A stretch of DNA of 64,000 nucleotides from the NCBI GenBank assembly GCA_002070605.1, contig MWDO01000005.1:1-64000 (forward strand), written 5' to 3'. Below the pieces are notes generated by a model. That model saw only the letters and a program-made list of their open reading frames with translations, was not told where the DNA came from and made no database searches. Positions 1-64,000 of the stretch are shown piece after piece; within the stretch, counting starts at the first letter, position 1; every line of letters begins with the position of its first letter. Position numbers and translations under genes: made by a program. Origin of the DNA: Spirochaetes bacterium ADurb.Bin133. Its GTDB lineage: Bacteria > Spirochaetota > GWE2-31-10 > MWDO01.

Positions 1-122
1 ACTATAAAGTGAAATAAATGTTTTTTGTTTTTCATAAAGTTTTCTCCTTTTCTTTTATATATATAACAACTAAAAGTAGAAAACTCTTTACAAAAATTTG
101 GATAAATTTAAAAAAAATATTC

Positions 123-300
123 CATATGTGTCAATTTCCTCTACTTTCCAAAGCGCTGAAGGTAATGAAGTTACCTTATTCGAAAATATCTGTCTCATAT
201 GTGTCAATTTTTTTTATCGAGGAACATTGTCTCGCATATGTGTCAAATTATCCTTAACGTCATATGCGTCGAATTTCTCCGCCCCAAAAAACCGACGGGA
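123..300. repeat. CATATG palindrome cluster with right arm
   Basis: Four half- or full-palindromes lie at 123-132, 196-205, 235-244 (CATATGTGTC) and 261-270 (CATATGCGTC). They end in the right arm CCCCAAAAAACCGACGGG at 282-299. No left arm is visible, so this copy is truncated or degenerate on its left side. The spacer ATTATCCTTAACGT before the last palindrome recurs near 19215 and 52850. The small reading frames across it look like by-products of the repeat. The rest of 1-376 holds only AT-rich DNA and the promoter of the next gene. Confidence 0.8.
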
Positions 301-340
301 TAAAGAACAATCAATTTATTATATTTTATTAACTAAATTC

Positions 341-369
341 TTTCAATTATAAAAAAATTATCATATAAT
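341..369 (+). promoter_or_regulatory. putative promoter of the 7TMR-DISM kinase
   Basis: A TTTCAA -35-like box (341-346), 17-bp spacer and perfect TATAAT (364-369) end 7 bp before the ATG at 377. No Shine-Dalgarno is present. If used, transcription would start at or next to the ATG, giving a leaderless message. Confidence 0.5.
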
Positions 370-376
370 ATAGCTT

Positions 377-2467
377 ATGAGATCTCTGTTTTTTTCAGTT
401 ACCTTTGCGCTTATACTGTTTGCGTCTCTTGGTTGTTCCTATATAGTCGATAAAGACATACCTTCCGCGGATAGTGGAGTTATAGATATGTCGAACGTTA
501 ATTTTGACAAAGAAATAATGATAAAGCTCGCCGGAAAATGGGAATTCTACCATAACAGATTATACAATCCTTTTGATTTTAATAACCCGGAAAAACTTAA
601 AGAGATTAATGATAATAAAAACTTTATACAGGTTCCGTCTTTTTGGAATAAAGAAAAAAAAGATGGAGACGCTCTATACAATGGAGATTCTTATGGAACG
701 TATAGGTTAAAAATAAAAAATTTACGAGGATACAAATTTGGGCTAAAGATTAATTGTATAAATACTTCCTATCGGCTCTGGATAAACGACGAACTAGTCA
801 AGTCGGTCGGTATAGTCGGAAAAAATAAAGAGCAATCTAAAGCGAGCGTTTATAAAACTGAAGTTTACTTTGATAGCGCCGCAGAAAAAGATATTATACT
901 AACCGTCGAAGTATCAAATTTTTTTCATAGAAACGGAGGGATTGTTGATAATATCTATATAGGAAACGGCGGAGCGGTATATAAATATAAACTTTATATT
1001 TTAGGAGTTCAACTTTTTCTTCTTGGCGGAATAATAATAATGGCGTCCTATCAGATATATTTATTTCTTTTGTGGAAAAAAGAATTTTCTTCGTTGTTTT
1101 ATAGTATATTTTGTTTCATAATGTCTCTCAGGTTAGTTCTAACGGGAGAAAAGTTGTTTCACAATTTTTTTCCGGGTTTAGATTGGGAAATCGGATTAAA
1201 ACTTGAGTACTTAACGTTTTATATCGGCTCGCCTATATTCTGCATATTTGCTTATATATCGTTCAAGGACGAAATAAATTTTATAATTATTAAACTGATT
1301 GTTTATTTCAGCGCGATTCATTCTCTTATTGTTATATTTACAAACTCAAATTTTTATAGCCGGCTTATTATTACTTACGATATTGTGGCGACGTTTGGTT
1401 CAATTTATTTACTAATATGCATTATCAAATCGGTCGCAAGAAAAAGGAACGGAGCGTTATTTTTTTTAATGGGCTACTTGATTTTATTTGTTACATACTC
1501 TAACGATTTACTCCATAGCATCGGTATTATTCATACCGTAATGGTATTTCCTTACGGATTATACCTGTTTATAATATTCGAATCTTTTGTAGTATCTGAT
1601 AGATTTGTCGACGCATTTCGAAAGGTTGAGTTTCTATCAAATAAATTGCAGTTATATAACAAAATTCTTGAACGCCGAGTCGAGATGAGAACTAAAAAAT
1701 TAAAAAAAGAAGTAGAAGAAAAAAAGAATTTATTAACGGCTCTTGATCAATCCGCTAAAGAGTTAAAAAAGGTAAACAAAACAAAAGATAAATTTTTTTC
1801 TATTATATCGCACGATATGCGAAATTCTTTCTCTTTCCTTATAAATACCATTACGGGAATTTCAATAGGTATCGACGATATTAATAAAGAAGAGCTTGAA
1901 GAACGGCTAACTCTTGTCAAAAAAAATATTAAAAACGTCTATTCCCTATTTGAGAATCTCCTTGTATGGTCTAAAAGTCAGCTAAACGGCGAGAAATTTG
2001 AGCAAGAACTTTTCAATATAAGCGAGATCGTCGTAAAGAATATAGATATGATTAAAGAATACGCCGACTCAAAAAACAACATAATTCAGAACAATATACC
2101 CGAATTTTTAAATGTTTTTGCAGATAAAAATATGATATCGACCGTAATTAGAAATATTTTATCTAATGCAAATAAATTTACCAAAAACGGCGTGATAACC
2201 TTATCTTCTTATACGGAAGACGATAAAATCGTTATTAAAATTTCAGATAGCGGAGTAGGTATAAGCGAAGAAATGGCCGGTAAATTGTTTAAAATAGATA
2301 ATTCAATTTCTACTAAAGGAACCAACGGCGAAATGGGGACGGGATTGGGGCTTATTTTATGCAAAGAATTCGTTGAAAAAAACTTTGGACAGATATGGGT
2401 TGAAAGCGACGCTCAATTTGGATCTACATTTTTTTTCTCTCTGCCGTTTCAAAGATGGAAAGGATAA
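377..2467 (+). CDS. 7TMR-DISM sensor histidine kinase
   Basis: Membrane sensor kinase of 696 aa. An N-terminal signal with lipobox-like LFASLGC (Cys20) is followed by a periplasmic jelly-roll-like sensor at about 40-195, with GKWEFY, VPSFWN and YGTYRL as in 7TMR-DISM extracellular regions. A block of about seven membrane helices spans 204-410, then a charged coiled coil at 415-470. The HisKA phosphoacceptor is SHDMRN with His479. The HATPase has the N box NILSNANKF (about 592) and G boxes DSGVGI and GTGLGL. It has no receiver domain of its own; an HPt protein and a hybrid kinase follow directly, suggesting one phosphorelay. The ligand is unknown, though such sensors are thought to bind carbohydrate-like compounds. 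Confidence 0.88.
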   Translation: MRSLFFSVTFALILFASLGCSYIVDKDIPSADSGVIDMSNVNFDKEIMIKLAGKWEFYHNRLYNPFDFNNPEKLKEINDNKNFIQVPSFWNKEKKDGDALYNGDSYGTYRLKIKNLRGYKFGLKINCINTSYRLWINDELVKSVGIVGKNKEQSKASVYKTEVYFDSAAEKDIILTVEVSNFFHRNGGIVDNIYIGNGGAVYKYKLYILGVQLFLLGGIIIMASYQIYLFLLWKKEFSSLFYSIFCFIMSLRLVLTGEKLFHNFFPGLDWEIGLKLEYLTFYIGSPIFCIFAYISFKDEINFIIIKLIVYFSAIHSLIVIFTNSNFYSRLIITYDIVATFGSIYLLICIIKSVARKRNGALFFLMGYLILFVTYSNDLLHSIGIIHTVMVFPYGLYLFIIFESFVVSDRFVDAFRKVEFLSNKLQLYNKILERRVEMRTKKLKKEVEEKKNLLTALDQSAKELKKVNKTKDKFFSIISHDMRNSFSFLINTITGISIGIDDINKEELEERLTLVKKNIKNVYSLFENLLVWSKSQLNGEKFEQELFNISEIVVKNIDMIKEYADSKNNIIQNNIPEFLNVFADKNMISTVIRNILSNANKFTKNGVITLSSYTEDDKIVIKISDSGVGISEEMAGKLFKIDNSISTKGTNGEMGTGLGLILCKEFVEKNFGQIWVESDAQFGSTFFFSLPFQRWKG

Positions 2468-2518
2468 AATATTTGTTTTATTATGTAAATTTTGTTAATT
2501 TTTTACAGCGGAGTTTTT

Positions 2519-2860
2519 ATGGATAAAGATGTTTTTGATTACGATAAGCTAATCGAGTCGTTTATGGGAGAGCGCGATCTTGCTAAAGAGGCTTTTATGG
2601 AATTCTTAAAAAAAGTTCCGAAACAACTCGACATAATTGAGGACGCTATCGATATGAGTTCGTACGACGTCGTTAAATTTGAGGCTCATTCCATCAAAGG
2701 CGCGGCTTACAATATGGCGTCCAAAATTATTGGAGACGCCGCGTGCGATCTTGAATATAACGTAAAAAATGGGAATTTCCAAGATATAAAAGACTCTTTT
2801 GAAACTCTAAAAAGCGAATTTGAAATATTACAGGCATCGTTAAAAGAAATAAACCTTTAA
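2519..2860 (+). CDS. HPt phosphotransfer protein
   Basis: Stand-alone histidine phosphotransfer protein, 113 aa, all helical. The HPt signature is [15 protein letters not shown], with phosphoacceptor His57. An upstream ATG at 2492 is possible, but the ATG at 2519 is preceded by GGAG at a good distance and gives a domain-sized protein. It lies between a 7TMR-DISM kinase without a receiver and a hybrid kinase with one, 1 bp before the latter. It is the natural phosphate shuttle between His and Asp sites in this set. Confidence 0.85.
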
Positions 2861-2861
2861 A

Positions 2862-4793
2862 ATGACAATATTATCTTACGACGAAAAAAGCGACCATATT
2901 CTCAAAAAACTCGGCAATTCCGAATACTCTATCGAATATTACTCCAAAACTGAAGATTTGGAAAAAAATCTCGCGAACGATTCTTTGTTAATCGTAGATA
3001 ACTCGTCTATATCGGACGATTTATTAGCTCTAATCAGAACAAAAAAACCGTTTCGCTCGATATTTTTAATTAATACCGCCAATAACGAACTAATTTTAAG
3101 AATTATGCAAAATATGGAAGATTTTTGCTATATCATAAAAGATTCCGATAATATTTTTCTCAAAATATTGATTGGTAAAATTAATTATTTCATAAAGAGA
3201 GAAGACGTTTCCGAGAGAAAGAAACTTGAAAAAGAGCTAATCGAAACAAAAACATTGGCAGAAAACGCTATGCGGGCAAAATCGAATTTTTTAGCAAATA
3301 TGAGTCACGAGATTCGGACTCCCATGAACGCCATAATTGGTATGACCAATCTCCTCTTAAATACAAAGCTCGCTAGCGAGCAAATGGAGTATGCAAACAC
3401 GATATATAATTCGGCAAACGCGCTCCTAAGTCTCATAAACGATATTTTAGATCTTTCGAAAATAGAATCGGGAAAACTAACGCTGGAAAAAAACGATTTC
3501 AATTTAATAGACGCAGTCGAATCCGCCGTCGATTTGGCGGCGTTAAGCGCCGCTAAAAAAGGCATCGAGATTATTTCATTTATCGACGATAAAATTCCCC
3601 CATTTATCAAGGGCGATCCGGTTAGAATCAGGCAAATTCTTATCAACCTGATAAATAACGCCATAAAATTTACAAACATAGGCGAAATAGAGATAACCGC
3701 GGCGCTTGTTGAAGAAAACGAAAACGCCTATATTATAGGATTCGACGTCCGCGATACGGGGATAGGTATCAAGCAAAGAGATTTGCCGAAATTGTTTCAA
3801 TCTTTTATGCAAGTGGATTCGTCCGCTACCAGAAAATTCGGCGGAACCGGGCTGGGATTATCAATATGCAAACAGTTAGTCAAGCTAATGGGCGGCGAGC
3901 TTAACGTCGAAAGCGAATACGGACGCGGCTCTACCTTTTCATTCTACATAAAAACCGATAAACCTACGGCGCATTTTAAATCAAAACGTTCGACCAACAA
4001 CTTTAAAGATATGAAGTTCCTGATATTCGACGACAACGACTCGTTTAACAGAAGCGTACAAAAATATATTGAAGAGTGGGGGGGGAATTTATTTATTGTT
4101 AATAATAAGAAAAAATTTTTTGAAATAAAAGATTTTTCACAATTTCAAGTCTTGATAATAAAATACGATTTACTAAACGATAAAAAGTTAATAAATTCTA
4201 TCGCTAATCGTAAAATTGACGTAAAAAAAATATTATTAACCTCCTCCTCTTTTTATACCAATGAAGATTTTGCAAAAGACGAACTCCGAATCTTGGGACA
4301 AAATCAGATACAAAAGCCCGTTAAAAAAAACGCCCTCTTCAAAGCCCTTGAGAAAATAATTGTAAACGATAAACCGTCTAAAGAGCGTCCCGCCGAAACA
4401 AAAAGAGATGAAGAATATTACGACGCAGATATCTTAATTGTCGAAGATAATGAAACAAACTACAAACTATTGCAAATAATCATAAATAAGTTAGGAGGGC
4501 ATGCCGTAGTGGCGAAAAACGGGTTAGAAGCGCTTGAGTTTGTTAAAAAAAAGCATTTTGACGTTATTTTGATGGATATTCAGATGCCGATAATGAACGG
4601 TTACGACGCTACGATACGGATAAGAGAAGCCGGCGTCGACACTCCGATCGTCGCAGTTTCAGCCAACATGTTTAAAGATGAAATCGACCGCGCTCTAAGC
4701 TCCGGAATGAACTCATATCTGACCAAACCTTACAAAAAAGAAGAAATAATAAACGTATTAAATCAATACGCGAAAAAATCTCCAAAATTCTAG
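2862..4793 (+). CDS. hybrid histidine kinase with receiver domain
   Basis: Cytoplasmic hybrid kinase, 643 aa, with no membrane segments. Residues 1-110 resemble a receiver fold that lacks its phosphorylation site. A helix then leads to HisKA with MSHEIRTP (His149), and an HATPase with [15 protein letters not shown] and GTGLGL. A first receiver-like domain (about 380-495, FLIFDDND) lacks an obvious acceptor Asp. The C-terminal receiver is intact, with [17 protein letters not shown] (Asp572) and a TKP lysine. It starts 1 bp after the HPt stop with no Shine-Dalgarno, which suggests translational coupling. No output domain is present, so the HPt partner or another regulator must carry the signal on. 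Confidence 0.88.
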
Positions 4794-4832
4794 CCGGCTA
4801 TCTTAGTCTTGCGGCAAAGCTAAAAACTATGT

Positions 4833-5061
4833 CCCCGTCGGTTTTTTGGGAAATTCGAAGCATATGCGTCAAACCAAAAAAAATGACACATATGAGATGC
4901 GACGCGCCTCGACAAATAAATTCGACGCATATGGAGCTGCATACGCGGCGCGCTTTCTGATAGAAAATGACACATATGCGCCCCGTCGGGCCTTGATAAG
5001 AAAATTGGCGCATATGTGTCAAAAAAATAAATTGCGCCATATGCGCTAAAAAACCGACGGG
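4833..5061. repeat. complete repeat element with both inverted arms
   Basis: This is the clearest type copy of the family. The left arm CCCCGTCGGTTTTTTGGG is at 4833-4850 and the right arm AAAAAACCGACGGG at 5048-5061. Between them lie five palindromic units built on CATATG (for example GACACATATGCGCC and GGCGCATATGTGTC), separated by AT-rich spacers with recurring words such as CGCCTCGACAAATAAATT. It sits between two convergent genes, the hybrid kinase (+) and the CNB-GGDEF gene (-). Open frames on both strands across it are by-products. Confidence 0.88.
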
Positions 5062-5064
5062 ACG

Positions 5065-6081
5065 CTAACAGACTTTGTCTTTTTGATCAGAAGTCGAACC
5101 GACGACTCTATCTCTACCGCTCTCTTTTGCGATATAGAGAGCTCTGTCGGCTTTCTGTTTGAGAGCGTTAACATCCTGCGCGTCGTCGGGGAACGTAGAG
5201 ACGCCGAGACTTAACGTAAATTGTTTTAGCGGACCGTTAAGATTTTTCAATATATCAATTTTACGAACTTCCGAGCAGGCTTCTTCGCAAAGACGCATAG
5301 CGGTAGCTTTATCCGTATCTGGAAGTACGAGAGTATACTCGTCGCCGCCTAGTCGCGTAATTATATCTTTATCGCGGCAAACTTTTTTAAATACCTTTGC
5401 GACTTCTATTATAGCGCGATCGCCCATTTCCATTCCAAATTCTTCGTTTATTCTTCTAAAATAATCCAGATCGGTCATAACAATCGACAACGGTTTGTTT
5501 TCTATTTTTGCTTCGTCGAATATATCGCCTATCTGATCGTCTAGGTATCTTCTGTTATATACGCCCGTCAATGGATCCGTTATCGCCCTTTTTCGCGCAT
5601 CCTCGCCCCACTGCACCATATCGGATAAAAATCTGCTTGTATCGTTTAGTCTCAAAGTAGTGATATTTAACATTTTATACATAATTTTTATGGCAATATC
5701 GGGATTTGTTTTTATGACGTTGAAAAAGTCCGTATCGAAGAGAGTAAGGAGGACGCTCTTTTCTTTCGCTTTGCATGTCGCGGATCTGGGGGCTTTATCG
5801 AAAATTGACATCTCGCCAAAAAAATCCCCTTTGCCAAGCTCGGCTATAATCCTATCGGCGCCGTCGTTAGTCTTGATAGTTATAACGATCTTTCCGCTCT
5901 TTACAATATATATTTTATCGCCGTCGTCTCCTTGTTGAAATAGGACTTCTTCGGCTTCATACGAATATACGTTGAACGAGCTGATAAATTTCCTCAAGTC
6001 GTAGTGCGATAAATCTGAAAAGAGATTTACCTGTTTGAGAAAGTGTATCAACTCCAAAGACGATTCTTTTTTCTTCCTCAT
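5065..6081 (-). CDS. cyclic-nucleotide-binding diguanylate cyclase
   Basis: Soluble protein of 338 aa. The N-terminal CNB domain (about 15-135) has a good phosphate-binding cassette, FFGEMSIFDKAPRSATC, with the Glu and Arg expected for cAMP or cGMP binding. The C-terminal GGDEF domain (about 170-335) has DPLTGVYNRRYL and an intact active site RLGGDEY, so c-di-GMP synthesis is likely. I place the start at the ATG at 6081, which overlaps the upstream stop as TGATG and follows AAGGTGG. A GTG one codon upstream (6084) is also possible. It is the second gene of a pair with a similar protein whose GGDEF site is lost. Confidence 0.85.
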   Translation of the reverse strand: MRKKKESSLELIHFLKQVNLFSDLSHYDLRKFISSFNVYSYEAEEVLFQQGDDGDKIYIVKSGKIVITIKTNDGADRIIAELGKGDFFGEMSIFDKAPRSATCKAKEKSVLLTLFDTDFFNVIKTNPDIAIKIMYKMLNITTLRLNDTSRFLSDMVQWGEDARKRAITDPLTGVYNRRYLDDQIGDIFDEAKIENKPLSIVMTDLDYFRRINEEFGMEMGDRAIIEVAKVFKKVCRDKDIITRLGGDEYTLVLPDTDKATAMRLCEEACSEVRKIDILKNLNGPLKQFTLSLGVSTFPDDAQDVNALKQKADRALYIAKESGRDRVVGSTSDQKDKVC

Positions 6082-7055
6082 CACATAACCACCTTATTCC
6101 CGCCCGATTCTCGAGCGATCATCATTTTATCGTAAGCGGATTTTAAAATATCTTTGGGATTGCTAACGTCGTTGGGATATTCGACAATCCCGACGCTTAC
6201 TTTAATATAAAAATCCGAGCCGTTGGTTATCTCTTTAATATTCAGATTGCAGATGGCGTCTCGAAGTTTGTCGGCAATTTTATACGCCTCCGCTTTGCTT
6301 ATACCGGGAAGAATTGCCGAAGATTCGTTTCCGCGATAACGAGCCACAATATAGTTCCCGATATTCGCCTTTATCGAATCGGCAAGGAATTTTAGCGCAA
6401 CGTCCCCGACCTCGTGTCCAAAACAATCGTTTATATCTTTAAAATTATCCGGTTTTATATAAAGAAAACTTAAAGACTTTCCAAAGTCGCCTATCGATTT
6501 GGGAAATTCTTCGTCAAGATAAGTATTGTTATACAGACCGGTTAATTTATCCTTATAGAGCTGTTTTTTGAGCTCTTCAACCCATGGGGCTCGTTCGGAC
6601 ACAAGTTTATTGACATTTCTTATTCTGTTCGCTATCATTATCATAAACTTATGAAGTATCTGGGCAAATATTTGAGGATGTTTGGATATCAAATATTGAA
6701 AATCAATCCCGATCATAGGAAATATCAATATCTCAGTCTCATTCTCGGCTTTAGCCTCAAAATTCCGCTCCAAATTTGTAAATAAATCCAATTCGCCAAA
6801 CGTTTCTCCCTCGATGTAATGAGCCAATATCAGCCGCTTGCCGTCCATCTGGTTTCTATATATCAAAACGTCGCCCTTTCGTATAATAAAAAGTTCGTTT
6901 GCCGTTATATCGTCCTGAAAAATCATCTCGCCCTTTTCAAAACGGTAGATATTGCTGTAATTTGAAATTATTTCTAACTCGTCGTCTTTCAAAGAAGAAA
7001 AGATGTCGGCTTTTTTAAGTAATTCGACTTTTTCGTCCAAATATATATCGCGCAT
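6081..7055 (-). CDS. CNB-GGDEF protein with degenerate active site
   Basis: Soluble 324-aa paralogue of the next gene, with the same CNB plus GGDEF layout. The CNB cassette reads TFGELDLFTNLERNFEA, keeping Glu and Arg but losing the usual Pro. In the GGDEF domain, DKLTGLYNNTYL is preserved while the catalytic motif has become YRGNES, so cyclase activity is very unlikely. It may be a sensor or heterodimer partner of the active paralogue, with which it overlaps by one base. The ATG at 7055 lacks a Shine-Dalgarno, and a consensus promoter ends 10 bp upstream, so the message may be leaderless. Confidence 0.83.
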   Translation of the reverse strand: MRDIYLDEKVELLKKADIFSSLKDDELEIISNYSNIYRFEKGEMIFQDDITANELFIIRKGDVLIYRNQMDGKRLILAHYIEGETFGELDLFTNLERNFEAKAENETEILIFPMIGIDFQYLISKHPQIFAQILHKFMIMIANRIRNVNKLVSERAPWVEELKKQLYKDKLTGLYNNTYLDEEFPKSIGDFGKSLSFLYIKPDNFKDINDCFGHEVGDVALKFLADSIKANIGNYIVARYRGNESSAILPGISKAEAYKIADKLRDAICNLNIKEITNGSDFYIKVSVGIVEYPNDVSNPKDILKSAYDKMMIARESGGNKVVM

Positions 7056-7065
7056 AATGGAATAA

Positions 7066-7094
7066 ATTATATTTCAATCGTTTCCATATGTCAA
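7066..7094 (-). promoter_or_regulatory. consensus sigma-70 promoter, leaderless type
   Basis: On the minus strand TTGACA (7094-7089), exactly 17 bp and TATAAT (7071-7066) form a perfect consensus promoter. Only 10 bp separate the -10 box from the ATG at 7055. The -35 box is part of TTGACATATG, which resembles the unit TTGACACATATG of the repeat family. Confidence 0.72.
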
Positions 7095-7136
7095 CTAATT
7101 TTTCCCGTAAAGAGGATTTTTAAAATATTTCGTATT

Positions 7137-7393
7137 CCGTCGGTTTTTTTTGGGGGAGAAATCGGCGCATATGTGTCGTCAAATTTAACTCTTGATTTTC
7201 CCTTCGCCTTGTCATTCCGAGCTTGTCGAAGAATCAGGGCGACGGCTCGAGCCTACCTGATGCATATGAAACAGATGTAATCCGTCAGTTTTTTGGGGCG
7301 GGAAAATTGACACATATGCGCCGCAAGCGCTCTTTGATGAAAAATTCGGCGTATATGGAACAAATATTTTTTATTCCCCAAAAAACTGACAGG
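7137..7393. repeat. repeat element, two left arms and one right arm
   Basis: The outer left arm CCGTCGGTTTTTTTTGGGG is at 7137-7155, followed by palindrome GGCGCATATGTGTC at 7164-7177. A second left arm CCGTCAGTTTTTTGGGG is at 7282-7298, then GACACATATGCGCC, and the right arm CCCCAAAAAACTGACAGG at 7377-7394. The inner pair shares the same CAG/CTG change. GAAACAGATGT occurs on both sides of the inner element (7268-7278 and 7398-7408). The rest of 7056-7463 holds nothing else I recognise. Confidence 0.8.
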
Positions 7394-7463
7394 ATACGAA
7401 ACAGATGTTTTATTATCTTGACTTTTTAGTTTGGTTAATTTATAAGGTTTTATCTGATATAGG

Positions 7464-7651
7464 ATGAAGAGGTTTTTACGAAATATTTTTTAATACCGAT
7501 AGTTGTTTTGATTTTGGGTTTCGCGCTGTTTATACTTTCCGGATGTAAAAGGAAGCTGCCGGTAAACGTCGAAGACCTTGAAAAGATTGTAAATAAATAT
7601 TGCGCTTATACGCGATCGTCTCGGGAAACGTTGAGTTTCATGGTTTGGTAA
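7464..7651 (+). pseudogene. frameshifted, truncated lipoprotein gene
   Basis: The ATG at 7464 (MKRF) runs into a stop after nine codons. The frame beginning next to it encodes a lipoprotein signal of about 25 residues ending LFILSGC, followed by about 30 residues to a stop at 7649. The run of five T at 7473-7477 would restore one continuous frame of about 63 codons if it held six. The product would still be very short, so this is probably the remnant of a longer gene cut off near the next repeat element. A sequencing error in the T run cannot be excluded. Confidence 0.5.
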
Positions 7652-7653
7652 GT

Positions 7654-7736
7654 ATGCGCTCCGTCGGGTTTTTGAGGGGAAATAAAATGACACATATGGA
7701 ACAAATATTTGTTGTTCCTCAAAAAACTAACGGGGC
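7654..7736. repeat. short repeat element directly upstream of hisF
   Basis: A minimal copy. The left arm CTCCGTCGGGTTTTTGAGGGG is at 7659-7679. One unit GACACATATG leads to the near-palindrome GGAACAAATATTTGTT. The right arm TCCTCAAAAAACTAACGGGG is at 7715-7734. Both arms carry the same departure (GAGG / CCTC) from the family consensus. AAGTAT occurs just outside both ends (about 7650-7655 and 7744-7749), as a target duplication would. Confidence 0.75.
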
Positions 7737-7758
7737 GCGACAAGTATAGGGGAAAAAA

Positions 7759-8523
7759 ATGGGTAAAATATTAATTATGCCCTGTCTGGATATGAAAAAC
7801 GGCAGAGTCGTAAAAGGGGTAAATTTTATTAATATAAAAGACGCCGGAGACCCCGTCGAATGCGCGAGGTTCTATGAAAGCGAAGGCGCCGACGAACTCG
7901 CGATGCTCGATATAGCTGCGACTCTTGAGAACAGGAAAAACCGGCTGGAGTGGATCAAATCGGTCTCTAAAGTCGTATCGATCCCATTGACCGTCGGCGG
8001 CGGTATCGGAAATCTTAACGACGTCCAAGAAATTCTCGATAGCGGCGCCGATAAAGTATCGATAAATAGCGCGGCGGTAAAGAATCCGCAATTAATCAAG
8101 GACGCCGTAAAAAAGTTCGGCTCGTCTAAGATAACAATCGCAATAGACGGCAAAAGGAATAAAAACATGGCGTCCGGCTTTGAAGTCGTCGTGTCCGGCG
8201 GAACGGTCGCGACGGGTAAAGACGCGGCGGAATGGGCGAAACTTTGCGAAGAATACGGCGCCGGAGCGATACTGCCGACAAGCATGGACGGCGACGGAAC
8301 GCTAAACGGCTACGATCTTGATTTTACCAAAGCTATATCGGGCGCGGTCAAACCCCCCGTTATAGCGTCGGGCGGCGCCGGTAAACTCGAACATTTTTAC
8401 GACGGAGTAGTCAAAGGGGGAGCGAGCGTTCTCCTCGCCGCTTCCGTGTTTCACTTTAGGACCTTTACTATCAGAGAGGTAAAAGAGTATCTGAAATCAA
8501 GAAACCTCGACGTGAATTTATGA
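7759..8523 (+). CDS. hisF: imidazole glycerol phosphate synthase, cyclase subunit
   Basis: HisF, 254 aa, a (beta/alpha)8 barrel. With HisH ammonia it converts PRFAR to imidazole glycerol phosphate and AICAR. The catalytic Asp11 lies in MPCLDMKNGRVVKG and the second Asp in IAIDGKR. LTVGGGI, NSAAV and IASGGAG are the phosphate-binding loops. The usual TSMDRDGT reads TSMDGDGT here. Length is typical. The start follows AGGGG by about 6 bp. No other his gene is nearby; hisH must be elsewhere. A repeat element ends 22 bp upstream, so expression may depend on a promoter within or just after it. Confidence 0.95.
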   Translation: MGKILIMPCLDMKNGRVVKGVNFINIKDAGDPVECARFYESEGADELAMLDIAATLENRKNRLEWIKSVSKVVSIPLTVGGGIGNLNDVQEILDSGADKVSINSAAVKNPQLIKDAVKKFGSSKITIAIDGKRNKNMASGFEVVVSGGTVATGKDAAEWAKLCEEYGAGAILPTSMDGDGTLNGYDLDFTKAISGAVKPPVIASGGAGKLEHFYDGVVKGGASVLLAASVFHFRTFTIREVKEYLKSRNLDVNL

Positions 8524-8605
8524 TTTTTTTATATCTCTTGTTTTTTTGAGCGTTACGCTCGGCAAGTTTGGCGAGTAGCGGGAGGTATGGGGGTTATTGA
8601 ATATC

Positions 8606-8655
8606 GGCGCATATGTGTCGTTAATTTTTTTAAAATTCGGCGACACATATGCGCC
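8606..8655. repeat. two palindromic units in inverted orientation
   Basis: GGCGCATATGTGTCG (8606-8620) and its exact reverse complement CGACACATATGCGCC (8641-8655) flank a 20-bp AT-rich loop. It lies between the convergent genes hisF and nadB. As RNA it would form a perfect 15-bp stem in either direction, and T-rich DNA follows on the plus strand, so it may end transcription of both genes. Confidence 0.7.
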
Positions 8656-8669
8656 TGATTTTTTAACAA

Positions 8670-10235
8670 TTATTCTTCAACGTAATGACAGCCGATTGAT
8701 TTACCGTTGCGCATAGCCGAATCGACGATTATTTGAGCGGTTACTATTGCGTTTCTTAATTCTATAATATCGCGGTTAAGTCGCGCTTCTTTGTAGAACT
8801 TAAATATTCTATGCGAATGATAGTTTAGATCGGATTGCGCTCTTTCAAGCCCTTTTTTTGTTCTGATAATTCCGGTATAGTTCCACATAGTAAGTTTTAT
8901 AGCGTTCCAGTCCTGATAGATCAAAATGGAGTCAAATTCCTCAATGTTTTTAGGCATTTTCCAATTCGGGATATTGTCCAATCTTTTTTTGTCAATCTGT
9001 TTGTTGTTTTTAACTATATCAAGCGCCGATCGTTTACCCCATAGAAGCCCCTCCAATAACGAGTCGGAAGCCAGACGGTTTGCTCCGTGAAGCCCGGTGC
9101 AACTTGTTTCTCCTATGGCGTAAAGATTTTTGACGGAAGATTGCCCGTTTATATCGACTTTTATTCCTCCGCAGAAAAAATGGGCGGCGGGAACTACCGG
9201 TATCGGTTGTTTTGTTATATCGATTCCGCCAGATAAACAGGTGTTGTAAATTTTTGAAAATCTTTCTTTGATCGGAGTCGAGCCGTTATAAAAATGCGCA
9301 AGGTCTAGAAACAGATACTCTTTACCGGTTCTATTCATCTCTTGATAGATCGCTCGGGCGACGACGTCTCTGGGAGCCAGTTCTTTTTGAGGGGAATACC
9401 TCCCCATAAATTGTTCGCCGTTATGATTTATAAGTTTTGCGCCTTCTCCTCTAAGAGACTCGGATATCAGAAACCTTTTTATATCTTTATGAAACAGAGC
9501 GGTAGGATGAAACTGTATAAATTCGGAATTGATTATATCCGCGCCAGCTCTGTAAGCCATGCTAATACCGTCGCCCGTCGCCGAAGAGGGGTTGGTAGTA
9601 TATTGGTATAGGTTGCCTACTCCTCCGGTTGCGAGTATTACGGAATTTGAGAAGAACGTTTCAACTTCGCCCGAATTATTGTCGAGAACGTATAGCCCCA
9701 ATACTTCTCTGGGTTTGTACAGTTCTTGATAATCGTTTGAATGGTGATTGTTGGTTATAAGGTCTATTGCTGTTTTGTTTGTTAAAATATTAATGCCAAT
9801 TTTTGCGGCGTACGCTATAAGCGAGTCTTCAATTTTTTCTCCGGTATAGTCCGAAAAATGAAGTATTCTTCTTTCGCTGTGCGCCGCCTCTTCCGTATAA
9901 TCAAGTTCGCCTTTTGAGTTTGAACTAAATTGAATCCCAACCTTGTCGATCAAAAATTCAAATACCAGTTTTGGACCTTCTTGCGCTAGAACTTTGACCG
10001 CCTCAAAATTATTATAATAACAACCGGCGTTAAGTATATCTTTTTCCAGTTTTTCAGGAGAATCTCCATTTTTCCAGGCTATTATTCCGCCCTGAGCGTA
10101 ATTAGTGTTTGCTTCTGAAATATCGCTGTTTTTTGTAATAATAGCGACGTTTAATCCCGCTTCTTTAAGATATATTGCGGCGGTTAATCCCGCTATGCCG
10201 GTTCCGACTACTACGACGTCAAAAGTTTTGCTCAA
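8670..10235 (-). CDS. nadB: L-aspartate oxidase
   Basis: NadB, 521 aa, the FAD enzyme oxidising L-aspartate to iminoaspartate, first step of de novo NAD synthesis. Evidence: the dinucleotide motif VVGTGIAGLTAAIYL at the N-terminus, NTNYAQGGI, FIQFHPTALF, the RGEGAKLIN active-site loop and the C-terminal FAD stretch GETSCTGLHGANRLASDSL. Length is typical. The start is TTG at 10235, two bases after the nadA stop and preceded by AGAAGGGGG. Its operon partner nadA uses the product directly. Confidence 0.95.
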   Translation of the reverse strand: MSKTFDVVVVGTGIAGLTAAIYLKEAGLNVAIITKNSDISEANTNYAQGGIIAWKNGDSPEKLEKDILNAGCYYNNFEAVKVLAQEGPKLVFEFLIDKVGIQFSSNSKGELDYTEEAAHSERRILHFSDYTGEKIEDSLIAYAAKIGINILTNKTAIDLITNNHHSNDYQELYKPREVLGLYVLDNNSGEVETFFSNSVILATGGVGNLYQYTTNPSSATGDGISMAYRAGADIINSEFIQFHPTALFHKDIKRFLISESLRGEGAKLINHNGEQFMGRYSPQKELAPRDVVARAIYQEMNRTGKEYLFLDLAHFYNGSTPIKERFSKIYNTCLSGGIDITKQPIPVVPAAHFFCGGIKVDINGQSSVKNLYAIGETSCTGLHGANRLASDSLLEGLLWGKRSALDIVKNNKQIDKKRLDNIPNWKMPKNIEEFDSILIYQDWNAIKLTMWNYTGIIRTKKGLERAQSDLNYHSHRIFKFYKEARLNRDIIELRNAIVTAQIIVDSAMRNGKSIGCHYVEE

Positions 10236-10236
10236 A

Positions 10237-11310
10237 TTATTTTCCCCCTTCTACGATCTCTATCATCTTGTTTAGAGTTTTTTTTGCCCCTTCTTTATAA
10301 AGAGCGATTTCGGGTATCTCAAATTTATAGGGCGTTCCCGCGTTTTGATTGTCTATAATCGACTGTATGGAATGCGCCAGTTTTTTTAACGTGATCTTGA
10401 GCATGTTAGGACATCTTGAATCCCTTAGATGAAGTATCGTTTTATCCGGAAACTCTTTTGATAATCTCTCTACAAAACTCCCTTCTGTACCGATCCCCAT
10501 AATCGAACCGGATTCGGCGTTTTTTACCGCTTCGTAAATTTGTTCCGTCGATCCTATTATGTCGGATAGCTCCGCCGTCGCTTTTGAGCACTCCGGATGA
10601 ACGAGTATTTTTATGTTGTCGTAGCGTCGTTTGAGATTTTCTATATCGGAAACGGTAAAGGTCTTATGAACGTGGCAGTAACCGTCCCACAATATCATTT
10701 TCGAGTTGGAAACGTCGCCCTTAATTTGTAAGTTTTTATTAATCGACGCCGTTTCATTATCAATATTCAACAAAGTCGCCGTGTTGACGCCGAGATTGTA
10801 GTCCGGAAAGAAAAATACCGATTCCCCTTTGTTTAGATAGTACTCTACAATTTTTTTCGCATTTGACGAAGCGCATACCGAACCGTCCAGAGTTCCGCAA
10901 AAATGCTTGATATCGGCGTAACTGTTTATATATACGACGGGACGTATCTTTTTATCCGAGCGCTCTGAAAGAACGTCGTAAGCCTTTTGAGCCAGATCTA
11001 TATTGATCATATCGGCCATAGGACAACCGGCCGTAATATCGGGTATCAAAACTTTCTGGTTGGGATTAGCCAAAATTTTAGCGCCTTCCGCCATGAATCT
11101 TACTCCGCAGAATACGATGAACTCCGCTTCGCTCCTGTTTCCCTCGACGGCAAGTTTGTAAGAGTCGCCGACCACGTCGCCCAATTTCACAATTTCGCTG
11201 TTTTGATAGTGATGAGCAAGTATAATCAACGACTTGCCGAACTCCTTTTTTTGCCGCCTGATATACTCTATGTATTGCTCGTCTGTCATGTTGGAAAATA
11301 AATTTTTCAT
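10237..11310 (-). CDS. nadA: quinolinate synthase
   Basis: NadA, 357 aa, condenses iminoaspartate with dihydroxyacetone phosphate to quinolinate using a [4Fe-4S] cluster. The three cluster cysteines are visible in SVCASSNA, HPECSKA and SRCPNMLK. ILAHHYQNSEI, VGDSYKLA, GVRFMAEGAKIL and HVHKTF are family motifs. The ATG is preceded by GGAAGGAGAG. First gene of a nadA-nadB operon with a TATAAT box about 28 bp upstream. nadC is not in the window. Confidence 0.96.
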   Translation of the reverse strand: MKNLFSNMTDEQYIEYIRRQKKEFGKSLIILAHHYQNSEIVKLGDVVGDSYKLAVEGNRSEAEFIVFCGVRFMAEGAKILANPNQKVLIPDITAGCPMADMINIDLAQKAYDVLSERSDKKIRPVVYINSYADIKHFCGTLDGSVCASSNAKKIVEYYLNKGESVFFFPDYNLGVNTATLLNIDNETASINKNLQIKGDVSNSKMILWDGYCHVHKTFTVSDIENLKRRYDNIKILVHPECSKATAELSDIIGSTEQIYEAVKNAESGSIMGIGTEGSFVERLSKEFPDKTILHLRDSRCPNMLKITLKKLAHSIQSIIDNQNAGTPYKFEIPEIALYKEGAKKTLNKMIEIVEGGK

Positions 11311-11338
11311 ACTCTCCTTCCTTAAATGTTTCTACTAT

Positions 11339-11344
11339 ATTATA
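11339..11344 (-). promoter_or_regulatory. -10 box of nadAB
   Basis: TATAAT on the minus strand, 28 bp upstream of the nadA start, with only a weak -35 match. A palindromic unit at 11389-11402 lies about 45 bp further upstream. Confidence 0.5.
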
Positions 11345-11388
11345 ACAAATCTGAATTTTATACAATAAAATTTGGATTTATATTTGTC

Positions 11389-11402
11389 GGCGCATATGCG
11401 CC
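11389..11402. repeat. single perfect palindrome unit
   Basis: An isolated GGCGCATATGCGCC, fully self-complementary, between the divergent nadA and the gene at 11535. No arms or neighbouring units are present. Confidence 0.75.
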
Positions 11403-11476
11403 TTGTTTTTTTCGATAAAATAATATATTCAAAAAAATTAATAAGCATTAATTAATCAAATTCTATTACTAATTTG

Positions 11477-11482
11477 TATAAT
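11477..11482 (+). promoter_or_regulatory. -10 box upstream of the 165-aa gene
   Basis: TATAAT preceded by TG at an extended -10-like position, 53 bp before the ATG at 11535. No convincing -35 box. Confidence 0.4.
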
Positions 11483-11534
11483 AAAAAAAATAATAATTGT
11501 TATTTATATATAAAGATAAAAAATGGAGGATTTA

Positions 11535-12032
11535 ATGTTACTACACAGATATCATTTTGTACTGAATAACAATTTATATGAAAAAATTGTCGCGGAGGCA
11601 AAAATTCAGAAAATAAGTATTTCTGAATTGGTAAGAACTATTATAAAAAAAATGGAATTTATGATAGAAAAAATCCAATTTAAAGCGAATCCGAACAATT
11701 TTAAGTATTTATACGTTGGAGCGGATAATAGACTTATAGTTAAATTAAATATTGAAACTTATTGGATGATTGCAAATGTTCAAGACTCTCTAAAATTATA
11801 TAGTAAAGCTCAAATGATAAGATATATTCTGGGAATATATTTTGAAATGAGAAGTATTTATGAAAACAAAGCTCTTTTGGGGATTTTAATTAGTTGGAGT
11901 AAAAAATGGGAAGATGAAAAAAAAGTAGTTAAGTCTTGGGAGAAAGCGCATATGCGCCGGTCAAATAATAACAACTCAATAAATTTAATTTATTCCGACT
12001 TTCACGAACTGATAAAAATAATGATATTATAA
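11535..12032 (+). CDS. unknown protein, possible ribbon-helix-helix regulator
   Basis: I do not recognise this 165-aa protein. The ATG at 11535 is chosen because GGAGG ends 5 bp before it; the ATG at 11523 would overlap that site. Two similar segments, KISISELVRTIIKKM near the N-terminus and SKAQMIRYILGIYF in the middle, look like the helices of ribbon-helix-helix DNA-binding proteins, so a duplicated RHH fold is possible. A copy of the repeat palindrome (GCGCATATGCGC, 11946-11957) is embedded near the C-terminus and encodes AHMRR. Codon use is more AT-rich than in nadA. Confidence 0.55.
   Translation: MLLHRYHFVLNNNLYEKIVAEAKIQKISISELVRTIIKKMEFMIEKIQFKANPNNFKYLYVGADNRLIVKLNIETYWMIANVQDSLKLYSKAQMIRYILGIYFEMRSIYENKALLGILISWSKKWEDEKKVVKSWEKAHMRRSNNNNSINLIYSDFHELIKIMIL
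11946..11957. repeat. palindrome unit inside a coding region
   Basis: GCGCATATGCGC lies within the 165-aa gene, in frame, encoding Ala-His-Met-Arg-Arg with its neighbours. Confidence 0.6.
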
Positions 12033-12092
12033 ATAAATTTAAACTTATTTTTTGGGCATTGAATTTGCTCGCTTGTAAACAATCGGAGAGTA

Positions 12093-12119
12093 AAATCGTA
12101 GAAGGTAGACGATTTTTTT
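12093..12119. terminator. intrinsic terminator, possibly bidirectional
   Basis: AAATCGT and ACGATTT form a 7-bp stem with a 9-base loop, followed by four more T on the plus strand. It lies between the convergent 165-aa gene and pgsA-like gene. Confidence 0.6.
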
Positions 12120-12128
12120 GTCCGCTTG

Positions 12129-12764
12129 CTATTGTATAGTCCGATCTTTTTTTTGAAACACATATGTGCCTAAACTAAAAATTGATAGAACGACAATTAT
12201 TGCAAACAGTACGTAAGAAACTCCGGCAATAATAGAGGGGAGTTTTTCAAGAAAATCCATATTTTCGTAAAACAGCGCTAAAATTTGATTTATAATAAGC
12301 ATAAAAATAATTATTAGCGAAAATATACTTTGAAAGACCGTTTTTAATTTTCCGTAAATATTCGCCGGAAGCGATTTGCCTTTTTTTTTCATACTCGGTC
12401 TGAGATAGATATGCATATACGCTTCTCTAAACAGAATAATCAGAAAAAAATAGATCGGCATGAGTTTGATAACGCAAAAAGACCAAAAAATGATGATAAA
12501 AAAAATCGAGTCCGCCAGGGGATCGAAGTGTTTGCCAAAGTCCGATACTTTGTTATTTTTTCTGGCAAAATATCCGTCTAAACCGTCCGTGATTATAGCT
12601 ATTATAAAAATAAAGAAAGAAGAACTATTTACGATCAATTTTTGGATTTCGCTTAAATTTTCGTTAAGCCTTACTATCAAAAATAGGGCAAAAAAAATAA
12701 ATCCGAGTATTATTCTTGAAAAAGTAAGTATGTTGGCAATGTTAATTTTATCTTTTATATTCAT
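12129..12764 (-). CDS. pgsA: CDP-alcohol phosphatidyltransferase, PgsA-like
   Basis: Integral membrane enzyme, 211 aa from the ATG at 12764 (MNIKDKINIANILTFSRI); the open frame extends upstream to 12881 but without family character. The CDP-alcohol motif DG(x)2AR(x)8G(x)3D(x)3D is complete in DGYFARKNNKVSDFGKHFD plus PLAD. About five to six membrane helices. Size and N-terminal NILTFSRI fit phosphatidylglycerophosphate synthase, though other head-group transferases share the motif. The C-terminus contains ACACATATGTGC (12158-12169), close to the repeat palindrome. Divergent from larE. Confidence 0.8.
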   Translation of the reverse strand: MNIKDKINIANILTFSRIILGFIFFALFLIVRLNENLSEIQKLIVNSSSFFIFIIAIITDGLDGYFARKNNKVSDFGKHFDPLADSIFFIIIFWSFCVIKLMPIYFFLIILFREAYMHIYLRPSMKKKGKSLPANIYGKLKTVFQSIFSLIIIFMLIINQILALFYENMDFLEKLPSIIAGVSYVLFAIIVVLSIFSLGTYVFQKKDRTIQ

Positions 12765-12873
12765 ACTCAAGCGCTTTATATACCATTTTTCCCTAATAGT
12801 CAAAGTAAAATTTGGCATTAATTCAAATACTATATTTTTTAGAAATTTACTGATAAATATTATTGGAGCCGTT

Positions 12874-13740
12874 ATGGACAAAGCGCCGTTTTTATGTTAT
12901 CAATATTTTATGATTAACTTTGAAAAATTGGAACGTTTAAAAGAATTTATAAGAAACGCGAAAAAAGCGGCGGTTGCGTTCTCCGGAGGGATTGACAGCG
13001 GTTTTTTAGTGAAATTGTGTAGAGATATTTTAAAAGACAACCTCGTCGCGCTCGCCGTAGATTCTCAATTAATGAAAAGAGAGAATATTATTTTTATTAA
13101 AGAATATTGCGCCTCAATAAACGTAAATCTGCGATTGATAAACCTAGATATTTTGCGGTTTCCCCAAATTGTCGATAACGGTATAAATAGATGCTATTTT
13201 TGTAAAAAAGCGATATTTACCGAAATATTAAGGGAGGCCGGCGATAACGGAGTTACATATGTGTTTGACGGATCTAACGCCGACGACGTTGACGATTACA
13301 GACCCGGGTCTAAAGCGTTAGAGGAGCTGAAAATTATTTCGCCGTTAGCTGAGGTGAAAATAAAAAAAAAAGAAGTCAGAGAATTTGCAAAAATAATCGG
13401 AGTTCCGTTTTGGGACAAATTATCGGACAGTTGTCTTGCGTCGCGGATTCCGTACGACGACAAAATTACAACGCAAAGACTTTTACAGATTGAAAACGGA
13501 GAAAAATACGTCCGCTCTTTGGGATTTAACCGGGTCAGATTGAGAAATTTCGGCGACGTCGCTATATTGGAAGTAGGGAGAGAAGAGAGGAATAAGTTGT
13601 TTTCGATCGAAATATTTGATAATATTAGTAAATATCTGTTGAATATCGGGTTTAAATACGCTACAATAAGCGCTACCGGTTATATCCGGGGTTCTTTTAA
13701 CGAATTTATTAAAAACAGCGGCGGCGTAAGTTATGGATAA
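12874..13740 (+). CDS. larE: LarE sulfur transferase, nickel-pincer cofactor synthesis
   Basis: LarE, 288 aa. It adenylates and thiolates the pyridinium biscarboxylate intermediate to make the sulfur ligands of the nickel-pincer nucleotide. The PP-loop is SGGIDS (residues 37-42). Cysteines at 107 and 110 (RCYFCK) and 187 (SCLASR) make three in all. This pattern fits the LarE subgroup reported to hold a [4Fe-4S] cluster rather than the single sacrificial-Cys type. The ATG at 12874 follows GGAG by 5 bp; the ATG at 12910 is an alternative. First of a larE-larB-larC operon; the larB start overlaps its end by 8 bp. Confidence 0.88.
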   Translation: MDKAPFLCYQYFMINFEKLERLKEFIRNAKKAAVAFSGGIDSGFLVKLCRDILKDNLVALAVDSQLMKRENIIFIKEYCASINVNLRLINLDILRFPQIVDNGINRCYFCKKAIFTEILREAGDNGVTYVFDGSNADDVDDYRPGSKALEELKIISPLAEVKIKKKEVREFAKIIGVPFWDKLSDSCLASRIPYDDKITTQRLLQIENGEKYVRSLGFNRVRLRNFGDVAILEVGREERNKLFSIEIFDNISKYLLNIGFKYATISATGYIRGSFNEFIKNSGGVSYG

Positions 13741-14485
13741 AAAAATATTATTAGACCTATTGAAGGAATATAAAGAAAACCGTATATCTGCCGAGGAAGT
13801 TGCCGAAAAACTGAAAGACCTTCCGTTTAAAGATCTGGGATTTGTAAAACTTGACAGCCATAGGGAGTTAAGACGGGGACACGGGGAGGCTATATACTCA
13901 AAAAACAAGACAAAAGAACAACTTGTGAAAATTTGCAAGGAGACTTTAGAATTAAAAATCAAATCAATTATCTATACAAAGATTAATAAGAAGAAAGCGG
14001 CGGCGTTGATGGATATTGATCCCGACCTAATTTATAACGAACCGGCCTTAACGCTCTACAAATCAAACAAAGCCCCCGCGAGCGATAAAAAAATTGTAAT
14101 CGTCGCCGCCGGCTCTTCGGATATTCCGATTGCGGAAGAAGCGTATTGCGCGGCGTTAGCTATGGGCAACGTAGTTGAGAAATATTTCGACGTCGGAGTC
14201 GCGGGGATTCATAGGTTATTTGCTATATACGATAAATTAACAACCGCAAATGTGATAATCGCAATCGCGGGAATGGAGGGCGCCTTACCGTCGGTAATAT
14301 CCGGTTTGGTCGATTGCCCCGTTATCGCCGTACCGACGTCGGTAGGATATGGAGCAAATTTAGGCGGAGTATCGGCGCTCCTTACAATGATAAATTCGTG
14401 TAGTCCCGGTATCGCCGTAGTAAATATCGATAACGGATTCGGCGCCGGTTACATAGCTTCTCAAATAAATTCAGCGAGGTTATAA
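13733..14485 (+). CDS. larB: LarB, pyridinium biscarboxylate mononucleotide synthase
   Basis: LarB, 250 aa, related to AIR carboxylase (PurE). It carboxylates nicotinic acid adenine dinucleotide and releases AMP at the start of nickel-pincer cofactor synthesis. The C-terminal PurE-like domain has AAGSSDIPIAEEA, FDVGVAGIHR, AIAGMEGALPSV and PTSVGYGANLGG. The N-terminal 80 residues contain DSHRELRRG. It overlaps larE by 8 bp and larC by 1 bp (TAATG), so the three are translated together. Confidence 0.9.
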   Translation: MDKKILLDLLKEYKENRISAEEVAEKLKDLPFKDLGFVKLDSHRELRRGHGEAIYSKNKTKEQLVKICKETLELKIKSIIYTKINKKKAAALMDIDPDLIYNEPALTLYKSNKAPASDKKIVIVAAGSSDIPIAEEAYCAALAMGNVVEKYFDVGVAGIHRLFAIYDKLTTANVIIAIAGMEGALPSVISGLVDCPVIAVPTSVGYGANLGGVSALLTMINSCSPGIAVVNIDNGFGAGYIASQINSARL

Positions 14486-15759
14486 TGGATAAAGTTTTAT
14501 ATTTAGATTCATTCTCCGGAGTAAGCGGAGATAAATTTGTTGGAGCCCTGCTTTCTTTAGGCGGTAAGCCCTCGGAAGAATATCTCAAAACCAAACTGCA
14601 AACCCTGTCGATCATAGACGAATTTGAGGTTAATATTTTAAATAAAAAAATTTCCGGAATAGAATGTCTTAAATTTGACGTTATTACGAAAGACGAATGT
14701 AAAAACGCCGGCGCATATGCGCCGTCCGAAACGAAGTTGGACGATAATAAAGAGGCGCATATGCGCCGGCATCATAAAACCGACGATCGCGATCATAAAC
14801 ATAGCCGTTCTCACAGCCATAGGGGGTTATCTGAAATTAATGATATTATTCTGAAATCTTCAATCTCCGATAGGGCAAAGAAATATGCGACGGATATTTT
14901 TCGGATTATCGGCGAGGCGGAGGCGAAAGTTCACGATGCGGATATAGAGAGCGTACATTTTCACGAGGTTGGGGCTGTAGATTCGATTGTAGATATTGTC
15001 TCCGCCTCAATTTTGGTCGATTATTTTGATTTTGAAGAGATAATTTCGTCGCCGATACCGTTAGGCAAGGGGTTTATTAGAGCGGCTCACGGAGTTTTAC
15101 CTGTACCGGCTCCGGCGACGGCGTTGTTGATCGCAAACGTTCCGGCGTATGCGGGGGAGGTAGAAGGCGAGTTGACTACTCCGACGGGCGCGGCTCTGGT
15201 AAAATATTTTTCCGACAGATTTGAGGAGTTGAATAATTTTGAGATTACTAAAGTCGGATACGGAGCCGGAACTAAGGATTTTGCGATCCCCAATTTTTTA
15301 AGAGTTTATTTAGGGAAGAATAATTCGAGTAAGATAACCGTTGTTGAGACGAATATCGACGATTCTATTCCCGAAGAATTGGGGTATCTTTCCGAAAAAC
15401 TTTTTGAGATAGGCGCTTTAGACGTATATCAGACGCCGATTTATATGAAGAAAGGCAGGATAGGGGTTAAGTTGTCCGTTATAACCGAACGAGCTTCATT
15501 GGAAAAGGTTGAGGAGGCGATTTTAAAATATTCTCCGACATTCGGATTGAGAAAATATAACGTCGAGCGAAAAATTCTTGATAGAGAAATCAGGACGGTT
15601 GATTTTAACGGCGAGGTTGTAAGAATAAAGGACGGCCGTTATAAAGGAGTTCCGGTGAAATCTTCGTTCGAGTATGAAGACGTAAAAAAACTTATGACAA
15701 AGATGAATAAAAGTTATAATGAAATAATAGGACTGCTTGCTAGGGAGTTTCTTATTTAG
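14485..15759 (+). CDS. larC: LarC, nickel insertion into the pincer cofactor
   Basis: LarC, 424 aa, the CTP-dependent cyclometallase that inserts nickel. It is one continuous frame here, unlike the larC1/larC2 arrangement of Lactiplantibacillus. The N-terminal domain has DSFSGVSGDKFVGALL and VHFHEVGAVDSIVDIV. A His-rich loop at about 92-112 suits metal handling. The C-terminal domain has ETNIDDSIPEELGYL and KKGRIGVKLSV. Two perfect palindromes of the repeat family sit in the His-rich loop (14709-14724 and 14754-14767), encoding AYAP and AHMRR. larA is not in the window. Confidence 0.92.
   Translation: MDKVLYLDSFSGVSGDKFVGALLSLGGKPSEEYLKTKLQTLSIIDEFEVNILNKKISGIECLKFDVITKDECKNAGAYAPSETKLDDNKEAHMRRHHKTDDRDHKHSRSHSHRGLSEINDIILKSSISDRAKKYATDIFRIIGEAEAKVHDADIESVHFHEVGAVDSIVDIVSASILVDYFDFEEIISSPIPLGKGFIRAAHGVLPVPAPATALLIANVPAYAGEVEGELTTPTGAALVKYFSDRFEELNNFEITKVGYGAGTKDFAIPNFLRVYLGKNNSSKITVVETNIDDSIPEELGYLSEKLFEIGALDVYQTPIYMKKGRIGVKLSVITERASLEKVEEAILKYSPTFGLRKYNVERKILDREIRTVDFNGEVVRIKDGRYKGVPVKSSFEYEDVKKLMTKMNKSYNEIIGLLAREFLI
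14709..14767. repeat. two palindrome units inside larC
   Basis: CGGCGCATATGCGCCG at 14709-14724 and GGCGCATATGCGCC at 14754-14767, 45 bp apart, within the His-rich insert of larC. They are in different reading phases, so they code for different residues (AYAP and AHMRR). That implies the DNA palindrome, not the peptide, is what is shared. Confidence 0.8.
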
Positions 15760-16066
15760 AGAGGCTCTTATCTAGCGCGTCTAAAATTTGTTGATTAACA
15801 GGTTTTTCCGTTACTTCGGCTTTTTGACCGCTTTTAAGCATAGCGTTTTTTCTTCTTGCGATCGAACTTGTTTTTAACGAAGATAAAACTACGTGTCCGG
15901 TTTTCAAAACAATAACGGAATTGGTTTTTCTTCCCTGAGTGCAGTCTATGAGATAGTTGCAAGCGATAGCCTCTTTTCTCGCCCATTTTGCTTTTGAAGT
16001 CGTAAGATCTGTAATCTCTTCAATCCTGGTTTCGTCAATGAAGTTTTTATAACCAACATCGATCAT
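15752..16066 (-). CDS. RemA-like / DUF370 family protein
   Basis: 104 aa, related to the DUF370 family that includes Bacillus RemA, a DNA-binding activator of matrix genes. MIDVGYKNFIDETRIEEI, the LIDCTQGRKTNSVIVL core and GHVVLSSLKTSSIARR match the family pattern. The last 30 residues are a charged tail not usual for RemA. The ATG follows GGTGGAAAT. It is convergent with larC and overlaps its last 8 bp. Its target here is unknown. Confidence 0.7.
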   Translation of the reverse strand: MIDVGYKNFIDETRIEEITDLTTSKAKWARKEAIACNYLIDCTQGRKTNSVIVLKTGHVVLSSLKTSSIARRKNAMLKSGQKAEVTEKPVNQQILDALDKSLSK

Positions 16067-16214
16067 ATTTCCACCCGTTTTTATTTAAAATTGACCCGAT
16101 TCTAGCAAAAATAAATAATAAATCAACCAAAATAACAATATTTTTTAATTTGACTAAATAAAGAATTTTTATTTCCGAAATATTAATAGGGACGACATAC
16201 GGAGAGGGGAAATT

Positions 16215-18077
16215 ATGAACAAAGTTTCGAAATATCTTGAAGAAAATCTTATCGCTTATATTGGGAATAAAAGAAGGCTTTTGCCGCTAATAAGAAAATC
16301 CATCGAATTATGCGGCGGTTCAAAGGGGAAAGGTAGAAAGTTTTTAGATCTTTTTGCCGGTAGCGGATCGGTATCCAGATTGGCTAAGTCTATGGGATTT
16401 GCGATATACGCTAACGATTGGGAGTATTACTCTTATATTATTAATAAGTCCTTTATCGAATTGGACGAAGATTTCTTGAATAACTCTTTTAAAAATTTCG
16501 GCGGCATTGAAGAGGCTCTAAAAATTTTAAATAATTTGCCAAATCCCGAACCTTCCGAGCAGTATATTTCAAAATATTATTGTCCTTCAAGCGACGAAGC
16601 TCCCGATCTGAATAACGAGCGAATGTTTTGGACTAACTATAACGGCAAAAAGATTGATTCAATCAGAAATAAAATAGAAAATTGGAAAAACGATGGAATG
16701 ATAGACGAAAAAGAGAATTTTTTGCTTATATCGCTTCTTTTATACGAATCTTCTACGAGATCCAATACGTCCGGAGTTTTTAAAGGATTTCATAAAGGAT
16801 TCGGCGGCTCAAACGGAGACGCGTTAAGCAGAATTTTAAAAAAGATCAAGTTATCAAAGCCGACGTTGATAAACGGCGGCGAGAGCTTTGTTTTTAACCA
16901 ATCCGCCGTAGAGCTTTCCGAAAATATTAACGAGCATTTTGATATAGTTTACCTCGATCCGCCGTATAATCAACATCAATACGGATCAAATTATCATTTG
17001 CTCAACACGATCGCGCTGAACGACAAGCCCGAGGTCAATAAAAATGTGATAATTAACGGCAAAAAAATTAATAAATCGGCGATTAGACGGGATTGGGTTA
17101 AAACAAGATCCTCGTTTTGTTATAAGAAAACCGCAAAAGAAGATTTTGACAAAATTATTAAAAATCTCGATTCAAACTATATTATCGTAAGCTATTCTAC
17201 CGATGGGATTATCCCGTTTGAAGATATGCTTGAGATTCTCTCTTCAAAAGGTAAATTGGATATAGTAATGAGCGAGTATGTGAAATTCAGAGGCGGAAAA
17301 CAATCGCTCACGACGGAAGTGAGAAATATTGAGTTTGTTCTTACTGTGGATACGACGAAAAAAGGCGGTCGCTCGGATATCGAAAAAATTCAAAAAGAGC
17401 TGTATATTAATAAAATCGCTCTGGCTTCTAAAAAAACGGTCAATCCTTTTAGAGCCGAAGCGATAGGGTTTAATTTTACAAAAAAAGTGGTTTCGTCGGA
17501 CCTCAATATTGAAAATATTATCTCCAAGAAATTCGACGATCTGGATGTAAAATTTGCCGTTTCCGAGAATAAAATTTTGAATTTTCAGAATACCGCCGAA
17601 GAGATAAAGAAGCTGTCGCTTGCCTCGATCGAAGAATTGCATAACGATATGTCGTATATTACAAATTTGACAAAAGAAGACGAGCTGTATCTTTTAATAA
17701 GCGACATTGTGAAATATTATATGCAGAATAAGTTCGGGATTGCGAGTAAACTTTTTGGAGAAACGGTCTATTTATTATCCAAATTTAACAATAAGAAAAA
17801 CTATATTCAGGGATTGAAAGCTATTATTACGATACTGAATATGCTCCATCAAACCGTAGAAATTTGGAGAGAATATAATATTCTGGAAAACGCGAATTTT
17901 AAAAAATTTGAAAAAGAGACGCTAAAAAAACTTGAGTTTGATAGCGGCGAGAAAGAGGCGAACGAACTTAAAAGTCAAATCGGCATATTATACGACGCTT
18001 TTGTCGAGACGATTGAGAAAATGAACTCCGCCGAGAAAAAAGTTAAACCGCAAAAGAAAACTCTCGCCGTTTCATAA
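16215..18077 (+). CDS. D12-class adenine-specific DNA methyltransferase
   Basis: 620 aa. The N-terminal half is a D12-class (Dam-like) N6-adenine methyltransferase. YIGNKRRLLPLI is at about 15-26, the SAM site FLDLFAGSGSV at about 47-57, and the catalytic motif DPPYNQHQYGSNYHL at about 247. The C-terminal 220 residues are mostly helical and unassigned; they could be a target-recognition or dimer region. The ATG follows GGAGAGGGG. No restriction endonuclease is nearby, so it may be an orphan regulator. Its target is unknown. Its 3' end overlaps queA by 6 bp, convergently. Confidence 0.85.
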   Translation: MNKVSKYLEENLIAYIGNKRRLLPLIRKSIELCGGSKGKGRKFLDLFAGSGSVSRLAKSMGFAIYANDWEYYSYIINKSFIELDEDFLNNSFKNFGGIEEALKILNNLPNPEPSEQYISKYYCPSSDEAPDLNNERMFWTNYNGKKIDSIRNKIENWKNDGMIDEKENFLLISLLLYESSTRSNTSGVFKGFHKGFGGSNGDALSRILKKIKLSKPTLINGGESFVFNQSAVELSENINEHFDIVYLDPPYNQHQYGSNYHLLNTIALNDKPEVNKNVIINGKKINKSAIRRDWVKTRSSFCYKKTAKEDFDKIIKNLDSNYIIVSYSTDGIIPFEDMLEILSSKGKLDIVMSEYVKFRGGKQSLTTEVRNIEFVLTVDTTKKGGRSDIEKIQKELYINKIALASKKTVNPFRAEAIGFNFTKKVVSSDLNIENIISKKFDDLDVKFAVSENKILNFQNTAEEIKKLSLASIEELHNDMSYITNLTKEDELYLLISDIVKYYMQNKFGIASKLFGETVYLLSKFNNKKNYIQGLKAIITILNMLHQTVEIWREYNILENANFKKFEKETLKKLEFDSGEKEANELKSQIGILYDAFVETIEKMNSAEKKVKPQKKTLAVS

Positions 18078-19097
18078 GATCAACATCGCGTCGCCGTAAC
18101 TGAAAAATCTGTACTCCTTTGAGACGGCGTAATCGTAAATTTCGAGAAGTTTCTTAACGCCGATCATAGCCGAGACCAATACCGCCAGCGAGGATTTGGG
18201 AGTATGAAAGTTTGTGAACAAACCGCCGGCGACTTTGAAGCTATACGGCGGATATATATATATGTCGCTGGACCCCTCGCCCGGTTTTACTTCGCCGTTG
18301 CTATACGCCGTCTCGAGCGTTCTCAGCGAAGTCGTGCCGATAGGAATTATTATCTTATTATTTTTTATAGAATCATTAATTTGCGCGGCGGCTTCCGGAG
18401 CGATATAATACTCCTCTCTATGCATCTTATGATCCTCTATATTGTCGCCGTAGATAGGTTGAAACGTGCCTAGTCCTACGTGTAAAGATAAAAAGGAGTA
18501 ACATATGCGCCTGTCGTCCAGCTTGGCGAACAACTCCTCGTCGAAATGCAGTCCCGCAGTCGGAGCCGCCGCCGAACCGTAAATTTTTCCATATATTGTT
18601 TGATAACGAATTTTATCGTATTCGGTCGGATTTTTTTTTATATAAGGAGGCAACGGTAAATATCCGTATTTTTCAAAATATTCGTTACTAAAAACGTCCG
18701 TATTTGTCTTAACGATCTTTATGTAGTCTTCGATCTCTTCAGCGATTATACCGCTAATTCCCGTCGGAAAAATTATCTCCGTTCCGATTTTAAATTTCTT
18801 GGATTTTTCGGTTATGGCGCGGACGGTTTTTGAGTCTACTATTTTTAATACCAGCATTTGGGAAGGCGAACCGGACCCCTTTTTTATAATATCTATTCGC
18901 GAAGGGATCACTCTTGAATTATTAAAAACCAAAAAATAATTGTCGTTAATAAAGTCCGGGAGGAATTTGACGCGGGAATCTATAATTTTATTTTCCCGGC
19001 GGTAATAAACCAACAGACGCGAATCAGATCTCTTATCGGAAGGGGTTTGGGCTATAAGCCGTTCCGGAATATGAAAATCAAATACGGAGGTTTTCAT
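18072..19097 (-). CDS. queA: tRNA preQ1 ribosyltransferase-isomerase
   Basis: QueA, 341 aa, transfers and rearranges the ribose of SAM onto preQ1 in tRNA to form epoxyqueuosine. Motifs are FDFHIPERLIAQTP, VFNNSRVIPSRI, AAPTAGLHFDEELF, SLHVGLGTFQPI, HREEYYI and NFHTPKSSL. The frame stays open another 26 codons upstream, but those residues are encoded by a repeat element. MKTSVFDFHIPE at 19097 is therefore the start, though with a poor Shine-Dalgarno. Half a palindrome unit (CATATGCGCC, 18502-18511) is embedded in the gene. Confidence 0.93.
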   Translation of the reverse strand: MKTSVFDFHIPERLIAQTPSDKRSDSRLLVYYRRENKIIDSRVKFLPDFINDNYFLVFNNSRVIPSRIDIIKKGSGSPSQMLVLKIVDSKTVRAITEKSKKFKIGTEIIFPTGISGIIAEEIEDYIKIVKTNTDVFSNEYFEKYGYLPLPPYIKKNPTEYDKIRYQTIYGKIYGSAAAPTAGLHFDEELFAKLDDRRICYSFLSLHVGLGTFQPIYGDNIEDHKMHREEYYIAPEAAAQINDSIKNNKIIIPIGTTSLRTLETAYSNGEVKPGEGSSDIYIYPPYSFKVAGGLFTNFHTPKSSLAVLVSAMIGVKKLLEIYDYAVSKEYRFFSYGDAMLIL

Positions 19098-19114
19098 CGG
19101 CTTGTTTTGCGCAT

Positions 19115-19385
19115 CCCGTCGGTTTTTTGGGGGAATGAAAAATATTTGACACATATGCGCCGATCTTTTCATCAAGGCGCGGCGGGGCGTATACGTATCT
19201 CATATGCGTTAATTTATCCTTAATCCTATATGCGTCGAATCGTATCCCGTCGGTTTTTTGGGGAATAAAAAATATTTGACACATATGTATCAAATATTTT
19301 GAGACAGGCTCGCGTTATCCGGTTCTTTGCCCCAAAAAAACCGACGGATTACCGTCGAATTTCCCCGCCCAAAAAAAACGACGGG
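19115..19385. repeat. nested repeat elements, left-left-right-right arms
   Basis: Left arms CCCGTCGGTTTTTTGGGG begin at 19115 and 19246. Right arms follow: CCCCAAAAAAACCGACGG at 19330-19347 and CCCAAAAAAAACGACGGGG at about 19368-19385. Each left arm continues into GGGGAATAAAAAATATTTG-type sequence (the first with one G in place of T) and then ACACATATG, showing that the inner border is also conserved. The order suggests one copy inside another. It fills the divergent queA / DUF445 interval. Confidence 0.82.
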
Positions 19386-19409
19386 GTAATTGGTTTATAC
19401 TTAAATATT

Positions 19410-19438
19410 TTGACAATGTCAAAAATATTTGATACGAT
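19410..19438 (+). promoter_or_regulatory. promoter with palindromic -35 region
   Basis: TTGACA (19410-19415), 17 bp and TACGAT (19433-19438) lie 6 bp before the ATG at 19445, implying a leaderless message. The -35 box is centred in a near-perfect inverted repeat, AAATATTTTGACA / TGTCAAAAATATTT (19403-19430), a possible operator. Confidence 0.5.
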
Positions 19439-19444
19439 TTAACA

Positions 19445-20005
19445 ATGGAACTACAAGATATTTTAAGATACGTTACTTATCCTTTGTTAGGGGCGGGTCT
19501 CGGATCGATGACTAACTGGATCGCTATAACTTTGCTTTTTAGACCGAGAAAAAAGATTCTGGGGGTGCAGGGGCTTTTACAAAAGCGAAAAGGGCTTATC
19601 GCGGTTAAAGCCGCCGAGATAATTAGAGAATATCTTCTTAACACAAATGAACTCAAAAAGGTAATGGATAAAGATAAGGCGAGAACCGGTATCGATCGTT
19701 TAGTGGAAAAAACTTTAGCGATAGTTCCGAGACTGGGTAGAAAGATATTTTCCAAAGCTCTCAGAGAGATCGCCTATAAATTTTTCTTCGACGACGAGGG
19801 GTATGTGAAAAAAGAGATTCTCGAACTTGCTCTTAACGATTCGGACCTTGAGAAAATAGTTGTCGAAAAGATTAGCAATTACGATATTTCCGAACTGGAA
19901 AGGATTATTAAGAAAGCTTCCGGGGCGGAGATAAATTTCATAATATGGTCGGGCGGCGTTTTGGGATTTTTTGTAGGGCTTGTTGAAGTATTTCTCCCTT
20001 TTTAA
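19445..20005 (+). CDS. DUF445 family membrane protein
   Basis: 186 aa, resembling the DUF445 (YheB-type) family. An N-terminal membrane helix carries GAGLGSMTNWIAITLLFRPRK, the family hallmark. A charged helical middle follows, and a C-terminal helix INFIIWSGGVLGFFVGLVEVFL ends the protein. It is shorter than typical YheB, as in other short family members. No Shine-Dalgarno precedes the ATG. Its function is unknown. Confidence 0.75.
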   Translation: MELQDILRYVTYPLLGAGLGSMTNWIAITLLFRPRKKILGVQGLLQKRKGLIAVKAAEIIREYLLNTNELKKVMDKDKARTGIDRLVEKTLAIVPRLGRKIFSKALREIAYKFFFDDEGYVKKEILELALNDSDLEKIVVEKISNYDISELERIIKKASGAEINFIIWSGGVLGFFVGLVEVFLPF

Positions 20006-20013
20006 CCGATCTG

Positions 20014-21132
20014 TTAGAATTTCTCAGACTCTTCCGACAATTCGTCGTAAATTGTTATCGGCGATTTTTTGTTTGCGGATAGTTCTTTCAACTTTATTTT
20101 TAGAGCTCCGGTAAAATTCTTTAGGTAATCAAAATCGGGACGGGGCGTTGAGTCTGCCAGCGTAGAGCGTATAACGTCTAAATTAGCGTCGGAAGAGGCG
20201 TCGTCTGTTATATGCGCCGATTTTGTTGAGAATTTATTATATTTCATCATATTTTTATGAAATTTGTCGGAAGAGAGCCGCCCGATAAGCGTTTTAATAC
20301 GGCTTAACTTTCTTTCGTTTAGACCTCTCTTTATCGCGTAACAGTAAACTATCGACCAACCCGACGAACCCGCGCCGTTTTTTGATAGTATCGGCAGAGG
20401 GGAGACGCCGAGTTTTTCTCCCAAATCGGATTTGTAACGGAGATACGAAGCTTCGTTATCTATTATCGAGCTTATGAATCCTGTCGAAAATCGCGATTTC
20501 AGCTCGGGATAATTGTAATAATTTGTTTTGTTTGCCAGATTTCGGTAGAAATAGAGCGAATTGACGATTTCTCCTCTGTAATTGATAAAATCTATATATT
20601 GACTTTTATTTTCGACGAAAGCGTAAAGCCAGATAATAAAATTTTCGGGATCGGATTTGTCAAAATTAAAAACCTCTTTGTCTTTTGACGTTTTGATAAG
20701 TTGAAAAAGCTCGTCGGTATTAGCCGGAATTTTATCGATTAAAGATTTATTGTAGAAAATTACTCTGTTATCGCCTATCGTATCGGGAATTCCGAAAATT
20801 TTACCGTTTATGGTAACGGATTGCAGGGCGAGCGGCGTAAAACCGCCAAAAAAATCGGATGAAAAATGTTCGTTTAGACTTAAAATTTTATCGCAGTCGG
20901 TAAGAGTTTTGAGAAATTGAGCGGGTAGCCGAACGAAGTCGAAATTGTAATCATACGCTTCCTTATAATCTTCGCTATATTTATAAACTATATTTTCTTC
21001 GTCGTCGCGGGAGGTCGTTACTTTTTGCAGATACTCTTCGTAAACAGGATCGTTTGATATCGATAAAAACTTTATTTTACCGTTTGAGCAGGAAGATAGT
21101 ATTATTAGCGCAAAAAAAAGGAATTTTCTCAT
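20014..21132 (-). CDS. extracellular solute-binding lipoprotein
   Basis: 372 aa. The signal MRKFLFFALIILSSC has a lipobox Cys. The mature part resembles family 1 (sugar-type) ABC solute-binding proteins: FDFVRLPAQFLKTL, TPLALQSVTINGKIFGIPDTIGDNRVIFYNKSL and the later GSSGWSIVYCYAIK. No permease or ATPase gene is adjacent, so it either works with a distant transporter or has another role. Its start overlaps the rsmG stop by 4 bp, so the two are in one operon with manC. Confidence 0.72.
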   Translation of the reverse strand: MRKFLFFALIILSSCSNGKIKFLSISNDPVYEEYLQKVTTSRDDEENIVYKYSEDYKEAYDYNFDFVRLPAQFLKTLTDCDKILSLNEHFSSDFFGGFTPLALQSVTINGKIFGIPDTIGDNRVIFYNKSLIDKIPANTDELFQLIKTSKDKEVFNFDKSDPENFIIWLYAFVENKSQYIDFINYRGEIVNSLYFYRNLANKTNYYNYPELKSRFSTGFISSIIDNEASYLRYKSDLGEKLGVSPLPILSKNGAGSSGWSIVYCYAIKRGLNERKLSRIKTLIGRLSSDKFHKNMMKYNKFSTKSAHITDDASSDANLDVIRSTLADSTPRPDFDYLKNFTGALKIKLKELSANKKSPITIYDELSEESEKF

Positions 21133-21785
21133 TTTTTGTTAGATTTCTGTAAAAATACGATATTTCTTTCTCTATTCTCCGAGTCGATCTTGTATACGTT
21201 ATATATAAAATTATTTGATTTCAGAGCAGTTTTTATCTCTTCGTCGACGACTTCCCGTCTGCCTTTGTAAAGCAGATACGCCCCCCGATTGTCGAAATAT
21301 CTCTTCGTGTGATCGATAATTTCGGCGATCGGCTTAAACGCTCTGCAGGTTGCGACGGAAGTCTTTATTTCGAACGACGAAACCGTTCCGCAAAATAGGG
21401 CGGCGTTTTTCAAATTTAGCGTATTAATCGCTTCTTTCAGATAATCTGATTTTTTAGGGCTTTTATCGTATAGTTCGACCCGTTTATCTTCGAATATTAT
21501 AGCCAGAAGAATCCCCGGCAGTCCCCCGCCTGTTCCTATATCCGCGATTGAATCGTATTCTGTAAAATATCTATGCGCCGATAGACAATCCTCAAAATGA
21601 TCGTAGATTATATCGGAAACGGAAAGTTTCCGCGACATAAGATTAAGTTCCAGATTTTTTTTGAGTAAAAACTCTAAGAATTCGTTTATTTTATCTGAAT
21701 ATTTTTCATTTATATCGTATTTTAGCAAAATATTATCTATTATTTGCGAATTGTTTATCTTATTCATCTTATTCGTCTTATTCAT
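21129..21785 (-). CDS. rsmG: 16S rRNA (guanine-527-N7) methyltransferase
   Basis: RsmG (GidB), 218 aa from the ATG at 21785. LELNLMSRKLSVSDIIYDHFEDCL, the SAM site IADIGTGGGLPGILLAI, LYDKSPKKSDYL and VATCRAFKPIAEI are family motifs. The start lies within the manC stop region. The first codons contain an imperfect AATAAGA(C/T)G repeat encoding NKTNKMNKINN, so alternative starts at 21791 (TTG) or 21767 are possible. Confidence 0.92.
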   Translation of the reverse strand: MNKTNKMNKINNSQIIDNILLKYDINEKYSDKINEFLEFLLKKNLELNLMSRKLSVSDIIYDHFEDCLSAHRYFTEYDSIADIGTGGGLPGILLAIIFEDKRVELYDKSPKKSDYLKEAINTLNLKNAALFCGTVSSFEIKTSVATCRAFKPIAEIIDHTKRYFDNRGAYLLYKGRREVVDEEIKTALKSNNFIYNVYKIDSENRERNIVFLQKSNKK

Positions 21786-23166
21786 CGACAAAATAGTTCT
21801 TTTCGTCGTCGTTAATTTTACCCGTTTTTATCTCAACGAGTTTTAAGATCGCCGATTTTGAAGTATTCTTAACGGCGCGCTTGCAAAACGCCGGAAAGAA
21901 TTCCGATTCATTTTCGGACAAAACTCTAGTCTTATCCTCTTTGACGATTTCGGCGGAGCCCTCGACGACCGTCCAGGTAACGCCGAGCGTCTTGCTATAG
22001 TGAAGCTTAATTTCGGATCCGGGGTTAATAACGATCTCCGAGATACGGTAGCCGTCGGGCGCATATATCGACTTGCGGTATCCCCAATCGGTAATTTCCG
22101 TTCCGTCGCTAAACGCTTCAGGCGCGCGCATGGTCTCAAGAGTTTTAACGACCTCTTTTATCTTTTCGACGCTGTCAAAATCGGATATCAACAGCGAGTC
22201 GTCGGTATCTATTATCGCCAGATTTTCCAGACCGATAGTTGAAATAATTCGTCTGCCGCCGTACGCTAAAATATTTTTACAATCCAGATTTATAAATTTA
22301 TCTTTTGGCATTTTTGTAGCGACGCCGTCCTTGTCGCGCGGAAGAATTTCATATAGCGATTGGAAACTGCCGATATCGCTCCACCCTATATCCGCCGGGA
22401 CTACGGCTATTTTATCGGATTTTTCCATAAGAGCGTAGTCGATAGAGATGTTGTCGTAATTTTTGAATTCTTCTACCGATATCGAGTCGCCTTTTTTGAT
22501 TTTCGACTCAAACGACTTAGTCGTATCGTATATTTTGGGGGAGTATCCGGCGAGTTCGGATAGGAAAAATCCGACTTGAAAGATAAAAATGCCGGCGTTC
22601 CAATAATACGAGCCGTCTTTCAGATAATCTTGCGCGACTGATAGCGTCGGTTTCTCCACAAAATTTTCTACGACGAATCCTTCGTCTATTTTATTTGCGC
22701 TTTTTTTTATATATCCGTAGCCGGTCTTTGGCGACGTCGGAATTATTCCCAACGTTACGATAAAATTCTTACGGGCGATCTTTTCCGCCTCGCTTAAAAC
22801 TCTGTTGAATTCGGCGGAATTCGTAACGTGGTGATCCGAAGATAATATAGTAACGACGTCGTCGCTTTTGAAGTATATCGAAGAAAATGCTATTGCCGGA
22901 GCCGTATTTCTTCCTATGGGTTCGATTATTATGTTATTCTCGCTATATTTTGGGAATATATCTCGCATTTGGTTCATAATAACTCTTTTACCCGACGCGT
23001 TTGTTATAATGTATATATCGTCGCCGCCGGTTTTCGATACTCTTTTAGCGGTATTTTGCAACATCGAGTAGTCGTCGACAAGATTCAGGAACTGTTTAGG
23101 ATAGTTTTTTTTACTGAGCGGCCAGAGCCGCGTTCCGCTTCCGCCGGCTAATATCAAATATTTCAT
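21778..23166 (-). CDS. manC: mannose-1-phosphate guanylyltransferase
   Basis: 462 aa. It makes GDP-mannose from mannose 1-phosphate and GTP for surface polysaccharide. The nucleotidyltransferase domain has LAGGSGTRLWPLSKKNYPKQFL, FVEKP, YYWNAGIFIF and DIGWSDIGSF. The C-terminal cupin corresponds to the phosphomannose isomerase domain of bifunctional ManC, but its metal motif, usually QxHxHRxExW, reads KLHYSKTLGVTW. It therefore keeps one His and loses the rest, and isomerase activity is doubtful. The ATG follows GAGGACGTAG. Confidence 0.9.
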   Translation of the reverse strand: MKYLILAGGSGTRLWPLSKKNYPKQFLNLVDDYSMLQNTAKRVSKTGGDDIYIITNASGKRVIMNQMRDIFPKYSENNIIIEPIGRNTAPAIAFSSIYFKSDDVVTILSSDHHVTNSAEFNRVLSEAEKIARKNFIVTLGIIPTSPKTGYGYIKKSANKIDEGFVVENFVEKPTLSVAQDYLKDGSYYWNAGIFIFQVGFFLSELAGYSPKIYDTTKSFESKIKKGDSISVEEFKNYDNISIDYALMEKSDKIAVVPADIGWSDIGSFQSLYEILPRDKDGVATKMPKDKFINLDCKNILAYGGRRIISTIGLENLAIIDTDDSLLISDFDSVEKIKEVVKTLETMRAPEAFSDGTEITDWGYRKSIYAPDGYRISEIVINPGSEIKLHYSKTLGVTWTVVEGSAEIVKEDKTRVLSENESEFFPAFCKRAVKNTSKSAILKLVEIKTGKINDDEKNYFVDE

Positions 23167-23184
23167 CTACGTCCTCTTTTTTAA

Positions 23185-23682
23185 TTATTTGTATATCTCT
23201 TGAATAGTATCTATTCCTAACTGTTTAAGATAAGAGTCTTTTGTTCGCAGTTCGATTGTTTTGTCGATATTCAACGTTCTTTTGCCGACTCTTATCGATT
23301 TCATATCGTTTAACGAGTATAAGTTATAATATATCTCCTTGATCGTTATATTTAGTTTAGTCCCGACCATTTTTGATTCGTAGTTAAATTTTATAAGAAG
23401 TAAAGAATCCGCCCCCGCCGCTCTCGTCTCGGTAAGATAAGGTTTTACGTCGAGTTGGCCGTCTACTATATTCAACGGTTCGTAAACTCTTATATCGAAA
23501 AAAACTCCGCTGGATTCCCACATCGCGTCGTACACCCCTTCTGAAAAGGGTACGGTATCAAGGTAGTAATTGGAGTTTTCGCTCTCTTCGCAGGCGACGA
23601 GCGTTGTGGAGAAAGAATCAAAATCCCCGGCAAAAACGCTTATCTGTATAAGAAGCGCGGCTATCGCTAAAAATATTTTCAT
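23185..23682 (-). CDS. secreted protein of unknown function
   Basis: 165 aa. The signal peptide MKIFLAIAALLIQISVFA is probably cut before GDFD. The mature protein is beta-rich: DVKPYLTETRAAGADSLLLIKFNYESKM and TLNIDKTIELRTKDSYLKQLG. I do not recognise the family. It is first in an operon with manC, rsmG and the solute-binding lipoprotein (18-bp gap to manC). The ATG follows CAGGGGGAATTT, with TATAAT boxes 17-32 bp upstream. Confidence 0.65.
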   Translation of the reverse strand: MKIFLAIAALLIQISVFAGDFDSFSTTLVACEESENSNYYLDTVPFSEGVYDAMWESSGVFFDIRVYEPLNIVDGQLDVKPYLTETRAAGADSLLLIKFNYESKMVGTKLNITIKEIYYNLYSLNDMKSIRVGKRTLNIDKTIELRTKDSYLKQLGIDTIQEIYK

Positions 23683-23698
23683 AAATTCCCCCTGAGTT

Positions 23699-23714
23699 AT
23701 TATATCATATTATA
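23699..23714 (-). promoter_or_regulatory. -10 boxes upstream of the manC operon
   Basis: Two TATAAT hexamers on the minus strand (23704-23699 and 23714-23709) precede the secreted-protein gene. No strong -35 box. The rest of 23683-23884 holds nothing I can call. Confidence 0.4.
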
Positions 23715-23884
23715 TCGGCCTTAAGGTAAAAAAGATGATAAAATTACAATAAATTGAAGAACGACTTTTTGAGTAAAATGACGCAACTGTTAAATATCGC
23801 CGCTCGAAAACAGCTATTATACGCGCTCGTAATCGAAAATTATCCCAAATACGCCTGCCGTACGTAAAATTATATTTTTATGTA

Positions 23885-23913
23885 TTGCAATTTTTACGAT
23901 AATTTTATACAAT
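23885..23913 (+). promoter_or_regulatory. promoter of the PAS-GGDEF gene
   Basis: TTGCAA (23885-23890), 17 bp and TACAAT (23908-23913) precede a GGAGAG Shine-Dalgarno and a TTG start at 23953. Confidence 0.5.
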
Positions 23914-23952
23914 GCTACAATGGACAGTTATATATAAAATTGGAGAGACGTT

Positions 23953-25056
23953 TTGGAAATACAGTGGCCGGATCTAATTAATCTTACTTACGATATGATT
24001 TTTATAATAGATAAAAGCGGTTCTATTAAATTTGTGAACAAAGCGGCCGAGGAGAACCTTTTCTATACGAAAGAGGAATTTCTCAATATGAATCTTAACG
24101 AGATTTTGTTTGAGTCGGAAAAGTTCATTGAGATACTAGATACTATTATCGCTTCCGCCGACGAGAAGGACGAGGGGCGATTTCAGGATAAGCAGATAGA
24201 TATTTCTATCATTAAGAAAGAGATCGGTTATCAGGACTTGATTCTTATCAGTAAAGATACAAATTTAAAAATAATTATGGCTAACTTTCAGGTCAGGCGT
24301 CTTTTTATAGAGGGGGAGGACTACTTTCTGCTTATATTGAGAGACGTAACTGAAAGGCGGTTTCTGGAGCAGGAGTTGTTTAAGATTACCGAGAATCTCG
24401 AACTTATCGTTCAAGAAAAAACTCTTGAGTTGCAGAAAAAAAATGAAATTCTCGAACTGCTGGCTACGACCGATACGTTAACCAATCTTATGAACATAAG
24501 AAAATTCCGAGAGACTCTTAAACTTGAAATAGAGAGATGCAGTAGACAGAAAGAGAATTCCGTCGATACCTTCGCTTTGGTTATGGTGGACGCCGACCAT
24601 TTTAAGTATTACAACGACACTTTTGGACATCAAGTCGGCGACGAGGTTATCAAAAATATCGGGCGTATTTTACTCGAATCGACTCGAAAAATCGACACGG
24701 TTGCGAGATACGGCGGCGACGAATTTATATTACTGCTTCCCGAAGCGGATTATGTGGGGGTTATTAAGACCTGTTTTAGGATTAGAGAACTTATTAAAAA
24801 TAATCTGAAGATGAAGAAGATAATAAGAGACGTCCTTAACGTAGATAGCGTCGAGATACCTAAAGAGCATAAGATATCGCTAAGTATCGGGGCGTCTAAA
24901 TATGAGAGACATAAAACTATGGACGAAATAATTAACGAAGCGGATAACGCTCTTTACCACTCCAAGGAGGCGGGGCGGGACTGCGTTCATATACATTATA
25001 AAGGCGAATATAGACTTGTTTCGGAAGATAATTTTGATATAACGCATTATAAATAA
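23953..25056 (+). CDS. PAS-domain diguanylate cyclase
   Basis: 367 aa, soluble. An N-terminal PAS domain (YDMIFIIDKSGSIKFVNKAAEE) is followed by a longer PAS-like stretch ending LILRDVTERRFLEQEL, then a coiled coil. The GGDEF domain has DTLTNLMNIRKF, VDADHFKYYNDTFGH and the intact site RYGGDEF, so c-di-GMP synthesis is expected. The start is TTG, 7 bp after GGAGAG; no closer ATG is suitable. cysS follows 20 bp downstream, probably co-transcribed. Confidence 0.87.
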   Translation: MEIQWPDLINLTYDMIFIIDKSGSIKFVNKAAEENLFYTKEEFLNMNLNEILFESEKFIEILDTIIASADEKDEGRFQDKQIDISIIKKEIGYQDLILISKDTNLKIIMANFQVRRLFIEGEDYFLLILRDVTERRFLEQELFKITENLELIVQEKTLELQKKNEILELLATTDTLTNLMNIRKFRETLKLEIERCSRQKENSVDTFALVMVDADHFKYYNDTFGHQVGDEVIKNIGRILLESTRKIDTVARYGGDEFILLLPEADYVGVIKTCFRIRELIKNNLKMKKIIRDVLNVDSVEIPKEHKISLSIGASKYERHKTMDEIINEADNALYHSKEAGRDCVHIHYKGEYRLVSEDNFDITHYK

Positions 25057-25076
25057 ACGATGTTATAAGGAATAAA

Positions 25077-26522
25077 ATGGCTTTAAAATTATACAATACT
25101 CTGGCAAGGGGAAAACAGGAGTTTTTGCCGTTAAATCCCCCGTATGTCGGCATGTACGTCTGCGGACCGACCGTTTACGGACATTCTCATCTGGGACACG
25201 CCCGCAGTTATATTACTTACGACGTCCTATACCGTTATCTGAGTTATATCGGTTATAAAGTAAAGTATGTTCAGAATATTACCGACGTCGGGCATCTTGC
25301 GGGCGATAGGGACGTCGGGGAGGATAAAATTCAGAAGCAGGCGCGTCTTGAGAAGACCGATCCCGTGGAGATCGCTTATAAATACGAAACCTCGTATTTT
25401 GACGATATGGACAGACTCAACGTTGCGCGCCCTTCGATTAGTTGCCGCGCGACCGGGCATATAATGGAGATGATCGAGCATATCAAAGGGCTTTTAGATA
25501 AACAAAAGGCTTACGTTACGAAGGAGGGCAACGTCTATTTTAACGTCAGATCGTATAAAGAATACGGCAAGCTCTCCGGCAGGACTCTCGAAGAGGCGTC
25601 GGAAGGGGAGAGAATCGAGGTCGCTAAGGATAAAATCAATCCCGAAGATTTCGCTTTGTGGAAGGCGGCGGAAAAGGAGCATCTTATGCAGTGGCCTTCT
25701 CCTTGGGGGATGGGGTATCCCGGTTGGCATATAGAGTGTTCGGTTATGTCAAACAAATATCTTGGCGAAACTTTAGATATACACGGCGGCGGGCTTGAGA
25801 ATAGTTTTCCGCATCACGAATGCGAAATAGCGCAGTCCGAAGCGTTATACGATAAAACTTTCGTCAGATATTTTGTGCATCACAATATGTTGACGGTCGA
25901 CGGCTCTAAAATGGGCAAGTCGTTAGGCAACTTTATCATACTAAAAGATTTGTTTAAGAAGACCGATCCGATGGTATTGAGATTTTATATATTGCAGGGG
26001 CATTACCGCAGTCCTTTGGATTTTACCGACGAAGCTTTAAACGCGAGCGCCGCCGGTTTTGAAAGGTTGAAGAATTCTATTTTTTCGCTGAGAAAAACCG
26101 TAACCGACGACTTCCAAAATTCCGATTCGATATCGGAAGAGGATTATCCCGATATAAAGAGAGTTAAGGAGGATTTTCTCTCCGCTATGGACGACGATAT
26201 TAATACTCCTATCGCGATTTCGGTTTTATACGAGTTAATGAAGATATCTAACGTCGAATTATCTTCAGACGATAAGGATATGAATAAGTTGGCGCTTATA
26301 AACAGATTGGCGACGCTTTTTGCCGAGGAGATACTGGGGCTTAAGATAGGGAGCGTCCGTTCGCAATCGAAAGAAGACGAACTGATAGAGCTTTTTATAG
26401 AGATGAGAAACGATTTTAGGAAGAATAAGAACTTTGCGATGTCTGATAAGATCAGAGACGATTTGAAGGGGATCGGTATTATCCTTAAAGACGGCTCTAG
26501 CGGAACGACGTACTCAAAATAA
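25077..26522 (+). CDS. cysS: cysteinyl-tRNA synthetase
   Basis: CysRS, 481 aa, class I. The Zn/active-site start YVCGPTVYGHSHLGHAR contains the HIGH-type motif. MGYPGWHIECSVMS and HGGGLENSFPHHECEIAQSE supply the zinc ligands. The KMSKS loop reads SKMGKSLGN. A C-terminal helical region ends in DLKGIGIILKDG. Length is typical, and AAGGA precedes the ATG. Confidence 0.96.
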   Translation: MALKLYNTLARGKQEFLPLNPPYVGMYVCGPTVYGHSHLGHARSYITYDVLYRYLSYIGYKVKYVQNITDVGHLAGDRDVGEDKIQKQARLEKTDPVEIAYKYETSYFDDMDRLNVARPSISCRATGHIMEMIEHIKGLLDKQKAYVTKEGNVYFNVRSYKEYGKLSGRTLEEASEGERIEVAKDKINPEDFALWKAAEKEHLMQWPSPWGMGYPGWHIECSVMSNKYLGETLDIHGGGLENSFPHHECEIAQSEALYDKTFVRYFVHHNMLTVDGSKMGKSLGNFIILKDLFKKTDPMVLRFYILQGHYRSPLDFTDEALNASAAGFERLKNSIFSLRKTVTDDFQNSDSISEEDYPDIKRVKEDFLSAMDDDINTPIAISVLYELMKISNVELSSDDKDMNKLALINRLATLFAEEILGLKIGSVRSQSKEDELIELFIEMRNDFRKNKNFAMSDKIRDDLKGIGIILKDGSSGTTYSK

Positions 26523-26523
26523 A

Positions 26524-27273
26524 ATGATAAGAAAGATATATAGCGTTCTAATTTTTTTTATATTTTTAACTCGGCTACACTCCGCGCCCGCCGGAGATTC
26601 GGACGTTCAATATTTTGGATGGGGGACTCATATAAATCTCCATATCAATCTTGGCATTAGTTATAACATCAGAATTTCTACCGACGTAAATAATAAAAGC
26701 GAACTTTTTTTTCTCGACGTTCCGTTAGGTTTTTGTCTGGAGTTTAGGTTTATCGAGTGGTTCTCAATATACGGCGGGACGGAGGCTTTGTACGCCGTCC
26801 ATTCTTACAAAACCAACTTTTGGGGCGGCGAAACATTCTATTATATCCATAATTTTTGGATCAGGTCGCCGATATCGGTTAGATTTTATCCGTTTGTTTA
26901 TAAGGGCGAGCCGTACGAGAATTTTTTTCTGAGCGTAGGGACTACGCTTCATTTTTGGCCTCTCGGCTGCTATTATATCAGAAATAACGACGATATTTAT
27001 ACCGGCTCGATTTATTCGCCCAAAACGCAATATATGCCGGAAAAAACCGTTTACGCGCCGGCAAATTTAGGACTAAAACTTTCTTTAGGGAATAATTTTA
27101 ATATCTCTGAGAAGTCGTTTTTCGGTCTGGAACTCTATTTTATATATCTGTTTATTCCATATATTAATGGATATGTAAACGGTTACAACTTAGGCGGTCC
27201 GACGATTTTGGAGTTTTCGGCGTCCGTGGGCGTTATGTTGACTATCGGGATAAAGGCGTATCAAAAGTTTTAG
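26524..27273 (+). CDS. secreted, outer-membrane-like beta-barrel protein
   Basis: 249 aa, starting 1 bp after cysS. The signal peptide MIRKIYSVLIFFIFLTRLHS is followed by alternating beta strands rich in Tyr, Phe and Gly (HINLHINLGISYNIRIS, FRFIEWFSIYGGTEALY, GVMLTIGIKAYQKF) and a terminal Phe. This fits a small outer-membrane barrel of about eight strands. No family is recognised. It ends tail-to-tail with the next gene, overlapping by 4 bp. Confidence 0.65.
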   Translation: MIRKIYSVLIFFIFLTRLHSAPAGDSDVQYFGWGTHINLHINLGISYNIRISTDVNNKSELFFLDVPLGFCLEFRFIEWFSIYGGTEALYAVHSYKTNFWGGETFYYIHNFWIRSPISVRFYPFVYKGEPYENFFLSVGTTLHFWPLGCYYIRNNDDIYTGSIYSPKTQYMPEKTVYAPANLGLKLSLGNNFNISEKSFFGLELYFIYLFIPYINGYVNGYNLGGPTILEFSASVGVMLTIGIKAYQKF

Positions 27274-28367
27274 TTAATTCCGGTAAACGAGAAGTCGATT
27301 TTAGAAAAATTCAGATTGTTGTCGGCGTATAGCAGGTAGACGTAATTATCGCGATATTCCGCGCTCATCGAAATAACCGGGAACAGCGACTCCGCAATTT
27401 TGTCTTCGCTCCATTTGTTTTGTTTGACGTTCTTTTTGTAAATTATAGAGATATAAAATTTGGTATCGACGCCGGAAGATTCGCGATCCGACGTAGAAAT
27501 AAAGAATATCGGCTCGTTCTCGGCAATTACAAAATCAAAACAGTGTATCCCGTGAAAATATCCGATTTTTTGCGTTTTAGATTTGCCGTCGATAAACTGC
27601 GCCGAATAGTCTTCATTTGAGTAATAGAGAACGACTGGGACTTTATTATCGTCGAGTTTGACGCGGTATTCTTTAACTCCTTTAGTTATAGATACCGCCT
27701 CAAGCGGCGCAAAACTATACTCCTTTTCATAGTTAATTCGGACTGTGTTTCTGATTAAAGCGCCGTTTGATATATAAAAAAGGTAGAATAAATTTGAGTA
27801 TTTTTCCTTAATTATTTTTATATTATAACAGTCCGTCGCGTCGATATTTAATTCGGCGGTTATATCGGTTTTATCAAGAATGTATGCGTTTAGTCTGTTT
27901 TTTAAATAAATTATAAAGACTTTGTTATCGTGCAGAAACGCCGCGTACTCTTTGGGGTCTATGTTTAACGTCTCAACCGTCCAATTATCAGATTTTTTGT
28001 CTCTCTGTATAATTTTAAAAATTTTATTTTTTTCTTCTATATAATCTTCATACAATACGTATTCCTTATCGGCGTCTTTCAAATAGACGTGGTAACCCAG
28101 ATTTGAGTTGTATTTATTTTCAGAATCAATTTTATCGATAAATTTGGGTCGAAATTCGCCTTCGTTTAAATCCAAATATTTTAGACTCAACGTCCTCTCG
28201 TCGGAATAAATTCCGGTCGCCCGATCCCCCGATATGTCTGCGGAAATATATCCCGTATATAGCTCATCGTCTAATATCCTATTGCTGATATGATCGGCGA
28301 CCGAACCCTTACCGGCCGGAAAACAAGTAGTAAAAAACAGTATAAACAGCGCTAAGTATTTTTTCAT
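27270..28367 (-). CDS. secreted or lipoprotein of unknown function
   Basis: 365 aa. The signal MKKYLALFILFFTTC has a possible lipobox at Cys15. The remainder has repeated beta segments such as GYHVYLKDADKEYVLYEDY, FYISNGALIRNTVRI and YVLYADNNLNFSKIDF, which might form a beta-propeller, but no motif is firm. It is convergent with the barrel gene and stands alone on its strand. Confidence 0.6.
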   Translation of the reverse strand: MKKYLALFILFFTTCFPAGKGSVADHISNRILDDELYTGYISADISGDRATGIYSDERTLSLKYLDLNEGEFRPKFIDKIDSENKYNSNLGYHVYLKDADKEYVLYEDYIEEKNKIFKIIQRDKKSDNWTVETLNIDPKEYAAFLHDNKVFIIYLKNRLNAYILDKTDITAELNIDATDCYNIKIIKEKYSNLFYLFYISNGALIRNTVRINYEKEYSFAPLEAVSITKGVKEYRVKLDDNKVPVVLYYSNEDYSAQFIDGKSKTQKIGYFHGIHCFDFVIAENEPIFFISTSDRESSGVDTKFYISIIYKKNVKQNKWSEDKIAESLFPVISMSAEYRDNYVYLLYADNNLNFSKIDFSFTGIN

Positions 28368-28475
28368 AAATTTATTATCGAAGAATTCCCGGATTTATTT
28401 ATTTTTTTACTGAAATAATGGTATTAAATATACTTCGCTCGGCTCGGTATGACGATTTCCCGCAAATTAAAAGAG

Positions 28476-28716
28476 ACCGGTCTTTTGGGGCGGGAAAATC
28501 GGCGCATATGTGTCAAATAAATAAATCGGCGCATATGCGCCGCGCCGTTCCTCGATAAATAAATTGGACACATATGCGCCGCGTCGATAACGCGCGACAA
28601 TTGTCGTATAAAAATTTGACACATATGGGCCGCGCTGCTCCCTGATATAAAATGACACATATGGGCTACATAACCGTCGCGGCTACTCCCCGATGGAAAT
28701 TTGACGCATATGCGCC
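28476..28716. repeat. six-unit palindrome array with degenerate left arm
   Basis: A decayed left arm, ACCGGTCTTTTGGGGCGGG, starts at about 28476. Units lie at 28501-28514, 28528-28541, 28567-28580, 28617-28630, 28654-28667 and 28703-28716, as GGCGCATATGTGTC, GGCGCATATGCGCC and GACACATATGGGCC forms. Spacers such as CGTTCCTCGATAAATAAATT and GATAACGCGCGACAATTGTC recur in other arrays. No right arm. The remainder of 28368-28962 holds a perfect stem CTCGGCA-TCCT-TGCCGAG (28902-28919) of unknown role. Confidence 0.8.
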
Positions 28717-28962
28717 AGATATTTTTTTTCTCATTATTTTTAAAAATATATTGAAATATTTTTAGTATTAATTTAAATTTAACAGCGAAAACCAAGCGCG
28801 TCTTTTATACCAAGCCGGTTCAGGATGCGTTTTAAGGCTCAGATATATTGTAGTTAGATAAAATGCAACGGCTAAGGCCTTCTCTTTTTTCTTTGGGGGG
28901 TCTCGGCATCCTTGCCGAGGAGAAAAATATTTGACTCTTTTTAGATTATTAAGGTTGTCAGA

Positions 28963-31080
28963 ATGAAAAAATATTTATTTGTTTTAATTTTGATTTCTCT
29001 TTCAAAACTCTTTTCTTTAGAACCGGTTATTATAAACGATAAAACGGAATCAATCCAAATTGGAAAATATCTTGAAGTGTTTGAAGATCCTTCATGCGAA
29101 CTAACAATAGAGGATATTATAAAACCTGAATATCAAAATAAATTTATTTTGAGTGATGATAACAGAGTTAATAAGGGTAAATCTCAATCTGTCTTTTGGT
29201 TTAAATTAAAAATTCTTGTAACAGAAAATATTAATGATAGTTTAATTTTAGAATCTACTTGGCCTTTATATGATGTCATAAATATATATTATAAAGATGA
29301 TGATGTACTAATAAAAAAATATTATGGAAATATTTTCCCTTTTAATCAAAGAGAAATCAATAGTATTAATTTCTCTTTTGAAATACCTTATGAAATAATG
29401 AAGGTGAAAGAGATTTATATTTCTATAAAAACAGATACAAGCGTTCAACTTCCATTAAAAGTACATAAAAAAGAAATATTTCTCGAAAAGGAAAAATTTG
29501 AATTGATATTATTCGGTCTTTTTATAGGAATATTTTTAGTAATGATTGTTTACAACTTAATTTTATATATTTTTATAAAAGATTTTTCTTATTTATTTTA
29601 TGTAATATATGAATTTACATATTTGTTATTTCAACTTTCGTATTTAGGTTTTTCATATAAATATTTTTGGCCTGAAAATCTGTGGTTTAGTCTTCATTCA
29701 ATGCCATTATTTTTAGGTTTAGGAATGATGTGTTATTTATTATATTCTCAAATATTTCTAAAAATTAAATTATATAGTAAAATTTTAAATCTAATATTCT
29801 ATGTATTTGAAATAATAATATTAGTTTTTACATTATTGACCTTATATACAATATTTACGCCGCTAAAAATTATAAATTTTTTGGGGATTTTTACTTTATT
29901 TCTCATATTATTTGGTAGCATTTTTGTTTTAGTAAAAGGTAATAAATCGGCTCGATATTTTTTAATAGGATGGTCATTTTTTATTATAGGAAGTCTTTTA
30001 GTAACATTAAAGGCGGTTGGGTATGTATCAAATAATATAATAACTTCATATCCAATGCAAATAGGTTCAATTTTTGAAGTAATACTTTTATCAATTGCAT
30101 TATCAGACAGATATAATATTATGAAAAAAGAAAAAGAAGATTCTCAGCAATTAGCGCTTGAAACTCAAACAAAATTAAAAAGTGAAGCAGAAAGAAGATT
30201 AAAAATAACAGAAATTTACACGCGCCGTTCAATCGTAGAAAAAATAGAAAAGGGCGAAGACCCAACGAATTACAAACCGGAAAATAAACGAATAACGATT
30301 TTATTTTCCGACATTCGCGACTTTACAACAATTTCTGAAAATCTATCGGCAATTGAAACGGTAGAATTATTAAATTCCTACTTTAACGAAATGAATGATT
30401 GTATAATGCAGCTTGGCGGCGAAATTGATAAACTAATCGGCGATTGCATAATGGCTTTGTTTGACGATCCGGATAAGTCAATCCATTCTGCAATTCAAAT
30501 GAGAGAAAAATTAATAACTTTCAATCTTCAAAACAAAACAAAATTGCGTGTAAATAACGGAATTGGTATAAATTACGGCGAAGTAGTTCTCGGAAATATT
30601 GGTTCAAAAACAAAAATGGATTATACTGTTATTGGCGATATTGTTAATTCTGCAAGCAGGATTGAGTCGTTAACAAAATATTACGGACTTCCGATTATTA
30701 TTTCCGAAGAACTCAAAAATTCTTTAAAAGAAAATTACAAAATTCGGTTTATAGACGAAGTTTTAGTAAAAGGTAAAAAACAACCGACAAGAATTTATGA
30801 AGTTTTTGATTATGAAAAGCCTGAAATTACTGAAATGAAATGTAATTACAATGATGAATTGATTAAAACTTTTGATTTATATAAACAAGGTAATTTTCAA
30901 GAAACAATAAAAATATACAAAAAATTAATAGGAAAAGCCAAAAACCACAGTTATTTAAAAAATAAATGTTCTGATCCTCTGTTAAACTTTTATTTGGATA
31001 GATGTATAAAATTGCAAGAGCAAAAAGAAGCAGGATTATTGGATAATTGGAACGGCGTGTATGAATTCTTGGATAAGTGA
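28963..31080 (+). CDS. 7TMR-DISM adenylate/guanylate cyclase
   Basis: 705 aa. The signal MKKYLFVLILISLSKLFS is followed by a periplasmic 7TMR-DISMED2-like domain (about 20-160; SVFWFKLKI, WPLYDVINIYY). About seven membrane helices span 175-385, then a coiled coil and a class III cyclase (about 440-630): LFSDIRDFTTISE, LGGEIDKLIGDCIMALF and DYTVIGDIVNSASRIE carry the metal-binding Asp residues. The C-terminal 70 residues are helical, TPR-like. Its codons are clearly more AT-rich than the neighbours, and an attC-like site follows it. cAMP is the likeliest product and could feed the CNB-GGDEF pair at 5-7 kb. Confidence 0.88.
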   Translation: MKKYLFVLILISLSKLFSLEPVIINDKTESIQIGKYLEVFEDPSCELTIEDIIKPEYQNKFILSDDNRVNKGKSQSVFWFKLKILVTENINDSLILESTWPLYDVINIYYKDDDVLIKKYYGNIFPFNQREINSINFSFEIPYEIMKVKEIYISIKTDTSVQLPLKVHKKEIFLEKEKFELILFGLFIGIFLVMIVYNLILYIFIKDFSYLFYVIYEFTYLLFQLSYLGFSYKYFWPENLWFSLHSMPLFLGLGMMCYLLYSQIFLKIKLYSKILNLIFYVFEIIILVFTLLTLYTIFTPLKIINFLGIFTLFLILFGSIFVLVKGNKSARYFLIGWSFFIIGSLLVTLKAVGYVSNNIITSYPMQIGSIFEVILLSIALSDRYNIMKKEKEDSQQLALETQTKLKSEAERRLKITEIYTRRSIVEKIEKGEDPTNYKPENKRITILFSDIRDFTTISENLSAIETVELLNSYFNEMNDCIMQLGGEIDKLIGDCIMALFDDPDKSIHSAIQMREKLITFNLQNKTKLRVNNGIGINYGEVVLGNIGSKTKMDYTVIGDIVNSASRIESLTKYYGLPIIISEELKNSLKENYKIRFIDEVLVKGKKQPTRIYEVFDYEKPEITEMKCNYNDELIKTFDLYKQGNFQETIKIYKKLIGKAKNHSYLKNKCSDPLLNFYLDRCIKLQEQKEAGLLDNWNGVYEFLDK

Positions 31081-31089
31081 GTAACATTT

Positions 31090-31111
31090 GCGGCGTCCGC
31101 GCCGCGATTTT
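31090..31111 (+). terminator. weak terminator after the cyclase
   Basis: GCGGCG-TCCG-CGCCGC is a perfect 6-bp GC stem 10 bp after the stop, followed by GATTTTAT, a poor T run. Confidence 0.4.
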
Positions 31112-31136
31112 ATGGTATTTCGTAGCTGTATCCATC

Positions 31137-31282
31137 GACTAACAGCCGGTTGCCGGTTTACCCAAATTTGACGGCGATTTTTGAGATTATTGTTGATTTT
31201 TGGTGTTATTTGTAGTATTTGTTAGTTATATTTAGATTTATATAAGCCGGCCGTCGACTTCGACAACCGGCGGGCGTTAGGC
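31137..31282 (+). other. integron attC-like recombination site
   Basis: CTAAC followed by A and GCCGGTTG (31139-31152) pairs with CAACCGGC, GGGC and GTTAG (31264-31280). That gives an outer 5-bp stem, an unpaired asymmetric spacer and an 8-bp inner stem around a loop of about 110 bases. The 3' core GTTAGGC fits the attC rule GTTRRRY. The 5' core GACTAAC fits RYYYAAC except at one base. Length (about 146 bp) is at the long end for attC. It lies 60 bp after the AT-rich cyclase gene, where a cassette attC would be. No integrase is in the window. Confidence 0.5.
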
Positions 31283-31308
31283 GCAATGCCAAAACCAAGA
31301 GTTTGAAT

Positions 31309-31458
31309 ATGAAACAAGATAAAATAATATTTAAAAATAGGTTTTTAACAACATTAACATATATATTTATGGCGTTTTGTTTGATAAACTGCATCGCTCA
31401 AAGGTTGATCGATGAGAGAGGAAAGTATCCCGATGAGTCAATCATATGCGTCAAATAA
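31309..31458 (+). CDS. small lipoprotein, 3' end overwritten by repeat array
   Basis: A 49-aa frame. The signal has the hydrophobic stretch LTYIFMAFCLINC with a lipobox Cys28, then AQRLIDERGKYPDES. The last codons (IICVK and stop) are encoded by the first unit of the repeat array that begins at about 31440, so the gene was probably longer before the array arrived. No clear Shine-Dalgarno. It lies just after the attC-like site. Confidence 0.4.
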   Translation: MKQDKIIFKNRFLTTLTYIFMAFCLINCIAQRLIDERGKYPDESIICVK

Positions 31459-31671
31459 ATAAATTGGACGCATATGCGCCGCGCCGTTCCTCGATATAAA
31501 ATGACACATATGCGCCGCGTCGCTCCTCGATGAATAAATTGGCGCATATGCGCCGCGCCGCTCCTTGATATAAAATGACACATATGCGCCGCGTCGATAA
31601 CGCGCGACGACTGTTTCGTAAAATGACACATATGCGCCGATTATTTTTTATCCCCAAAAAGCCCGGCGGGG
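31440..31671. repeat. regular palindrome array, 36-bp period, right arm
   Basis: Six units begin with CATATGCGTC at about 31444. They alternate GACGCATATGCGCC, GACACATATGCGCC and GGCGCATATGCGCC, with spacers of 22, 24, 22 and 34 bp, so successive units start 36, 38, 36 and 48 bp apart. Spacers are near-copies of each other (CGTTCCTCGATATAAAAT, CGCTCCTTGATATAAAAT). The right arm CCCCAAAAAGCCCGGCGGGG at 31652-31671 is diverged. There is no left arm. Three overlapping minus-strand frames are open because of the 3n period, and are not called as genes. Confidence 0.85.
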
Positions 31672-31678
31672 AGTCTAT

Positions 31679-33334
31679 TTATTTTAACAACTTTTCTAAT
31701 ATCTCTCTTTGGGGGTTATTCTTTGAGGAGAGGCGCGGCGCGGATATTTCATTTCCGTCGCAGTCTCTTTCGGCGTAGAACATAGCGGTCGCCAAAGTCG
31801 CGGGGGTGGGGGTAAAATCTTGATGGCGCAGACTTTTGACGCCGTTTTTCTTCAAAAACGCGCCGAGTTTTTTTACCGAGTCGAGAGAACTTCCCGGAAA
31901 GGAGAGTATTATATACGGAATGATTTGATATTTTAAGTTATTATCTTTTTTTATTTTATCAAACAGCCGTAAGAATTTTTCGAAGGCGGCGTTCGGCGGT
32001 TTTTTCATCAGTTTAAGAATTTTGTCGTCTGTATGCTCCGGCGCGATTTTGAGACGTCCGGAGGTCGCGTTTTTTATTATCCACTCCGTCTCTTTTGTTT
32101 TTTTCAGCGATAAGTCGTGTCTCAAGCCGGAGCCGACGAAAATTTTAAATTCGGGGAATCTCCTTTTTAGGAATTTTAGCGCTATAAGATAGTCGTCGTT
32201 TATCTCGAGATTGGGACAAATTTGGGGATAGAGGCACGAAGGCGACTTGCACCAACCGATTTTGCATGAGAGTCCGTACATATTCGCCGTTGGTCCTCCT
32301 ACGTCGGTAATAGTTCCGTGGAATGATTTGAGTTCGGAGAGGTTCGCTATCTCGCGCTCTATCGAACTTAAACTTCGCGAAGTAACGATTGGTCCTTGAT
32401 GAAGCGTTATGGCGCAGAAGGAGCAGCGGCCAAAACAGCCGCGATGGGATACTATCGAGTCTTTTATCATACGCCATGCCGGAATTCGTTCGCAGTAATC
32501 GGGGTAATCTTTTCTGTAAGGAAGCGAATATACTTCGTCAAGTTCGGAGCGCGAAAGCGGAGCGTTTGGAGGATAGACGACGACGTATTCGTTATCCTGT
32601 TTTTGGACAAGAATATCCGATTTATCCCAAACCATGTTCTCTTCCATAATAGAGGTCGTTTTTATTAATAGGGATTTGTCTTTGAGAATATCGTTATACG
32701 AAGGGAGTTCGATAAATTTTCCCAAGTCGTCGATATTTTTTTTCTTTACCGCCGTTCCCCGTACGCCGTCGAGCGATAGTCCGCTTGATAATCTTTTTGC
32801 GATTTCGACGATCGCTTTCTCTCCCATCGAATATACGATAATATCCGCTTTTGAGTCGATCAATATCGATTTGCGGATTTTTTGCTGAACGTAGTCGTAA
32901 TGAGCGGCTCTTCGGAGCGACGCTTCGATGCCGCCGAGGACGACGGGGACGTTTTTATATCTCTTTTTAAAGTACGAAGTATAGAATATCGTCGCTCTAT
33001 CGGGTCTTTTTCGCGCTCCGTTTTCAAAATACGGTTCGCCGTCCAGCGAAAAGTCGTCGGTTTTTCTGATATTTCGCGAGCTTGTATAATTTGAAACGAC
33101 GCTGTCCATATTTCCCGAAGTTATTCCGATAAAAAGTTTTACCTCCGGCAGAGTTTCGAGATAACTGTCGATATAGTATTCCGGTTGCGAGACTATGCAT
33201 ACCGAAAAACCGGCGAACTCTATCACGCGCGCGATAATCGCTATGCCGAAGGACGGACAGTCGATATATGCGTCGCCGGAAACGAGTAGAACGTCGACGG
33301 CGTCCGTTTTTTTATCGGGAAGATAGTGGATCAT
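31679..33334 (-). CDS. YgiQ-type radical SAM protein
   Basis: 551 aa, UPF0313/YgiQ family. The N-terminal B12-binding-like part has LLVSGDAYIDCPSFGIAIIAR, and VVLGGIEASLRRAAHYDY follows. The radical SAM cluster motif CxxxCxxC is GCFGRCSFC, and IAPEHTDDKILKLMKKP and IPYIILSFPGS come later. A C-terminal segment DFTPTPATLATAMFY is typical. Its biochemical role is unknown. Its start overlaps the upstream amidohydrolase by 23 bp, and its stop lies 7 bp from a repeat arm. Confidence 0.88.
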   Translation of the reverse strand: MIHYLPDKKTDAVDVLLVSGDAYIDCPSFGIAIIARVIEFAGFSVCIVSQPEYYIDSYLETLPEVKLFIGITSGNMDSVVSNYTSSRNIRKTDDFSLDGEPYFENGARKRPDRATIFYTSYFKKRYKNVPVVLGGIEASLRRAAHYDYVQQKIRKSILIDSKADIIVYSMGEKAIVEIAKRLSSGLSLDGVRGTAVKKKNIDDLGKFIELPSYNDILKDKSLLIKTTSIMEENMVWDKSDILVQKQDNEYVVVYPPNAPLSRSELDEVYSLPYRKDYPDYCERIPAWRMIKDSIVSHRGCFGRCSFCAITLHQGPIVTSRSLSSIEREIANLSELKSFHGTITDVGGPTANMYGLSCKIGWCKSPSCLYPQICPNLEINDDYLIALKFLKRRFPEFKIFVGSGLRHDLSLKKTKETEWIIKNATSGRLKIAPEHTDDKILKLMKKPPNAAFEKFLRLFDKIKKDNNLKYQIIPYIILSFPGSSLDSVKKLGAFLKKNGVKSLRHQDFTPTPATLATAMFYAERDCDGNEISAPRLSSKNNPQREILEKLLK

Positions 33335-34133
33335 AATATTTTCTCAAAAAATTCTCGCCGTTTTTATAAAAAATTTTCTCTTTATAATCGCTCGATATAT
33401 TTAGACCGTCTATAAAATCGATTTGTTGTTTTTGAGAGAGCCACGGCGAGTCGCTTCCAAATAAAAAAAACTCGTCGTTATGTTTTGACAAAATTTTATC
33501 TCTAAGCGCCGGCTCTATCTCGTGAATAAACGAGGTATCAAAGTAGAGGTTTTTGCCCGAAAGGAGAGCGAGGACGTTATCCCAATCTTTCCAACTTCCC
33601 ATATGGCTCGCTATAATTGTAAGCCGCGGAAATTCTTTTAATATTTTTGCGATACGAAAAGGCGCGGCGTTGTCCTGTTTGCCGAACGCTATATCGTAAC
33701 CGGCGTGGAATAGTATAAAAATCTCTTCGGTTTGAAGACGATCGTAAATATCAAATAAATTCTCGTCGTCGATAAAAAAATTCTGATATAGAGGGTGCAA
33801 CTTTATTCCCCGAAAACCGGATTTTTTTATAGCTTCGACGTCGCTTTGCCAATTTGGATTGTTTGGGTAGAACGAAGCGAGCGGAAGAATTCTATCCGAT
33901 CGTATCTCGCCGGACCATTTCAAAATCGACGCGATCTGTTCCGGTTTTGTGGCGATATTGGCGACTAAAGATTTATCTACGCCGGCGCCGTCCATAGAGG
34001 CGAGCAGTTCCTTGATCGAGCCCATGTGAAACGGTTTGTACTCGCCGCTATGCTCGGCGAGTTTTGTAACGGCTTTTTCCGCTAAAAAATCCGGAAACGC
34101 GTGAGTATGAAAATCTATAATCTTACTATTCAT
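33312..34133 (-). CDS. amidohydrolase-family metal-dependent hydrolase
   Basis: 273 aa from the ATG at 34133 (MNSKIIDFHTHAFPD), which follows AGGA. The open frame continues 56 codons upstream through a repeat array and is not credible there. Amidohydrolase-2 (TIM-barrel) features are DFHTHAFPD, GIKLHPLYQNF, ILFHAGYD, IIASHMGSW and LFGSDSPW, giving the expected His and Asp metal ligands. The substrate is unknown. It precedes and overlaps the YgiQ gene, so the two are co-expressed. Confidence 0.82.
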   Translation of the reverse strand: MNSKIIDFHTHAFPDFLAEKAVTKLAEHSGEYKPFHMGSIKELLASMDGAGVDKSLVANIATKPEQIASILKWSGEIRSDRILPLASFYPNNPNWQSDVEAIKKSGFRGIKLHPLYQNFFIDDENLFDIYDRLQTEEIFILFHAGYDIAFGKQDNAAPFRIAKILKEFPRLTIIASHMGSWKDWDNVLALLSGKNLYFDTSFIHEIEPALRDKILSKHNDEFFLFGSDSPWLSQKQQIDFIDGLNISSDYKEKIFYKNGENFLRKYYDPLSSR

Positions 34134-34196
34134 CGTTTTATTCCTAATACCTTCTTTCATAATTAAATCTTTCGCCGCTCCCGCAGTCGCGCCTGC

Positions 34197-34372
34197 GGCG
34201 CATATGCGCCAAATTGCCCTGCGGTATAAAATTGCGCCATATGTGTCAATATTTCCCGCGACAAAAAATTGCAACATATGTGTCAATATTTCTTGCGACA
34301 AAAAATTGCAACATATGTGTCAATATTGCGTCGAATTTTTTTTGCGACAATTGTCGCGCGTTATCGGCGCGA
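34197..34372. repeat. palindrome array with 37-bp tandem units
   Basis: GGCGCATATGCGCC at 34197-34210 is followed by CGCCATATGTGTC and then two tandem 37-bp units beginning GCGACAAAAAATTGCAACAT at 34258 and 34295. It ends with the spacer word GACAATTGTCGCGCGTTATC in the opposite orientation to its copies at 28600 and 60310. No CCGTCGG arms. It occupies the divergent interval before the alpha-glucan locus. Confidence 0.78.
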
Positions 34373-34509
34373 TCTTGGCCGAATAAATTTTCCGTTAGTA
34401 TAAAATTTAGTAATATACGCGTCAAGAAATAATTGTAAATTTGCATAATAATTTTGTAATGAAATAAAATAAAAAAATTACAAAAAATTTATAAATTGTT
34501 ATTTTTTTG

Positions 34510-34538
34510 TTGACTTATTATTTTTTTACTCTTATAAT
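34510..34538 (+). promoter_or_regulatory. strong promoter of the alpha-glucan locus
   Basis: TTGACT (34510-34515), exactly 17 bp and TATAAT (34533-34538). About 55 bp of AT-rich leader lead to an AAGGAGGAG Shine-Dalgarno before the ATG at 34598. Confidence 0.72.
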
Positions 34539-34597
34539 GATTTTTAAATAATAAAAGCCTATGGGGTTTTTGTAAAAAAAAAGGAGGAGATTCTATA

Positions 34598-35035
34598 ATG
34601 AAGAAACTTAATGCGTTTTTATCTCTAGCCGTTATTATCGCTATGCTTAGCGTAGGTTGTACAAGCGGCGGAGAGACGAAGAAAAAAGCTAGCGAAGCCG
34701 ATCCTAGAGTGGGATTTGAAGTTAAAGGCGACAAGGTGATTTTCTCATTGCACACAGCCGTTTACGGCGGACAGATATTGGACGAGATTGAGAGCGTAAC
34801 GGTAGCCGGCGAATTCAACGGCTGGGATACCGCCGCAGCAGATTGGCAAGCGTCGGACGACGACGGCGACGGAATATGGACTTTAGAGAAGACCTTAGCC
34901 GAAGCTCCTTGCGGGTCTAAGTTTAAATTTGTTGTGAACCAAGTCGATTGGATGCAACCTCCAACGGAGATTGACAAAAAATATTTGACCGACGACGGAT
35001 TTGGCGGATTTAATTTAGTTTTAGCTTGCGAATAA
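34598..35035 (+). CDS. glycogen-binding-like surface lipoprotein
   Basis: 145 aa. Lipoprotein signal with lipobox LSVGC (Cys21), then a short Lys-rich linker and one domain of about 100 residues resembling CBM48 / AMPK-beta glycogen-binding modules: VTVAGEFNGWD, DDDGDGIWTLEKTL, FKFVVNQVDWMQPP and DGFGGFNLVL. The aromatic residues at GW, VDW and the end are where such modules hold alpha-glucan. First gene of the locus, with a strong promoter and Shine-Dalgarno and its own terminator, so it may be made in excess over the downstream genes. Confidence 0.72.
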   Translation: MKKLNAFLSLAVIIAMLSVGCTSGGETKKKASEADPRVGFEVKGDKVIFSLHTAVYGGQILDEIESVTVAGEFNGWDTAAADWQASDDDGDGIWTLEKTLAEAPCGSKFKFVVNQVDWMQPPTEIDKKYLTDDGFGGFNLVLACE

Positions 35036-35045
35036 TGATTTAAAA

Positions 35046-35085
35046 AAATTGGTAAGGGTTGTATAATCTTTGCCAATTTTTTTTT
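35046..35085 (+). terminator. intrinsic terminator
   Basis: AATTGGTAAGG pairs with CTTTGCCAATT (with G-U pairs) around a 10-base loop, followed by T(7). It lies between the first two lipoprotein genes and may attenuate read-through. Confidence 0.7.
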
Positions 35086-35107
35086 AAATTTTTAATAGGA
35101 GGTAATG

Positions 35108-35695
35108 ATGAAGAGGATTGTGAATTTGTTTCAAATTTTAACTCTTTCTTTGATTATAGTTTTGACTTCTTGTCAAGTATTTACGAAAGACGGCGACATG
35201 ATGTATGATTATAACGGGGTTTACGTTTTGGAAGCTCCGGTAACAAATCCTTCTTTTACCAAGGAAGAGATATCTAACAGAGTGGCAAAGAGAGACGACG
35301 GCGTATGGATATTGGCTGATTTAGATAAATCCGTATGGTTTACCGGCGGGATTGTTATGGATTATTTCGGATATCCTAACTGGACTCAAACTCCAAACGG
35401 AGTCGCGATGGATCCTATAGGATCTTTTGGAAGTAAGACTGTGTACGGTTTTTTTATATCAAATGAAGATATAGAGTCGTTGGCGGGTAAGGTCAGCGAT
35501 TCGGATTGTATCAAACAGTATGGAGTCCCAAAAGGTTGTTTGGCTTTTAAATTTAAAACAGACGGAGCGTGGACTGGGCAGTTTGCTTGCGACGAGGGGA
35601 CGCCCTATCACTTAAAGGGATCGTCCGGTCCTTTTATCAACTGCGTATTAGATTTAACAAAGCCGGACGCAGACCCTCCATATTCGCCGAATTAA
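35108..35695 (+). CDS. lipoprotein of the alpha-glucan locus
   Basis: 195 aa from the second of two adjacent ATGs, 5 bp after AGGAGG. The signal ends in lipobox VLTSC. The mature part is rich in Trp and Gly (DLDKSVWFTGGIVMDYFGYPNW, DGAWTGQFACDEG) and has four further cysteines that may form disulfides. I recognise no family. Its position between a glycogen-binding-like lipoprotein and the fused barrel protein suggests a surface role in glucan capture. Confidence 0.6.
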   Translation: MKRIVNLFQILTLSLIIVLTSCQVFTKDGDMMYDYNGVYVLEAPVTNPSFTKEEISNRVAKRDDGVWILADLDKSVWFTGGIVMDYFGYPNWTQTPNGVAMDPIGSFGSKTVYGFFISNEDIESLAGKVSDSDCIKQYGVPKGCLAFKFKTDGAWTGQFACDEGTPYHLKGSSGPFINCVLDLTKPDADPPYSPN

Positions 35696-35750
35696 TAGTT
35701 CGGGGCGAATTTGATAAAATATAACTATTTAAGGTATTAGAGGAGGAAAA

Positions 35751-38648
35751 ATGAAAGCAAAATTAGCGCTTATAAGTATAGCGATACTTTTTATAATATC
35801 AGTTTTTAATATTAACGCTAAAGTTTCTTATGAGAAGGGAGCCGACGGCGCTTGGTATGCGATAGTTACCAATTCGAGCTATAAGGATATCGCTCAATTG
35901 AATATTATCGGCACTTTTATTAAATGGGAAAAACCGGGCGTTCCGATGACCAGAAACGCCGAGGGGAATTGGGAAGCAAGGATTAAGATGGATACTCCAA
36001 AGGTTATCTACAAATTCTACAATCCCGCGATAGAAGGGGACGCCGCTTATTGGGACGATCCGGAGAACGACGATAAAACGGCTAATCCGTTTGGTTCGTT
36101 CGACTGGGTATTGAGAAGACCTAAAGGCGATCCTAGCGCGGCTAGCGGCGGAACAACTTCGGGAAAAGTAGCCGGTCCTTGCGATACTATATGGTATGAA
36201 AAGGGAGACGACGGCGCCTGGTACGCGGTAGTTACCAATAAAACGTATAAAGACGTCGCTCAATTGAATATTATCGGCACTTTTATTAAATGGGAAAAAC
36301 CGGGCGTTCCGATGACCAGAAACGCCGAGGGGAATTGGGAAGCAAGAATCAAGATGGATACTCCGAAAGTTATCTATAAGTTCTTCAATCCGGCGGTCGA
36401 AGGGGACGCCGCTTATTGGGACGATACGGCGAATCCGGACAAAACGGCCAATCCTTTTGGTTCGTTCGATTGGGTATTGAGAAGACCTAAAGCGGACGCG
36501 GCGGCTACGGCCGATGCGGCTGAAGAAGACGACGAAGAGTATAATCCGAGAGTGGGACTTTGGTCGAGAACCTACTATTTTAACACTATAAAGAGCGATT
36601 TGACTTACAAAATTCAAAAAGACGACGACGGCGCCATAGACGCTGAAAAAAGCGGACTCAAAAATAGCGACGATTACCTGAAAGCTAACAATACGAGAAT
36701 ATGGCTAAACGCCGGAGAGAGCGTTTCTACTTTGAGCGACGATCAGAAAACTCCGTATAGAGTATGGTACGGCGGCGCGACTTTCTACACAAGCGCTACG
36801 ATTAAAGTTCACGGTAAGATGGCTAAAAATTTTGTCGTCGATCTCGAGTGGAACGTTCAAAATAAGTGGAGTTGGGAATACGATAAATATTGGGAAGGAA
36901 CCAGCCATGCGGCGAGAGAAGCTTTCTTAACGAAAGCGGCTCAGGAGGGCGCAAGCAAAGGTTTTGAGATATTTTTCGCTACAGCTAAGTCTACTTATCA
37001 CGATCAATTGGCTTTTAGTTTTGAATATCCCGATATAGACGCCAGAATTGGTATATTCGGATGTAAGTATTTCAAGTCTAAAGATCCTATGAAACTTGTA
37101 GTAGGCGATACGGTAGGAGATAAGGATATCGACGCTAGGAATCTTGAATTTTATATTCACCCGACGGTTGTTCCGGGGTTGGATATAAACGTAGGTTTTG
37201 GATCTACTTCCAAAAAAGATAAAAAATGGATGATATATGCGAATGCGAACTACAACGTGCTAAAACAGGGCAAATATAACATAGGATTGGTGCAGTATCT
37301 ATCGTCGTACTCGCCCGAAGCTGTCTCTATGTTTAATAACGGCGTTTACGTAACTTCTTTATACGGAGTACTCAAACCGATAGACGGTTTGACCGTTACG
37401 GCTCAATACGCTATTCAATATCACACAAGGTTTATGAATACTTTTTATAAAGACGGCGTATTGTATCACGTAAGAGAGGACGACGATAACGGAGAAAAAG
37501 GGGTGTTGGCTAAAGGATACGATTTCTTCGCTAACTCCGCGATATATTTGAAAGCCGAATATGTAAAGACCAACTTTTTCAAAATCGGTTACGCTTTTAT
37601 AGGGGCGGGAGCTCAGTTTAACGGAGGAATGTCGAAAGATTCTCCGATTACGACTTATAAGAACGACGATTTTAATTCGGGATTTGCGACTCCAAACGAA
37701 ACGAACTATCATATGTCCGGCAACGCCGTAGGCAATATGAGAAACGTTATAGATTTTTCTATAAATCCTATAAGAGAAACTCCGGCTCTATTAACCGTTA
37801 TGTACGGTCATGAATTGTCGATATTCGACTTATACAGCCCGGCGATGGACGCTCCGTATCTTAAAGCAGATACTACTTCTAAAGACGAATACGCCAAACA
37901 TAAGGAAAAATTTAGAATTCTGAATGTGTTCAAACCGGCGATTCAGTCAAAATTTAAAGCCGGTAAAGCCGAAATGAAAGTAGACTTGGGATTTGATCTG
38001 TCGCTAATGGTTAAACACGATAACGATATTAATAGAGGATGGGGAACAGAGGACGCTTCGGCTAAGCCTGATAGCGAAATTGGAAGAACTTACCAAACCG
38101 GAGCGTTTTTTACGTTCGATAGAGCGTTTGTTTCTTTAGAAGTGAGCGGAATTTCCGACGTATTGAAGAAAGTTAACCTTGATTATACTTTAAAATTTGT
38201 ATATTACGACGGTTACTGGGAGACAAGTACGGCAAAATATGACGCAAAGTATATGAATATGATACAATGGAGAAAATTTATTAACCAATTGCTAGTTAGT
38301 ATGAAATTCAAACACGATATCTCGCTGGATGCGGGTTTTGTTTTCAGATACTATCACGGCGAGCCGTCTGATAAGTGGACTTTTAACAGCTTAGCTAACA
38401 AAGAGATGCAAAAAGCTTATAATGCGGTTCCCGAGTACTTTAACTGGGGTTTGGCTTTCGGTTTGACTTACGTCATACCTGTTAGATCGATTTTAGAACC
38501 GCAACTGTTTGCTAATATATGTCTCGGATGGGATCCGTTTGATATTGGAGACGCTTCAACCGGAATTAAAAGCGATAGAAGAGAAGACGGTTCGGGACTT
38601 GACGAGCAATCAAGTTACGTTACGATCGGAATCAAATGGGATTTTTAA
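35751..38648 (+). CDS. barrel protein with tandem glycogen-binding-like domains
   Basis: 965 aa. The signal peptide is about residues 1-23. Two near-identical domains follow (about 26-125 and 148-247), with offset exactly 122 residues. Each holds LNIIGTFIKWEKPGVPMTR, GNWEARIKM, YKF and GSFDWVL, as in AMPK-beta/CBM48 glycogen-binding modules. After an Ala/Asp-Glu linker, residues about 265-965 are alternating beta strands with aromatic girdles and a final Phe (YVTIGIKWDF), as in outer-membrane barrels. AGGAGG precedes the ATG. The whole suggests an alpha-glucan-capturing porin. No TonB box or SusC plug is visible, so passive uptake is more likely than TonB-driven. The fusion is unusual. Confidence 0.68.
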   Translation: MKAKLALISIAILFIISVFNINAKVSYEKGADGAWYAIVTNSSYKDIAQLNIIGTFIKWEKPGVPMTRNAEGNWEARIKMDTPKVIYKFYNPAIEGDAAYWDDPENDDKTANPFGSFDWVLRRPKGDPSAASGGTTSGKVAGPCDTIWYEKGDDGAWYAVVTNKTYKDVAQLNIIGTFIKWEKPGVPMTRNAEGNWEARIKMDTPKVIYKFFNPAVEGDAAYWDDTANPDKTANPFGSFDWVLRRPKADAAATADAAEEDDEEYNPRVGLWSRTYYFNTIKSDLTYKIQKDDDGAIDAEKSGLKNSDDYLKANNTRIWLNAGESVSTLSDDQKTPYRVWYGGATFYTSATIKVHGKMAKNFVVDLEWNVQNKWSWEYDKYWEGTSHAAREAFLTKAAQEGASKGFEIFFATAKSTYHDQLAFSFEYPDIDARIGIFGCKYFKSKDPMKLVVGDTVGDKDIDARNLEFYIHPTVVPGLDINVGFGSTSKKDKKWMIYANANYNVLKQGKYNIGLVQYLSSYSPEAVSMFNNGVYVTSLYGVLKPIDGLTVTAQYAIQYHTRFMNTFYKDGVLYHVREDDDNGEKGVLAKGYDFFANSAIYLKAEYVKTNFFKIGYAFIGAGAQFNGGMSKDSPITTYKNDDFNSGFATPNETNYHMSGNAVGNMRNVIDFSINPIRETPALLTVMYGHELSIFDLYSPAMDAPYLKADTTSKDEYAKHKEKFRILNVFKPAIQSKFKAGKAEMKVDLGFDLSLMVKHDNDINRGWGTEDASAKPDSEIGRTYQTGAFFTFDRAFVSLEVSGISDVLKKVNLDYTLKFVYYDGYWETSTAKYDAKYMNMIQWRKFINQLLVSMKFKHDISLDAGFVFRYYHGEPSDKWTFNSLANKEMQKAYNAVPEYFNWGLAFGLTYVIPVRSILEPQLFANICLGWDPFDIGDASTGIKSDRREDGSGLDEQSSYVTIGIKWDF

Positions 38649-38682
38649 GATATAGCGTAATATATAGTAAAAGGAGGTTATA

Positions 38683-40626
38683 ATGAATAAGAATAAAAAA
38701 ATTGCGATGTTGTTTTTAATAATCGCGTCTCTTGTTGGAGCGTTGTTATTAACTAGCTGCGCCGCGGATTTGCAGGGAAAAGATAAAAATAGCAAGTTGC
38801 TTAAGATTGAATTCAGCATTGGGAGATTAGGCGGAGCTCTTTCGACTGCAAAGGTTAATGAAATTAACGATATTCCCGGTAATTTAAGCTCGTTTGAATT
38901 TAGACCGATTGCTTCTCCTGCAAGTAAAATTGAGGTTAATAGCTCGACTTCAGGATTAATCGATTATTTGGGGAATTTAAATTGGAGAGTAAACGTTAAG
39001 GATGCGGAGTTAAATACGTTTGACATTAATGTAACGTCGGAGAGCGGCGAGGTTAATGCGTACTCTTTTAAAGTCAATACGGCGTTAACAATTAATTCTT
39101 TTTCTATTGAGTTATCCGGGAGATGGAAGGACGCCGTAGTTGAAGAAACGGACAATAGAGATAAAATGATTTCTCCGGCCGGAGATATCGACGTCCCGAT
39201 GGAAATATCGGCTGAAAATTGGAGCTCGTTTTTAGCTTCTGAAAAAGCGTTCTTAAACAGATATTACGAGGCGATATCGGGCGGCGTTGGTTATAGATTT
39301 AAACAAACTAATAAATATAACGATTGGGTTTCCATAGCAAGATTTTTTAACGGCGAATTTGCCGCTTATGGGGCTATAAAAGATAATAAGTTTGCAAAAG
39401 GTTTGAAAATTAGTTCTACTATAAGAATTGATTTGTCAAACGACGTTTCTGTAGCAAAGTTGAAAAATGCGCTTACAAAATTTGAATACGTCGGAGATAC
39501 TATTTATATCGAAGGTAATAAGCCCGTATCGGAAAGCGTTAGCGTTCAAGAAAGCGGAGTTTCAAGGGTCAATTTTTTTAGAGATAGCGAAGTTGACTCG
39601 TCCGCAGACGCCATAGCGGTTGCCGTTTATAAAAATTCTGTAGTTTACAGTTTGAAGAGTATAGATGGGACTGTAAAAAAATACAGGGTTTATGCAAATT
39701 ACGAAAACACGACAAACTATACGGAAAAAGAGATATATCAGCATATAGCGGTAACGCCTTTTGGGATAACTTTTATAATTACGGTAGACGATCCCAACGA
39801 CGATAATTATTACGTTAGAGGCGATAGTAATTTCTTGAAATCGCAGTTTAATATTAGCGCTTCAGATACCGGCAATGCGTCGTGGAATACTTCTTTAGGC
39901 GATATGGGTAAAATGAAATTGTTATCCGGTAAGTGGAGAGGGAAATATCTGAGAGGTTTTAATATTTATAAGCCGAACGATGCAAAGTATAATAAAATGT
40001 GTTTTCTTGCGGTTTATAAGGATATTGGCAACGTGAACAACGCGGTATCAAAAGGCGAGTTGCCGTATAAAGACAATATTTTATGGGGAAGATATAAGAG
40101 TTCCTGCGACTTTGCTCAAAGCGATTATATAATATTCCCTCAATTATACGCCAGAGGCGACATAAGCGGAGTTATATTTGAAGCCAGACAAGAGATGGAG
40201 CTAGTTAACGTTGGGACGGATTCAAATGGCAAGAAAGTTTATTATACTAATTCGCTTGCTTGCGTCGATATTCCTGCCGGAGACGAACTGGCGACTACAT
40301 ATAACGATAATAAGTTTGCTTCCTCTGAAAGCGCCGGTTTGAGCGTATCCAGATGGAAGTATGGAGCCGGAGATACCGCCGACGCAAACGCATGGTTCTT
40401 AAACGGGGCTTTCGATTTTTGCCCGCTTGTTGATAATGCCGCCGTTGAGTACGGAGTATGGGAATCAACTATTGCAAAAGAAAGCGGGCCTAACTTTGGT
40501 AATGTCTTTACTACAGGAAAACATTATGTTTTTATGTTGAAAGATCCTGTTGGTTCGTCTCCAAAAGCAAAAATAATTGAAAGCGATACGGCGATTGTAG
40601 TATCACAGTCAGATATTGATGATTAA
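38683..40626 (+). CDS. large lipoprotein of unknown function
   Basis: 647 aa, 34 bp after the barrel gene, with an AGGAGG site. The lipobox is LLTSC (Cys25). The sequence is beta-rich, probably several Ig-like domains: a first at about 35-110 (SSFEFRPIASPASKIEVNSS), a second at about 110-170, then a long C-terminal region with many aromatic residues. No catalytic motif is recognised. By context it may be a surface glucan-binding or scaffold protein, but this is inference only. Confidence 0.6.
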   Translation: MNKNKKIAMLFLIIASLVGALLLTSCAADLQGKDKNSKLLKIEFSIGRLGGALSTAKVNEINDIPGNLSSFEFRPIASPASKIEVNSSTSGLIDYLGNLNWRVNVKDAELNTFDINVTSESGEVNAYSFKVNTALTINSFSIELSGRWKDAVVEETDNRDKMISPAGDIDVPMEISAENWSSFLASEKAFLNRYYEAISGGVGYRFKQTNKYNDWVSIARFFNGEFAAYGAIKDNKFAKGLKISSTIRIDLSNDVSVAKLKNALTKFEYVGDTIYIEGNKPVSESVSVQESGVSRVNFFRDSEVDSSADAIAVAVYKNSVVYSLKSIDGTVKKYRVYANYENTTNYTEKEIYQHIAVTPFGITFIITVDDPNDDNYYVRGDSNFLKSQFNISASDTGNASWNTSLGDMGKMKLLSGKWRGKYLRGFNIYKPNDAKYNKMCFLAVYKDIGNVNNAVSKGELPYKDNILWGRYKSSCDFAQSDYIIFPQLYARGDISGVIFEARQEMELVNVGTDSNGKKVYYTNSLACVDIPAGDELATTYNDNKFASSESAGLSVSRWKYGAGDTADANAWFLNGAFDFCPLVDNAAVEYGVWESTIAKESGPNFGNVFTTGKHYVFMLKDPVGSSPKAKIIESDTAIVVSQSDIDD

Positions 40627-40715
40627 TATAAAAAAAAGCTTGATTTTTTTATAGAAAGTTATATAGTGAAAAGAGGGTGTATCCCTTTATAAAATAAACA
40701 AAAGGAGATTTGATT

Positions 40716-41744
<1,029 letters not shown>

Positions 41745-41760
41745 GTCATTTTAAAATGAT

Positions 41761-41793
41761 AAAAAAAGACTGCTTTTAAAGCAGTCTTTTTTT
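41761..41793 (+). terminator. strong intrinsic terminator
   Basis: AAAAAGACTGCTTT pairs perfectly with AAAGCAGTCTTTTT, with a T run. It separates the first five genes of the locus from the AT-rich group that follows. Confidence 0.88.
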
Positions 41794-41794
41794 A

Positions 41795-41821
41795 TTGACA
41801 AAATATGAGTTTTTTTATAAA
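41795..41821 (+). promoter_or_regulatory. putative promoter of the SGNH gene
   Basis: A perfect TTGACA (41795-41800) directly after the terminator and TATAAA at 41816-41821, with a short 15-bp spacer. Confidence 0.45.
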
Positions 41822-41835
41822 GTTATAAGAAAAAA

Positions 41836-43623
41836 ATGGGATTTGAAATGAAAAAAAATAAAATATTTATTTTTATTTACATATTATTGATTTTGAGTGT
41901 TATGGTAATTTTTGAATTTGCTTTAAGAGCTTCAAACTTTGGAATTAATACAAATTTATTTATTTATTTAAAAGACATAAAATATTATGTTATGAATAAA
42001 TCATTCATAAATAAATACTACTCGCATTCGAAAAAAACATTATCTGAGCAAGAAAAGGTATTATTTAAAAAAGATAAAGAAAGAAATGTTAGAAGAGGTT
42101 TTGTACTTGGCGGTTCAACTGCTGAAGGTTTTCCATATTATTCTAATAACAGTTACTCTAAAATATTGGAAAACGCGCTTAATTATTCAAGTAATGATAT
42201 TATTAAATATGAAATACACAATCTTGGATTTAGCGCAATGTCTAGTTATTATGTTGCTGACATAGGCAAAAAGCTTTTGAAATATCGCCCGGATTTTTTA
42301 ATAATATATTCTGGCCATAATGAGTATTATGGGACTATAACGGCTAAAAATGGTACTTCTCATATAAAGAATAAAATATATCTATATCTAAAAGAATTTA
42401 AAATTGTTCAGTTGTTACTGAAAATTTTAAATATAAATTACAAAGTAGACGTCGAAGAAACGTTGATGGAATCGCAATTTGACGATCAAATAAATGAGTA
42501 TGATGAAGAAATTGATAGGGATGTTGCGCACAATTTTATAAAAAATATTAATAATGTAGTAAAAATGTATAGCAAAAGGAGTATCCCTGTTTTTATAATA
42601 GATCCAATATCGAATATTATCGATATGCCGCCATTTGAAAGAAATAAAGATGAAGAGTATTTACTGAAAATTAAGCATTTTGAAGACGTTATTAATAATG
42701 GTAATAAAGTCGAAATAGAAAAAATATTCAAGCAAGAAAGTTTAAATAATAACATAAGAAAAGATTCTAGTTTAATTTATTTATATGCAAGAGCCGGAGA
42801 AATATTAGGCGATAATTCAGAAGACATTGAAAAAAGATATTTAAACGCAAAAGACTTTGATAATATTCCTTTTAGAGTTAGAAGCTCAATAAATTTAAAA
42901 TTGAAAGAGTACATAAAAGGAAATGAAAATAATAAAAATTTATTTTATGTAAATCTGTATGATGAATTAAAAAATAAATATGGATACAAAATATTTTCTA
43001 ATCAGATATTTTGCGATCACCTACATTTTAACGAACAAGGCAATATTTTACTTGCTTTTAAAATAATTGAAAAAATGAGCGAGTTTTATAAGATTAGTAA
43101 TGAAAAATTAAATTATTTTTTTAATGAAAATAGCGGTAATATATACAAAAAAATGTTTTATTCTCCGTTATCTCAGTACATTTCATATAAGAAAATTGAT
43201 AATATAATAAATACAACATTGTTTAAAAATCAATTAATTTTATACAAAAATAATCCATTATTAAAGCATAATAATCCAATCGTGGAAAATACAGAACTAA
43301 TGAATAAAATAATAAATATTGATCAAAAATATCTATTTTCATTTTATTTAAAATATTTATTTGAAAATAATGAATATGATAAATATATTGAAACGGTAAA
43401 TTCAATGGATATATTGTTCCCTGGGTATTATAAAAATTATATTCTTTTTGCGCAGTATTTGATTTTAAAACAAGATTATAATAAAGCGAGAAGATATTTA
43501 GCTATGGCATATATACTGTCAAATAAAGATAAAAAAATAAAAAAAGAAATTTTGAATATGTATAAATTTAACATAGAGGAAGATATTAAAAATTATTTTG
43601 AGGAAATTATATCCGTATTATGA
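41836..43623 (+). CDS. membrane-anchored SGNH/GDSL hydrolase-like protein
   Basis: 595 aa. One N-terminal membrane helix (about 8-30). The SGNH-like domain has the block I Ser in FVLGGSTAEGFPY, the block II Gly in NLGFSAMSSYY, GHNEYYG in place of GxND (block III), and the catalytic Asp-His in CDHLHFNEQG. The C-terminal 150 residues are helical, repeat-like. Such proteins often act as acyl-esterases on glycans. It is very AT-rich in codon use compared with the glucan genes on both sides. The start could also be the ATG at 41848. Confidence 0.72.
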   Translation: MGFEMKKNKIFIFIYILLILSVMVIFEFALRASNFGINTNLFIYLKDIKYYVMNKSFINKYYSHSKKTLSEQEKVLFKKDKERNVRRGFVLGGSTAEGFPYYSNNSYSKILENALNYSSNDIIKYEIHNLGFSAMSSYYVADIGKKLLKYRPDFLIIYSGHNEYYGTITAKNGTSHIKNKIYLYLKEFKIVQLLLKILNINYKVDVEETLMESQFDDQINEYDEEIDRDVAHNFIKNINNVVKMYSKRSIPVFIIDPISNIIDMPPFERNKDEEYLLKIKHFEDVINNGNKVEIEKIFKQESLNNNIRKDSSLIYLYARAGEILGDNSEDIEKRYLNAKDFDNIPFRVRSSINLKLKEYIKGNENNKNLFYVNLYDELKNKYGYKIFSNQIFCDHLHFNEQGNILLAFKIIEKMSEFYKISNEKLNYFFNENSGNIYKKMFYSPLSQYISYKKIDNIINTTLFKNQLILYKNNPLLKHNNPIVENTELMNKIINIDQKYLFSFYLKYLFENNEYDKYIETVNSMDILFPGYYKNYILFAQYLILKQDYNKARRYLAMAYILSNKDKKIKKEILNMYKFNIEEDIKNYFEEIISVL

Positions 43624-44177
43624 AAGGAATAAAAATAATCATTTATGAAATAATCTTTTTTTCGATTCTGATGGCAATAATAAATTCTTGTTATAAAAGG
43701 GATGAAAAACCAAGCGATGTTTTGAATATTATTTATAAATTAGAATTAAAAAAAAAATATAAAAATATGGAAAAATATTTTTATAACGTTGAATTTAGAG
43801 ATATTAAAACCGGAGAATTTATATTTAATTCAAGAGATCAATTTATTGATGCAATAAAAAAAGAAGGAAAAGTGTACGGCGCATTTGAATATTCGAGAAA
43901 AGGACTATTATATCATAAAGAATTAATTGATAAAATGATTATTGAATCAAACGACGAGTTAAATAAAAAGTATTTGATAAATTATTATATTGCAGATAGT
44001 AGTATGTATGTAAAATATTTAATAAAAAATAAAAAAGAAGATATTTTGTATTATATTAATGGTTATACTGTTTTTATTTTTATAAAACATGATAGTAATT
44101 TAAAAATATTATTTACTACAAATATGGGCGTAATAAAAAAAGACGATACGGAAAAAAGCATAGAGGAGAAAAAATGA
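43620..44177 (+). CDS. lipoprotein, paralogue of the next gene
   Basis: 185 aa, overlapping the SGNH stop by 4 bp (ATGA). The signal has lipobox IINSC. It shares with the next protein the pattern KPS(D/E)(V/L)L(N/E)(I/M)IYKLE, YNVEF / YNIDF and LFTTNM / LTTNM, so the two are tandem paralogues. I recognise no family. AT-rich like its neighbours. Confidence 0.6.
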   Translation: MKGIKIIIYEIIFFSILMAIINSCYKRDEKPSDVLNIIYKLELKKKYKNMEKYFYNVEFRDIKTGEFIFNSRDQFIDAIKKEGKVYGAFEYSRKGLLYHKELIDKMIIESNDELNKKYLINYYIADSSMYVKYLIKNKKEDILYYINGYTVFIFIKHDSNLKILFTTNMGVIKKDDTEKSIEEKK

Positions 44178-44692
44178 AAAAAATATTATTTTTAGTTTTT
44201 ATTCTAACTTTTTTATTTTCTTGTAGTGAGAACAGAAAAGTAAAGAAACCAAGCGAATTGTTAGAAATGATTTATAAACTTGAAAAAAAAGGCGATTATG
44301 AGAGCATCAAAAGTTATATTTATAATATTGACTTTAAACAAGATGGGGTAAATCTTACATATAAGTCGGTAGATATGATAATTGACGGTATAAAAACAAA
44401 AAAGCCAGTTAATTTATTTGCCTATTCTCCAAATACCTGCCTAATCCATTCAAAATATGTCGATAAGATGTCTCAAAGGGGTAACGAGTTTTTAATAAAT
44501 AAATACTTAAAAGATATATTTAATTCAGACGAATATATATTTAAATTGGCCGCAACAGATCCAGATAAAATTCTTGTGTATGAAGAGGGATTTGCCGCAT
44601 TCGTGTTTATTGAAATTAAAAATGAAATAAAATTAGTATTAACGACTAATATGACAGACGTTTCTGTAGATAAAAAGTATCGAAATCAATAA
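44174..44692 (+). CDS. lipoprotein, tandem paralogue
   Basis: 172 aa, overlapping the previous gene by 4 bp. Lipobox LFSC. KKPSELLEMIYKLEKKGDYESI and KLVLTTNMTDVS match its upstream paralogue. Together with the SGNH protein the three genes form a tightly overlapping unit that may have entered the locus as a block. Confidence 0.6.
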   Translation: MKKILFLVFILTFLFSCSENRKVKKPSELLEMIYKLEKKGDYESIKSYIYNIDFKQDGVNLTYKSVDMIIDGIKTKKPVNLFAYSPNTCLIHSKYVDKMSQRGNEFLINKYLKDIFNSDEYIFKLAATDPDKILVYEEGFAAFVFIEIKNEIKLVLTTNMTDVSVDKKYRNQ

Positions 44693-44773
44693 AATAATAT
44701 TAATAAAAATATTTGTTGAAAAACATTATGAATAGTTATAAAATTAAGAAACATTTGATAGGAGGATTTATTT

Positions 44774-47584
44774 ATGAAAAAGAATATTACAAAATTATTC
44801 TTATTGTTAGTAGTTTCAGCCTTTTTTAGCTTTAATTGCACTGTTCCGACTAATAATGGCGAAAACGGAGGCGGAGGAACTACTGTTATACCGCCAAACA
44901 CTTTGATAGTTCATTATCAAAGAAACGCGGGAGATTATGAAAATTATACGTTATGGTTATGGCATGATACTACTTTTGCATCTGTCGCAGGCTGGCCTGA
45001 AGGACTGGATTGGGATAGCAAAGATGATTTTGGCGCAGTTTTTAAGGTACCATTAAAAACTTCAGCCGAACAAGTAGGATTTGTTCCGGTTAATAAAACT
45101 ATTGGAGACGATAGTAAAGACGCTGGAGATCATGTTTTTCAATTCGTTTCATTATTTAAAGAAATATGGGTGTTCCAGGGAGACGCTAATTGTTATATAA
45201 GCAAGGATAAAGAAAAGGTTGAAGGTATTATTGGCGGTTATATTAGTAGCGAGACTGAAATGGTGTTAAAATTTGCCGAGGTTACGGCATTAACGCCGGA
45301 AGAGCTTGTTATTGTTGATAAAAATAATAATCCAATTACGATAAGTAGCATTGCGAATACAGGAATTGGAGTATTTAAGATTACTATACCAACAAAAGAT
45401 CCTGTTGCCGACGGTCCTTACTCCGTTTCTTATGGAGGGAAAACTATAGTCGTTAAAGTGTCGCCGTTTATGTTGGAAAAATATACATACGACGGTAACG
45501 ATCTTGGACCTACATATAACAGTTCAAATGGTTCTACAACTTTTAAATTATGGAGTCCAACGGCTTCAGATGTGAAAATCGTATTTTATGATAAAATTAA
45601 TCAAGCTACCAAATTAGATAATGAAATAACTATGAGTTACAATGCTCTAAATGGATTATGGAGTAAAACCGTTAATCCTGCTGATATTGGAGTTACGGAT
45701 TTGAAAGGATATTTTTATCAATATAAAGTTACAAACAATGGAGTTGAAAAAATATGTCTTGATCCTTATGCTAAATCTATGGCAGAATTTTATGTTGGAA
45801 CAGGCGGTACCGTAAGTAGCTCGGCTCCAGACAAAGATATTATCGGTAAAGCCGCTATTATAGATCTTGCAGATACAGGAACTGTTTCTGATTACGCTCC
45901 TTTACCAGTTGATTGGAAAAGGGAAGATGTAGTAATCTACGAAGTTCATGTTAGAGATTTTACCTCATATTTTGGAGTTAATCCATCGGGCGCCTATCCG
46001 TCTGAAGTTAATAAACCAACTTCAAAACTTGGCACTTATAAAGCGTTTATTGAGAATCTTGACTATATAAAGAATATGGGATATACTCACATACAATTTT
46101 TGCCTGTTATGAATTATTTTTACGGAGATGAGTCTAACAAAGAGCTAGAAACAACGCCTAAAGGTACTGCAAATAATTATAACTGGGGTTTTGATCCTCA
46201 TCATTATTTTACCCCTGAAGGTATGTACGCCACAGATTCAAAAGATCCTATTGTTAGAGTTAAAGAATTGAAGGAATTAATTCAAGCGGTACATGACAAA
46301 GGTATGGGCGTAATACTAGACGTTGTATATACGCATATGTCCGGCGCTCATTTTCTTGCCGATATAGTGCCTGAATACTATTTCTTTATGCAAAACGGTC
46401 AATATGTAGGAGCATTTGGTAATAACCTTGCTACGACAAGAACAATGTCTAAAAAACTAATGATAGATTCATTACTTTATTGGACTTCAGAATATAAGGT
46501 AGATGGTTTTAGACATGATATGATGGGCGATGGCGATCATAAAGCGATTATGGAAGCTTACGATATGGTTGCCGCAGTTAATCCCAAAACAATATTTATT
46601 GGAGAAGGATGGACTACTTTTACAGGGGAAAACGACGGAGCTTATGGAGCCGACCAAAACTCAATGAACGAGATGAACGATGGTGCGGAAAGAGTTGCGG
46701 TTTTTTCTGATGAATTTAGAAATTTAATGAAATCAGGATTTGGGGCGGAGGGTTCGCCAATGTTTATTAGCGGTGGCGCTGTTGAGTTATTGAAAGTTTT
46801 TAATAATGTTAAAGGACAACCAAGTAATTTTAATAATGCTTCTCACTCAAAACCGACTTTAAAGACTGCTAACGATCCGGGGCAGACTGTACCTTATATA
46901 GCGGCTCACGATAATATGACGCTCTTTGATATTATATCAAGACAAACAAAAGCTAAACCTGATCTTTCTGCCGATCTTATTCATAGAAGAATTAGAATTG
47001 GAAATTTTATGTTGTCAATTACTCAAGGTGTGGTATTCTTTCACGCCGGACAAGAACTTGGAAGAACTAAACAGTATCTCGGAACGGATGCCGATCAGGG
47101 ACCAAAAATTACCGAAGTTAAGTATTCGGATGGAACGATATTGAAATATGTTCATGATTCTTACGATTCATCCGACGCTATAAATCAGATTAACTGGGGA
47201 AATATTGTCGAAGGTAAACCCGGTAGAAAAACTATGTTATATACAAAGGGATTGATTGCTCTTAGAAAATCTACTACGGCTTTTAGACAAGGAACAAGAT
47301 TATTGACTAATAGCAATGTCAAGCAAATAAATTTTGTTGATCAAAAAGCAAACGATCTTGTAATAGGTTTTAGCGCAAAAGGGACAGACGCGACTTATTA
47401 TGTATTTGTTAATACTGATTTGGTTAAGAGAAGCGCTAATTTAACTGTGGATATAACAAGCGGAGAAGTGTTAGTTGATGAGAACGAAGCTGGTATTTTA
47501 CCAATATCAACTCCGTCGGGATTTACGCTAACTGCTGATAAAATTGAAGTAGAACCCTTAACGGGCGTAATAATAAAAATGTAA
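44774..47584 (+). CDS. pulA: surface pullulanase lipoprotein (GH13)
   Basis: 936 aa type I pullulanase hydrolysing alpha-1,6 branches. The lipobox Cys is in FSFNC. A Gly-rich linker is followed by a CBM41-like domain (about 42-150, IVHYQRNAGDYENYTLWLW), a bacterial Ig-like stretch, a CBM48 at about 250-345 (TTFKLWSPTASDVKIVFYD), and the GH13 barrel with the type I signature YNWGFDP. Catalytic residues by motif are Asp582 (GFRHD), Glu611 (GEGW) and Asp713 (AHDN). The beta C-domain ends the protein. It has its own Shine-Dalgarno (AGGAGG) and terminator. Confidence 0.9.
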   Translation: MKKNITKLFLLLVVSAFFSFNCTVPTNNGENGGGGTTVIPPNTLIVHYQRNAGDYENYTLWLWHDTTFASVAGWPEGLDWDSKDDFGAVFKVPLKTSAEQVGFVPVNKTIGDDSKDAGDHVFQFVSLFKEIWVFQGDANCYISKDKEKVEGIIGGYISSETEMVLKFAEVTALTPEELVIVDKNNNPITISSIANTGIGVFKITIPTKDPVADGPYSVSYGGKTIVVKVSPFMLEKYTYDGNDLGPTYNSSNGSTTFKLWSPTASDVKIVFYDKINQATKLDNEITMSYNALNGLWSKTVNPADIGVTDLKGYFYQYKVTNNGVEKICLDPYAKSMAEFYVGTGGTVSSSAPDKDIIGKAAIIDLADTGTVSDYAPLPVDWKREDVVIYEVHVRDFTSYFGVNPSGAYPSEVNKPTSKLGTYKAFIENLDYIKNMGYTHIQFLPVMNYFYGDESNKELETTPKGTANNYNWGFDPHHYFTPEGMYATDSKDPIVRVKELKELIQAVHDKGMGVILDVVYTHMSGAHFLADIVPEYYFFMQNGQYVGAFGNNLATTRTMSKKLMIDSLLYWTSEYKVDGFRHDMMGDGDHKAIMEAYDMVAAVNPKTIFIGEGWTTFTGENDGAYGADQNSMNEMNDGAERVAVFSDEFRNLMKSGFGAEGSPMFISGGAVELLKVFNNVKGQPSNFNNASHSKPTLKTANDPGQTVPYIAAHDNMTLFDIISRQTKAKPDLSADLIHRRIRIGNFMLSITQGVVFFHAGQELGRTKQYLGTDADQGPKITEVKYSDGTILKYVHDSYDSSDAINQINWGNIVEGKPGRKTMLYTKGLIALRKSTTAFRQGTRLLTNSNVKQINFVDQKANDLVIGFSAKGTDATYYVFVNTDLVKRSANLTVDITSGEVLVDENEAGILPISTPSGFTLTADKIEVEPLTGVIIKM

Positions 47585-47593
47585 AACATCTAA

Positions 47594-47623
47594 AAAAAAC
47601 CTGCAATTTATTGCAGGTTTTTT
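47594..47623 (+). terminator. strong intrinsic terminator after pulA
   Basis: AAAAAACCTGCAA pairs with TTGCAGGTTTTTT around a 4-base loop. Confidence 0.88.
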
Positions 47624-47636
47624 ATGTAATCCATTG

Positions 47637-47680
47637 TTTTTTTTTGGGGGGGGACGGGGGAAAATAAATTGACACATATG
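47637..47680. repeat. solitary degenerate left end of the repeat element
   Basis: T(9)G(8) followed by GGGAAAATAAATTGACACATATG matches the left border of the family without the outer CCGTCGG. It is the only trace of the element inside the alpha-glucan locus. Confidence 0.55.
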
Positions 47681-47699
47681 ATGTTAGGATATTTTACAA

Positions 47700-47732
47700 A
47701 TTCAAATCAAAATTTATTTTTTCGATTTGAAT
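47700..47732 (+). promoter_or_regulatory. inverted repeat in the leader of the GH13 gene
   Basis: ATTCAAATC (47700-47708) and GATTTGAAT (47724-47732) form a perfect 9-bp inverted repeat 28 bp before the ATG. It could be an operator or a leader hairpin. Confidence 0.45.
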
Positions 47733-47760
47733 TAAAAAAATATAAAACAAAGGAGATTTT

Positions 47761-50700
47761 ATGAAGAAATATTTAGTTTATGTATTATTGGCGTTATTGA
47801 TATGTTTTGTAACGTGTACGCAGGATTCGTTGAAAGATCCGACAACGAACGACGTCAAAGCGACGACGACAACTAGCGTCGAGGCGACGACAACTACGGG
47901 AGCTACAACCACTACCACGACTTTACCTCAATATCTGCCATATTTTGAACCGGCGGGAGGATTATATAAGAATTCTGTAACTGTGAAAATCAAAAGCAAT
48001 CTGCCTGATACGGAGATTTATTATACGGACGATGGTTCTACGCCAAATACCTCTTCGATGAAATATTCAGAGCCGATATTGATTTCTTCGCCTAAATTAT
48101 TGCGAACAATGAGCGTTTCTAACGGTACAGAGGTTCATTATGCAATGAGTATGTTTGACATTGACGATACTCCCGACTTAACGTCGCATAAAGAATCTCC
48201 TAATTGGAATGATCAAATTATTTATTTTTTAATGCTTGACAGATTTTATAATGGAGATACAAATAATGACGATCAAGGAGTCGGCGTTAATGGGATGGTA
48301 GAAGGAAAGTTTAATGGCGGCGATTTAGTGGGATTGAAAAGCAAACTCCAGTACATAAAAGATTTGGGAGCTACGGCGATATGGATTACTCCTCCGGTTA
48401 AGAACCAATGGTCCGACGGTAATTACACCGGATATCATGGTTATTGGACGTCAAATTTTAGAGATGTTGATCCGCATTTCGGAACGATAGAAGATTATAA
48501 AAATATGGTAAAAGCGGCTCACGATCTTGGATTGTATGTTATACAGGATATAGTCCTTAATCATACGGGGGATTATTTTTATATGACTTCTATGCCATCT
48601 TCATATAACTATTCAAAATTTTTATGGGGAAAAAACTCCGGCTCGCTTCCAAGTTTTGCTCCGGAGCAATTGCCGTGGTCTTTTAATGATATAAGTTTTA
48701 AAAATCCCAATAGATTAACTGAGGATGAATATAATTTCTTTTCTTTTTATCATTGGACGCCGGGTATTACCGATTATCTTAATGAAGAACAGATTTTTAA
48801 TTATCAAATGAGCAATCTTGACGATATAAATACTGAAAATGTGGTTGTAAGAAATTTATTAAAAGGCTATTTTAGATATTGGATAGATAAAGTAGATGTT
48901 GACGGCTATAGAATAGATACGGTAAAATATATACCTCCGGAATATTTTGAAGATTTTAGTAATTCTAAGGAAGAAGGGAATCTAGGAATTAGAGAATACG
49001 CGAAGCAAAAAGGTAAAAACGATTTTATTTTGTTTGGAGAAGCCTGGGATACTGAAGATAAAAATTGCGTGATTTATACTAAATCCGAAGATGGAACGCC
49101 GCGTATGGACTCATTAATATACTTTCCTCTGACTTTTGCAATTAGAGATTGTTTTTCTAATGGAAAGTCGACAAAAAGTATAGAAGACATACTGAATAAT
49201 AGATACAAGGCGGGATATTTAAATCCAGATAAATTGGTAACTTTTATTGATAATCATGATATTGCTAGGTTATATGAATCTCTCCCGGCTAGTTTAGTCA
49301 AGTCTGCTTATGCAATAATTATGACAATAACCGGGATTCCTCAAATATATTATGGAAGCGAACAAGGATTTGTAGAACCAAGAAGCGCTATGTTTAACGG
49401 CGGCTATTCGATTCCAGGACAGACAAATAGCGAAGATAAGTTTCATGTTTCTGGAGATTGGTATAACTATTTTAAAGATCTAATTAGTTTAAGAAAAAAT
49501 AATAGGGTTTTCAGATATAATCAATTGGAAATGATAGAATCGTCAAGTTCAGGCGCCGGATTATTATCTTACAGATTGACAGAAAAAGATAATTCTGGAA
49601 ATCTAGTAAAAGGTATAGGACATGAAGCGCTAGTAATAATTAATACGTCAACAAATACTAAGCTATTGGATGTAGGATCTGGTTTTGCCGGAGGAGATAT
49701 ATTAGAAATTAAGGAACCCTATGTTGGAAGTATGTCGAATACAATTAAGGTTGGATTTAACGGTAGAATAACTCAAGAAATTCCCGGTCAGTCTTATGGA
49801 ATATATATTTTGTCGGAAAAAGGAACGCCTCCTACTCAAGGATCTGAATTTATACAAATTAATAGCAGTTATGAAAATGTAATTAATGAATTAAGCATGA
49901 AAATTGAAGGAACTGTATCTAATCCGCCAGCTACTATTAGATTGTTCTTTGATAACGATATCAACGATTACTTAACGATAGACGCTACAACGGAAAATTG
50001 GTCTAAAACAATAAATGTAGAATTTTTACTATCAAATGGCCATCATACTATAAAGGCAATAAGACATTCAAATGAAGTTGATAAGATCGCCTATTCTAAT
50101 ACAGTTGAATTTGATTTAATAAAACCATATATTGAAGTTGTAAATAAGAGCGATCCGGCTTTAGATAACAAAGGTCCAGCAGGGTATAATTATAAGAATC
50201 CAACAGATGGCACATATAAAAACCAAACAGATATTCAAAATATAAAAATTTTAAGAGCTGGAGCAGACTTAAAGATAGAATTACAGATGAATATTATTTC
50301 TCGAACGTGGAATCCTACAGTAAATCCATTTGATCACGTTTTGTTTAGCGTTTTTCTAATAGATAGCGATAATACAACGGGGTGCGCCGCTCATCCTAAA
50401 CATAACTATAATATTCCAAATGGAAATAAATGGGACTATATGTTTAAAGCTGAAGGATGGAAAACTACCATGTTCAATTCTATAGGCGCCGATTCGACGA
50501 CAGACGGCGAGGCGTTAAGTTATGGTCCTACGGCAGAAGTTAATTGGGATGACGATATGCAAACAGAAAAAGTTGGAGGAACCATAACATTTATTTTACC
50601 TTCTGCGGCTTTTGGAAGTCCCGATAATCTGACTGGATGGAAAATATATATTAATACTTGGGATATGGATATGGGTAAATTAAGAGAATTGACTGCAGAT

Positions 50701-50784
50701 GGCGCAGCTCATAAGTTTGGAGGAGGAGATGGGACTGTAGACCCTCTGTTAATGGATGAAACAGATATTATTGATCTAATGTAG
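47761..50784 (+). CDS. surface GH13 alpha-amylase-like lipoprotein
   Basis: 1007 aa. Lipobox FVTC (Cys19) and a Thr-rich tether (about 25-57). A chitobiase-type Ig-like domain at about 60-130 has YYTDDGSTPNTSS. The GH13 barrel spans about 150-560, with DIVLNHTG, Asp386 (GYRID), Glu427 (FGEAWD) and Asp500 (IDNHD). A beta C-domain and an Ig-like segment follow. The last 180 residues (DPALDNKGPAGYNY, YINTWDMDMG) resemble the C-terminal binding module of glucodextranase. Product specificity cannot be told. Its first 56 codons are nearly the same DNA as those of the next gene. Confidence 0.87.
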   Translation: MKKYLVYVLLALLICFVTCTQDSLKDPTTNDVKATTTTSVEATTTTGATTTTTTLPQYLPYFEPAGGLYKNSVTVKIKSNLPDTEIYYTDDGSTPNTSSMKYSEPILISSPKLLRTMSVSNGTEVHYAMSMFDIDDTPDLTSHKESPNWNDQIIYFLMLDRFYNGDTNNDDQGVGVNGMVEGKFNGGDLVGLKSKLQYIKDLGATAIWITPPVKNQWSDGNYTGYHGYWTSNFRDVDPHFGTIEDYKNMVKAAHDLGLYVIQDIVLNHTGDYFYMTSMPSSYNYSKFLWGKNSGSLPSFAPEQLPWSFNDISFKNPNRLTEDEYNFFSFYHWTPGITDYLNEEQIFNYQMSNLDDINTENVVVRNLLKGYFRYWIDKVDVDGYRIDTVKYIPPEYFEDFSNSKEEGNLGIREYAKQKGKNDFILFGEAWDTEDKNCVIYTKSEDGTPRMDSLIYFPLTFAIRDCFSNGKSTKSIEDILNNRYKAGYLNPDKLVTFIDNHDIARLYESLPASLVKSAYAIIMTITGIPQIYYGSEQGFVEPRSAMFNGGYSIPGQTNSEDKFHVSGDWYNYFKDLISLRKNNRVFRYNQLEMIESSSSGAGLLSYRLTEKDNSGNLVKGIGHEALVIINTSTNTKLLDVGSGFAGGDILEIKEPYVGSMSNTIKVGFNGRITQEIPGQSYGIYILSEKGTPPTQGSEFIQINSSYENVINELSMKIEGTVSNPPATIRLFFDNDINDYLTIDATTENWSKTINVEFLLSNGHHTIKAIRHSNEVDKIAYSNTVEFDLIKPYIEVVNKSDPALDNKGPAGYNYKNPTDGTYKNQTDIQNIKILRAGADLKIELQMNIISRTWNPTVNPFDHVLFSVFLIDSDNTTGCAAHPKHNYNIPNGNKWDYMFKAEGWKTTMFNSIGADSTTDGEALSYGPTAEVNWDDDMQTEKVGGTITFILPSAAFGSPDNLTGWKIYINTWDMDMGKLRELTADGAAHKFGGGDGTVDPLLMDETDIIDLM

Positions 50785-50801
50785 ATGTAAAGATATGTAT
50801 A

Positions 50802-50840
50802 TTAGGGAAGATGAATAATTCATCTTCCTAATTATTTTTT
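50802..50840 (+). terminator. intrinsic terminator between the GH13 genes
   Basis: GGAAGATGAA pairs with TTCATCTTCC, followed by ATTATTTTTTT. Confidence 0.82.
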
Positions 50841-50853
50841 TAAGGAGATAAAA

Positions 50854-52719
50854 ATGAAGAAAAATTATTACCCTTATTTAGTTTATGTATTATTGGCGTT
50901 ATTGATATGTTTTGTATCGTGTACGCAGGATTCGCCGAAAGATCCGACAACGAACGACGAGACAACGACGACAACTAGCGTCGAGGCAACAACGACAACT
51001 ACGGGAACTACAACCACTACCACGATCCCGGGGACTTTATCTGAAGCGAGTTTGGTAAACGGACCGGAAGATTGGAGAGATCAAGTCATATATTTTATGA
51101 TTACAGACAGATTTAAAGACGGAGATACTGGAAATAATGAAACGAGGTTTAGAGATAACAATCCGGCAACTCCTTTACATAATCCGGCAGATCATAAGAA
51201 ATATCATGGCGGGGATTTGAAGGGTATAATGGATAATGTCGGCTATTTGACCGATCTGGGAGTTAACTCTATCTGGATAACGCCCGTCGTTTACAATGTG
51301 AGGGAGGATGATGGATACACCGGATATCATGGTTATTGGGCGTGGGATATGACGATGATGGATCCGCATCTTATTCCTAACGATCTATCAACAGATAAAA
51401 ACAGAGGAATTAATTTTTATAAACATTTTGTAGATACGATGCACGCTAATAATATATACGTTATACAGGATATTGTTCTCAATCATATGGGTAATCTGTT
51501 TTTATACAAAATTGGCGGGAAAGAAAATTGGAATCCGACATACAAAGCTACCGGCTATGGAGAAGCCGCTCTTCTATGGATCGAAGAGTCGTCTCATGCG
51601 GGAAGCGCCTGGATTGATATAGGATTGAGAAGAAAGCCGCCGGCTCCGTTTGATTCTCCATCGTTTTATAATTTATGCGGGACTTTATCCGATTCATATC
51701 CGTTATTGGGAGATTTATCCGGATTGGACGATCTTAAAACGACTTCGCCCGACGTTAGAACTGTTTTAAAAAATATCTATATAGACTGGATAAAATATGC
51801 CGGTATCGACGGATTTAGAATTGATACGGTTAAACATATAGAGACAGATTTTTTTGAGGATTTTAATCTTGCCGTGAGAAATTATGTCAAGGGGAATAAC
51901 CCAAATAAAAAATTTATTCAGTTTGGCGAATATTTTGGAACTACGCATAGCGTAATGAAGGACTATACGACCGGAAACAAAATGGATTCTCTTTTGAATT
52001 TTGAGTTATATTACGCAATGAATAATGTCTTTAGAACCTATTCTACTAATGGAACCCTTTATGCGACTAACAAATTGACAAAAGAATTAAATAATAGATC
52101 TGTCTTGAGAGATACCCCTATATCGGATGGAGGCGCGGGATTGTCAGCCGCGGATGCCGTTGTTAATTTTATTGACAATCACGACGTTGCAAGATATTTA
52201 AATGCTCCCGGACATAATACTACCACATTAAAAAGCGCTCTAGCGTATATATTAACTACTAAGGGAATTCCTTGTATATATTACGGGACTGAAAAGGATC
52301 TAAAAGCTTCGAGCGCTTCGGCAGAACCGGGACGAATAGATATGCCGAATTTTGATACGACCGGAGATACTTACAATTTCTTGAAAGATATGATTAAAGT
52401 AAGAAAAGACAACGTTGCGCTTAGAAGAGGCGAAATTAAAGTAATAAAGGATTCTGCAAATGCCGGAATATTTGCCTTTTCGAGATATACGGGAGCAGCG
52501 TCGGAGAATATTTATGTTTTCTTTAACACTGCAAAAGAGGATTTGGCGGATGATGCGATTTACGATTCGAGCGAGGTTGATTTGCTAACAAAAGACGAAA
52601 CGTTAACTAAGATATATCCTCCCGGTTTTGAAGAGATATCTGTAATGCAGGACGCTACCGGCGATTATGTAAAAATTAATTTAGACGCTTATAGTTTTAA
52701 AATATTTAAAAAGAAATAG
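50854..52719 (+). CDS. surface GH13 alpha-amylase-like lipoprotein
   Basis: 621 aa. Lipobox FVSC (Cys23) and a Thr-rich tether that nearly duplicates the previous gene, then directly a GH13 barrel. WRDQVIYFMITDRFKDGD, GYHGYWAWDM and DIVLNHMG are followed by Asp324 (GFRID), Glu359 (FGEYFG) and Asp444 (IDNHD). A short beta C-domain ends at FKIFKK. It lacks the Ig-like and glucodextranase-type modules of its neighbour. It probably cuts alpha-1,4 glucans at the cell surface. AAGGAG precedes the ATG. Confidence 0.88.
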   Translation: MKKNYYPYLVYVLLALLICFVSCTQDSPKDPTTNDETTTTTSVEATTTTTGTTTTTTIPGTLSEASLVNGPEDWRDQVIYFMITDRFKDGDTGNNETRFRDNNPATPLHNPADHKKYHGGDLKGIMDNVGYLTDLGVNSIWITPVVYNVREDDGYTGYHGYWAWDMTMMDPHLIPNDLSTDKNRGINFYKHFVDTMHANNIYVIQDIVLNHMGNLFLYKIGGKENWNPTYKATGYGEAALLWIEESSHAGSAWIDIGLRRKPPAPFDSPSFYNLCGTLSDSYPLLGDLSGLDDLKTTSPDVRTVLKNIYIDWIKYAGIDGFRIDTVKHIETDFFEDFNLAVRNYVKGNNPNKKFIQFGEYFGTTHSVMKDYTTGNKMDSLLNFELYYAMNNVFRTYSTNGTLYATNKLTKELNNRSVLRDTPISDGGAGLSAADAVVNFIDNHDVARYLNAPGHNTTTLKSALAYILTTKGIPCIYYGTEKDLKASSASAEPGRIDMPNFDTTGDTYNFLKDMIKVRKDNVALRRGEIKVIKDSANAGIFAFSRYTGAASENIYVFFNTAKEDLADDAIYDSSEVDLLTKDETLTKIYPPGFEEISVMQDATGDYVKINLDAYSFKIFKKK

Positions 52720-52736
52720 TAATAGAATTTCCCAAT

Positions 52737-52768
52737 AAAAAACGGCGGGTTTTAATCCGCCGTTTTTT
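52737..52768 (+). terminator. strong intrinsic terminator closing the glucan locus
   Basis: AAAAAACGGCGG pairs with CCGCCGTTTTTT around an 8-base loop. Confidence 0.9.
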
Positions 52769-52811
52769 ATTGATTTAAAGAATTGGTTCAAAGAGAAAAT
52801 TTTAGGAGTTA

Positions 52812-52923
52812 CATATGTGTCAATTTATCCGCTACATATGCGTCAATTTTTATCCTTAATACCATATGTGTCAATTTTATCTTTAATATTATATGCGTCG
52901 ATTTTATTTGACACATATGCGCC
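52812..52923. repeat. palindrome array without arms
   Basis: Units are CATATGTGTC (52812), CATATGCGTC (52835), CATATGTGTC (52863), an imperfect ATATGCGTC (about 52891) and GACACATATGCGCC (52910-52923), spaced 23-28 bp. The spacer TTTATCCTTAATACC recurs near 250 and 19215, and inverted at 60380. It lies between convergent genes. Confidence 0.78.
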
Positions 52924-52926
52924 AAA

Positions 52927-53202
52927 TTATTTGTTGTCCGTTTTTACTTCTTTTACTTCTTCCGGATTATCTGCGGCGGGGCAATTTTTTTCTATGTATC
53001 TGTCAAGAGTTCTAACCGCGTCTTTATATATTTCTTCGCCGCCTTCGATATAAAATTCCATTTTTTTCAAACTCTTATTGATTTTTTTTCCTAAAGAGCG
53101 ATCTTTACTATCCAAAAGTTTGCGCAACTCTCTTGCAAATTTTTTTTCCGTCGCCATAATAGCTTTTATCTGTTCCGATATTAATTTAATTTTGTTTTCC
53201 AT
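52927..53202 (-). CDS. small helical protein at the end of the pst-pho operon
   Basis: 91 aa, almost entirely charged helix (LISEQIKAIMATEKKFARELRKLL, GKKINKSLKKMEFYIEG), with a Lys/Glu-rich tail. No family recognised. The ATG follows AGGAGAACAAA. It lies 25 bp after phoR on the same strand and is probably co-transcribed with it. Its stop abuts a repeat array. Confidence 0.55.
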   Translation of the reverse strand: MENKIKLISEQIKAIMATEKKFARELRKLLDSKDRSLGKKINKSLKKMEFYIEGGEEIYKDAVRTLDRYIEKNCPAADNPEEVKEVKTDNK

Positions 53203-53227
53203 TTTGTTCTCCTAAAATATATTTGTT

Positions 53228-54964
53228 TTACTTTATATCTTCAGCGCTAAATATCGCTTTAAATTTGCTTCCTTTTCCGGTTTCGCTTTCAACGAGTATT
53301 TTAGCGTTGTGATCAAGCGCTATATTTTTTACTATCGATAGTCCCAGACCGGCTCCCCCTTTTTCTCTTGAGCGCGATTTATCGACTACGTAAAAACGGT
53401 TGAATATTTTGTCGAATTCGGATTTTGGTATGCCGACTCCCGAATCCGCCACTTCTACGACTATGGAGCCGTTATCTTTAAAAATATTAATCGATATCGA
53501 CCCTTCCTCCGTATATTTAACGGCGTTATCGATAAGGTTAATAAATAGTTGCTCGAGTTTGAAAGAGTCTCCGGTTATTTGCGGGAGATCGGATTCGTAG
53601 CGAAACTCAAGATCAAGGTTTTTATTTTTTAATTTTATGCTAAAAATCGGCAGGATATCCTCGATAAGAGTTTTTAGATCGATTTTATCTGTAAGAGTAT
53701 ATTTTTTTTCGTCTAGTTTAGACAGTATAAGAATATCTTTCACGATAGATATGAGTCTCTGAACGTTTTTATCTACAATAAGCATATATTTTTTTATTAG
53801 ATTTATGTCGTTTTCTTCTAAAATTGTCTCTACATATCCGTTTATCGACGTTAAAGGAGTGTTTAGCTCGTGACCTAAGTTTGAGACGTACTCTTTTTTG
53901 ATAGTATCAAGTTCGTTAATCTTTGTGACGTCGTAAAAAACTACGACAGTATCTTTAGAGCGACTTATATAGCTGACGCTAACGATGTATACTCTGTAGT
54001 TTATTATCATTTCGATATTTTCAAATTTTATTTGAGACGCGGCGTCGTTCAAAATATTTTCAAAATCGCGCTCTCTTAGTATTTCCCAGTAGTATTTATT
54101 TTCGGGGTTGTTATGCGAAACTATTTTTTTAAAACTATCGTTGACTCTGGATATTTTCCCATCTTTATCGATAACCGCGATACCGTCTTTGATATTGCTT
54201 ATAATATTGCGCAGTTCCTCTTTTTCGTTGGAAAGCTCTTCAAAAATATCGCGCAGTTTCTCAGTCATGCTGTTGAAACTATGAGCCAGAGTCGCGCTCT
54301 CAAAATTGTTATCAACGTCAAATTTTACGTTAAATTCTCCTTCGGATACCCTTTTTGAAACATTGGAGAATTTTATAATGCTTTTCTTAAAATCAAAATA
54401 GATAAGAAGAATACAAACTACGGAAAGAATGGCTAAAATTAGCGTAAAAACCATAATATTTAAAGCGTATTTAAGAGTTATTTTGTTTATATTTTTTAGG
54501 AACGAACTTATTCTGATAAATCCGATTGTTTTATCCTCTTCCGTTATTTTTTTGGCAATATACAGCATATCTTCGTTTAACGTAGAACTTCGTCTTGAGG
54601 AGACGCCTAAGCCGTTTTTCAAAGAGAGGGCGATTTCGGGTCTGTCGAGGTGATTATCCATAAATTTAGGATTTTCGTCCGAGTCTGAAATAACCCGTCC
54701 GGATTCGTTTAAAATAGTTATACGAACGTTTAATCTAGTTGAAACGTCTTTGATATATTCGTCCAGTTTGTCTGAATTATCGAACGGCTTGGATTTTAAA
54801 TTATATTCAAGGATATTTATGATATTGGATAAATTATCGGTAGCAATCGCGATATTATCCCTTTTAAGTTTTGGAACGTAAAAGATAGTTATAGTAATAT
54901 AATATAGAACGACGAGCGCAATGAAAATTGATAAATATTTTATAACAATAGATTTATTCTTCAA
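53228..54964 (-). CDS. phoR: phosphate-sensing histidine kinase PhoR
   Basis: 578 aa. Two membrane helices (about 8-30 and 168-190) enclose a periplasmic sensor. A HAMP region follows, then PAS (IKDGIAVIDKDGKISRVNDSF), HisKA with LGHELNTPLTSI and an HATPase with NLIDNAVKY, DSGVGIP and GAGLGLSI. This layout matches Gram-positive-type PhoR with a large extracytoplasmic domain, rather than the short E. coli form. Its start overlaps phoB by 11 bp, and pst genes precede it. Confidence 0.9.
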   Translation of the reverse strand: MKNKSIVIKYLSIFIALVVLYYITITIFYVPKLKRDNIAIATDNLSNIINILEYNLKSKPFDNSDKLDEYIKDVSTRLNVRITILNESGRVISDSDENPKFMDNHLDRPEIALSLKNGLGVSSRRSSTLNEDMLYIAKKITEEDKTIGFIRISSFLKNINKITLKYALNIMVFTLILAILSVVCILLIYFDFKKSIIKFSNVSKRVSEGEFNVKFDVDNNFESATLAHSFNSMTEKLRDIFEELSNEKEELRNIISNIKDGIAVIDKDGKISRVNDSFKKIVSHNNPENKYYWEILRERDFENILNDAASQIKFENIEMIINYRVYIVSVSYISRSKDTVVVFYDVTKINELDTIKKEYVSNLGHELNTPLTSINGYVETILEENDINLIKKYMLIVDKNVQRLISIVKDILILSKLDEKKYTLTDKIDLKTLIEDILPIFSIKLKNKNLDLEFRYESDLPQITGDSFKLEQLFINLIDNAVKYTEEGSISINIFKDNGSIVVEVADSGVGIPKSEFDKIFNRFYVVDKSRSREKGGAGLGLSIVKNIALDHNAKILVESETGKGSKFKAIFSAEDIK

Positions 54965-55664
54965 TTTTGTATCCCACTCCTCTCACATTTTTTATTATGG
55001 ACCCTGCCGAACCGAGTTTTGTCCTAAGATGTTTGATATGGACGTCTATAGTTCTATCTAGAACGTCTTTTTCATCTCCCCACAACGAACTAAGCAGTTT
55101 ATCTCTGGAAAAAACCCACCCTTTTTTCTTTGCCATTGTCGTTAATATGTTAAATTCTGTCGTAGTAAGATCTATTTTTTTATTATTCTCGTCATAAACT
55201 TCGTATTTATCCATATCTATCGTAAGAATTGATCCGATTTTTAATATCTTACCGGAGTCGTTCGAATAATCCGTATATCGTCTCAATAAAGCTTTAATTC
55301 TTGCAAGTAATTCTTTTATAGAAAATGGTTTTGTAACGTAATCGTCCGCTCCTATTTCCAATCCGATAAGTTTGTCGCTTTCCTCCTGCTTAGCCGTCAG
55401 CATAATAATCGGTATACTCTTTAAATATTTGTCGCTTTTTATGATCTTGCATATTTCAAAACCGTCCATATCGGGCAGCATAATGTCCAAAATAATCGCG
55501 TCCGGGCGAGTTTGGTTCTTACCGGAACTATACAATTCGAGACGATCTAAAAGAGATTTGCCGTCGTAAAATTTTATCGTTTTATAACCGTTTTTTTCCG
55601 CATTCAAAGTTATTAAATCGACAATATCTTTTTCGTCGTCGACAATAGCTATTAGTTCGTTCAT
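54954..55664 (-). CDS. phoB: phosphate-response regulator PhoB
   Basis: 236 aa OmpR/PhoB-type regulator. The receiver has DDEKDIVDL, the acceptor Asp in AIILDIMLPDMDG and the TKPFSIKEL lysine. The winged-helix domain has LTTTEFNILTTM, VFSRDKLLSSLWG, RTIDVHIKHLRTKLG and VRGVGYKI. It lies 11 bp after phoU. Its probable target is the 11-bp direct-repeat site upstream of pstS (60044-60082). Confidence 0.93.
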   Translation of the reverse strand: MNELIAIVDDEKDIVDLITLNAEKNGYKTIKFYDGKSLLDRLELYSSGKNQTRPDAIILDIMLPDMDGFEICKIIKSDKYLKSIPIIMLTAKQEESDKLIGLEIGADDYVTKPFSIKELLARIKALLRRYTDYSNDSGKILKIGSILTIDMDKYEVYDENNKKIDLTTTEFNILTTMAKKKGWVFSRDKLLSSLWGDEKDVLDRTIDVHIKHLRTKLGSAGSIIKNVRGVGYKIEE

Positions 55665-55675
55665 GTAATTTTCCT

Positions 55676-56335
55676 TTAAATATCGTCGTAACTGCTGTGC
55701 TTAATGATCTTACCTGTCGCTATATAAACGGTATCTTCCGCTATATTTGTGGATAAATCCGCAACGCGCTCAAGATTATCCGATATTCTTATGAGATGAA
55801 TAGAGCGCTCGATTGCATGAGGATCCGTAGCCATATAGGTAATCAATTCGCGGATTATCTGGTCTCGCATTTCGTTTACTATATAATCGCTTCTACATAT
55901 CTCAATTGCGCTCTCCGCGTCTTCGTTTACAAATGCGTTTATACTTCCGTCGAGCATTTTTATCGTTTCGTCGGCTAACTTCGGTAAAGTTTTAAAAGGC
56001 TTAACGGCCGGTTTTGATATTAAATATAGAGCGCTCTCCGCGATGTTTACCGCGGAGTCGCCGATCCTTTCAAGATCTATTCCCATTTTGGATATCGTTA
56101 TGACCGTTCGAAGATCTTTCGCTTCGGGATGATACAAAGCGAGAAGAGCGACGCATTTTTCATCGATCGATATGTCGTACTTATTTACAAGCTCTTCGTC
56201 CTCCTCTATAACCTCGTTCAATAATTTTCTGTTTTTCTCAACAAGACCCTTTATAGCTTTACCGATCATTTTCTCAATCGTCGCCGCTTGAAATAAAATG
56301 CTCTTTTTTAAATCTATAATTTTTGCGGTAATCAT
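55676..56335 (-). CDS. phoU: phosphate transport regulator PhoU
   Basis: 219 aa, all-helical, with two PhoU repeats. Motifs around VNKYDISIDEKCVALLALYHPEAKDLRTV and KMGIDLERIGDSAVNIAE, then NLERVADLSTNIAED, carry the metal-binding E/DxxxD residues. It restrains PhoR signalling through the Pst transporter. The ATG follows GGAGAAAGAACATT, 42 bp after pstB. Confidence 0.93.
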   Translation of the reverse strand: MITAKIIDLKKSILFQAATIEKMIGKAIKGLVEKNRKLLNEVIEEDEELVNKYDISIDEKCVALLALYHPEAKDLRTVITISKMGIDLERIGDSAVNIAESALYLISKPAVKPFKTLPKLADETIKMLDGSINAFVNEDAESAIEICRSDYIVNEMRDQIIRELITYMATDPHAIERSIHLIRISDNLERVADLSTNIAEDTVYIATGKIIKHSSYDDI

Positions 56336-56377
56336 AATGTTCTTTCTCCATAATATAATATCGACAATATAATAATA

Positions 56378-57136
56378 TTAACCGAATTTTCCGGTTAAAA
56401 ATCTCTCCGTTTTTTCATTTTGCGGATTGGTAAAAACTTTTTCGGTAAGCCCAAACTCTATAAGTTCTCCCAAATACATAAACGTCGTATAATCCGATAT
56501 TCTCCCCGCCTGACCGAGATTGTGAGTTACTATAATTATCGTAACTTCATCTTTAAGCTCGACCAACAACTCCTCAATTTTTGAAGTGGATATCGGATCG
56601 AGAGCGGAGGTCGGCTCGTCCATAAGTATCGCTTCGGGTTTCATCGCCAAAGCGCGGGCTATACACAACCGCTGTTGTTGACCTCCGGACAAAAATGTTC
56701 CTCTTTTATGAAGGTCGCTTTTGACCTCTTCCCAGAGATTAACCTGTTTTAACGAATATTCGACCAGTTCGTCCGAATCCCCTCTTTTCATCTTAATTCC
56801 GTTAAGTTTATAACCGGCGATTACGTTATCGTATATACTCATCGTAGGGAAAGGATTAGGTCTTTGGAATACCATGCCGATTTTTTTTCTGACCTCGATT
56901 GGATACATTTCCATTAAGTCCTCTCCGTACAAATTAATTGAACCGGTAATCTTAACGGTCGGATCTATTTCATGTATGCGGTTTATACATCGCAGTAAAG
57001 TCGTCTTGCCGCATCCGGAAGGACCCATTATAGCCGTTATTTTATTTTTGTCAAAATCTACCGAGACATCTTTAACGGCTATTTTGTCTCCGTAATAGAC
57101 GTTCAGATCTCTTACGCTTATAATTACGTTTTCCAT
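56378..57136 (-). CDS. pstB: phosphate ABC transporter ATPase
   Basis: 252 aa from the ATG at 57136 ([16 protein letters not shown]), which follows GGCGGTAAAAA; the frame is open further upstream inside pstA. Walker [15 protein letters not shown]-loop [18 protein letters not shown], signature [15 protein letters not shown], Walker [13 protein letters not shown] and the H-loop His in [13 protein letters not shown] are all intact. It overlaps pstA by 13 bp. Confidence 0.95.
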
Positions 57137-57963
57137 TTTTTTACCGCCAGTTTTGTTATTATATTTAATATTAATATCGTCGCGACTAAAACAAGCGAAG
57201 CCCCCCAAGCGACGGTATGCGAATCGGGATACGGCGACGTCGCGTAGTTGAAAATGAGGTGCGGAAGAGAAGCGATCGACTTTGTCATATCGACGTTGAA
57301 GAAGTTATTGCCGTACGCCGTAAAGAGAAGCGGAGCGGTTTCGCCCGCTATACGCGCGATTCCCAGCAGTATACCCGATAAGATACCGCTAAAAGCCGTC
57401 GGCAATACTATTCTTAAAATTGTTTTGTAATATGGAACTCCTAAAGCGAACGACGCCTCTTTCAATATAAGGGGAGTCATCTTTACCGTCTCTTCGGTAG
57501 ACTTGACTATTACGGGAAGCATCATTAACGCGAGGGCGACGCTTCCGGAAATACCCGAAAATTTCCCCGTTGTCCGAACGAGCCATATATAAGATACAAG
57601 TCCGAAGATTATAGAGGGAATTCCCTGTAAAATCTCTATACATTGTTGAATAATAAAAGTTGTTACCCCTTTTTCATTCTCGGCAAGATACGTTCCGGCG
57701 AGGACTCCGATTGGAACGGATATAAACGTTGCAAACGCGACTAAAAGCGCCGTCCCTACGACGTTAGATAAAATTCCGCCGGAAATGGAGCCGTAAGGGG
57801 GAGTTTTAATCGAAGTCAAAAATTCCCAATTTATAGCGGATATACCTTTTTGGACTATCATAAATATTATCAGAATAAGAGGGATAATAAGAGTTAGAGC
57901 GAAAAAGAATATAAAAACCTCGAATATTTTGTTAACGACCTTCCTAAAAGTTATTGACCTCAT
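57124..57963 (-). CDS. pstA: phosphate ABC transporter permease
   Basis: 279 aa with six membrane helices. The permease motif is [26 protein letters not shown], and [17 protein letters not shown] is typical PstA. It overlaps pstB and follows pstC by 27 bp. Confidence 0.93.
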
Positions 57964-57990
57964 ATTTTACTTAAAACTCCATATCATATA

Positions 57991-58959
57991 CTATTTAACG
58001 CTGAATTTTTTAATTATATACTTTCCGGTAAAATTTATTACCGCGCTTATTACCATTAGGATAAACCCCAATTCTATCAAAGAGGACATCATTAACCCGT
58101 CGGCTTCGTTAAAGTTATTCGCTATGACGCTCGCGATCGTGTTAGCCGGACTTAATAGCCCCGACGGCAGTTCGTTTCTATTCCCGATAACCATCGTTAC
58201 CGCCATCGTCTCTCCGAGCGCTCTGCCCAGCGACAGGACTATTCCCGCAAATATTCCGGAAAAGGCGTATGGAAGAACAATCGTCGTAATTACTTCGAAT
58301 TTTGTCGCCCCCAAAGCGTACGCCGCCTCTTGTAAATCTTTTGGAACTAAATCTATAACCTCTCTGCTTATCGAAGCGCAATAGGGGACTATCATAATCG
58401 CTAAAACGATCGACGAAGTTAATACTCCGTATCCGACTACCTCGATTCCAAAAAGCCATTTGGCTACGTTCTTTACTAACGGCGAGAGAAACATAAATCC
58501 CCAAAAACCGTATATAACGGAAGGAATTCCCGCTAAAAGCTCCGTTACGATTTTTACGGCGTTTGCGAGGAATCCCCTTTTGAGATATTGCGACAGCAGT
58601 ATAGATATAGACATAGAAAACGGCAACGATATTGCCAGCGCTATAAGCGAAGTCAATAGCGTTCCGACAATAAACGCTAACGCGCCATAAACGTCCGCTC
58701 TGGGATCCCAGACGCTTGACGTAAAAAAGCCGAATCCAAATTTCTTTATGGACGGAAGCGCCGATATAAAAAGCGTCGCTAAAAAAGCTACAATCAGAAT
58801 TATAATAAAATATCCCGACGATTTTAACAGCGAGTTAAATATTGTATCTCCGATTTTAGCTTTTAATAATAAAGGACTAAACGCGAAAGTTTTTCGACTT
58901 TCGCGTTTAGTTTCGGATTTAATACTTTTACTTTTATTTTTTAATAAGTTTTTTTCCAT
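57991..58959 (-). CDS. pstC: phosphate ABC transporter permease
   Basis: 322 aa with a Lys-rich cytoplasmic N-tail of about 40 residues and six membrane helices. The EAA-type loop is EAAYALGATKFEVITTIVLPYAFSGI, followed by SLGRALGETMAVTMVIGN. It overlaps the pstS stop by 26 bp, and the start lacks a good Shine-Dalgarno. A perfect 14-bp inverted repeat lies in the DNA coding for the N-tail (58877-58910). Confidence 0.93.
   Translation of the reverse strand: MEKNLLKNKSKSIKSETKRESRKTFAFSPLLLKAKIGDTIFNSLLKSSGYFIIILIVAFLATLFISALPSIKKFGFGFFTSSVWDPRADVYGALAFIVGTLLTSLIALAISLPFSMSISILLSQYLKRGFLANAVKIVTELLAGIPSVIYGFWGFMFLSPLVKNVAKWLFGIEVVGYGVLTSSIVLAIMIVPYCASISREVIDLVPKDLQEAAYALGATKFEVITTIVLPYAFSGIFAGIVLSLGRALGETMAVTMVIGNRNELPSGLLSPANTIASVIANNFNEADGLMMSSLIELGFILMVISAVINFTGKYIIKKFSVK
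58877..58910 (-). promoter_or_regulatory. perfect 14-bp hairpin within the pstC 5' coding region
   Basis: CTAAACGCGAAAGT and ACTTTCGCGTTTAG are exact reverse complements with a 6-base loop (CGAAAA in the message), 24-57 bp downstream of the pstS stop. It could stop 3' decay so that pstS is expressed above pstCAB, or attenuate transcription. It is not followed by a T run. Confidence 0.65.
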
Positions 58960-59989
58960 CGTAAGTAACAGATTTTAACAAATTTTCTACTTTTTCTACA
59001 GCTTTTACCGGCAACGGCGCGTAATCAAGCGTTGAACAAATCGTTTGTCCTTCGTGAGTCATCCACCATAACGCGTCGACAAGCGCTTTTGCGACCGCCT
59101 GACTTCTTTCGTTGTAATTTTGCTCTTTGTATATCAATATCCAGGTAAAACTGCTTATCGGATATCCGTCCGGAGCGTCGGTGTCCGTTATAGACGCCTT
59201 AGTGTGATCCGGAATCTCTACCTGAGCCGACGCGCTCGTCGATTCTAACGACGGGGTTACGAAGTTTCCGCTCTTATTTTTGACTATACCGTAAGACATT
59301 TTATTTTGCAAAGCGTAAATCAACTCTACGTAACCGATCGCGCCGCTTGTTTGAGATACGAGTCCGGATACTCCGGGATTGCCTTTGCCGGATATGCCGA
59401 CGGGCCACGTAACGGAGTTGCCTCGTCCGATTTTAGTCGCAAACTCTTCGCTCACTTTTGACAGATAGTCGGTGAATATAAACGAAGTTCCGGAGCCGTC
59501 CGCTCTTGAAACGACCGTGATGTTTAGGTCCGGTAAACTAGCGTCTGGATTGAGAGCCGAGATTTTAGGATCGTTCCACTTAGCGATTTTTCCTAAGAAA
59601 ATATCGGATAACAACGCCGAGTCGAATTTCAATTGAGGATTTCCGGGAATGTTGTAAGTAACTACAACCGCGCCGAGACTAGTCGGTATGTGAAAAATTT
59701 CGCTGCCGATCTCTTTCTCTTTTTCATCCGAAAGAAAAGCGTCGGTTCCCCCAAAATCGACTGTTTTAGCGGTAATCTGCTTTATTCCGCCGCCCGAGCC
59801 GATCCCTTGATAGTTAATCTTGGTTCCGGTTTTTTGATAATACTCGTCAAACATTTTTTGATACAGCGGCATTGGGAATGTCGCTCCCGCCCCCATCAAT
59901 TCGACGGGTTGAGTTTCCGATTTTTTGCATCCGGTCGCGATTAATGCGACTGCTAAAGATGCGGCTAATAATTTTTTTAATAATTTCAT
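58934..59989 (-). CDS. pstS: phosphate-binding lipoprotein
   Basis: 351 aa. The lipobox is LIATGC (Cys21). The phosphate-binding motifs are MGAGATFPMPLYQKMFDEY, QGIGSGGGIKQI, VDFGGTDA, VVSRADGSGTSFIF and QTSGAIGYVE. It supplies phosphate to PstCAB. AAGGAG precedes the ATG. First gene of an eight-gene unit down to 52.9 kb, with a four-repeat PHO box upstream. Confidence 0.95.
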   Translation of the reverse strand: MKLLKKLLAASLAVALIATGCKKSETQPVELMGAGATFPMPLYQKMFDEYYQKTGTKINYQGIGSGGGIKQITAKTVDFGGTDAFLSDEKEKEIGSEIFHIPTSLGAVVVTYNIPGNPQLKFDSALLSDIFLGKIAKWNDPKISALNPDASLPDLNITVVSRADGSGTSFIFTDYLSKVSEEFATKIGRGNSVTWPVGISGKGNPGVSGLVSQTSGAIGYVELIYALQNKMSYGIVKNKSGNFVTPSLESTSASAQVEIPDHTKASITDTDAPDGYPISSFTWILIYKEQNYNERSQAVAKALVDALWWMTHEGQTICSTLDYAPLPVKAVEKVENLLKSVTYDGKKLIKK

Positions 59990-60043
59990 TGTTTTTCTCC
60001 TTTATGAAATAATTTATTTCGCATAAGGAAACTAATGTATAAT

Positions 60044-60082
60044 AGTTAGTTTTATATAAAAGAATTGTTAATTTTTGGTTAA
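60044..60082 (-). promoter_or_regulatory. PHO box with four 11-bp-spaced repeats
   Basis: On the minus strand TTAACC (60082-60077), TTAACA (60071-60066), TTTATA (60060-60055) and CTAACT (60049-60044) recur at exactly 11-bp steps upstream of pstS. This matches the spacing and the TTAACA-like hexamers of known PhoP/PhoB sites. A TATACA -10-like box follows. Confidence 0.7.
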
Positions 60083-60122
60083 TTTTCTAAATATTTTTTT
60101 TAGGATTTAAGCGCGGGCGGCG

Positions 60123-60437
60123 CCCGTCGGTTTTTTTGGGTTGGAGAATTGACGCATATGTGTCAAAAAAATTTCGACGCAGACGCATATGTGTCAAATA
60201 TGGATTGACACATATGAACTGCATATATACCACGCCGTCGCCGCGCCTTGATAAATGAACCGACTCATATGTGTCAAAAAAAAATCGACGCGTATGCGTC
60301 GCGTCGATAACGCGCGACAATTGTCGCAAAAAAATTCGACGCGTATGAAGCAAATATGAATTGACACATATGGCGTTAAGGAGGAATTCGACGCATATGC
60401 GTTAAAAATTTTTCATTCCCCCAAGAAACCGACGGGG
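60123..60437. repeat. large repeat element with both arms
   Basis: The left arm CCCGTCGGTTTTTTTGGG is at 60123-60140 and the right arm CCCCCAAGAAACCGACGGGG at 60418-60437. About eight CATATG or CGTATG palindromes lie between, in mixed forms including GACGCATATGTGTC and ACGCGTATGCGTC. It contains the spacer words CGATAACGCGCGACAATTGT and, inverted, the TCCTTAACGCC word. It is the longest copy in the window and lies between pstS (upstream side) and the PP2C gene (downstream side). Confidence 0.87.
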
Positions 60438-60471
60438 CGCGTCGGTTTCTACAAATCTTATGGAAATAATC

Positions 60472-61710
60472 TTAATTTTTTCTGAGCAATATAAAAGTTA
60501 TGTCGTCCTGTTGATGAGAGGTTCCTTTAAAAATCCTTATATCTTCAAAAAACGTTTTTTTTATTTTTCTTAAATCGTTTTGCGAATTTTTCTTTAATAC
60601 TCTGACGAAGTTTCTAACTCCATACTCTTCGTCCCGCGCATTTCTTTGGTCGGTAACGCCGTCTGTAATCAGCGCCAACAGATCGTTTTTGTTTAACGTA
60701 AAAGAGTCTTTTTTAACCGTAACGTCTTCGACTAATCCTATCGCAAGGTTATAATTTTTTGTTTCGAGAATTCCGTATTTGTTATCTCTAGCCAAAAAAA
60801 GATTGGACTTGCCCATGCAATGCCCCATATCAAATATATTAATCTTTCCGGTTTCTTCATTAAACGTTATAAATAATCCCGTTAGATATTTTTCAAGTTT
60901 GAAAGTGTTATAGATATATTTATTTAGAGAGATAATAAAATCTTTCAAACCTTTGCTGAAGTCGTACGCTTCAAACATACCTCCGACAATCGCGGATATT
61001 AATGACGCCGATATGCCTTTTCCGCAAACGTCGCATATCGCCATAATCCATTTGCGTTCGCCGATTTTTTTTATTGTATAAAAATCGCCTCCTACTCCTT
61101 TTGCCATTCTCGACGCCCCTATGGCGGAAAAATTGGCGTTTTCGATATAATCTTCATCTTTAACAATGTTCATTTGTAGATTTTTGGCGAGATTAATGTC
61201 GTTTTGAGTAATTTCCGACAGGTACATCAAAAGATCTTTTGTCGAGAAAATTCCATGAAATTTTTTTTGGTCGTCTTCCAGAACGTAATACGTAATATTT
61301 GACCGATATAATTCGTTTTTTAACTCTTCGGCGATACCGAAAATATTTTTGTTTGAATTAAAAATTCGCGCTTCTTTTGCAACTTCATAGACGGTTTTCC
61401 TTTTGTATATATCCCGACCGAAATTTTTACCCAATTTATCAAACAACTCTCTTCTTATTACTATACCTTCGATATTAAAGTCGTCGTCGACGACGCCGAT
61501 CGTATGAACGCTCTCCATTTTATCCAAGTCCATGGATAACGCTTCGATTGTAGAATTTTTATTGACGCAATAGAAACTACTGCAAATTCTACTTATCGAT
61601 TCTCCTAACGGAACAATCGGTTTTTTTAATATTAAAGAGTTAGTCGCGTCGTTTTTAATTACGTCGTTTTTAATTACGTCTTTATAGTCTTTTTCTAAAA
61701 CATTGGTCAT
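60472..61710 (-). CDS. CBS-domain PP2C serine phosphatase, RsbU/SpoIIE type
   Basis: 412 aa from the ATG at 61710, 6 bp after AAGGAG; the upstream start at 61737 has no such site. A pair of CBS domains occupies about 25-175 (STIEALSMDLDKMESVHTIGVVDDD; VYEVAKEARIFNSNKNIFGIAEEL). The PP2C/SpoIIE domain (about 200-410) has VGGDFYTIKK, MAICDVCGKGISASL, ALITDGVTDQRN and HQQDDITFILL, keeping the metal Asp residues. It probably dephosphorylates an anti-sigma antagonist; no such partner is in the window. Divergent from the EAL-CBS-GGDEF gene. Confidence 0.85.
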   Translation of the reverse strand: MTNVLEKDYKDVIKNDVIKNDATNSLILKKPIVPLGESISRICSSFYCVNKNSTIEALSMDLDKMESVHTIGVVDDDFNIEGIVIRRELFDKLGKNFGRDIYKRKTVYEVAKEARIFNSNKNIFGIAEELKNELYRSNITYYVLEDDQKKFHGIFSTKDLLMYLSEITQNDINLAKNLQMNIVKDEDYIENANFSAIGASRMAKGVGGDFYTIKKIGERKWIMAICDVCGKGISASLISAIVGGMFEAYDFSKGLKDFIISLNKYIYNTFKLEKYLTGLFITFNEETGKINIFDMGHCMGKSNLFLARDNKYGILETKNYNLAIGLVEDVTVKKDSFTLNKNDLLALITDGVTDQRNARDEEYGVRNFVRVLKKNSQNDLRKIKKTFFEDIRIFKGTSHQQDDITFILLRKN

Positions 61711-61923
61711 GTAATACTCCTTGATTTTATTTTTCAAGAATAATGTTTATTTGTTAAGGTTGTATAAAAAAACGGCTAATATTGAGGTAAAAAATGGAAT
61801 AGCGCATAATATTTTTTGATTATTAACTAAATATTTATTTTAAATTAATTATTTAAAACTATTTATATCAAGTAATTTATTATTAGTAATACTTTTTTAA
61901 GTAATTACTTCCTTCTTTCTTCC

Positions 61924-61965
61924 AAAACGGCGCTTGGCGGGAATGTTTTTTCAGAGCGCCGTTTT
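61924..61965. other. perfect hairpin in the divergent intergenic region
   Basis: AAAACGGCGCT and AGCGCCGTTTT pair exactly around a 20-base loop. It lies upstream of both neighbouring genes, so it is not a simple gene terminator. It might end a short RNA or act in a leader. The remainder of 61711-62049 is AT-rich with nothing else I can call. Confidence 0.4.
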
Positions 61966-62049
61966 CTATTTATTTAAATAAAAATAAAAAAAATAATATT
62001 TTAAGGTAATCTTTATTAAAAATTAACATACGTTTATTAATATTTGTTT

Positions 62050-63822
62050 ATGAGTAAAAATTGGATAGAAAAAATTGAAGAGTTGGATTATGCGTTTCAA
62101 CCGATTGTTAATCCTTACGCGGGCTCTATCTACGGCGTCGAGGCGTTATTGAGGAATACGGAAAAATTAGGATATAAAGAGATAAGCGAGTTTTTTGACG
62201 ACGCCTATAGTCAGGGGGTATTGTTTAACGTAGATATTATGCTAAGGGAAAAGGCGATAAGTAAATTTATTACGATACCCTTTTGTAATAAGATAAAGTT
62301 ATTTTATAATTACGATCCCCGCATTCTTGAAATGAACGACTACAAAAACGGCTTTACCGAAAATATTTTACAAAAATATAATCTCGATAGCCAGAACATC
62401 TGTTTTGAAATTAATGAAAAATATCAGATATTGAAAATTGATAATTTAAGAAATTTTATAAACGGTTTAAAAGAACGGAATATAAAAGTCGCTCTCGACG
62501 ATTTTGGAGCCGGATTTTCCGGACTGGAACTTTTTTATCATTCAGACCCCGATTTTATTAAATTTGACAGATTTTTGATATCCGGAATAGACAACGATAT
62601 AAAAAAGAAGTCGTTCTGTTCGCATATTATTAGCTTGTGTAAATTATTCGGGATAATAGTAATCGCCGAGGGGGTAGAGACTTTGGCTGAGTTTTATACC
62701 TGCAAAGATATCGGATTTGATCTTATTCAGGGCTTCTTTATTCAAAGACCGCAAATTGAGGTTGCGTCGTTACAGTTATCCAACGATAATATCAAAAATT
62801 TAATCTCAAGACGAAAAAATATTTCAAAAAACGAAGAGATGATCAATAACGAAATGATTGTTTTAGATACGATTAGCGTCGACGACAATATAAAAATAAT
62901 ATTTGAAAAATTTCATGAAAATCTTAATTATAACTTTTTCCCCGTCGTAGATTCAAACAACTATCCTATGGGAATTCTTCATGAGAAAAAAATTAAAAGT
63001 TACGTTTATTCTCCTTACGGGAAGGAGTTGTTATACAACAAATCGTTTAACAAATCGATAAGTAAATTTTTATCTTTTTGCCCGGTCGCCGATATAAATA
63101 CTTCGCAAGAGGCGTTTTTAGAGATATTTGTCAATAATCCCGAATCTCAAGGAATTTTAATTACCAAAGAGATGAAATATGTGGGATTTCTTAACGCCAA
63201 GTCTTTGTTGAATATGATAAATCTGAAGAATCTATCTTACGCAAGAGAGATAAATCCTTTGACAAAACTACCCGGAAACATGATGATAAACGAATATATA
63301 GGCGGTATTTTTGAGAATAACGAACATAATTTTTATCTTGTATATTTTGATTTTGATAATTTTAAACCTTTTAACGATAAATTTGGTTTTAGACAGGGCG
63401 ATAGAGCGATACTATATTTTGCCGATTTACTTAGAAAAGAGGCGCATGAAAAAGAGCGTTTTATTGGGCACATCGGCGGCGACGATTTCTTTGTAGGATT
63501 TAAAAGCGATACGGATATTAAAGAAAAAGTAATTCAAAAGGTTTTAAATATCGTCGACGATTTTTCAAACGCAATGCTGTCGTTTTTTGACAAAGAGGAC
63601 GTAGAACGGGGATACTACTTTTCTAAAGACAGAAACGGCGAACTTTGTAAATTCGCATTCCTTAGCGTAAGCGCCGGAATAATAGAGATAGAAAAAGATT
63701 TCAGAGATTTTAGCGACGATACGATAGGAGAAGTTTTGGCGGTAATAAAGAAAGACGCTAAAAGTTCAAAGATGAAAATCTCATATAAAAAATTAGGCGT
63801 CGAAGTCTACGCATATTGCTGA
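62050..63822 (+). CDS. EAL-CBS-GGDEF c-di-GMP protein
   Basis: 590 aa from the ATG at 62050. The EAL domain (about 5-245) has VEALLRN, FEINE, LDDFGAGFSG and IAEGVET, the residues of active phosphodiesterases. A CBS pair follows (about 270-405). The C-terminal GGDEF domain has NPLTKLPGN, FDFDNFKPFNDKFGF and HIGGDDF in place of GGDEF, so cyclase activity is uncertain. This is a known EAL-CBS-GGDEF arrangement. It sits divergently from a PP2C protein that also has CBS domains, so both may read the same adenine nucleotide. No Shine-Dalgarno is evident. Confidence 0.86.
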   Translation: MSKNWIEKIEELDYAFQPIVNPYAGSIYGVEALLRNTEKLGYKEISEFFDDAYSQGVLFNVDIMLREKAISKFITIPFCNKIKLFYNYDPRILEMNDYKNGFTENILQKYNLDSQNICFEINEKYQILKIDNLRNFINGLKERNIKVALDDFGAGFSGLELFYHSDPDFIKFDRFLISGIDNDIKKKSFCSHIISLCKLFGIIVIAEGVETLAEFYTCKDIGFDLIQGFFIQRPQIEVASLQLSNDNIKNLISRRKNISKNEEMINNEMIVLDTISVDDNIKIIFEKFHENLNYNFFPVVDSNNYPMGILHEKKIKSYVYSPYGKELLYNKSFNKSISKFLSFCPVADINTSQEAFLEIFVNNPESQGILITKEMKYVGFLNAKSLLNMINLKNLSYAREINPLTKLPGNMMINEYIGGIFENNEHNFYLVYFDFDNFKPFNDKFGFRQGDRAILYFADLLRKEAHEKERFIGHIGGDDFFVGFKSDTDIKEKVIQKVLNIVDDFSNAMLSFFDKEDVERGYYFSKDRNGELCKFAFLSVSAGIIEIEKDFRDFSDDTIGEVLAVIKKDAKSSKMKISYKKLGVEVYAYC

Positions 63823-63867
63823 GTTGCGCGCAATATTTTTGATAAACTTAATATTAGCGGATAGGTT

Positions 63868-64000
63868 ATGAAAAATATCGTTATTTTAATTTTTATATTA
63901 TTTTTTAATTGTTTTGTATTTTCAAACGACTCTAATAAAAAAGATATAAATTGGGACGCCGTTCATAACCTGGTAGATATTAGTCATCGAGGAAAAATTG
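63868..64000 (+). CDS. partial gene for a secreted or lipoprotein
   Basis: Incomplete at the window edge; 44 codons are visible. The signal MKNIVILIFILFFNCFVFS has a possible lipobox Cys. The mature part begins NDSNKKDINWDAVHNLVDIS. The family cannot be told. AGG lies shortly before the ATG. Confidence 0.5.
   Translation, partial: MKNIVILIFILFFNCFVFSNDSNKKDINWDAVHNLVDISHRGKI

What the first reader, a model, noticed from the sequence alone, without database searches (positions are those of the whole stretch)
34598..52719. A surface alpha-glucan system without SusC/SusD
About 18 kb encode a glycogen-binding-like lipoprotein, other surface lipoproteins, a barrel fused to two glycogen-binding-like domains, a starch-binding-like Thr-tethered lipoprotein, a CBM41/CBM48 pullulanase and two GH13 lipoproteins. 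All parts needed to bind, cut and admit starch or glycogen at the surface are present, yet nothing looks like SusC or SusD. It may be an independent solution to the task done by Sus in Bacteroidetes. No regulator or inner-membrane transporter lies in the locus; the orphan solute-binding lipoprotein at 20 kb is one candidate partner.
Basis: partly seen in the sequence, partly recalled or inferred. Interest (0 to 1): 0.82.

Follow-up and report, generated by a model that had tools for sequence, protein, structure and literature searches.

The report
Spirochaete starch-uptake locus with glycogen-binding barrel
A spirochaete gene cluster appears to bind, cut and import starch or glycogen through a previously undescribed kind of outer-membrane barrel that carries its own glycogen-binding domain, and related clusters occur in many spirochaetes, so this phylum seems to have its own answer to a task that gut Bacteroidetes solve with SusC/SusD.

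Summary
Eleven co-directional genes (34598-52719) encode a CBM48-like lipoprotein, further lipoproteins, a barrel preceded by two near-identical glycogen-binding (E-set) domains, a CBM41/CBM48 pullulanase and two GH13 lipoproteins. The genome (Spirochaetota MAG, 95.6% complete) has no detectable TonB-dependent-receptor barrel, SusD or LamB. The barrel is not a one-off: its architecture recurs across the phylum (33 of 393 genomes, 19 genera). It is followed by a lipoprotein gene in 17 of 18 cases, has GH13 genes within 10 kb in 14 of 17 genomes, and in Treponema lies beside MalEFG. The four glycogen-contact positions of AMPK beta are kept in 20 of 20 relatives. Two AlphaFold models show 24 strands and no TonB plug; the barrel matches nothing in Pfam or PDB sequences. 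Best reading: lipoprotein enzymes make maltodextrins and this barrel admits them to the periplasm for MalEFG (found on contig C64). Corrections: the barrel's E-sets are probably periplasmic or inside the pore, not on the surface, and the 20-kb solute-binding protein is not needed. Transport, surface exposure and binding are all untested.

The parts
34598..35035 (+). P1: 145-aa lipoprotein with a CBM48/glycogen-binding-like domain
   Evidence: Lipobox SVGC; CBM_48 16.2 bits, below cut-off; 48-58% identical relatives beside the barrel gene in several genomes of the order; weak profile match to SusF, E 0.007
35105..35695 (+). P2: 196-aa lipoprotein, variable partner of the barrel
   Evidence: Lipobox LTSC; a lipoprotein lies at this position in relatives but sequence is poorly conserved, 13-18% identity
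35751..38648 (+). Outer-membrane beta-barrel protein with two N-terminal E-sets; cleavable signal peptide, C-terminal Phe
   Evidence: Pfam CBM_48; AF2 model with 24 barrel strands; relatives
35817..36125 (+). E-set (glycogen-binding-like) domain 1 of the barrel protein
   Evidence: AF2 strands; CBM_48 stretch at residues 50-92; 90/103 aa identical to domain 2
36186..36491 (+). E-set (glycogen-binding-like) domain 2 of the barrel protein
   Evidence: relatives have a single E-set
36549..38645 (+). Transmembrane barrel domain, 24 strands in the model, no Pfam family
   Evidence: homologous to the barrel of the phylum-wide family, hhalign 98.7%, E 1.8e-16
38683..40626 (+). P4: 647-aa lipoprotein without detectable relatives in 12 related genomes
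   Evidence: Lipobox LTSC; no Pfam/NCBIfam match; own genome only
40710..41744 (+). P5: 344-aa lipoprotein on a poly-Thr tether, GxFxxW-like motif typical of glucan-binding modules
   Evidence: Lipobox SVAC then poly-Thr; no family or PDB match; assignment as starch-binding is inference
41836..43623 (+). P6: membrane-anchored SGNH/GDSL-type hydrolase, low GC
   Evidence: Weak Lipase_GDSL matches, below cut-off; relatives within 10 kb of the barrel in G004, G095 and G129; GC 0.23
43620..44692 (+). P7 and P8: two paralogous small lipoproteins (43620-44177, 44174-44692), low GC
   Evidence: 33% identical to each other; relatives beside the barrel loci in G004 and G129
44774..47584 (+). Pullulanase lipoprotein: PUD/CBM41 - CBM48 - GH13 - SpuA_C
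   Evidence: NCBIfam pullulan_Gpos 790 bits (cut-off 1042) and pulA_typeI 384 (cut-off 504.5); YNWGFD motif and lipobox
47761..50784 (+). GH13 alpha-amylase-like lipoprotein with Thr-rich tether, CHB_HEX_C_1/Fn3_assoc and C-terminal Glucodextran_C module
   Evidence: 44% identical over 872 aa to a GH13 lipoprotein near the barrel pair of G380
50854..52719 (+). GH13 alpha-amylase/cyclomaltodextrinase-like lipoprotein with Thr-rich tether
   Evidence: 34% identical to the preceding enzyme in the catalytic part
34510..34538 (+). Candidate promoter upstream of P1 (TTGACT-17-TATAAT, 11 of 12 matches)
   Evidence: consensus match only
35042..35083 (+). Hairpin with 19-bp stem followed by T-rich sequence between P1 and P2; could raise P1 relative to the rest
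   Evidence: effect is inference

Best explanation
The locus is the outer-envelope part of an alpha-glucan (starch, glycogen or pullulan) acquisition system of spirochaetes. Lipoprotein-anchored pullulanase and GH13 amylases, some on Thr-rich tethers, cut branched alpha-glucan held by CBM-type lipoproteins at the outer membrane. The resulting maltodextrins pass through a wide, unplugged 24-stranded barrel of a family without a name so far. The barrel's N-terminal AMPK-beta/CBM48-type domain, at the periplasmic mouth or in the pore, binds the chain and gives selectivity or pull. A MalE-type protein and MalFG then import the sugar, and cytoplasmic enzymes such as glycogen phosphorylase use it. 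Shown by computation: gene content, domains, catalytic motifs, conserved glucan-contact positions in the family, conserved linkage across the phylum, no detectable SusC/SusD/LamB, presence of MalEFG and phosphorylase. Inferred: surface location of the lipoproteins, transport by the barrel, position and role of the E-set, coupling to MalEFG.
For: Domains. Barrel E-set profile matches AMPK beta-1 glycogen-binding domain 1z0n at E 2e-9; the four contact positions are W 20/20, K 20/20, W or Y 20/20, N 20/20 across the family. Barrel domains of the window's order and of the rest of the phylum are homologous and unlike any Pfam or PDB sequence. GH13 genes within 10 kb in 14 of 17 genomes against about 3-25% expected each (P about 2e-13; 6 of 9 families, P about 9e-5). 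Next gene a lipoprotein in 17 of 18 cases against 15% background; one carries a CBM26 starch-binding module above cut-off. MalEFG next door in Treponema, complete in T. saccharophilum. MalEFG and phosphorylase in the window's own genome. Two of the genomes equal in length the chromosomes of Salinispira pacifica (uses pullulan and starch; PMC4511686) and Spirochaeta caldaria (ferments starch; PMC3739177).
Against: No experiment on any member. The E-sets of the window barrel have Asp where the family has the contact Asn (PFGSFDW), so their binding may be weaker. Three of nine families show no GH13 next to the barrel, and two loci of a genome in the window's own family (L017, L018) carry the core module without GH13 genes in the stretch read. 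The nearest structures by Foldseek include the polysaccharide exporter AlgE and pilus ushers, all with low TM scores, so the direction of transport is not fixed by structure.
Confidence: 0.7

Rival explanations
1. The barrel is an exporter of an alpha-glucan-like exopolysaccharide or capsule; the GH13 enzymes trim it and the SGNH protein modifies it.
For: Foldseek lists the alginate exporter AlgE and other export barrels among the nearest, at low TM; an SGNH hydrolase lies in the operon and near three other barrel loci.
Against: No glycosyltransferase or polymerase was recognised in the loci; MalEFG uptake genes and degradative pullulanase/GH13 are the recurring neighbours.
Confidence: 0.08
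2. The lipoproteins and enzymes face the periplasm only: the barrel admits maltodextrins produced by other organisms or by secreted enzymes, and the locus enzymes trim them inside, as a maltoporin-type system rather than a surface one.
For: The E-sets are N-terminal to an even-stranded barrel, hence expected periplasmic; no sorting signal is known for this lineage; the T. saccharophilum pullulanase has no lipobox.
Against: CBM41/CBM48 pullulanase and a Glucodextran_C module suit polymeric substrate; Thr-rich tethers after the lipid suit surface display; S. pacifica grows on pullulan polymer (PMC4511686).
Confidence: 0.2
3. The barrel and its lipoprotein serve starch-granule adhesion, not transport.
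For: Conserved glucan-contact positions; CBM26 in a partner lipoprotein.
Against: The glucan-binding domain on the barrel is not on the expected outer face; no other alpha-glucan porin (LamB, SusC) is detectable in this genome, and MalEFG needs one.
Confidence: 0.02

Closest known systems
Sus (starch utilisation system) of Bacteroides, SusC/SusD/SusE/SusF/SusG
   Same: Co-located outer-membrane barrel, glucan-binding lipoproteins and GH13 lipoproteins; same task. The 145-aa lipoprotein profile has a weak match to SusF (E 0.007).
   Different: No SusC (TonB-dependent plug barrel) and no SusD in locus or genome; the barrel has 24 strands in the models, an N-terminal glycogen-binding domain, and an ABC transporter (MalEFG) as probable inner-membrane partner.
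Maltoporin system LamB-MalEFG (plus lipoprotein pullulanase PulA)
   Same: Maltodextrin pore in the outer membrane, MalE/F/G beneath, lipoprotein pullulanase (general knowledge); MalEFG beside the barrel in Treponema.
   Different: No LamB homologue in the genome; barrel larger, without sequence match to it, and fused to a CBM.
AMPK beta glycogen-binding domain / CBM48 / E-set domains
   Same: N-terminal domain of the barrel matches AMPK beta structures (1z0n E 2e-9) and CBM_48 or AMPK1_CBM above cut-off; contact positions kept in the family.
   Different: Here fused to a membrane barrel rather than to a kinase subunit or an enzyme.
24-stranded usher barrels (FimD, PapC)
   Same: Top Foldseek matches and same modelled strand number.
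   Different: TM 0.3-0.5 at best, 7-9% identity, no chaperone or pilus genes in the loci; similarity is of barrel size.

Membership tests
Sus (SusCD-type polysaccharide utilisation locus) | SusC-type TonB-dependent barrel | tested here: not met
   PF00593 absent from the whole genome; barrel protein has no Plug or TonB-receptor match; Foldseek gives only generic low-TM barrel matches
Sus (SusCD-type polysaccharide utilisation locus) | SusD-type glycan-binding lipoprotein | tested here: not met
   PF07980 absent from the whole genome; no SusD family match in any locus protein scanned
Sus (SusCD-type polysaccharide utilisation locus) | Surface GH13 lipoproteins that degrade starch | tested here: inconclusive
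   GH13 lipoproteins with catalytic motifs present; surface location not testable here
Maltoporin (LamB) | LamB family barrel | tested here: not met
   PF02264 absent from the genome
E-set/CBM48/AMPK-GBD glycogen-binding domain | Sequence family membership of the barrel's N-terminal domain | tested here: met
   CBM_48 25.2 bits over cut-off 22.4; AMPK1_CBM 36.4 over 26.8 in a relative; PDB AMPK beta E 2e-9
E-set/CBM48/AMPK-GBD glycogen-binding domain | Glucan-contact residues W, K, W, N | tested here: inconclusive
   Kept in 20 of 20 members of the wider family, third position W or Y; in the window's own two E-sets the Asn position is Asp
GH13 pullulanase type I | CBM41, CBM48, GH13 catalytic domain, YNWGxD motif | tested here: met
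   NCBIfam pullulanase models are the best hits but below their equivalog cut-offs
Spirochaete E-set barrel family (defined here) | N-terminal E-set followed by homologous 24-strand barrel, lipoprotein gene beside it, GH13 nearby | tested here: met
Chaperone-usher barrel | Usher Pfam families and chaperone/pilin genes | tested here: not met
   No usher family among Pfam hits of the window barrel; one of 19 relatives has a sub-threshold PapC_C hit, E 0.089; no such genes recognised in the loci read

The most novel reading that the evidence does not exclude
A previously undescribed family of 24-stranded, TonB-independent outer-membrane channels in Spirochaetota carries a built-in glycogen-binding domain that acts as a ligand-binding plug or periplasmic ratchet for long maltodextrins: an independent counterpart of SusCD, coupled to MalEFG instead of TonB.
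Probability: 0.4. Interest if true: 0.85.

Novelty: new variant of a known kind. Interest (0 to 1): 0.64.

Why it matters
How free-living and gut spirochaetes take up starch and glycogen across their outer membrane is not described in the papers searched here. A phylum-wide barrel with its own glycogen-binding domain gives that question a named gene in cultured organisms (T. saccharophilum WP_002703262.1; Salinispira pacifica). It would also be a TonB-free comparison to SusCD, relevant to how large glycans can cross an outer membrane at all.

Tried and rejected
First named-genome scan with the single window barrel found nothing; the alignment found nine loci. The small partner lipoprotein aligns poorly, so homology across the family is not claimed. 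The 647-aa lipoprotein has no relatives in twelve genomes. The orphan solute-binding lipoprotein at 20 kb was dropped as the main partner once MalEFG was found on C64. The histidine kinase/response regulator downstream (53228-55664) was not taken as the regulator: from the sequences read it is followed by what look like PhoU/Pst-type phosphate genes, which I did not scan. I first took the low-GC SGNH cassette for a chance insertion; its recurrence near other barrel loci speaks against that. Literature searches for a description of this system gave nothing; most subscription papers are not held. Foldseek matches were not used to name a family because TM scores are low, about 0.5 at most even when normalised by the smaller target. 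Occurrence outside Spirochaetota could not be tested properly; the only plasmid-collection match is Treponema.

Full report
What is there. Between 34598 and 52719 eleven ORFs run on the + strand with gaps of at most 177 bp. Nine carry a lipobox. Pfam finds CBM_48 in the barrel protein above its cut-off, the same domain weakly in the first lipoprotein, PUD/CBM41-CBM48-GH13-SpuA_C in the pullulanase, and GH13 in the last two enzymes, the first of which also has a Glucodextran_C module. GH13 motifs were found by pattern or are visible in the sequence. The 965-aa barrel protein has a signal peptide, two E-set domains that are 90/103 aa identical to each other, and a C-terminal Phe.

Absences. The genome is a 2.99-Mb MAG, 95.6% complete, of a spirochaete: its nearest named relatives are Spirochaetes GWE1_32_154, GWB1_27_13 and Spirochaetales RGIG6909. 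It has no detectable TonB-receptor barrel, although 28 of 41 genomes in the relatives set do, no SusD and no LamB. The MAG is incomplete, so each absence carries a small risk.

Relatives. In the same order, the lipoprotein P1, a small lipoprotein and the barrel recur together. In G004 the neighbourhood also holds the pullulanase (55% identical), a GH13, the SGNH protein and small lipoproteins. A profile of these barrels finds the E-set at the N-terminus of roughly 630-790-aa proteins throughout the phylum. The barrel part alone of those proteins is homologous to the barrel part of the window's group (hhalign probability 98.7%, E 1.8e-16, over 498 columns to the C-terminal Trp-Asp-Phe). A profile of the barrel part finds 33 of 393 genomes, 19 of 168 genera. 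The barrel part matches no PDB sequence and no Pfam family convincingly.

Neighbourhood. Of 17 genomes with a readable locus, 14 have a GH13 or pullulanase gene within about 10 kb; the chance for each, from the genome's GH13 count, is 3-25% (P about 2e-13; one per family, 6 of 9, P about 9e-5). The genomes are related, so the per-family figure is the safer one. The next gene after the barrel encodes a lipoprotein in 17 of 18 cases against a 15% background; one has a CBM26 starch-binding module above cut-off. In Treponema the locus runs into MalE, MalF and MalG. T. saccharophilum plasmid pTS2 has, in order, 'glycogen-binding domain-containing protein', a small protein with a lipobox, an alpha-amylase family enzyme, maltose SBP, two permeases and another alpha-amylase family enzyme. 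By exact contig length, G202 is Salinispira pacifica, isolated on pullulan and growing on pullulan, starch and maltose, and G193 is Spirochaeta caldaria, which ferments starch and maltose (PMC4511686, PMC3739177); in S. caldaria no GH13 lies within 10 kb of the barrel.

The glucan-binding domain. The family E-set matches the AMPK beta-1 glycogen-binding domain (1z0n, E 2e-9). The residues that contact sugar there (W100, K126, W133, N150 in AMPK beta-1, from general knowledge) align with positions that are W, K, W/Y and N in 20 of 20 members. In the window's own two copies the Asn is Asp.

Structure. AlphaFold2 gives 24 barrel strands for the window protein (pLDDT 65.6, pTM 0.60) and again for the S. 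caldaria protein (pLDDT 80, pTM 0.69), with the E-set and a short helical linker before the first strand and no plug family. The strand count was made from the listed secondary structure. Foldseek's best matches are usher barrels, which also have 24 strands, and AlgE, all at low TM. An even strand number puts both termini in the periplasm by the usual rule, so the E-set is periplasmic or luminal.

Inner-membrane step. The genome holds MalE, MalF and MalG on contig C64, best NCBIfam matches in each case although somewhat under the equivalog cut-offs, and a glycogen phosphorylase.

Mechanism. Shown: gene content, conserved linkage, conserved glucan-contact positions in the family, no detectable SusC/SusD/LamB. 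Inferred: lipoprotein enzymes cut alpha-glucan at the outer membrane; maltodextrins pass the barrel; the E-set binds the chain at the pore's inner mouth or inside it; MalEFG imports. The energy for the outer-membrane step would be diffusion plus capture, since nothing suggests TonB coupling.

Verdict. The system works like Sus, or like LamB-MalEFG plus pullulanase, but it is a member of neither: the defining features were tested and not met. It is a new variant of an alpha-glucan utilisation locus built on a barrel family that has no name so far. Surface exposure and transport remain to be tested.

Noticed in passing
window 41836-44692: SGNH/GDSL-type protein and two paralogous small lipoproteins with GC 0.20-0.26 inside an operon of GC 0.35-0.47; relatives of the SGNH protein lie within 10 kb of the E-set barrel in G004, G095 and G129, and in the last two they are the only copies found.
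   Followed up: partly
window 35042-35083: Hairpin with a 19-bp stem and T-rich tail between the CBM48 lipoprotein and the rest of the operon; could give the first gene higher expression.
   Followed up: no
L060 10377, L061 10051, L063 8464, L065 7100, L077 7823, L078 6995: The small lipoproteins after the barrel share a short motif right behind the lipidated Cys (roughly C-x3-5-LHN) across several families, although the rest is divergent.
   Followed up: no
L060, L061, L063 (G064, G380, G244): Two E-set barrels in tandem separated by one small lipoprotein gene, possibly a heteromeric pair.
   Followed up: no
G000 contig C46, about 4.3-9.4 kb: Two very large GH13 proteins (open frames 1152 and 1377 aa) elsewhere in the same genome.
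   Followed up: no
G208:C67:75671-77398: E-set barrel gene with two internal TGA codons, either a broken gene or a sequencing error.
   Followed up: no
window 4798-5040, 28424-28795, 60087-60353: Short spurious ORFs between genes share peptide-like stretches (such as RICV, AHMCQ, LTHMR), which suggests a repeated intergenic DNA element.
   Followed up: no
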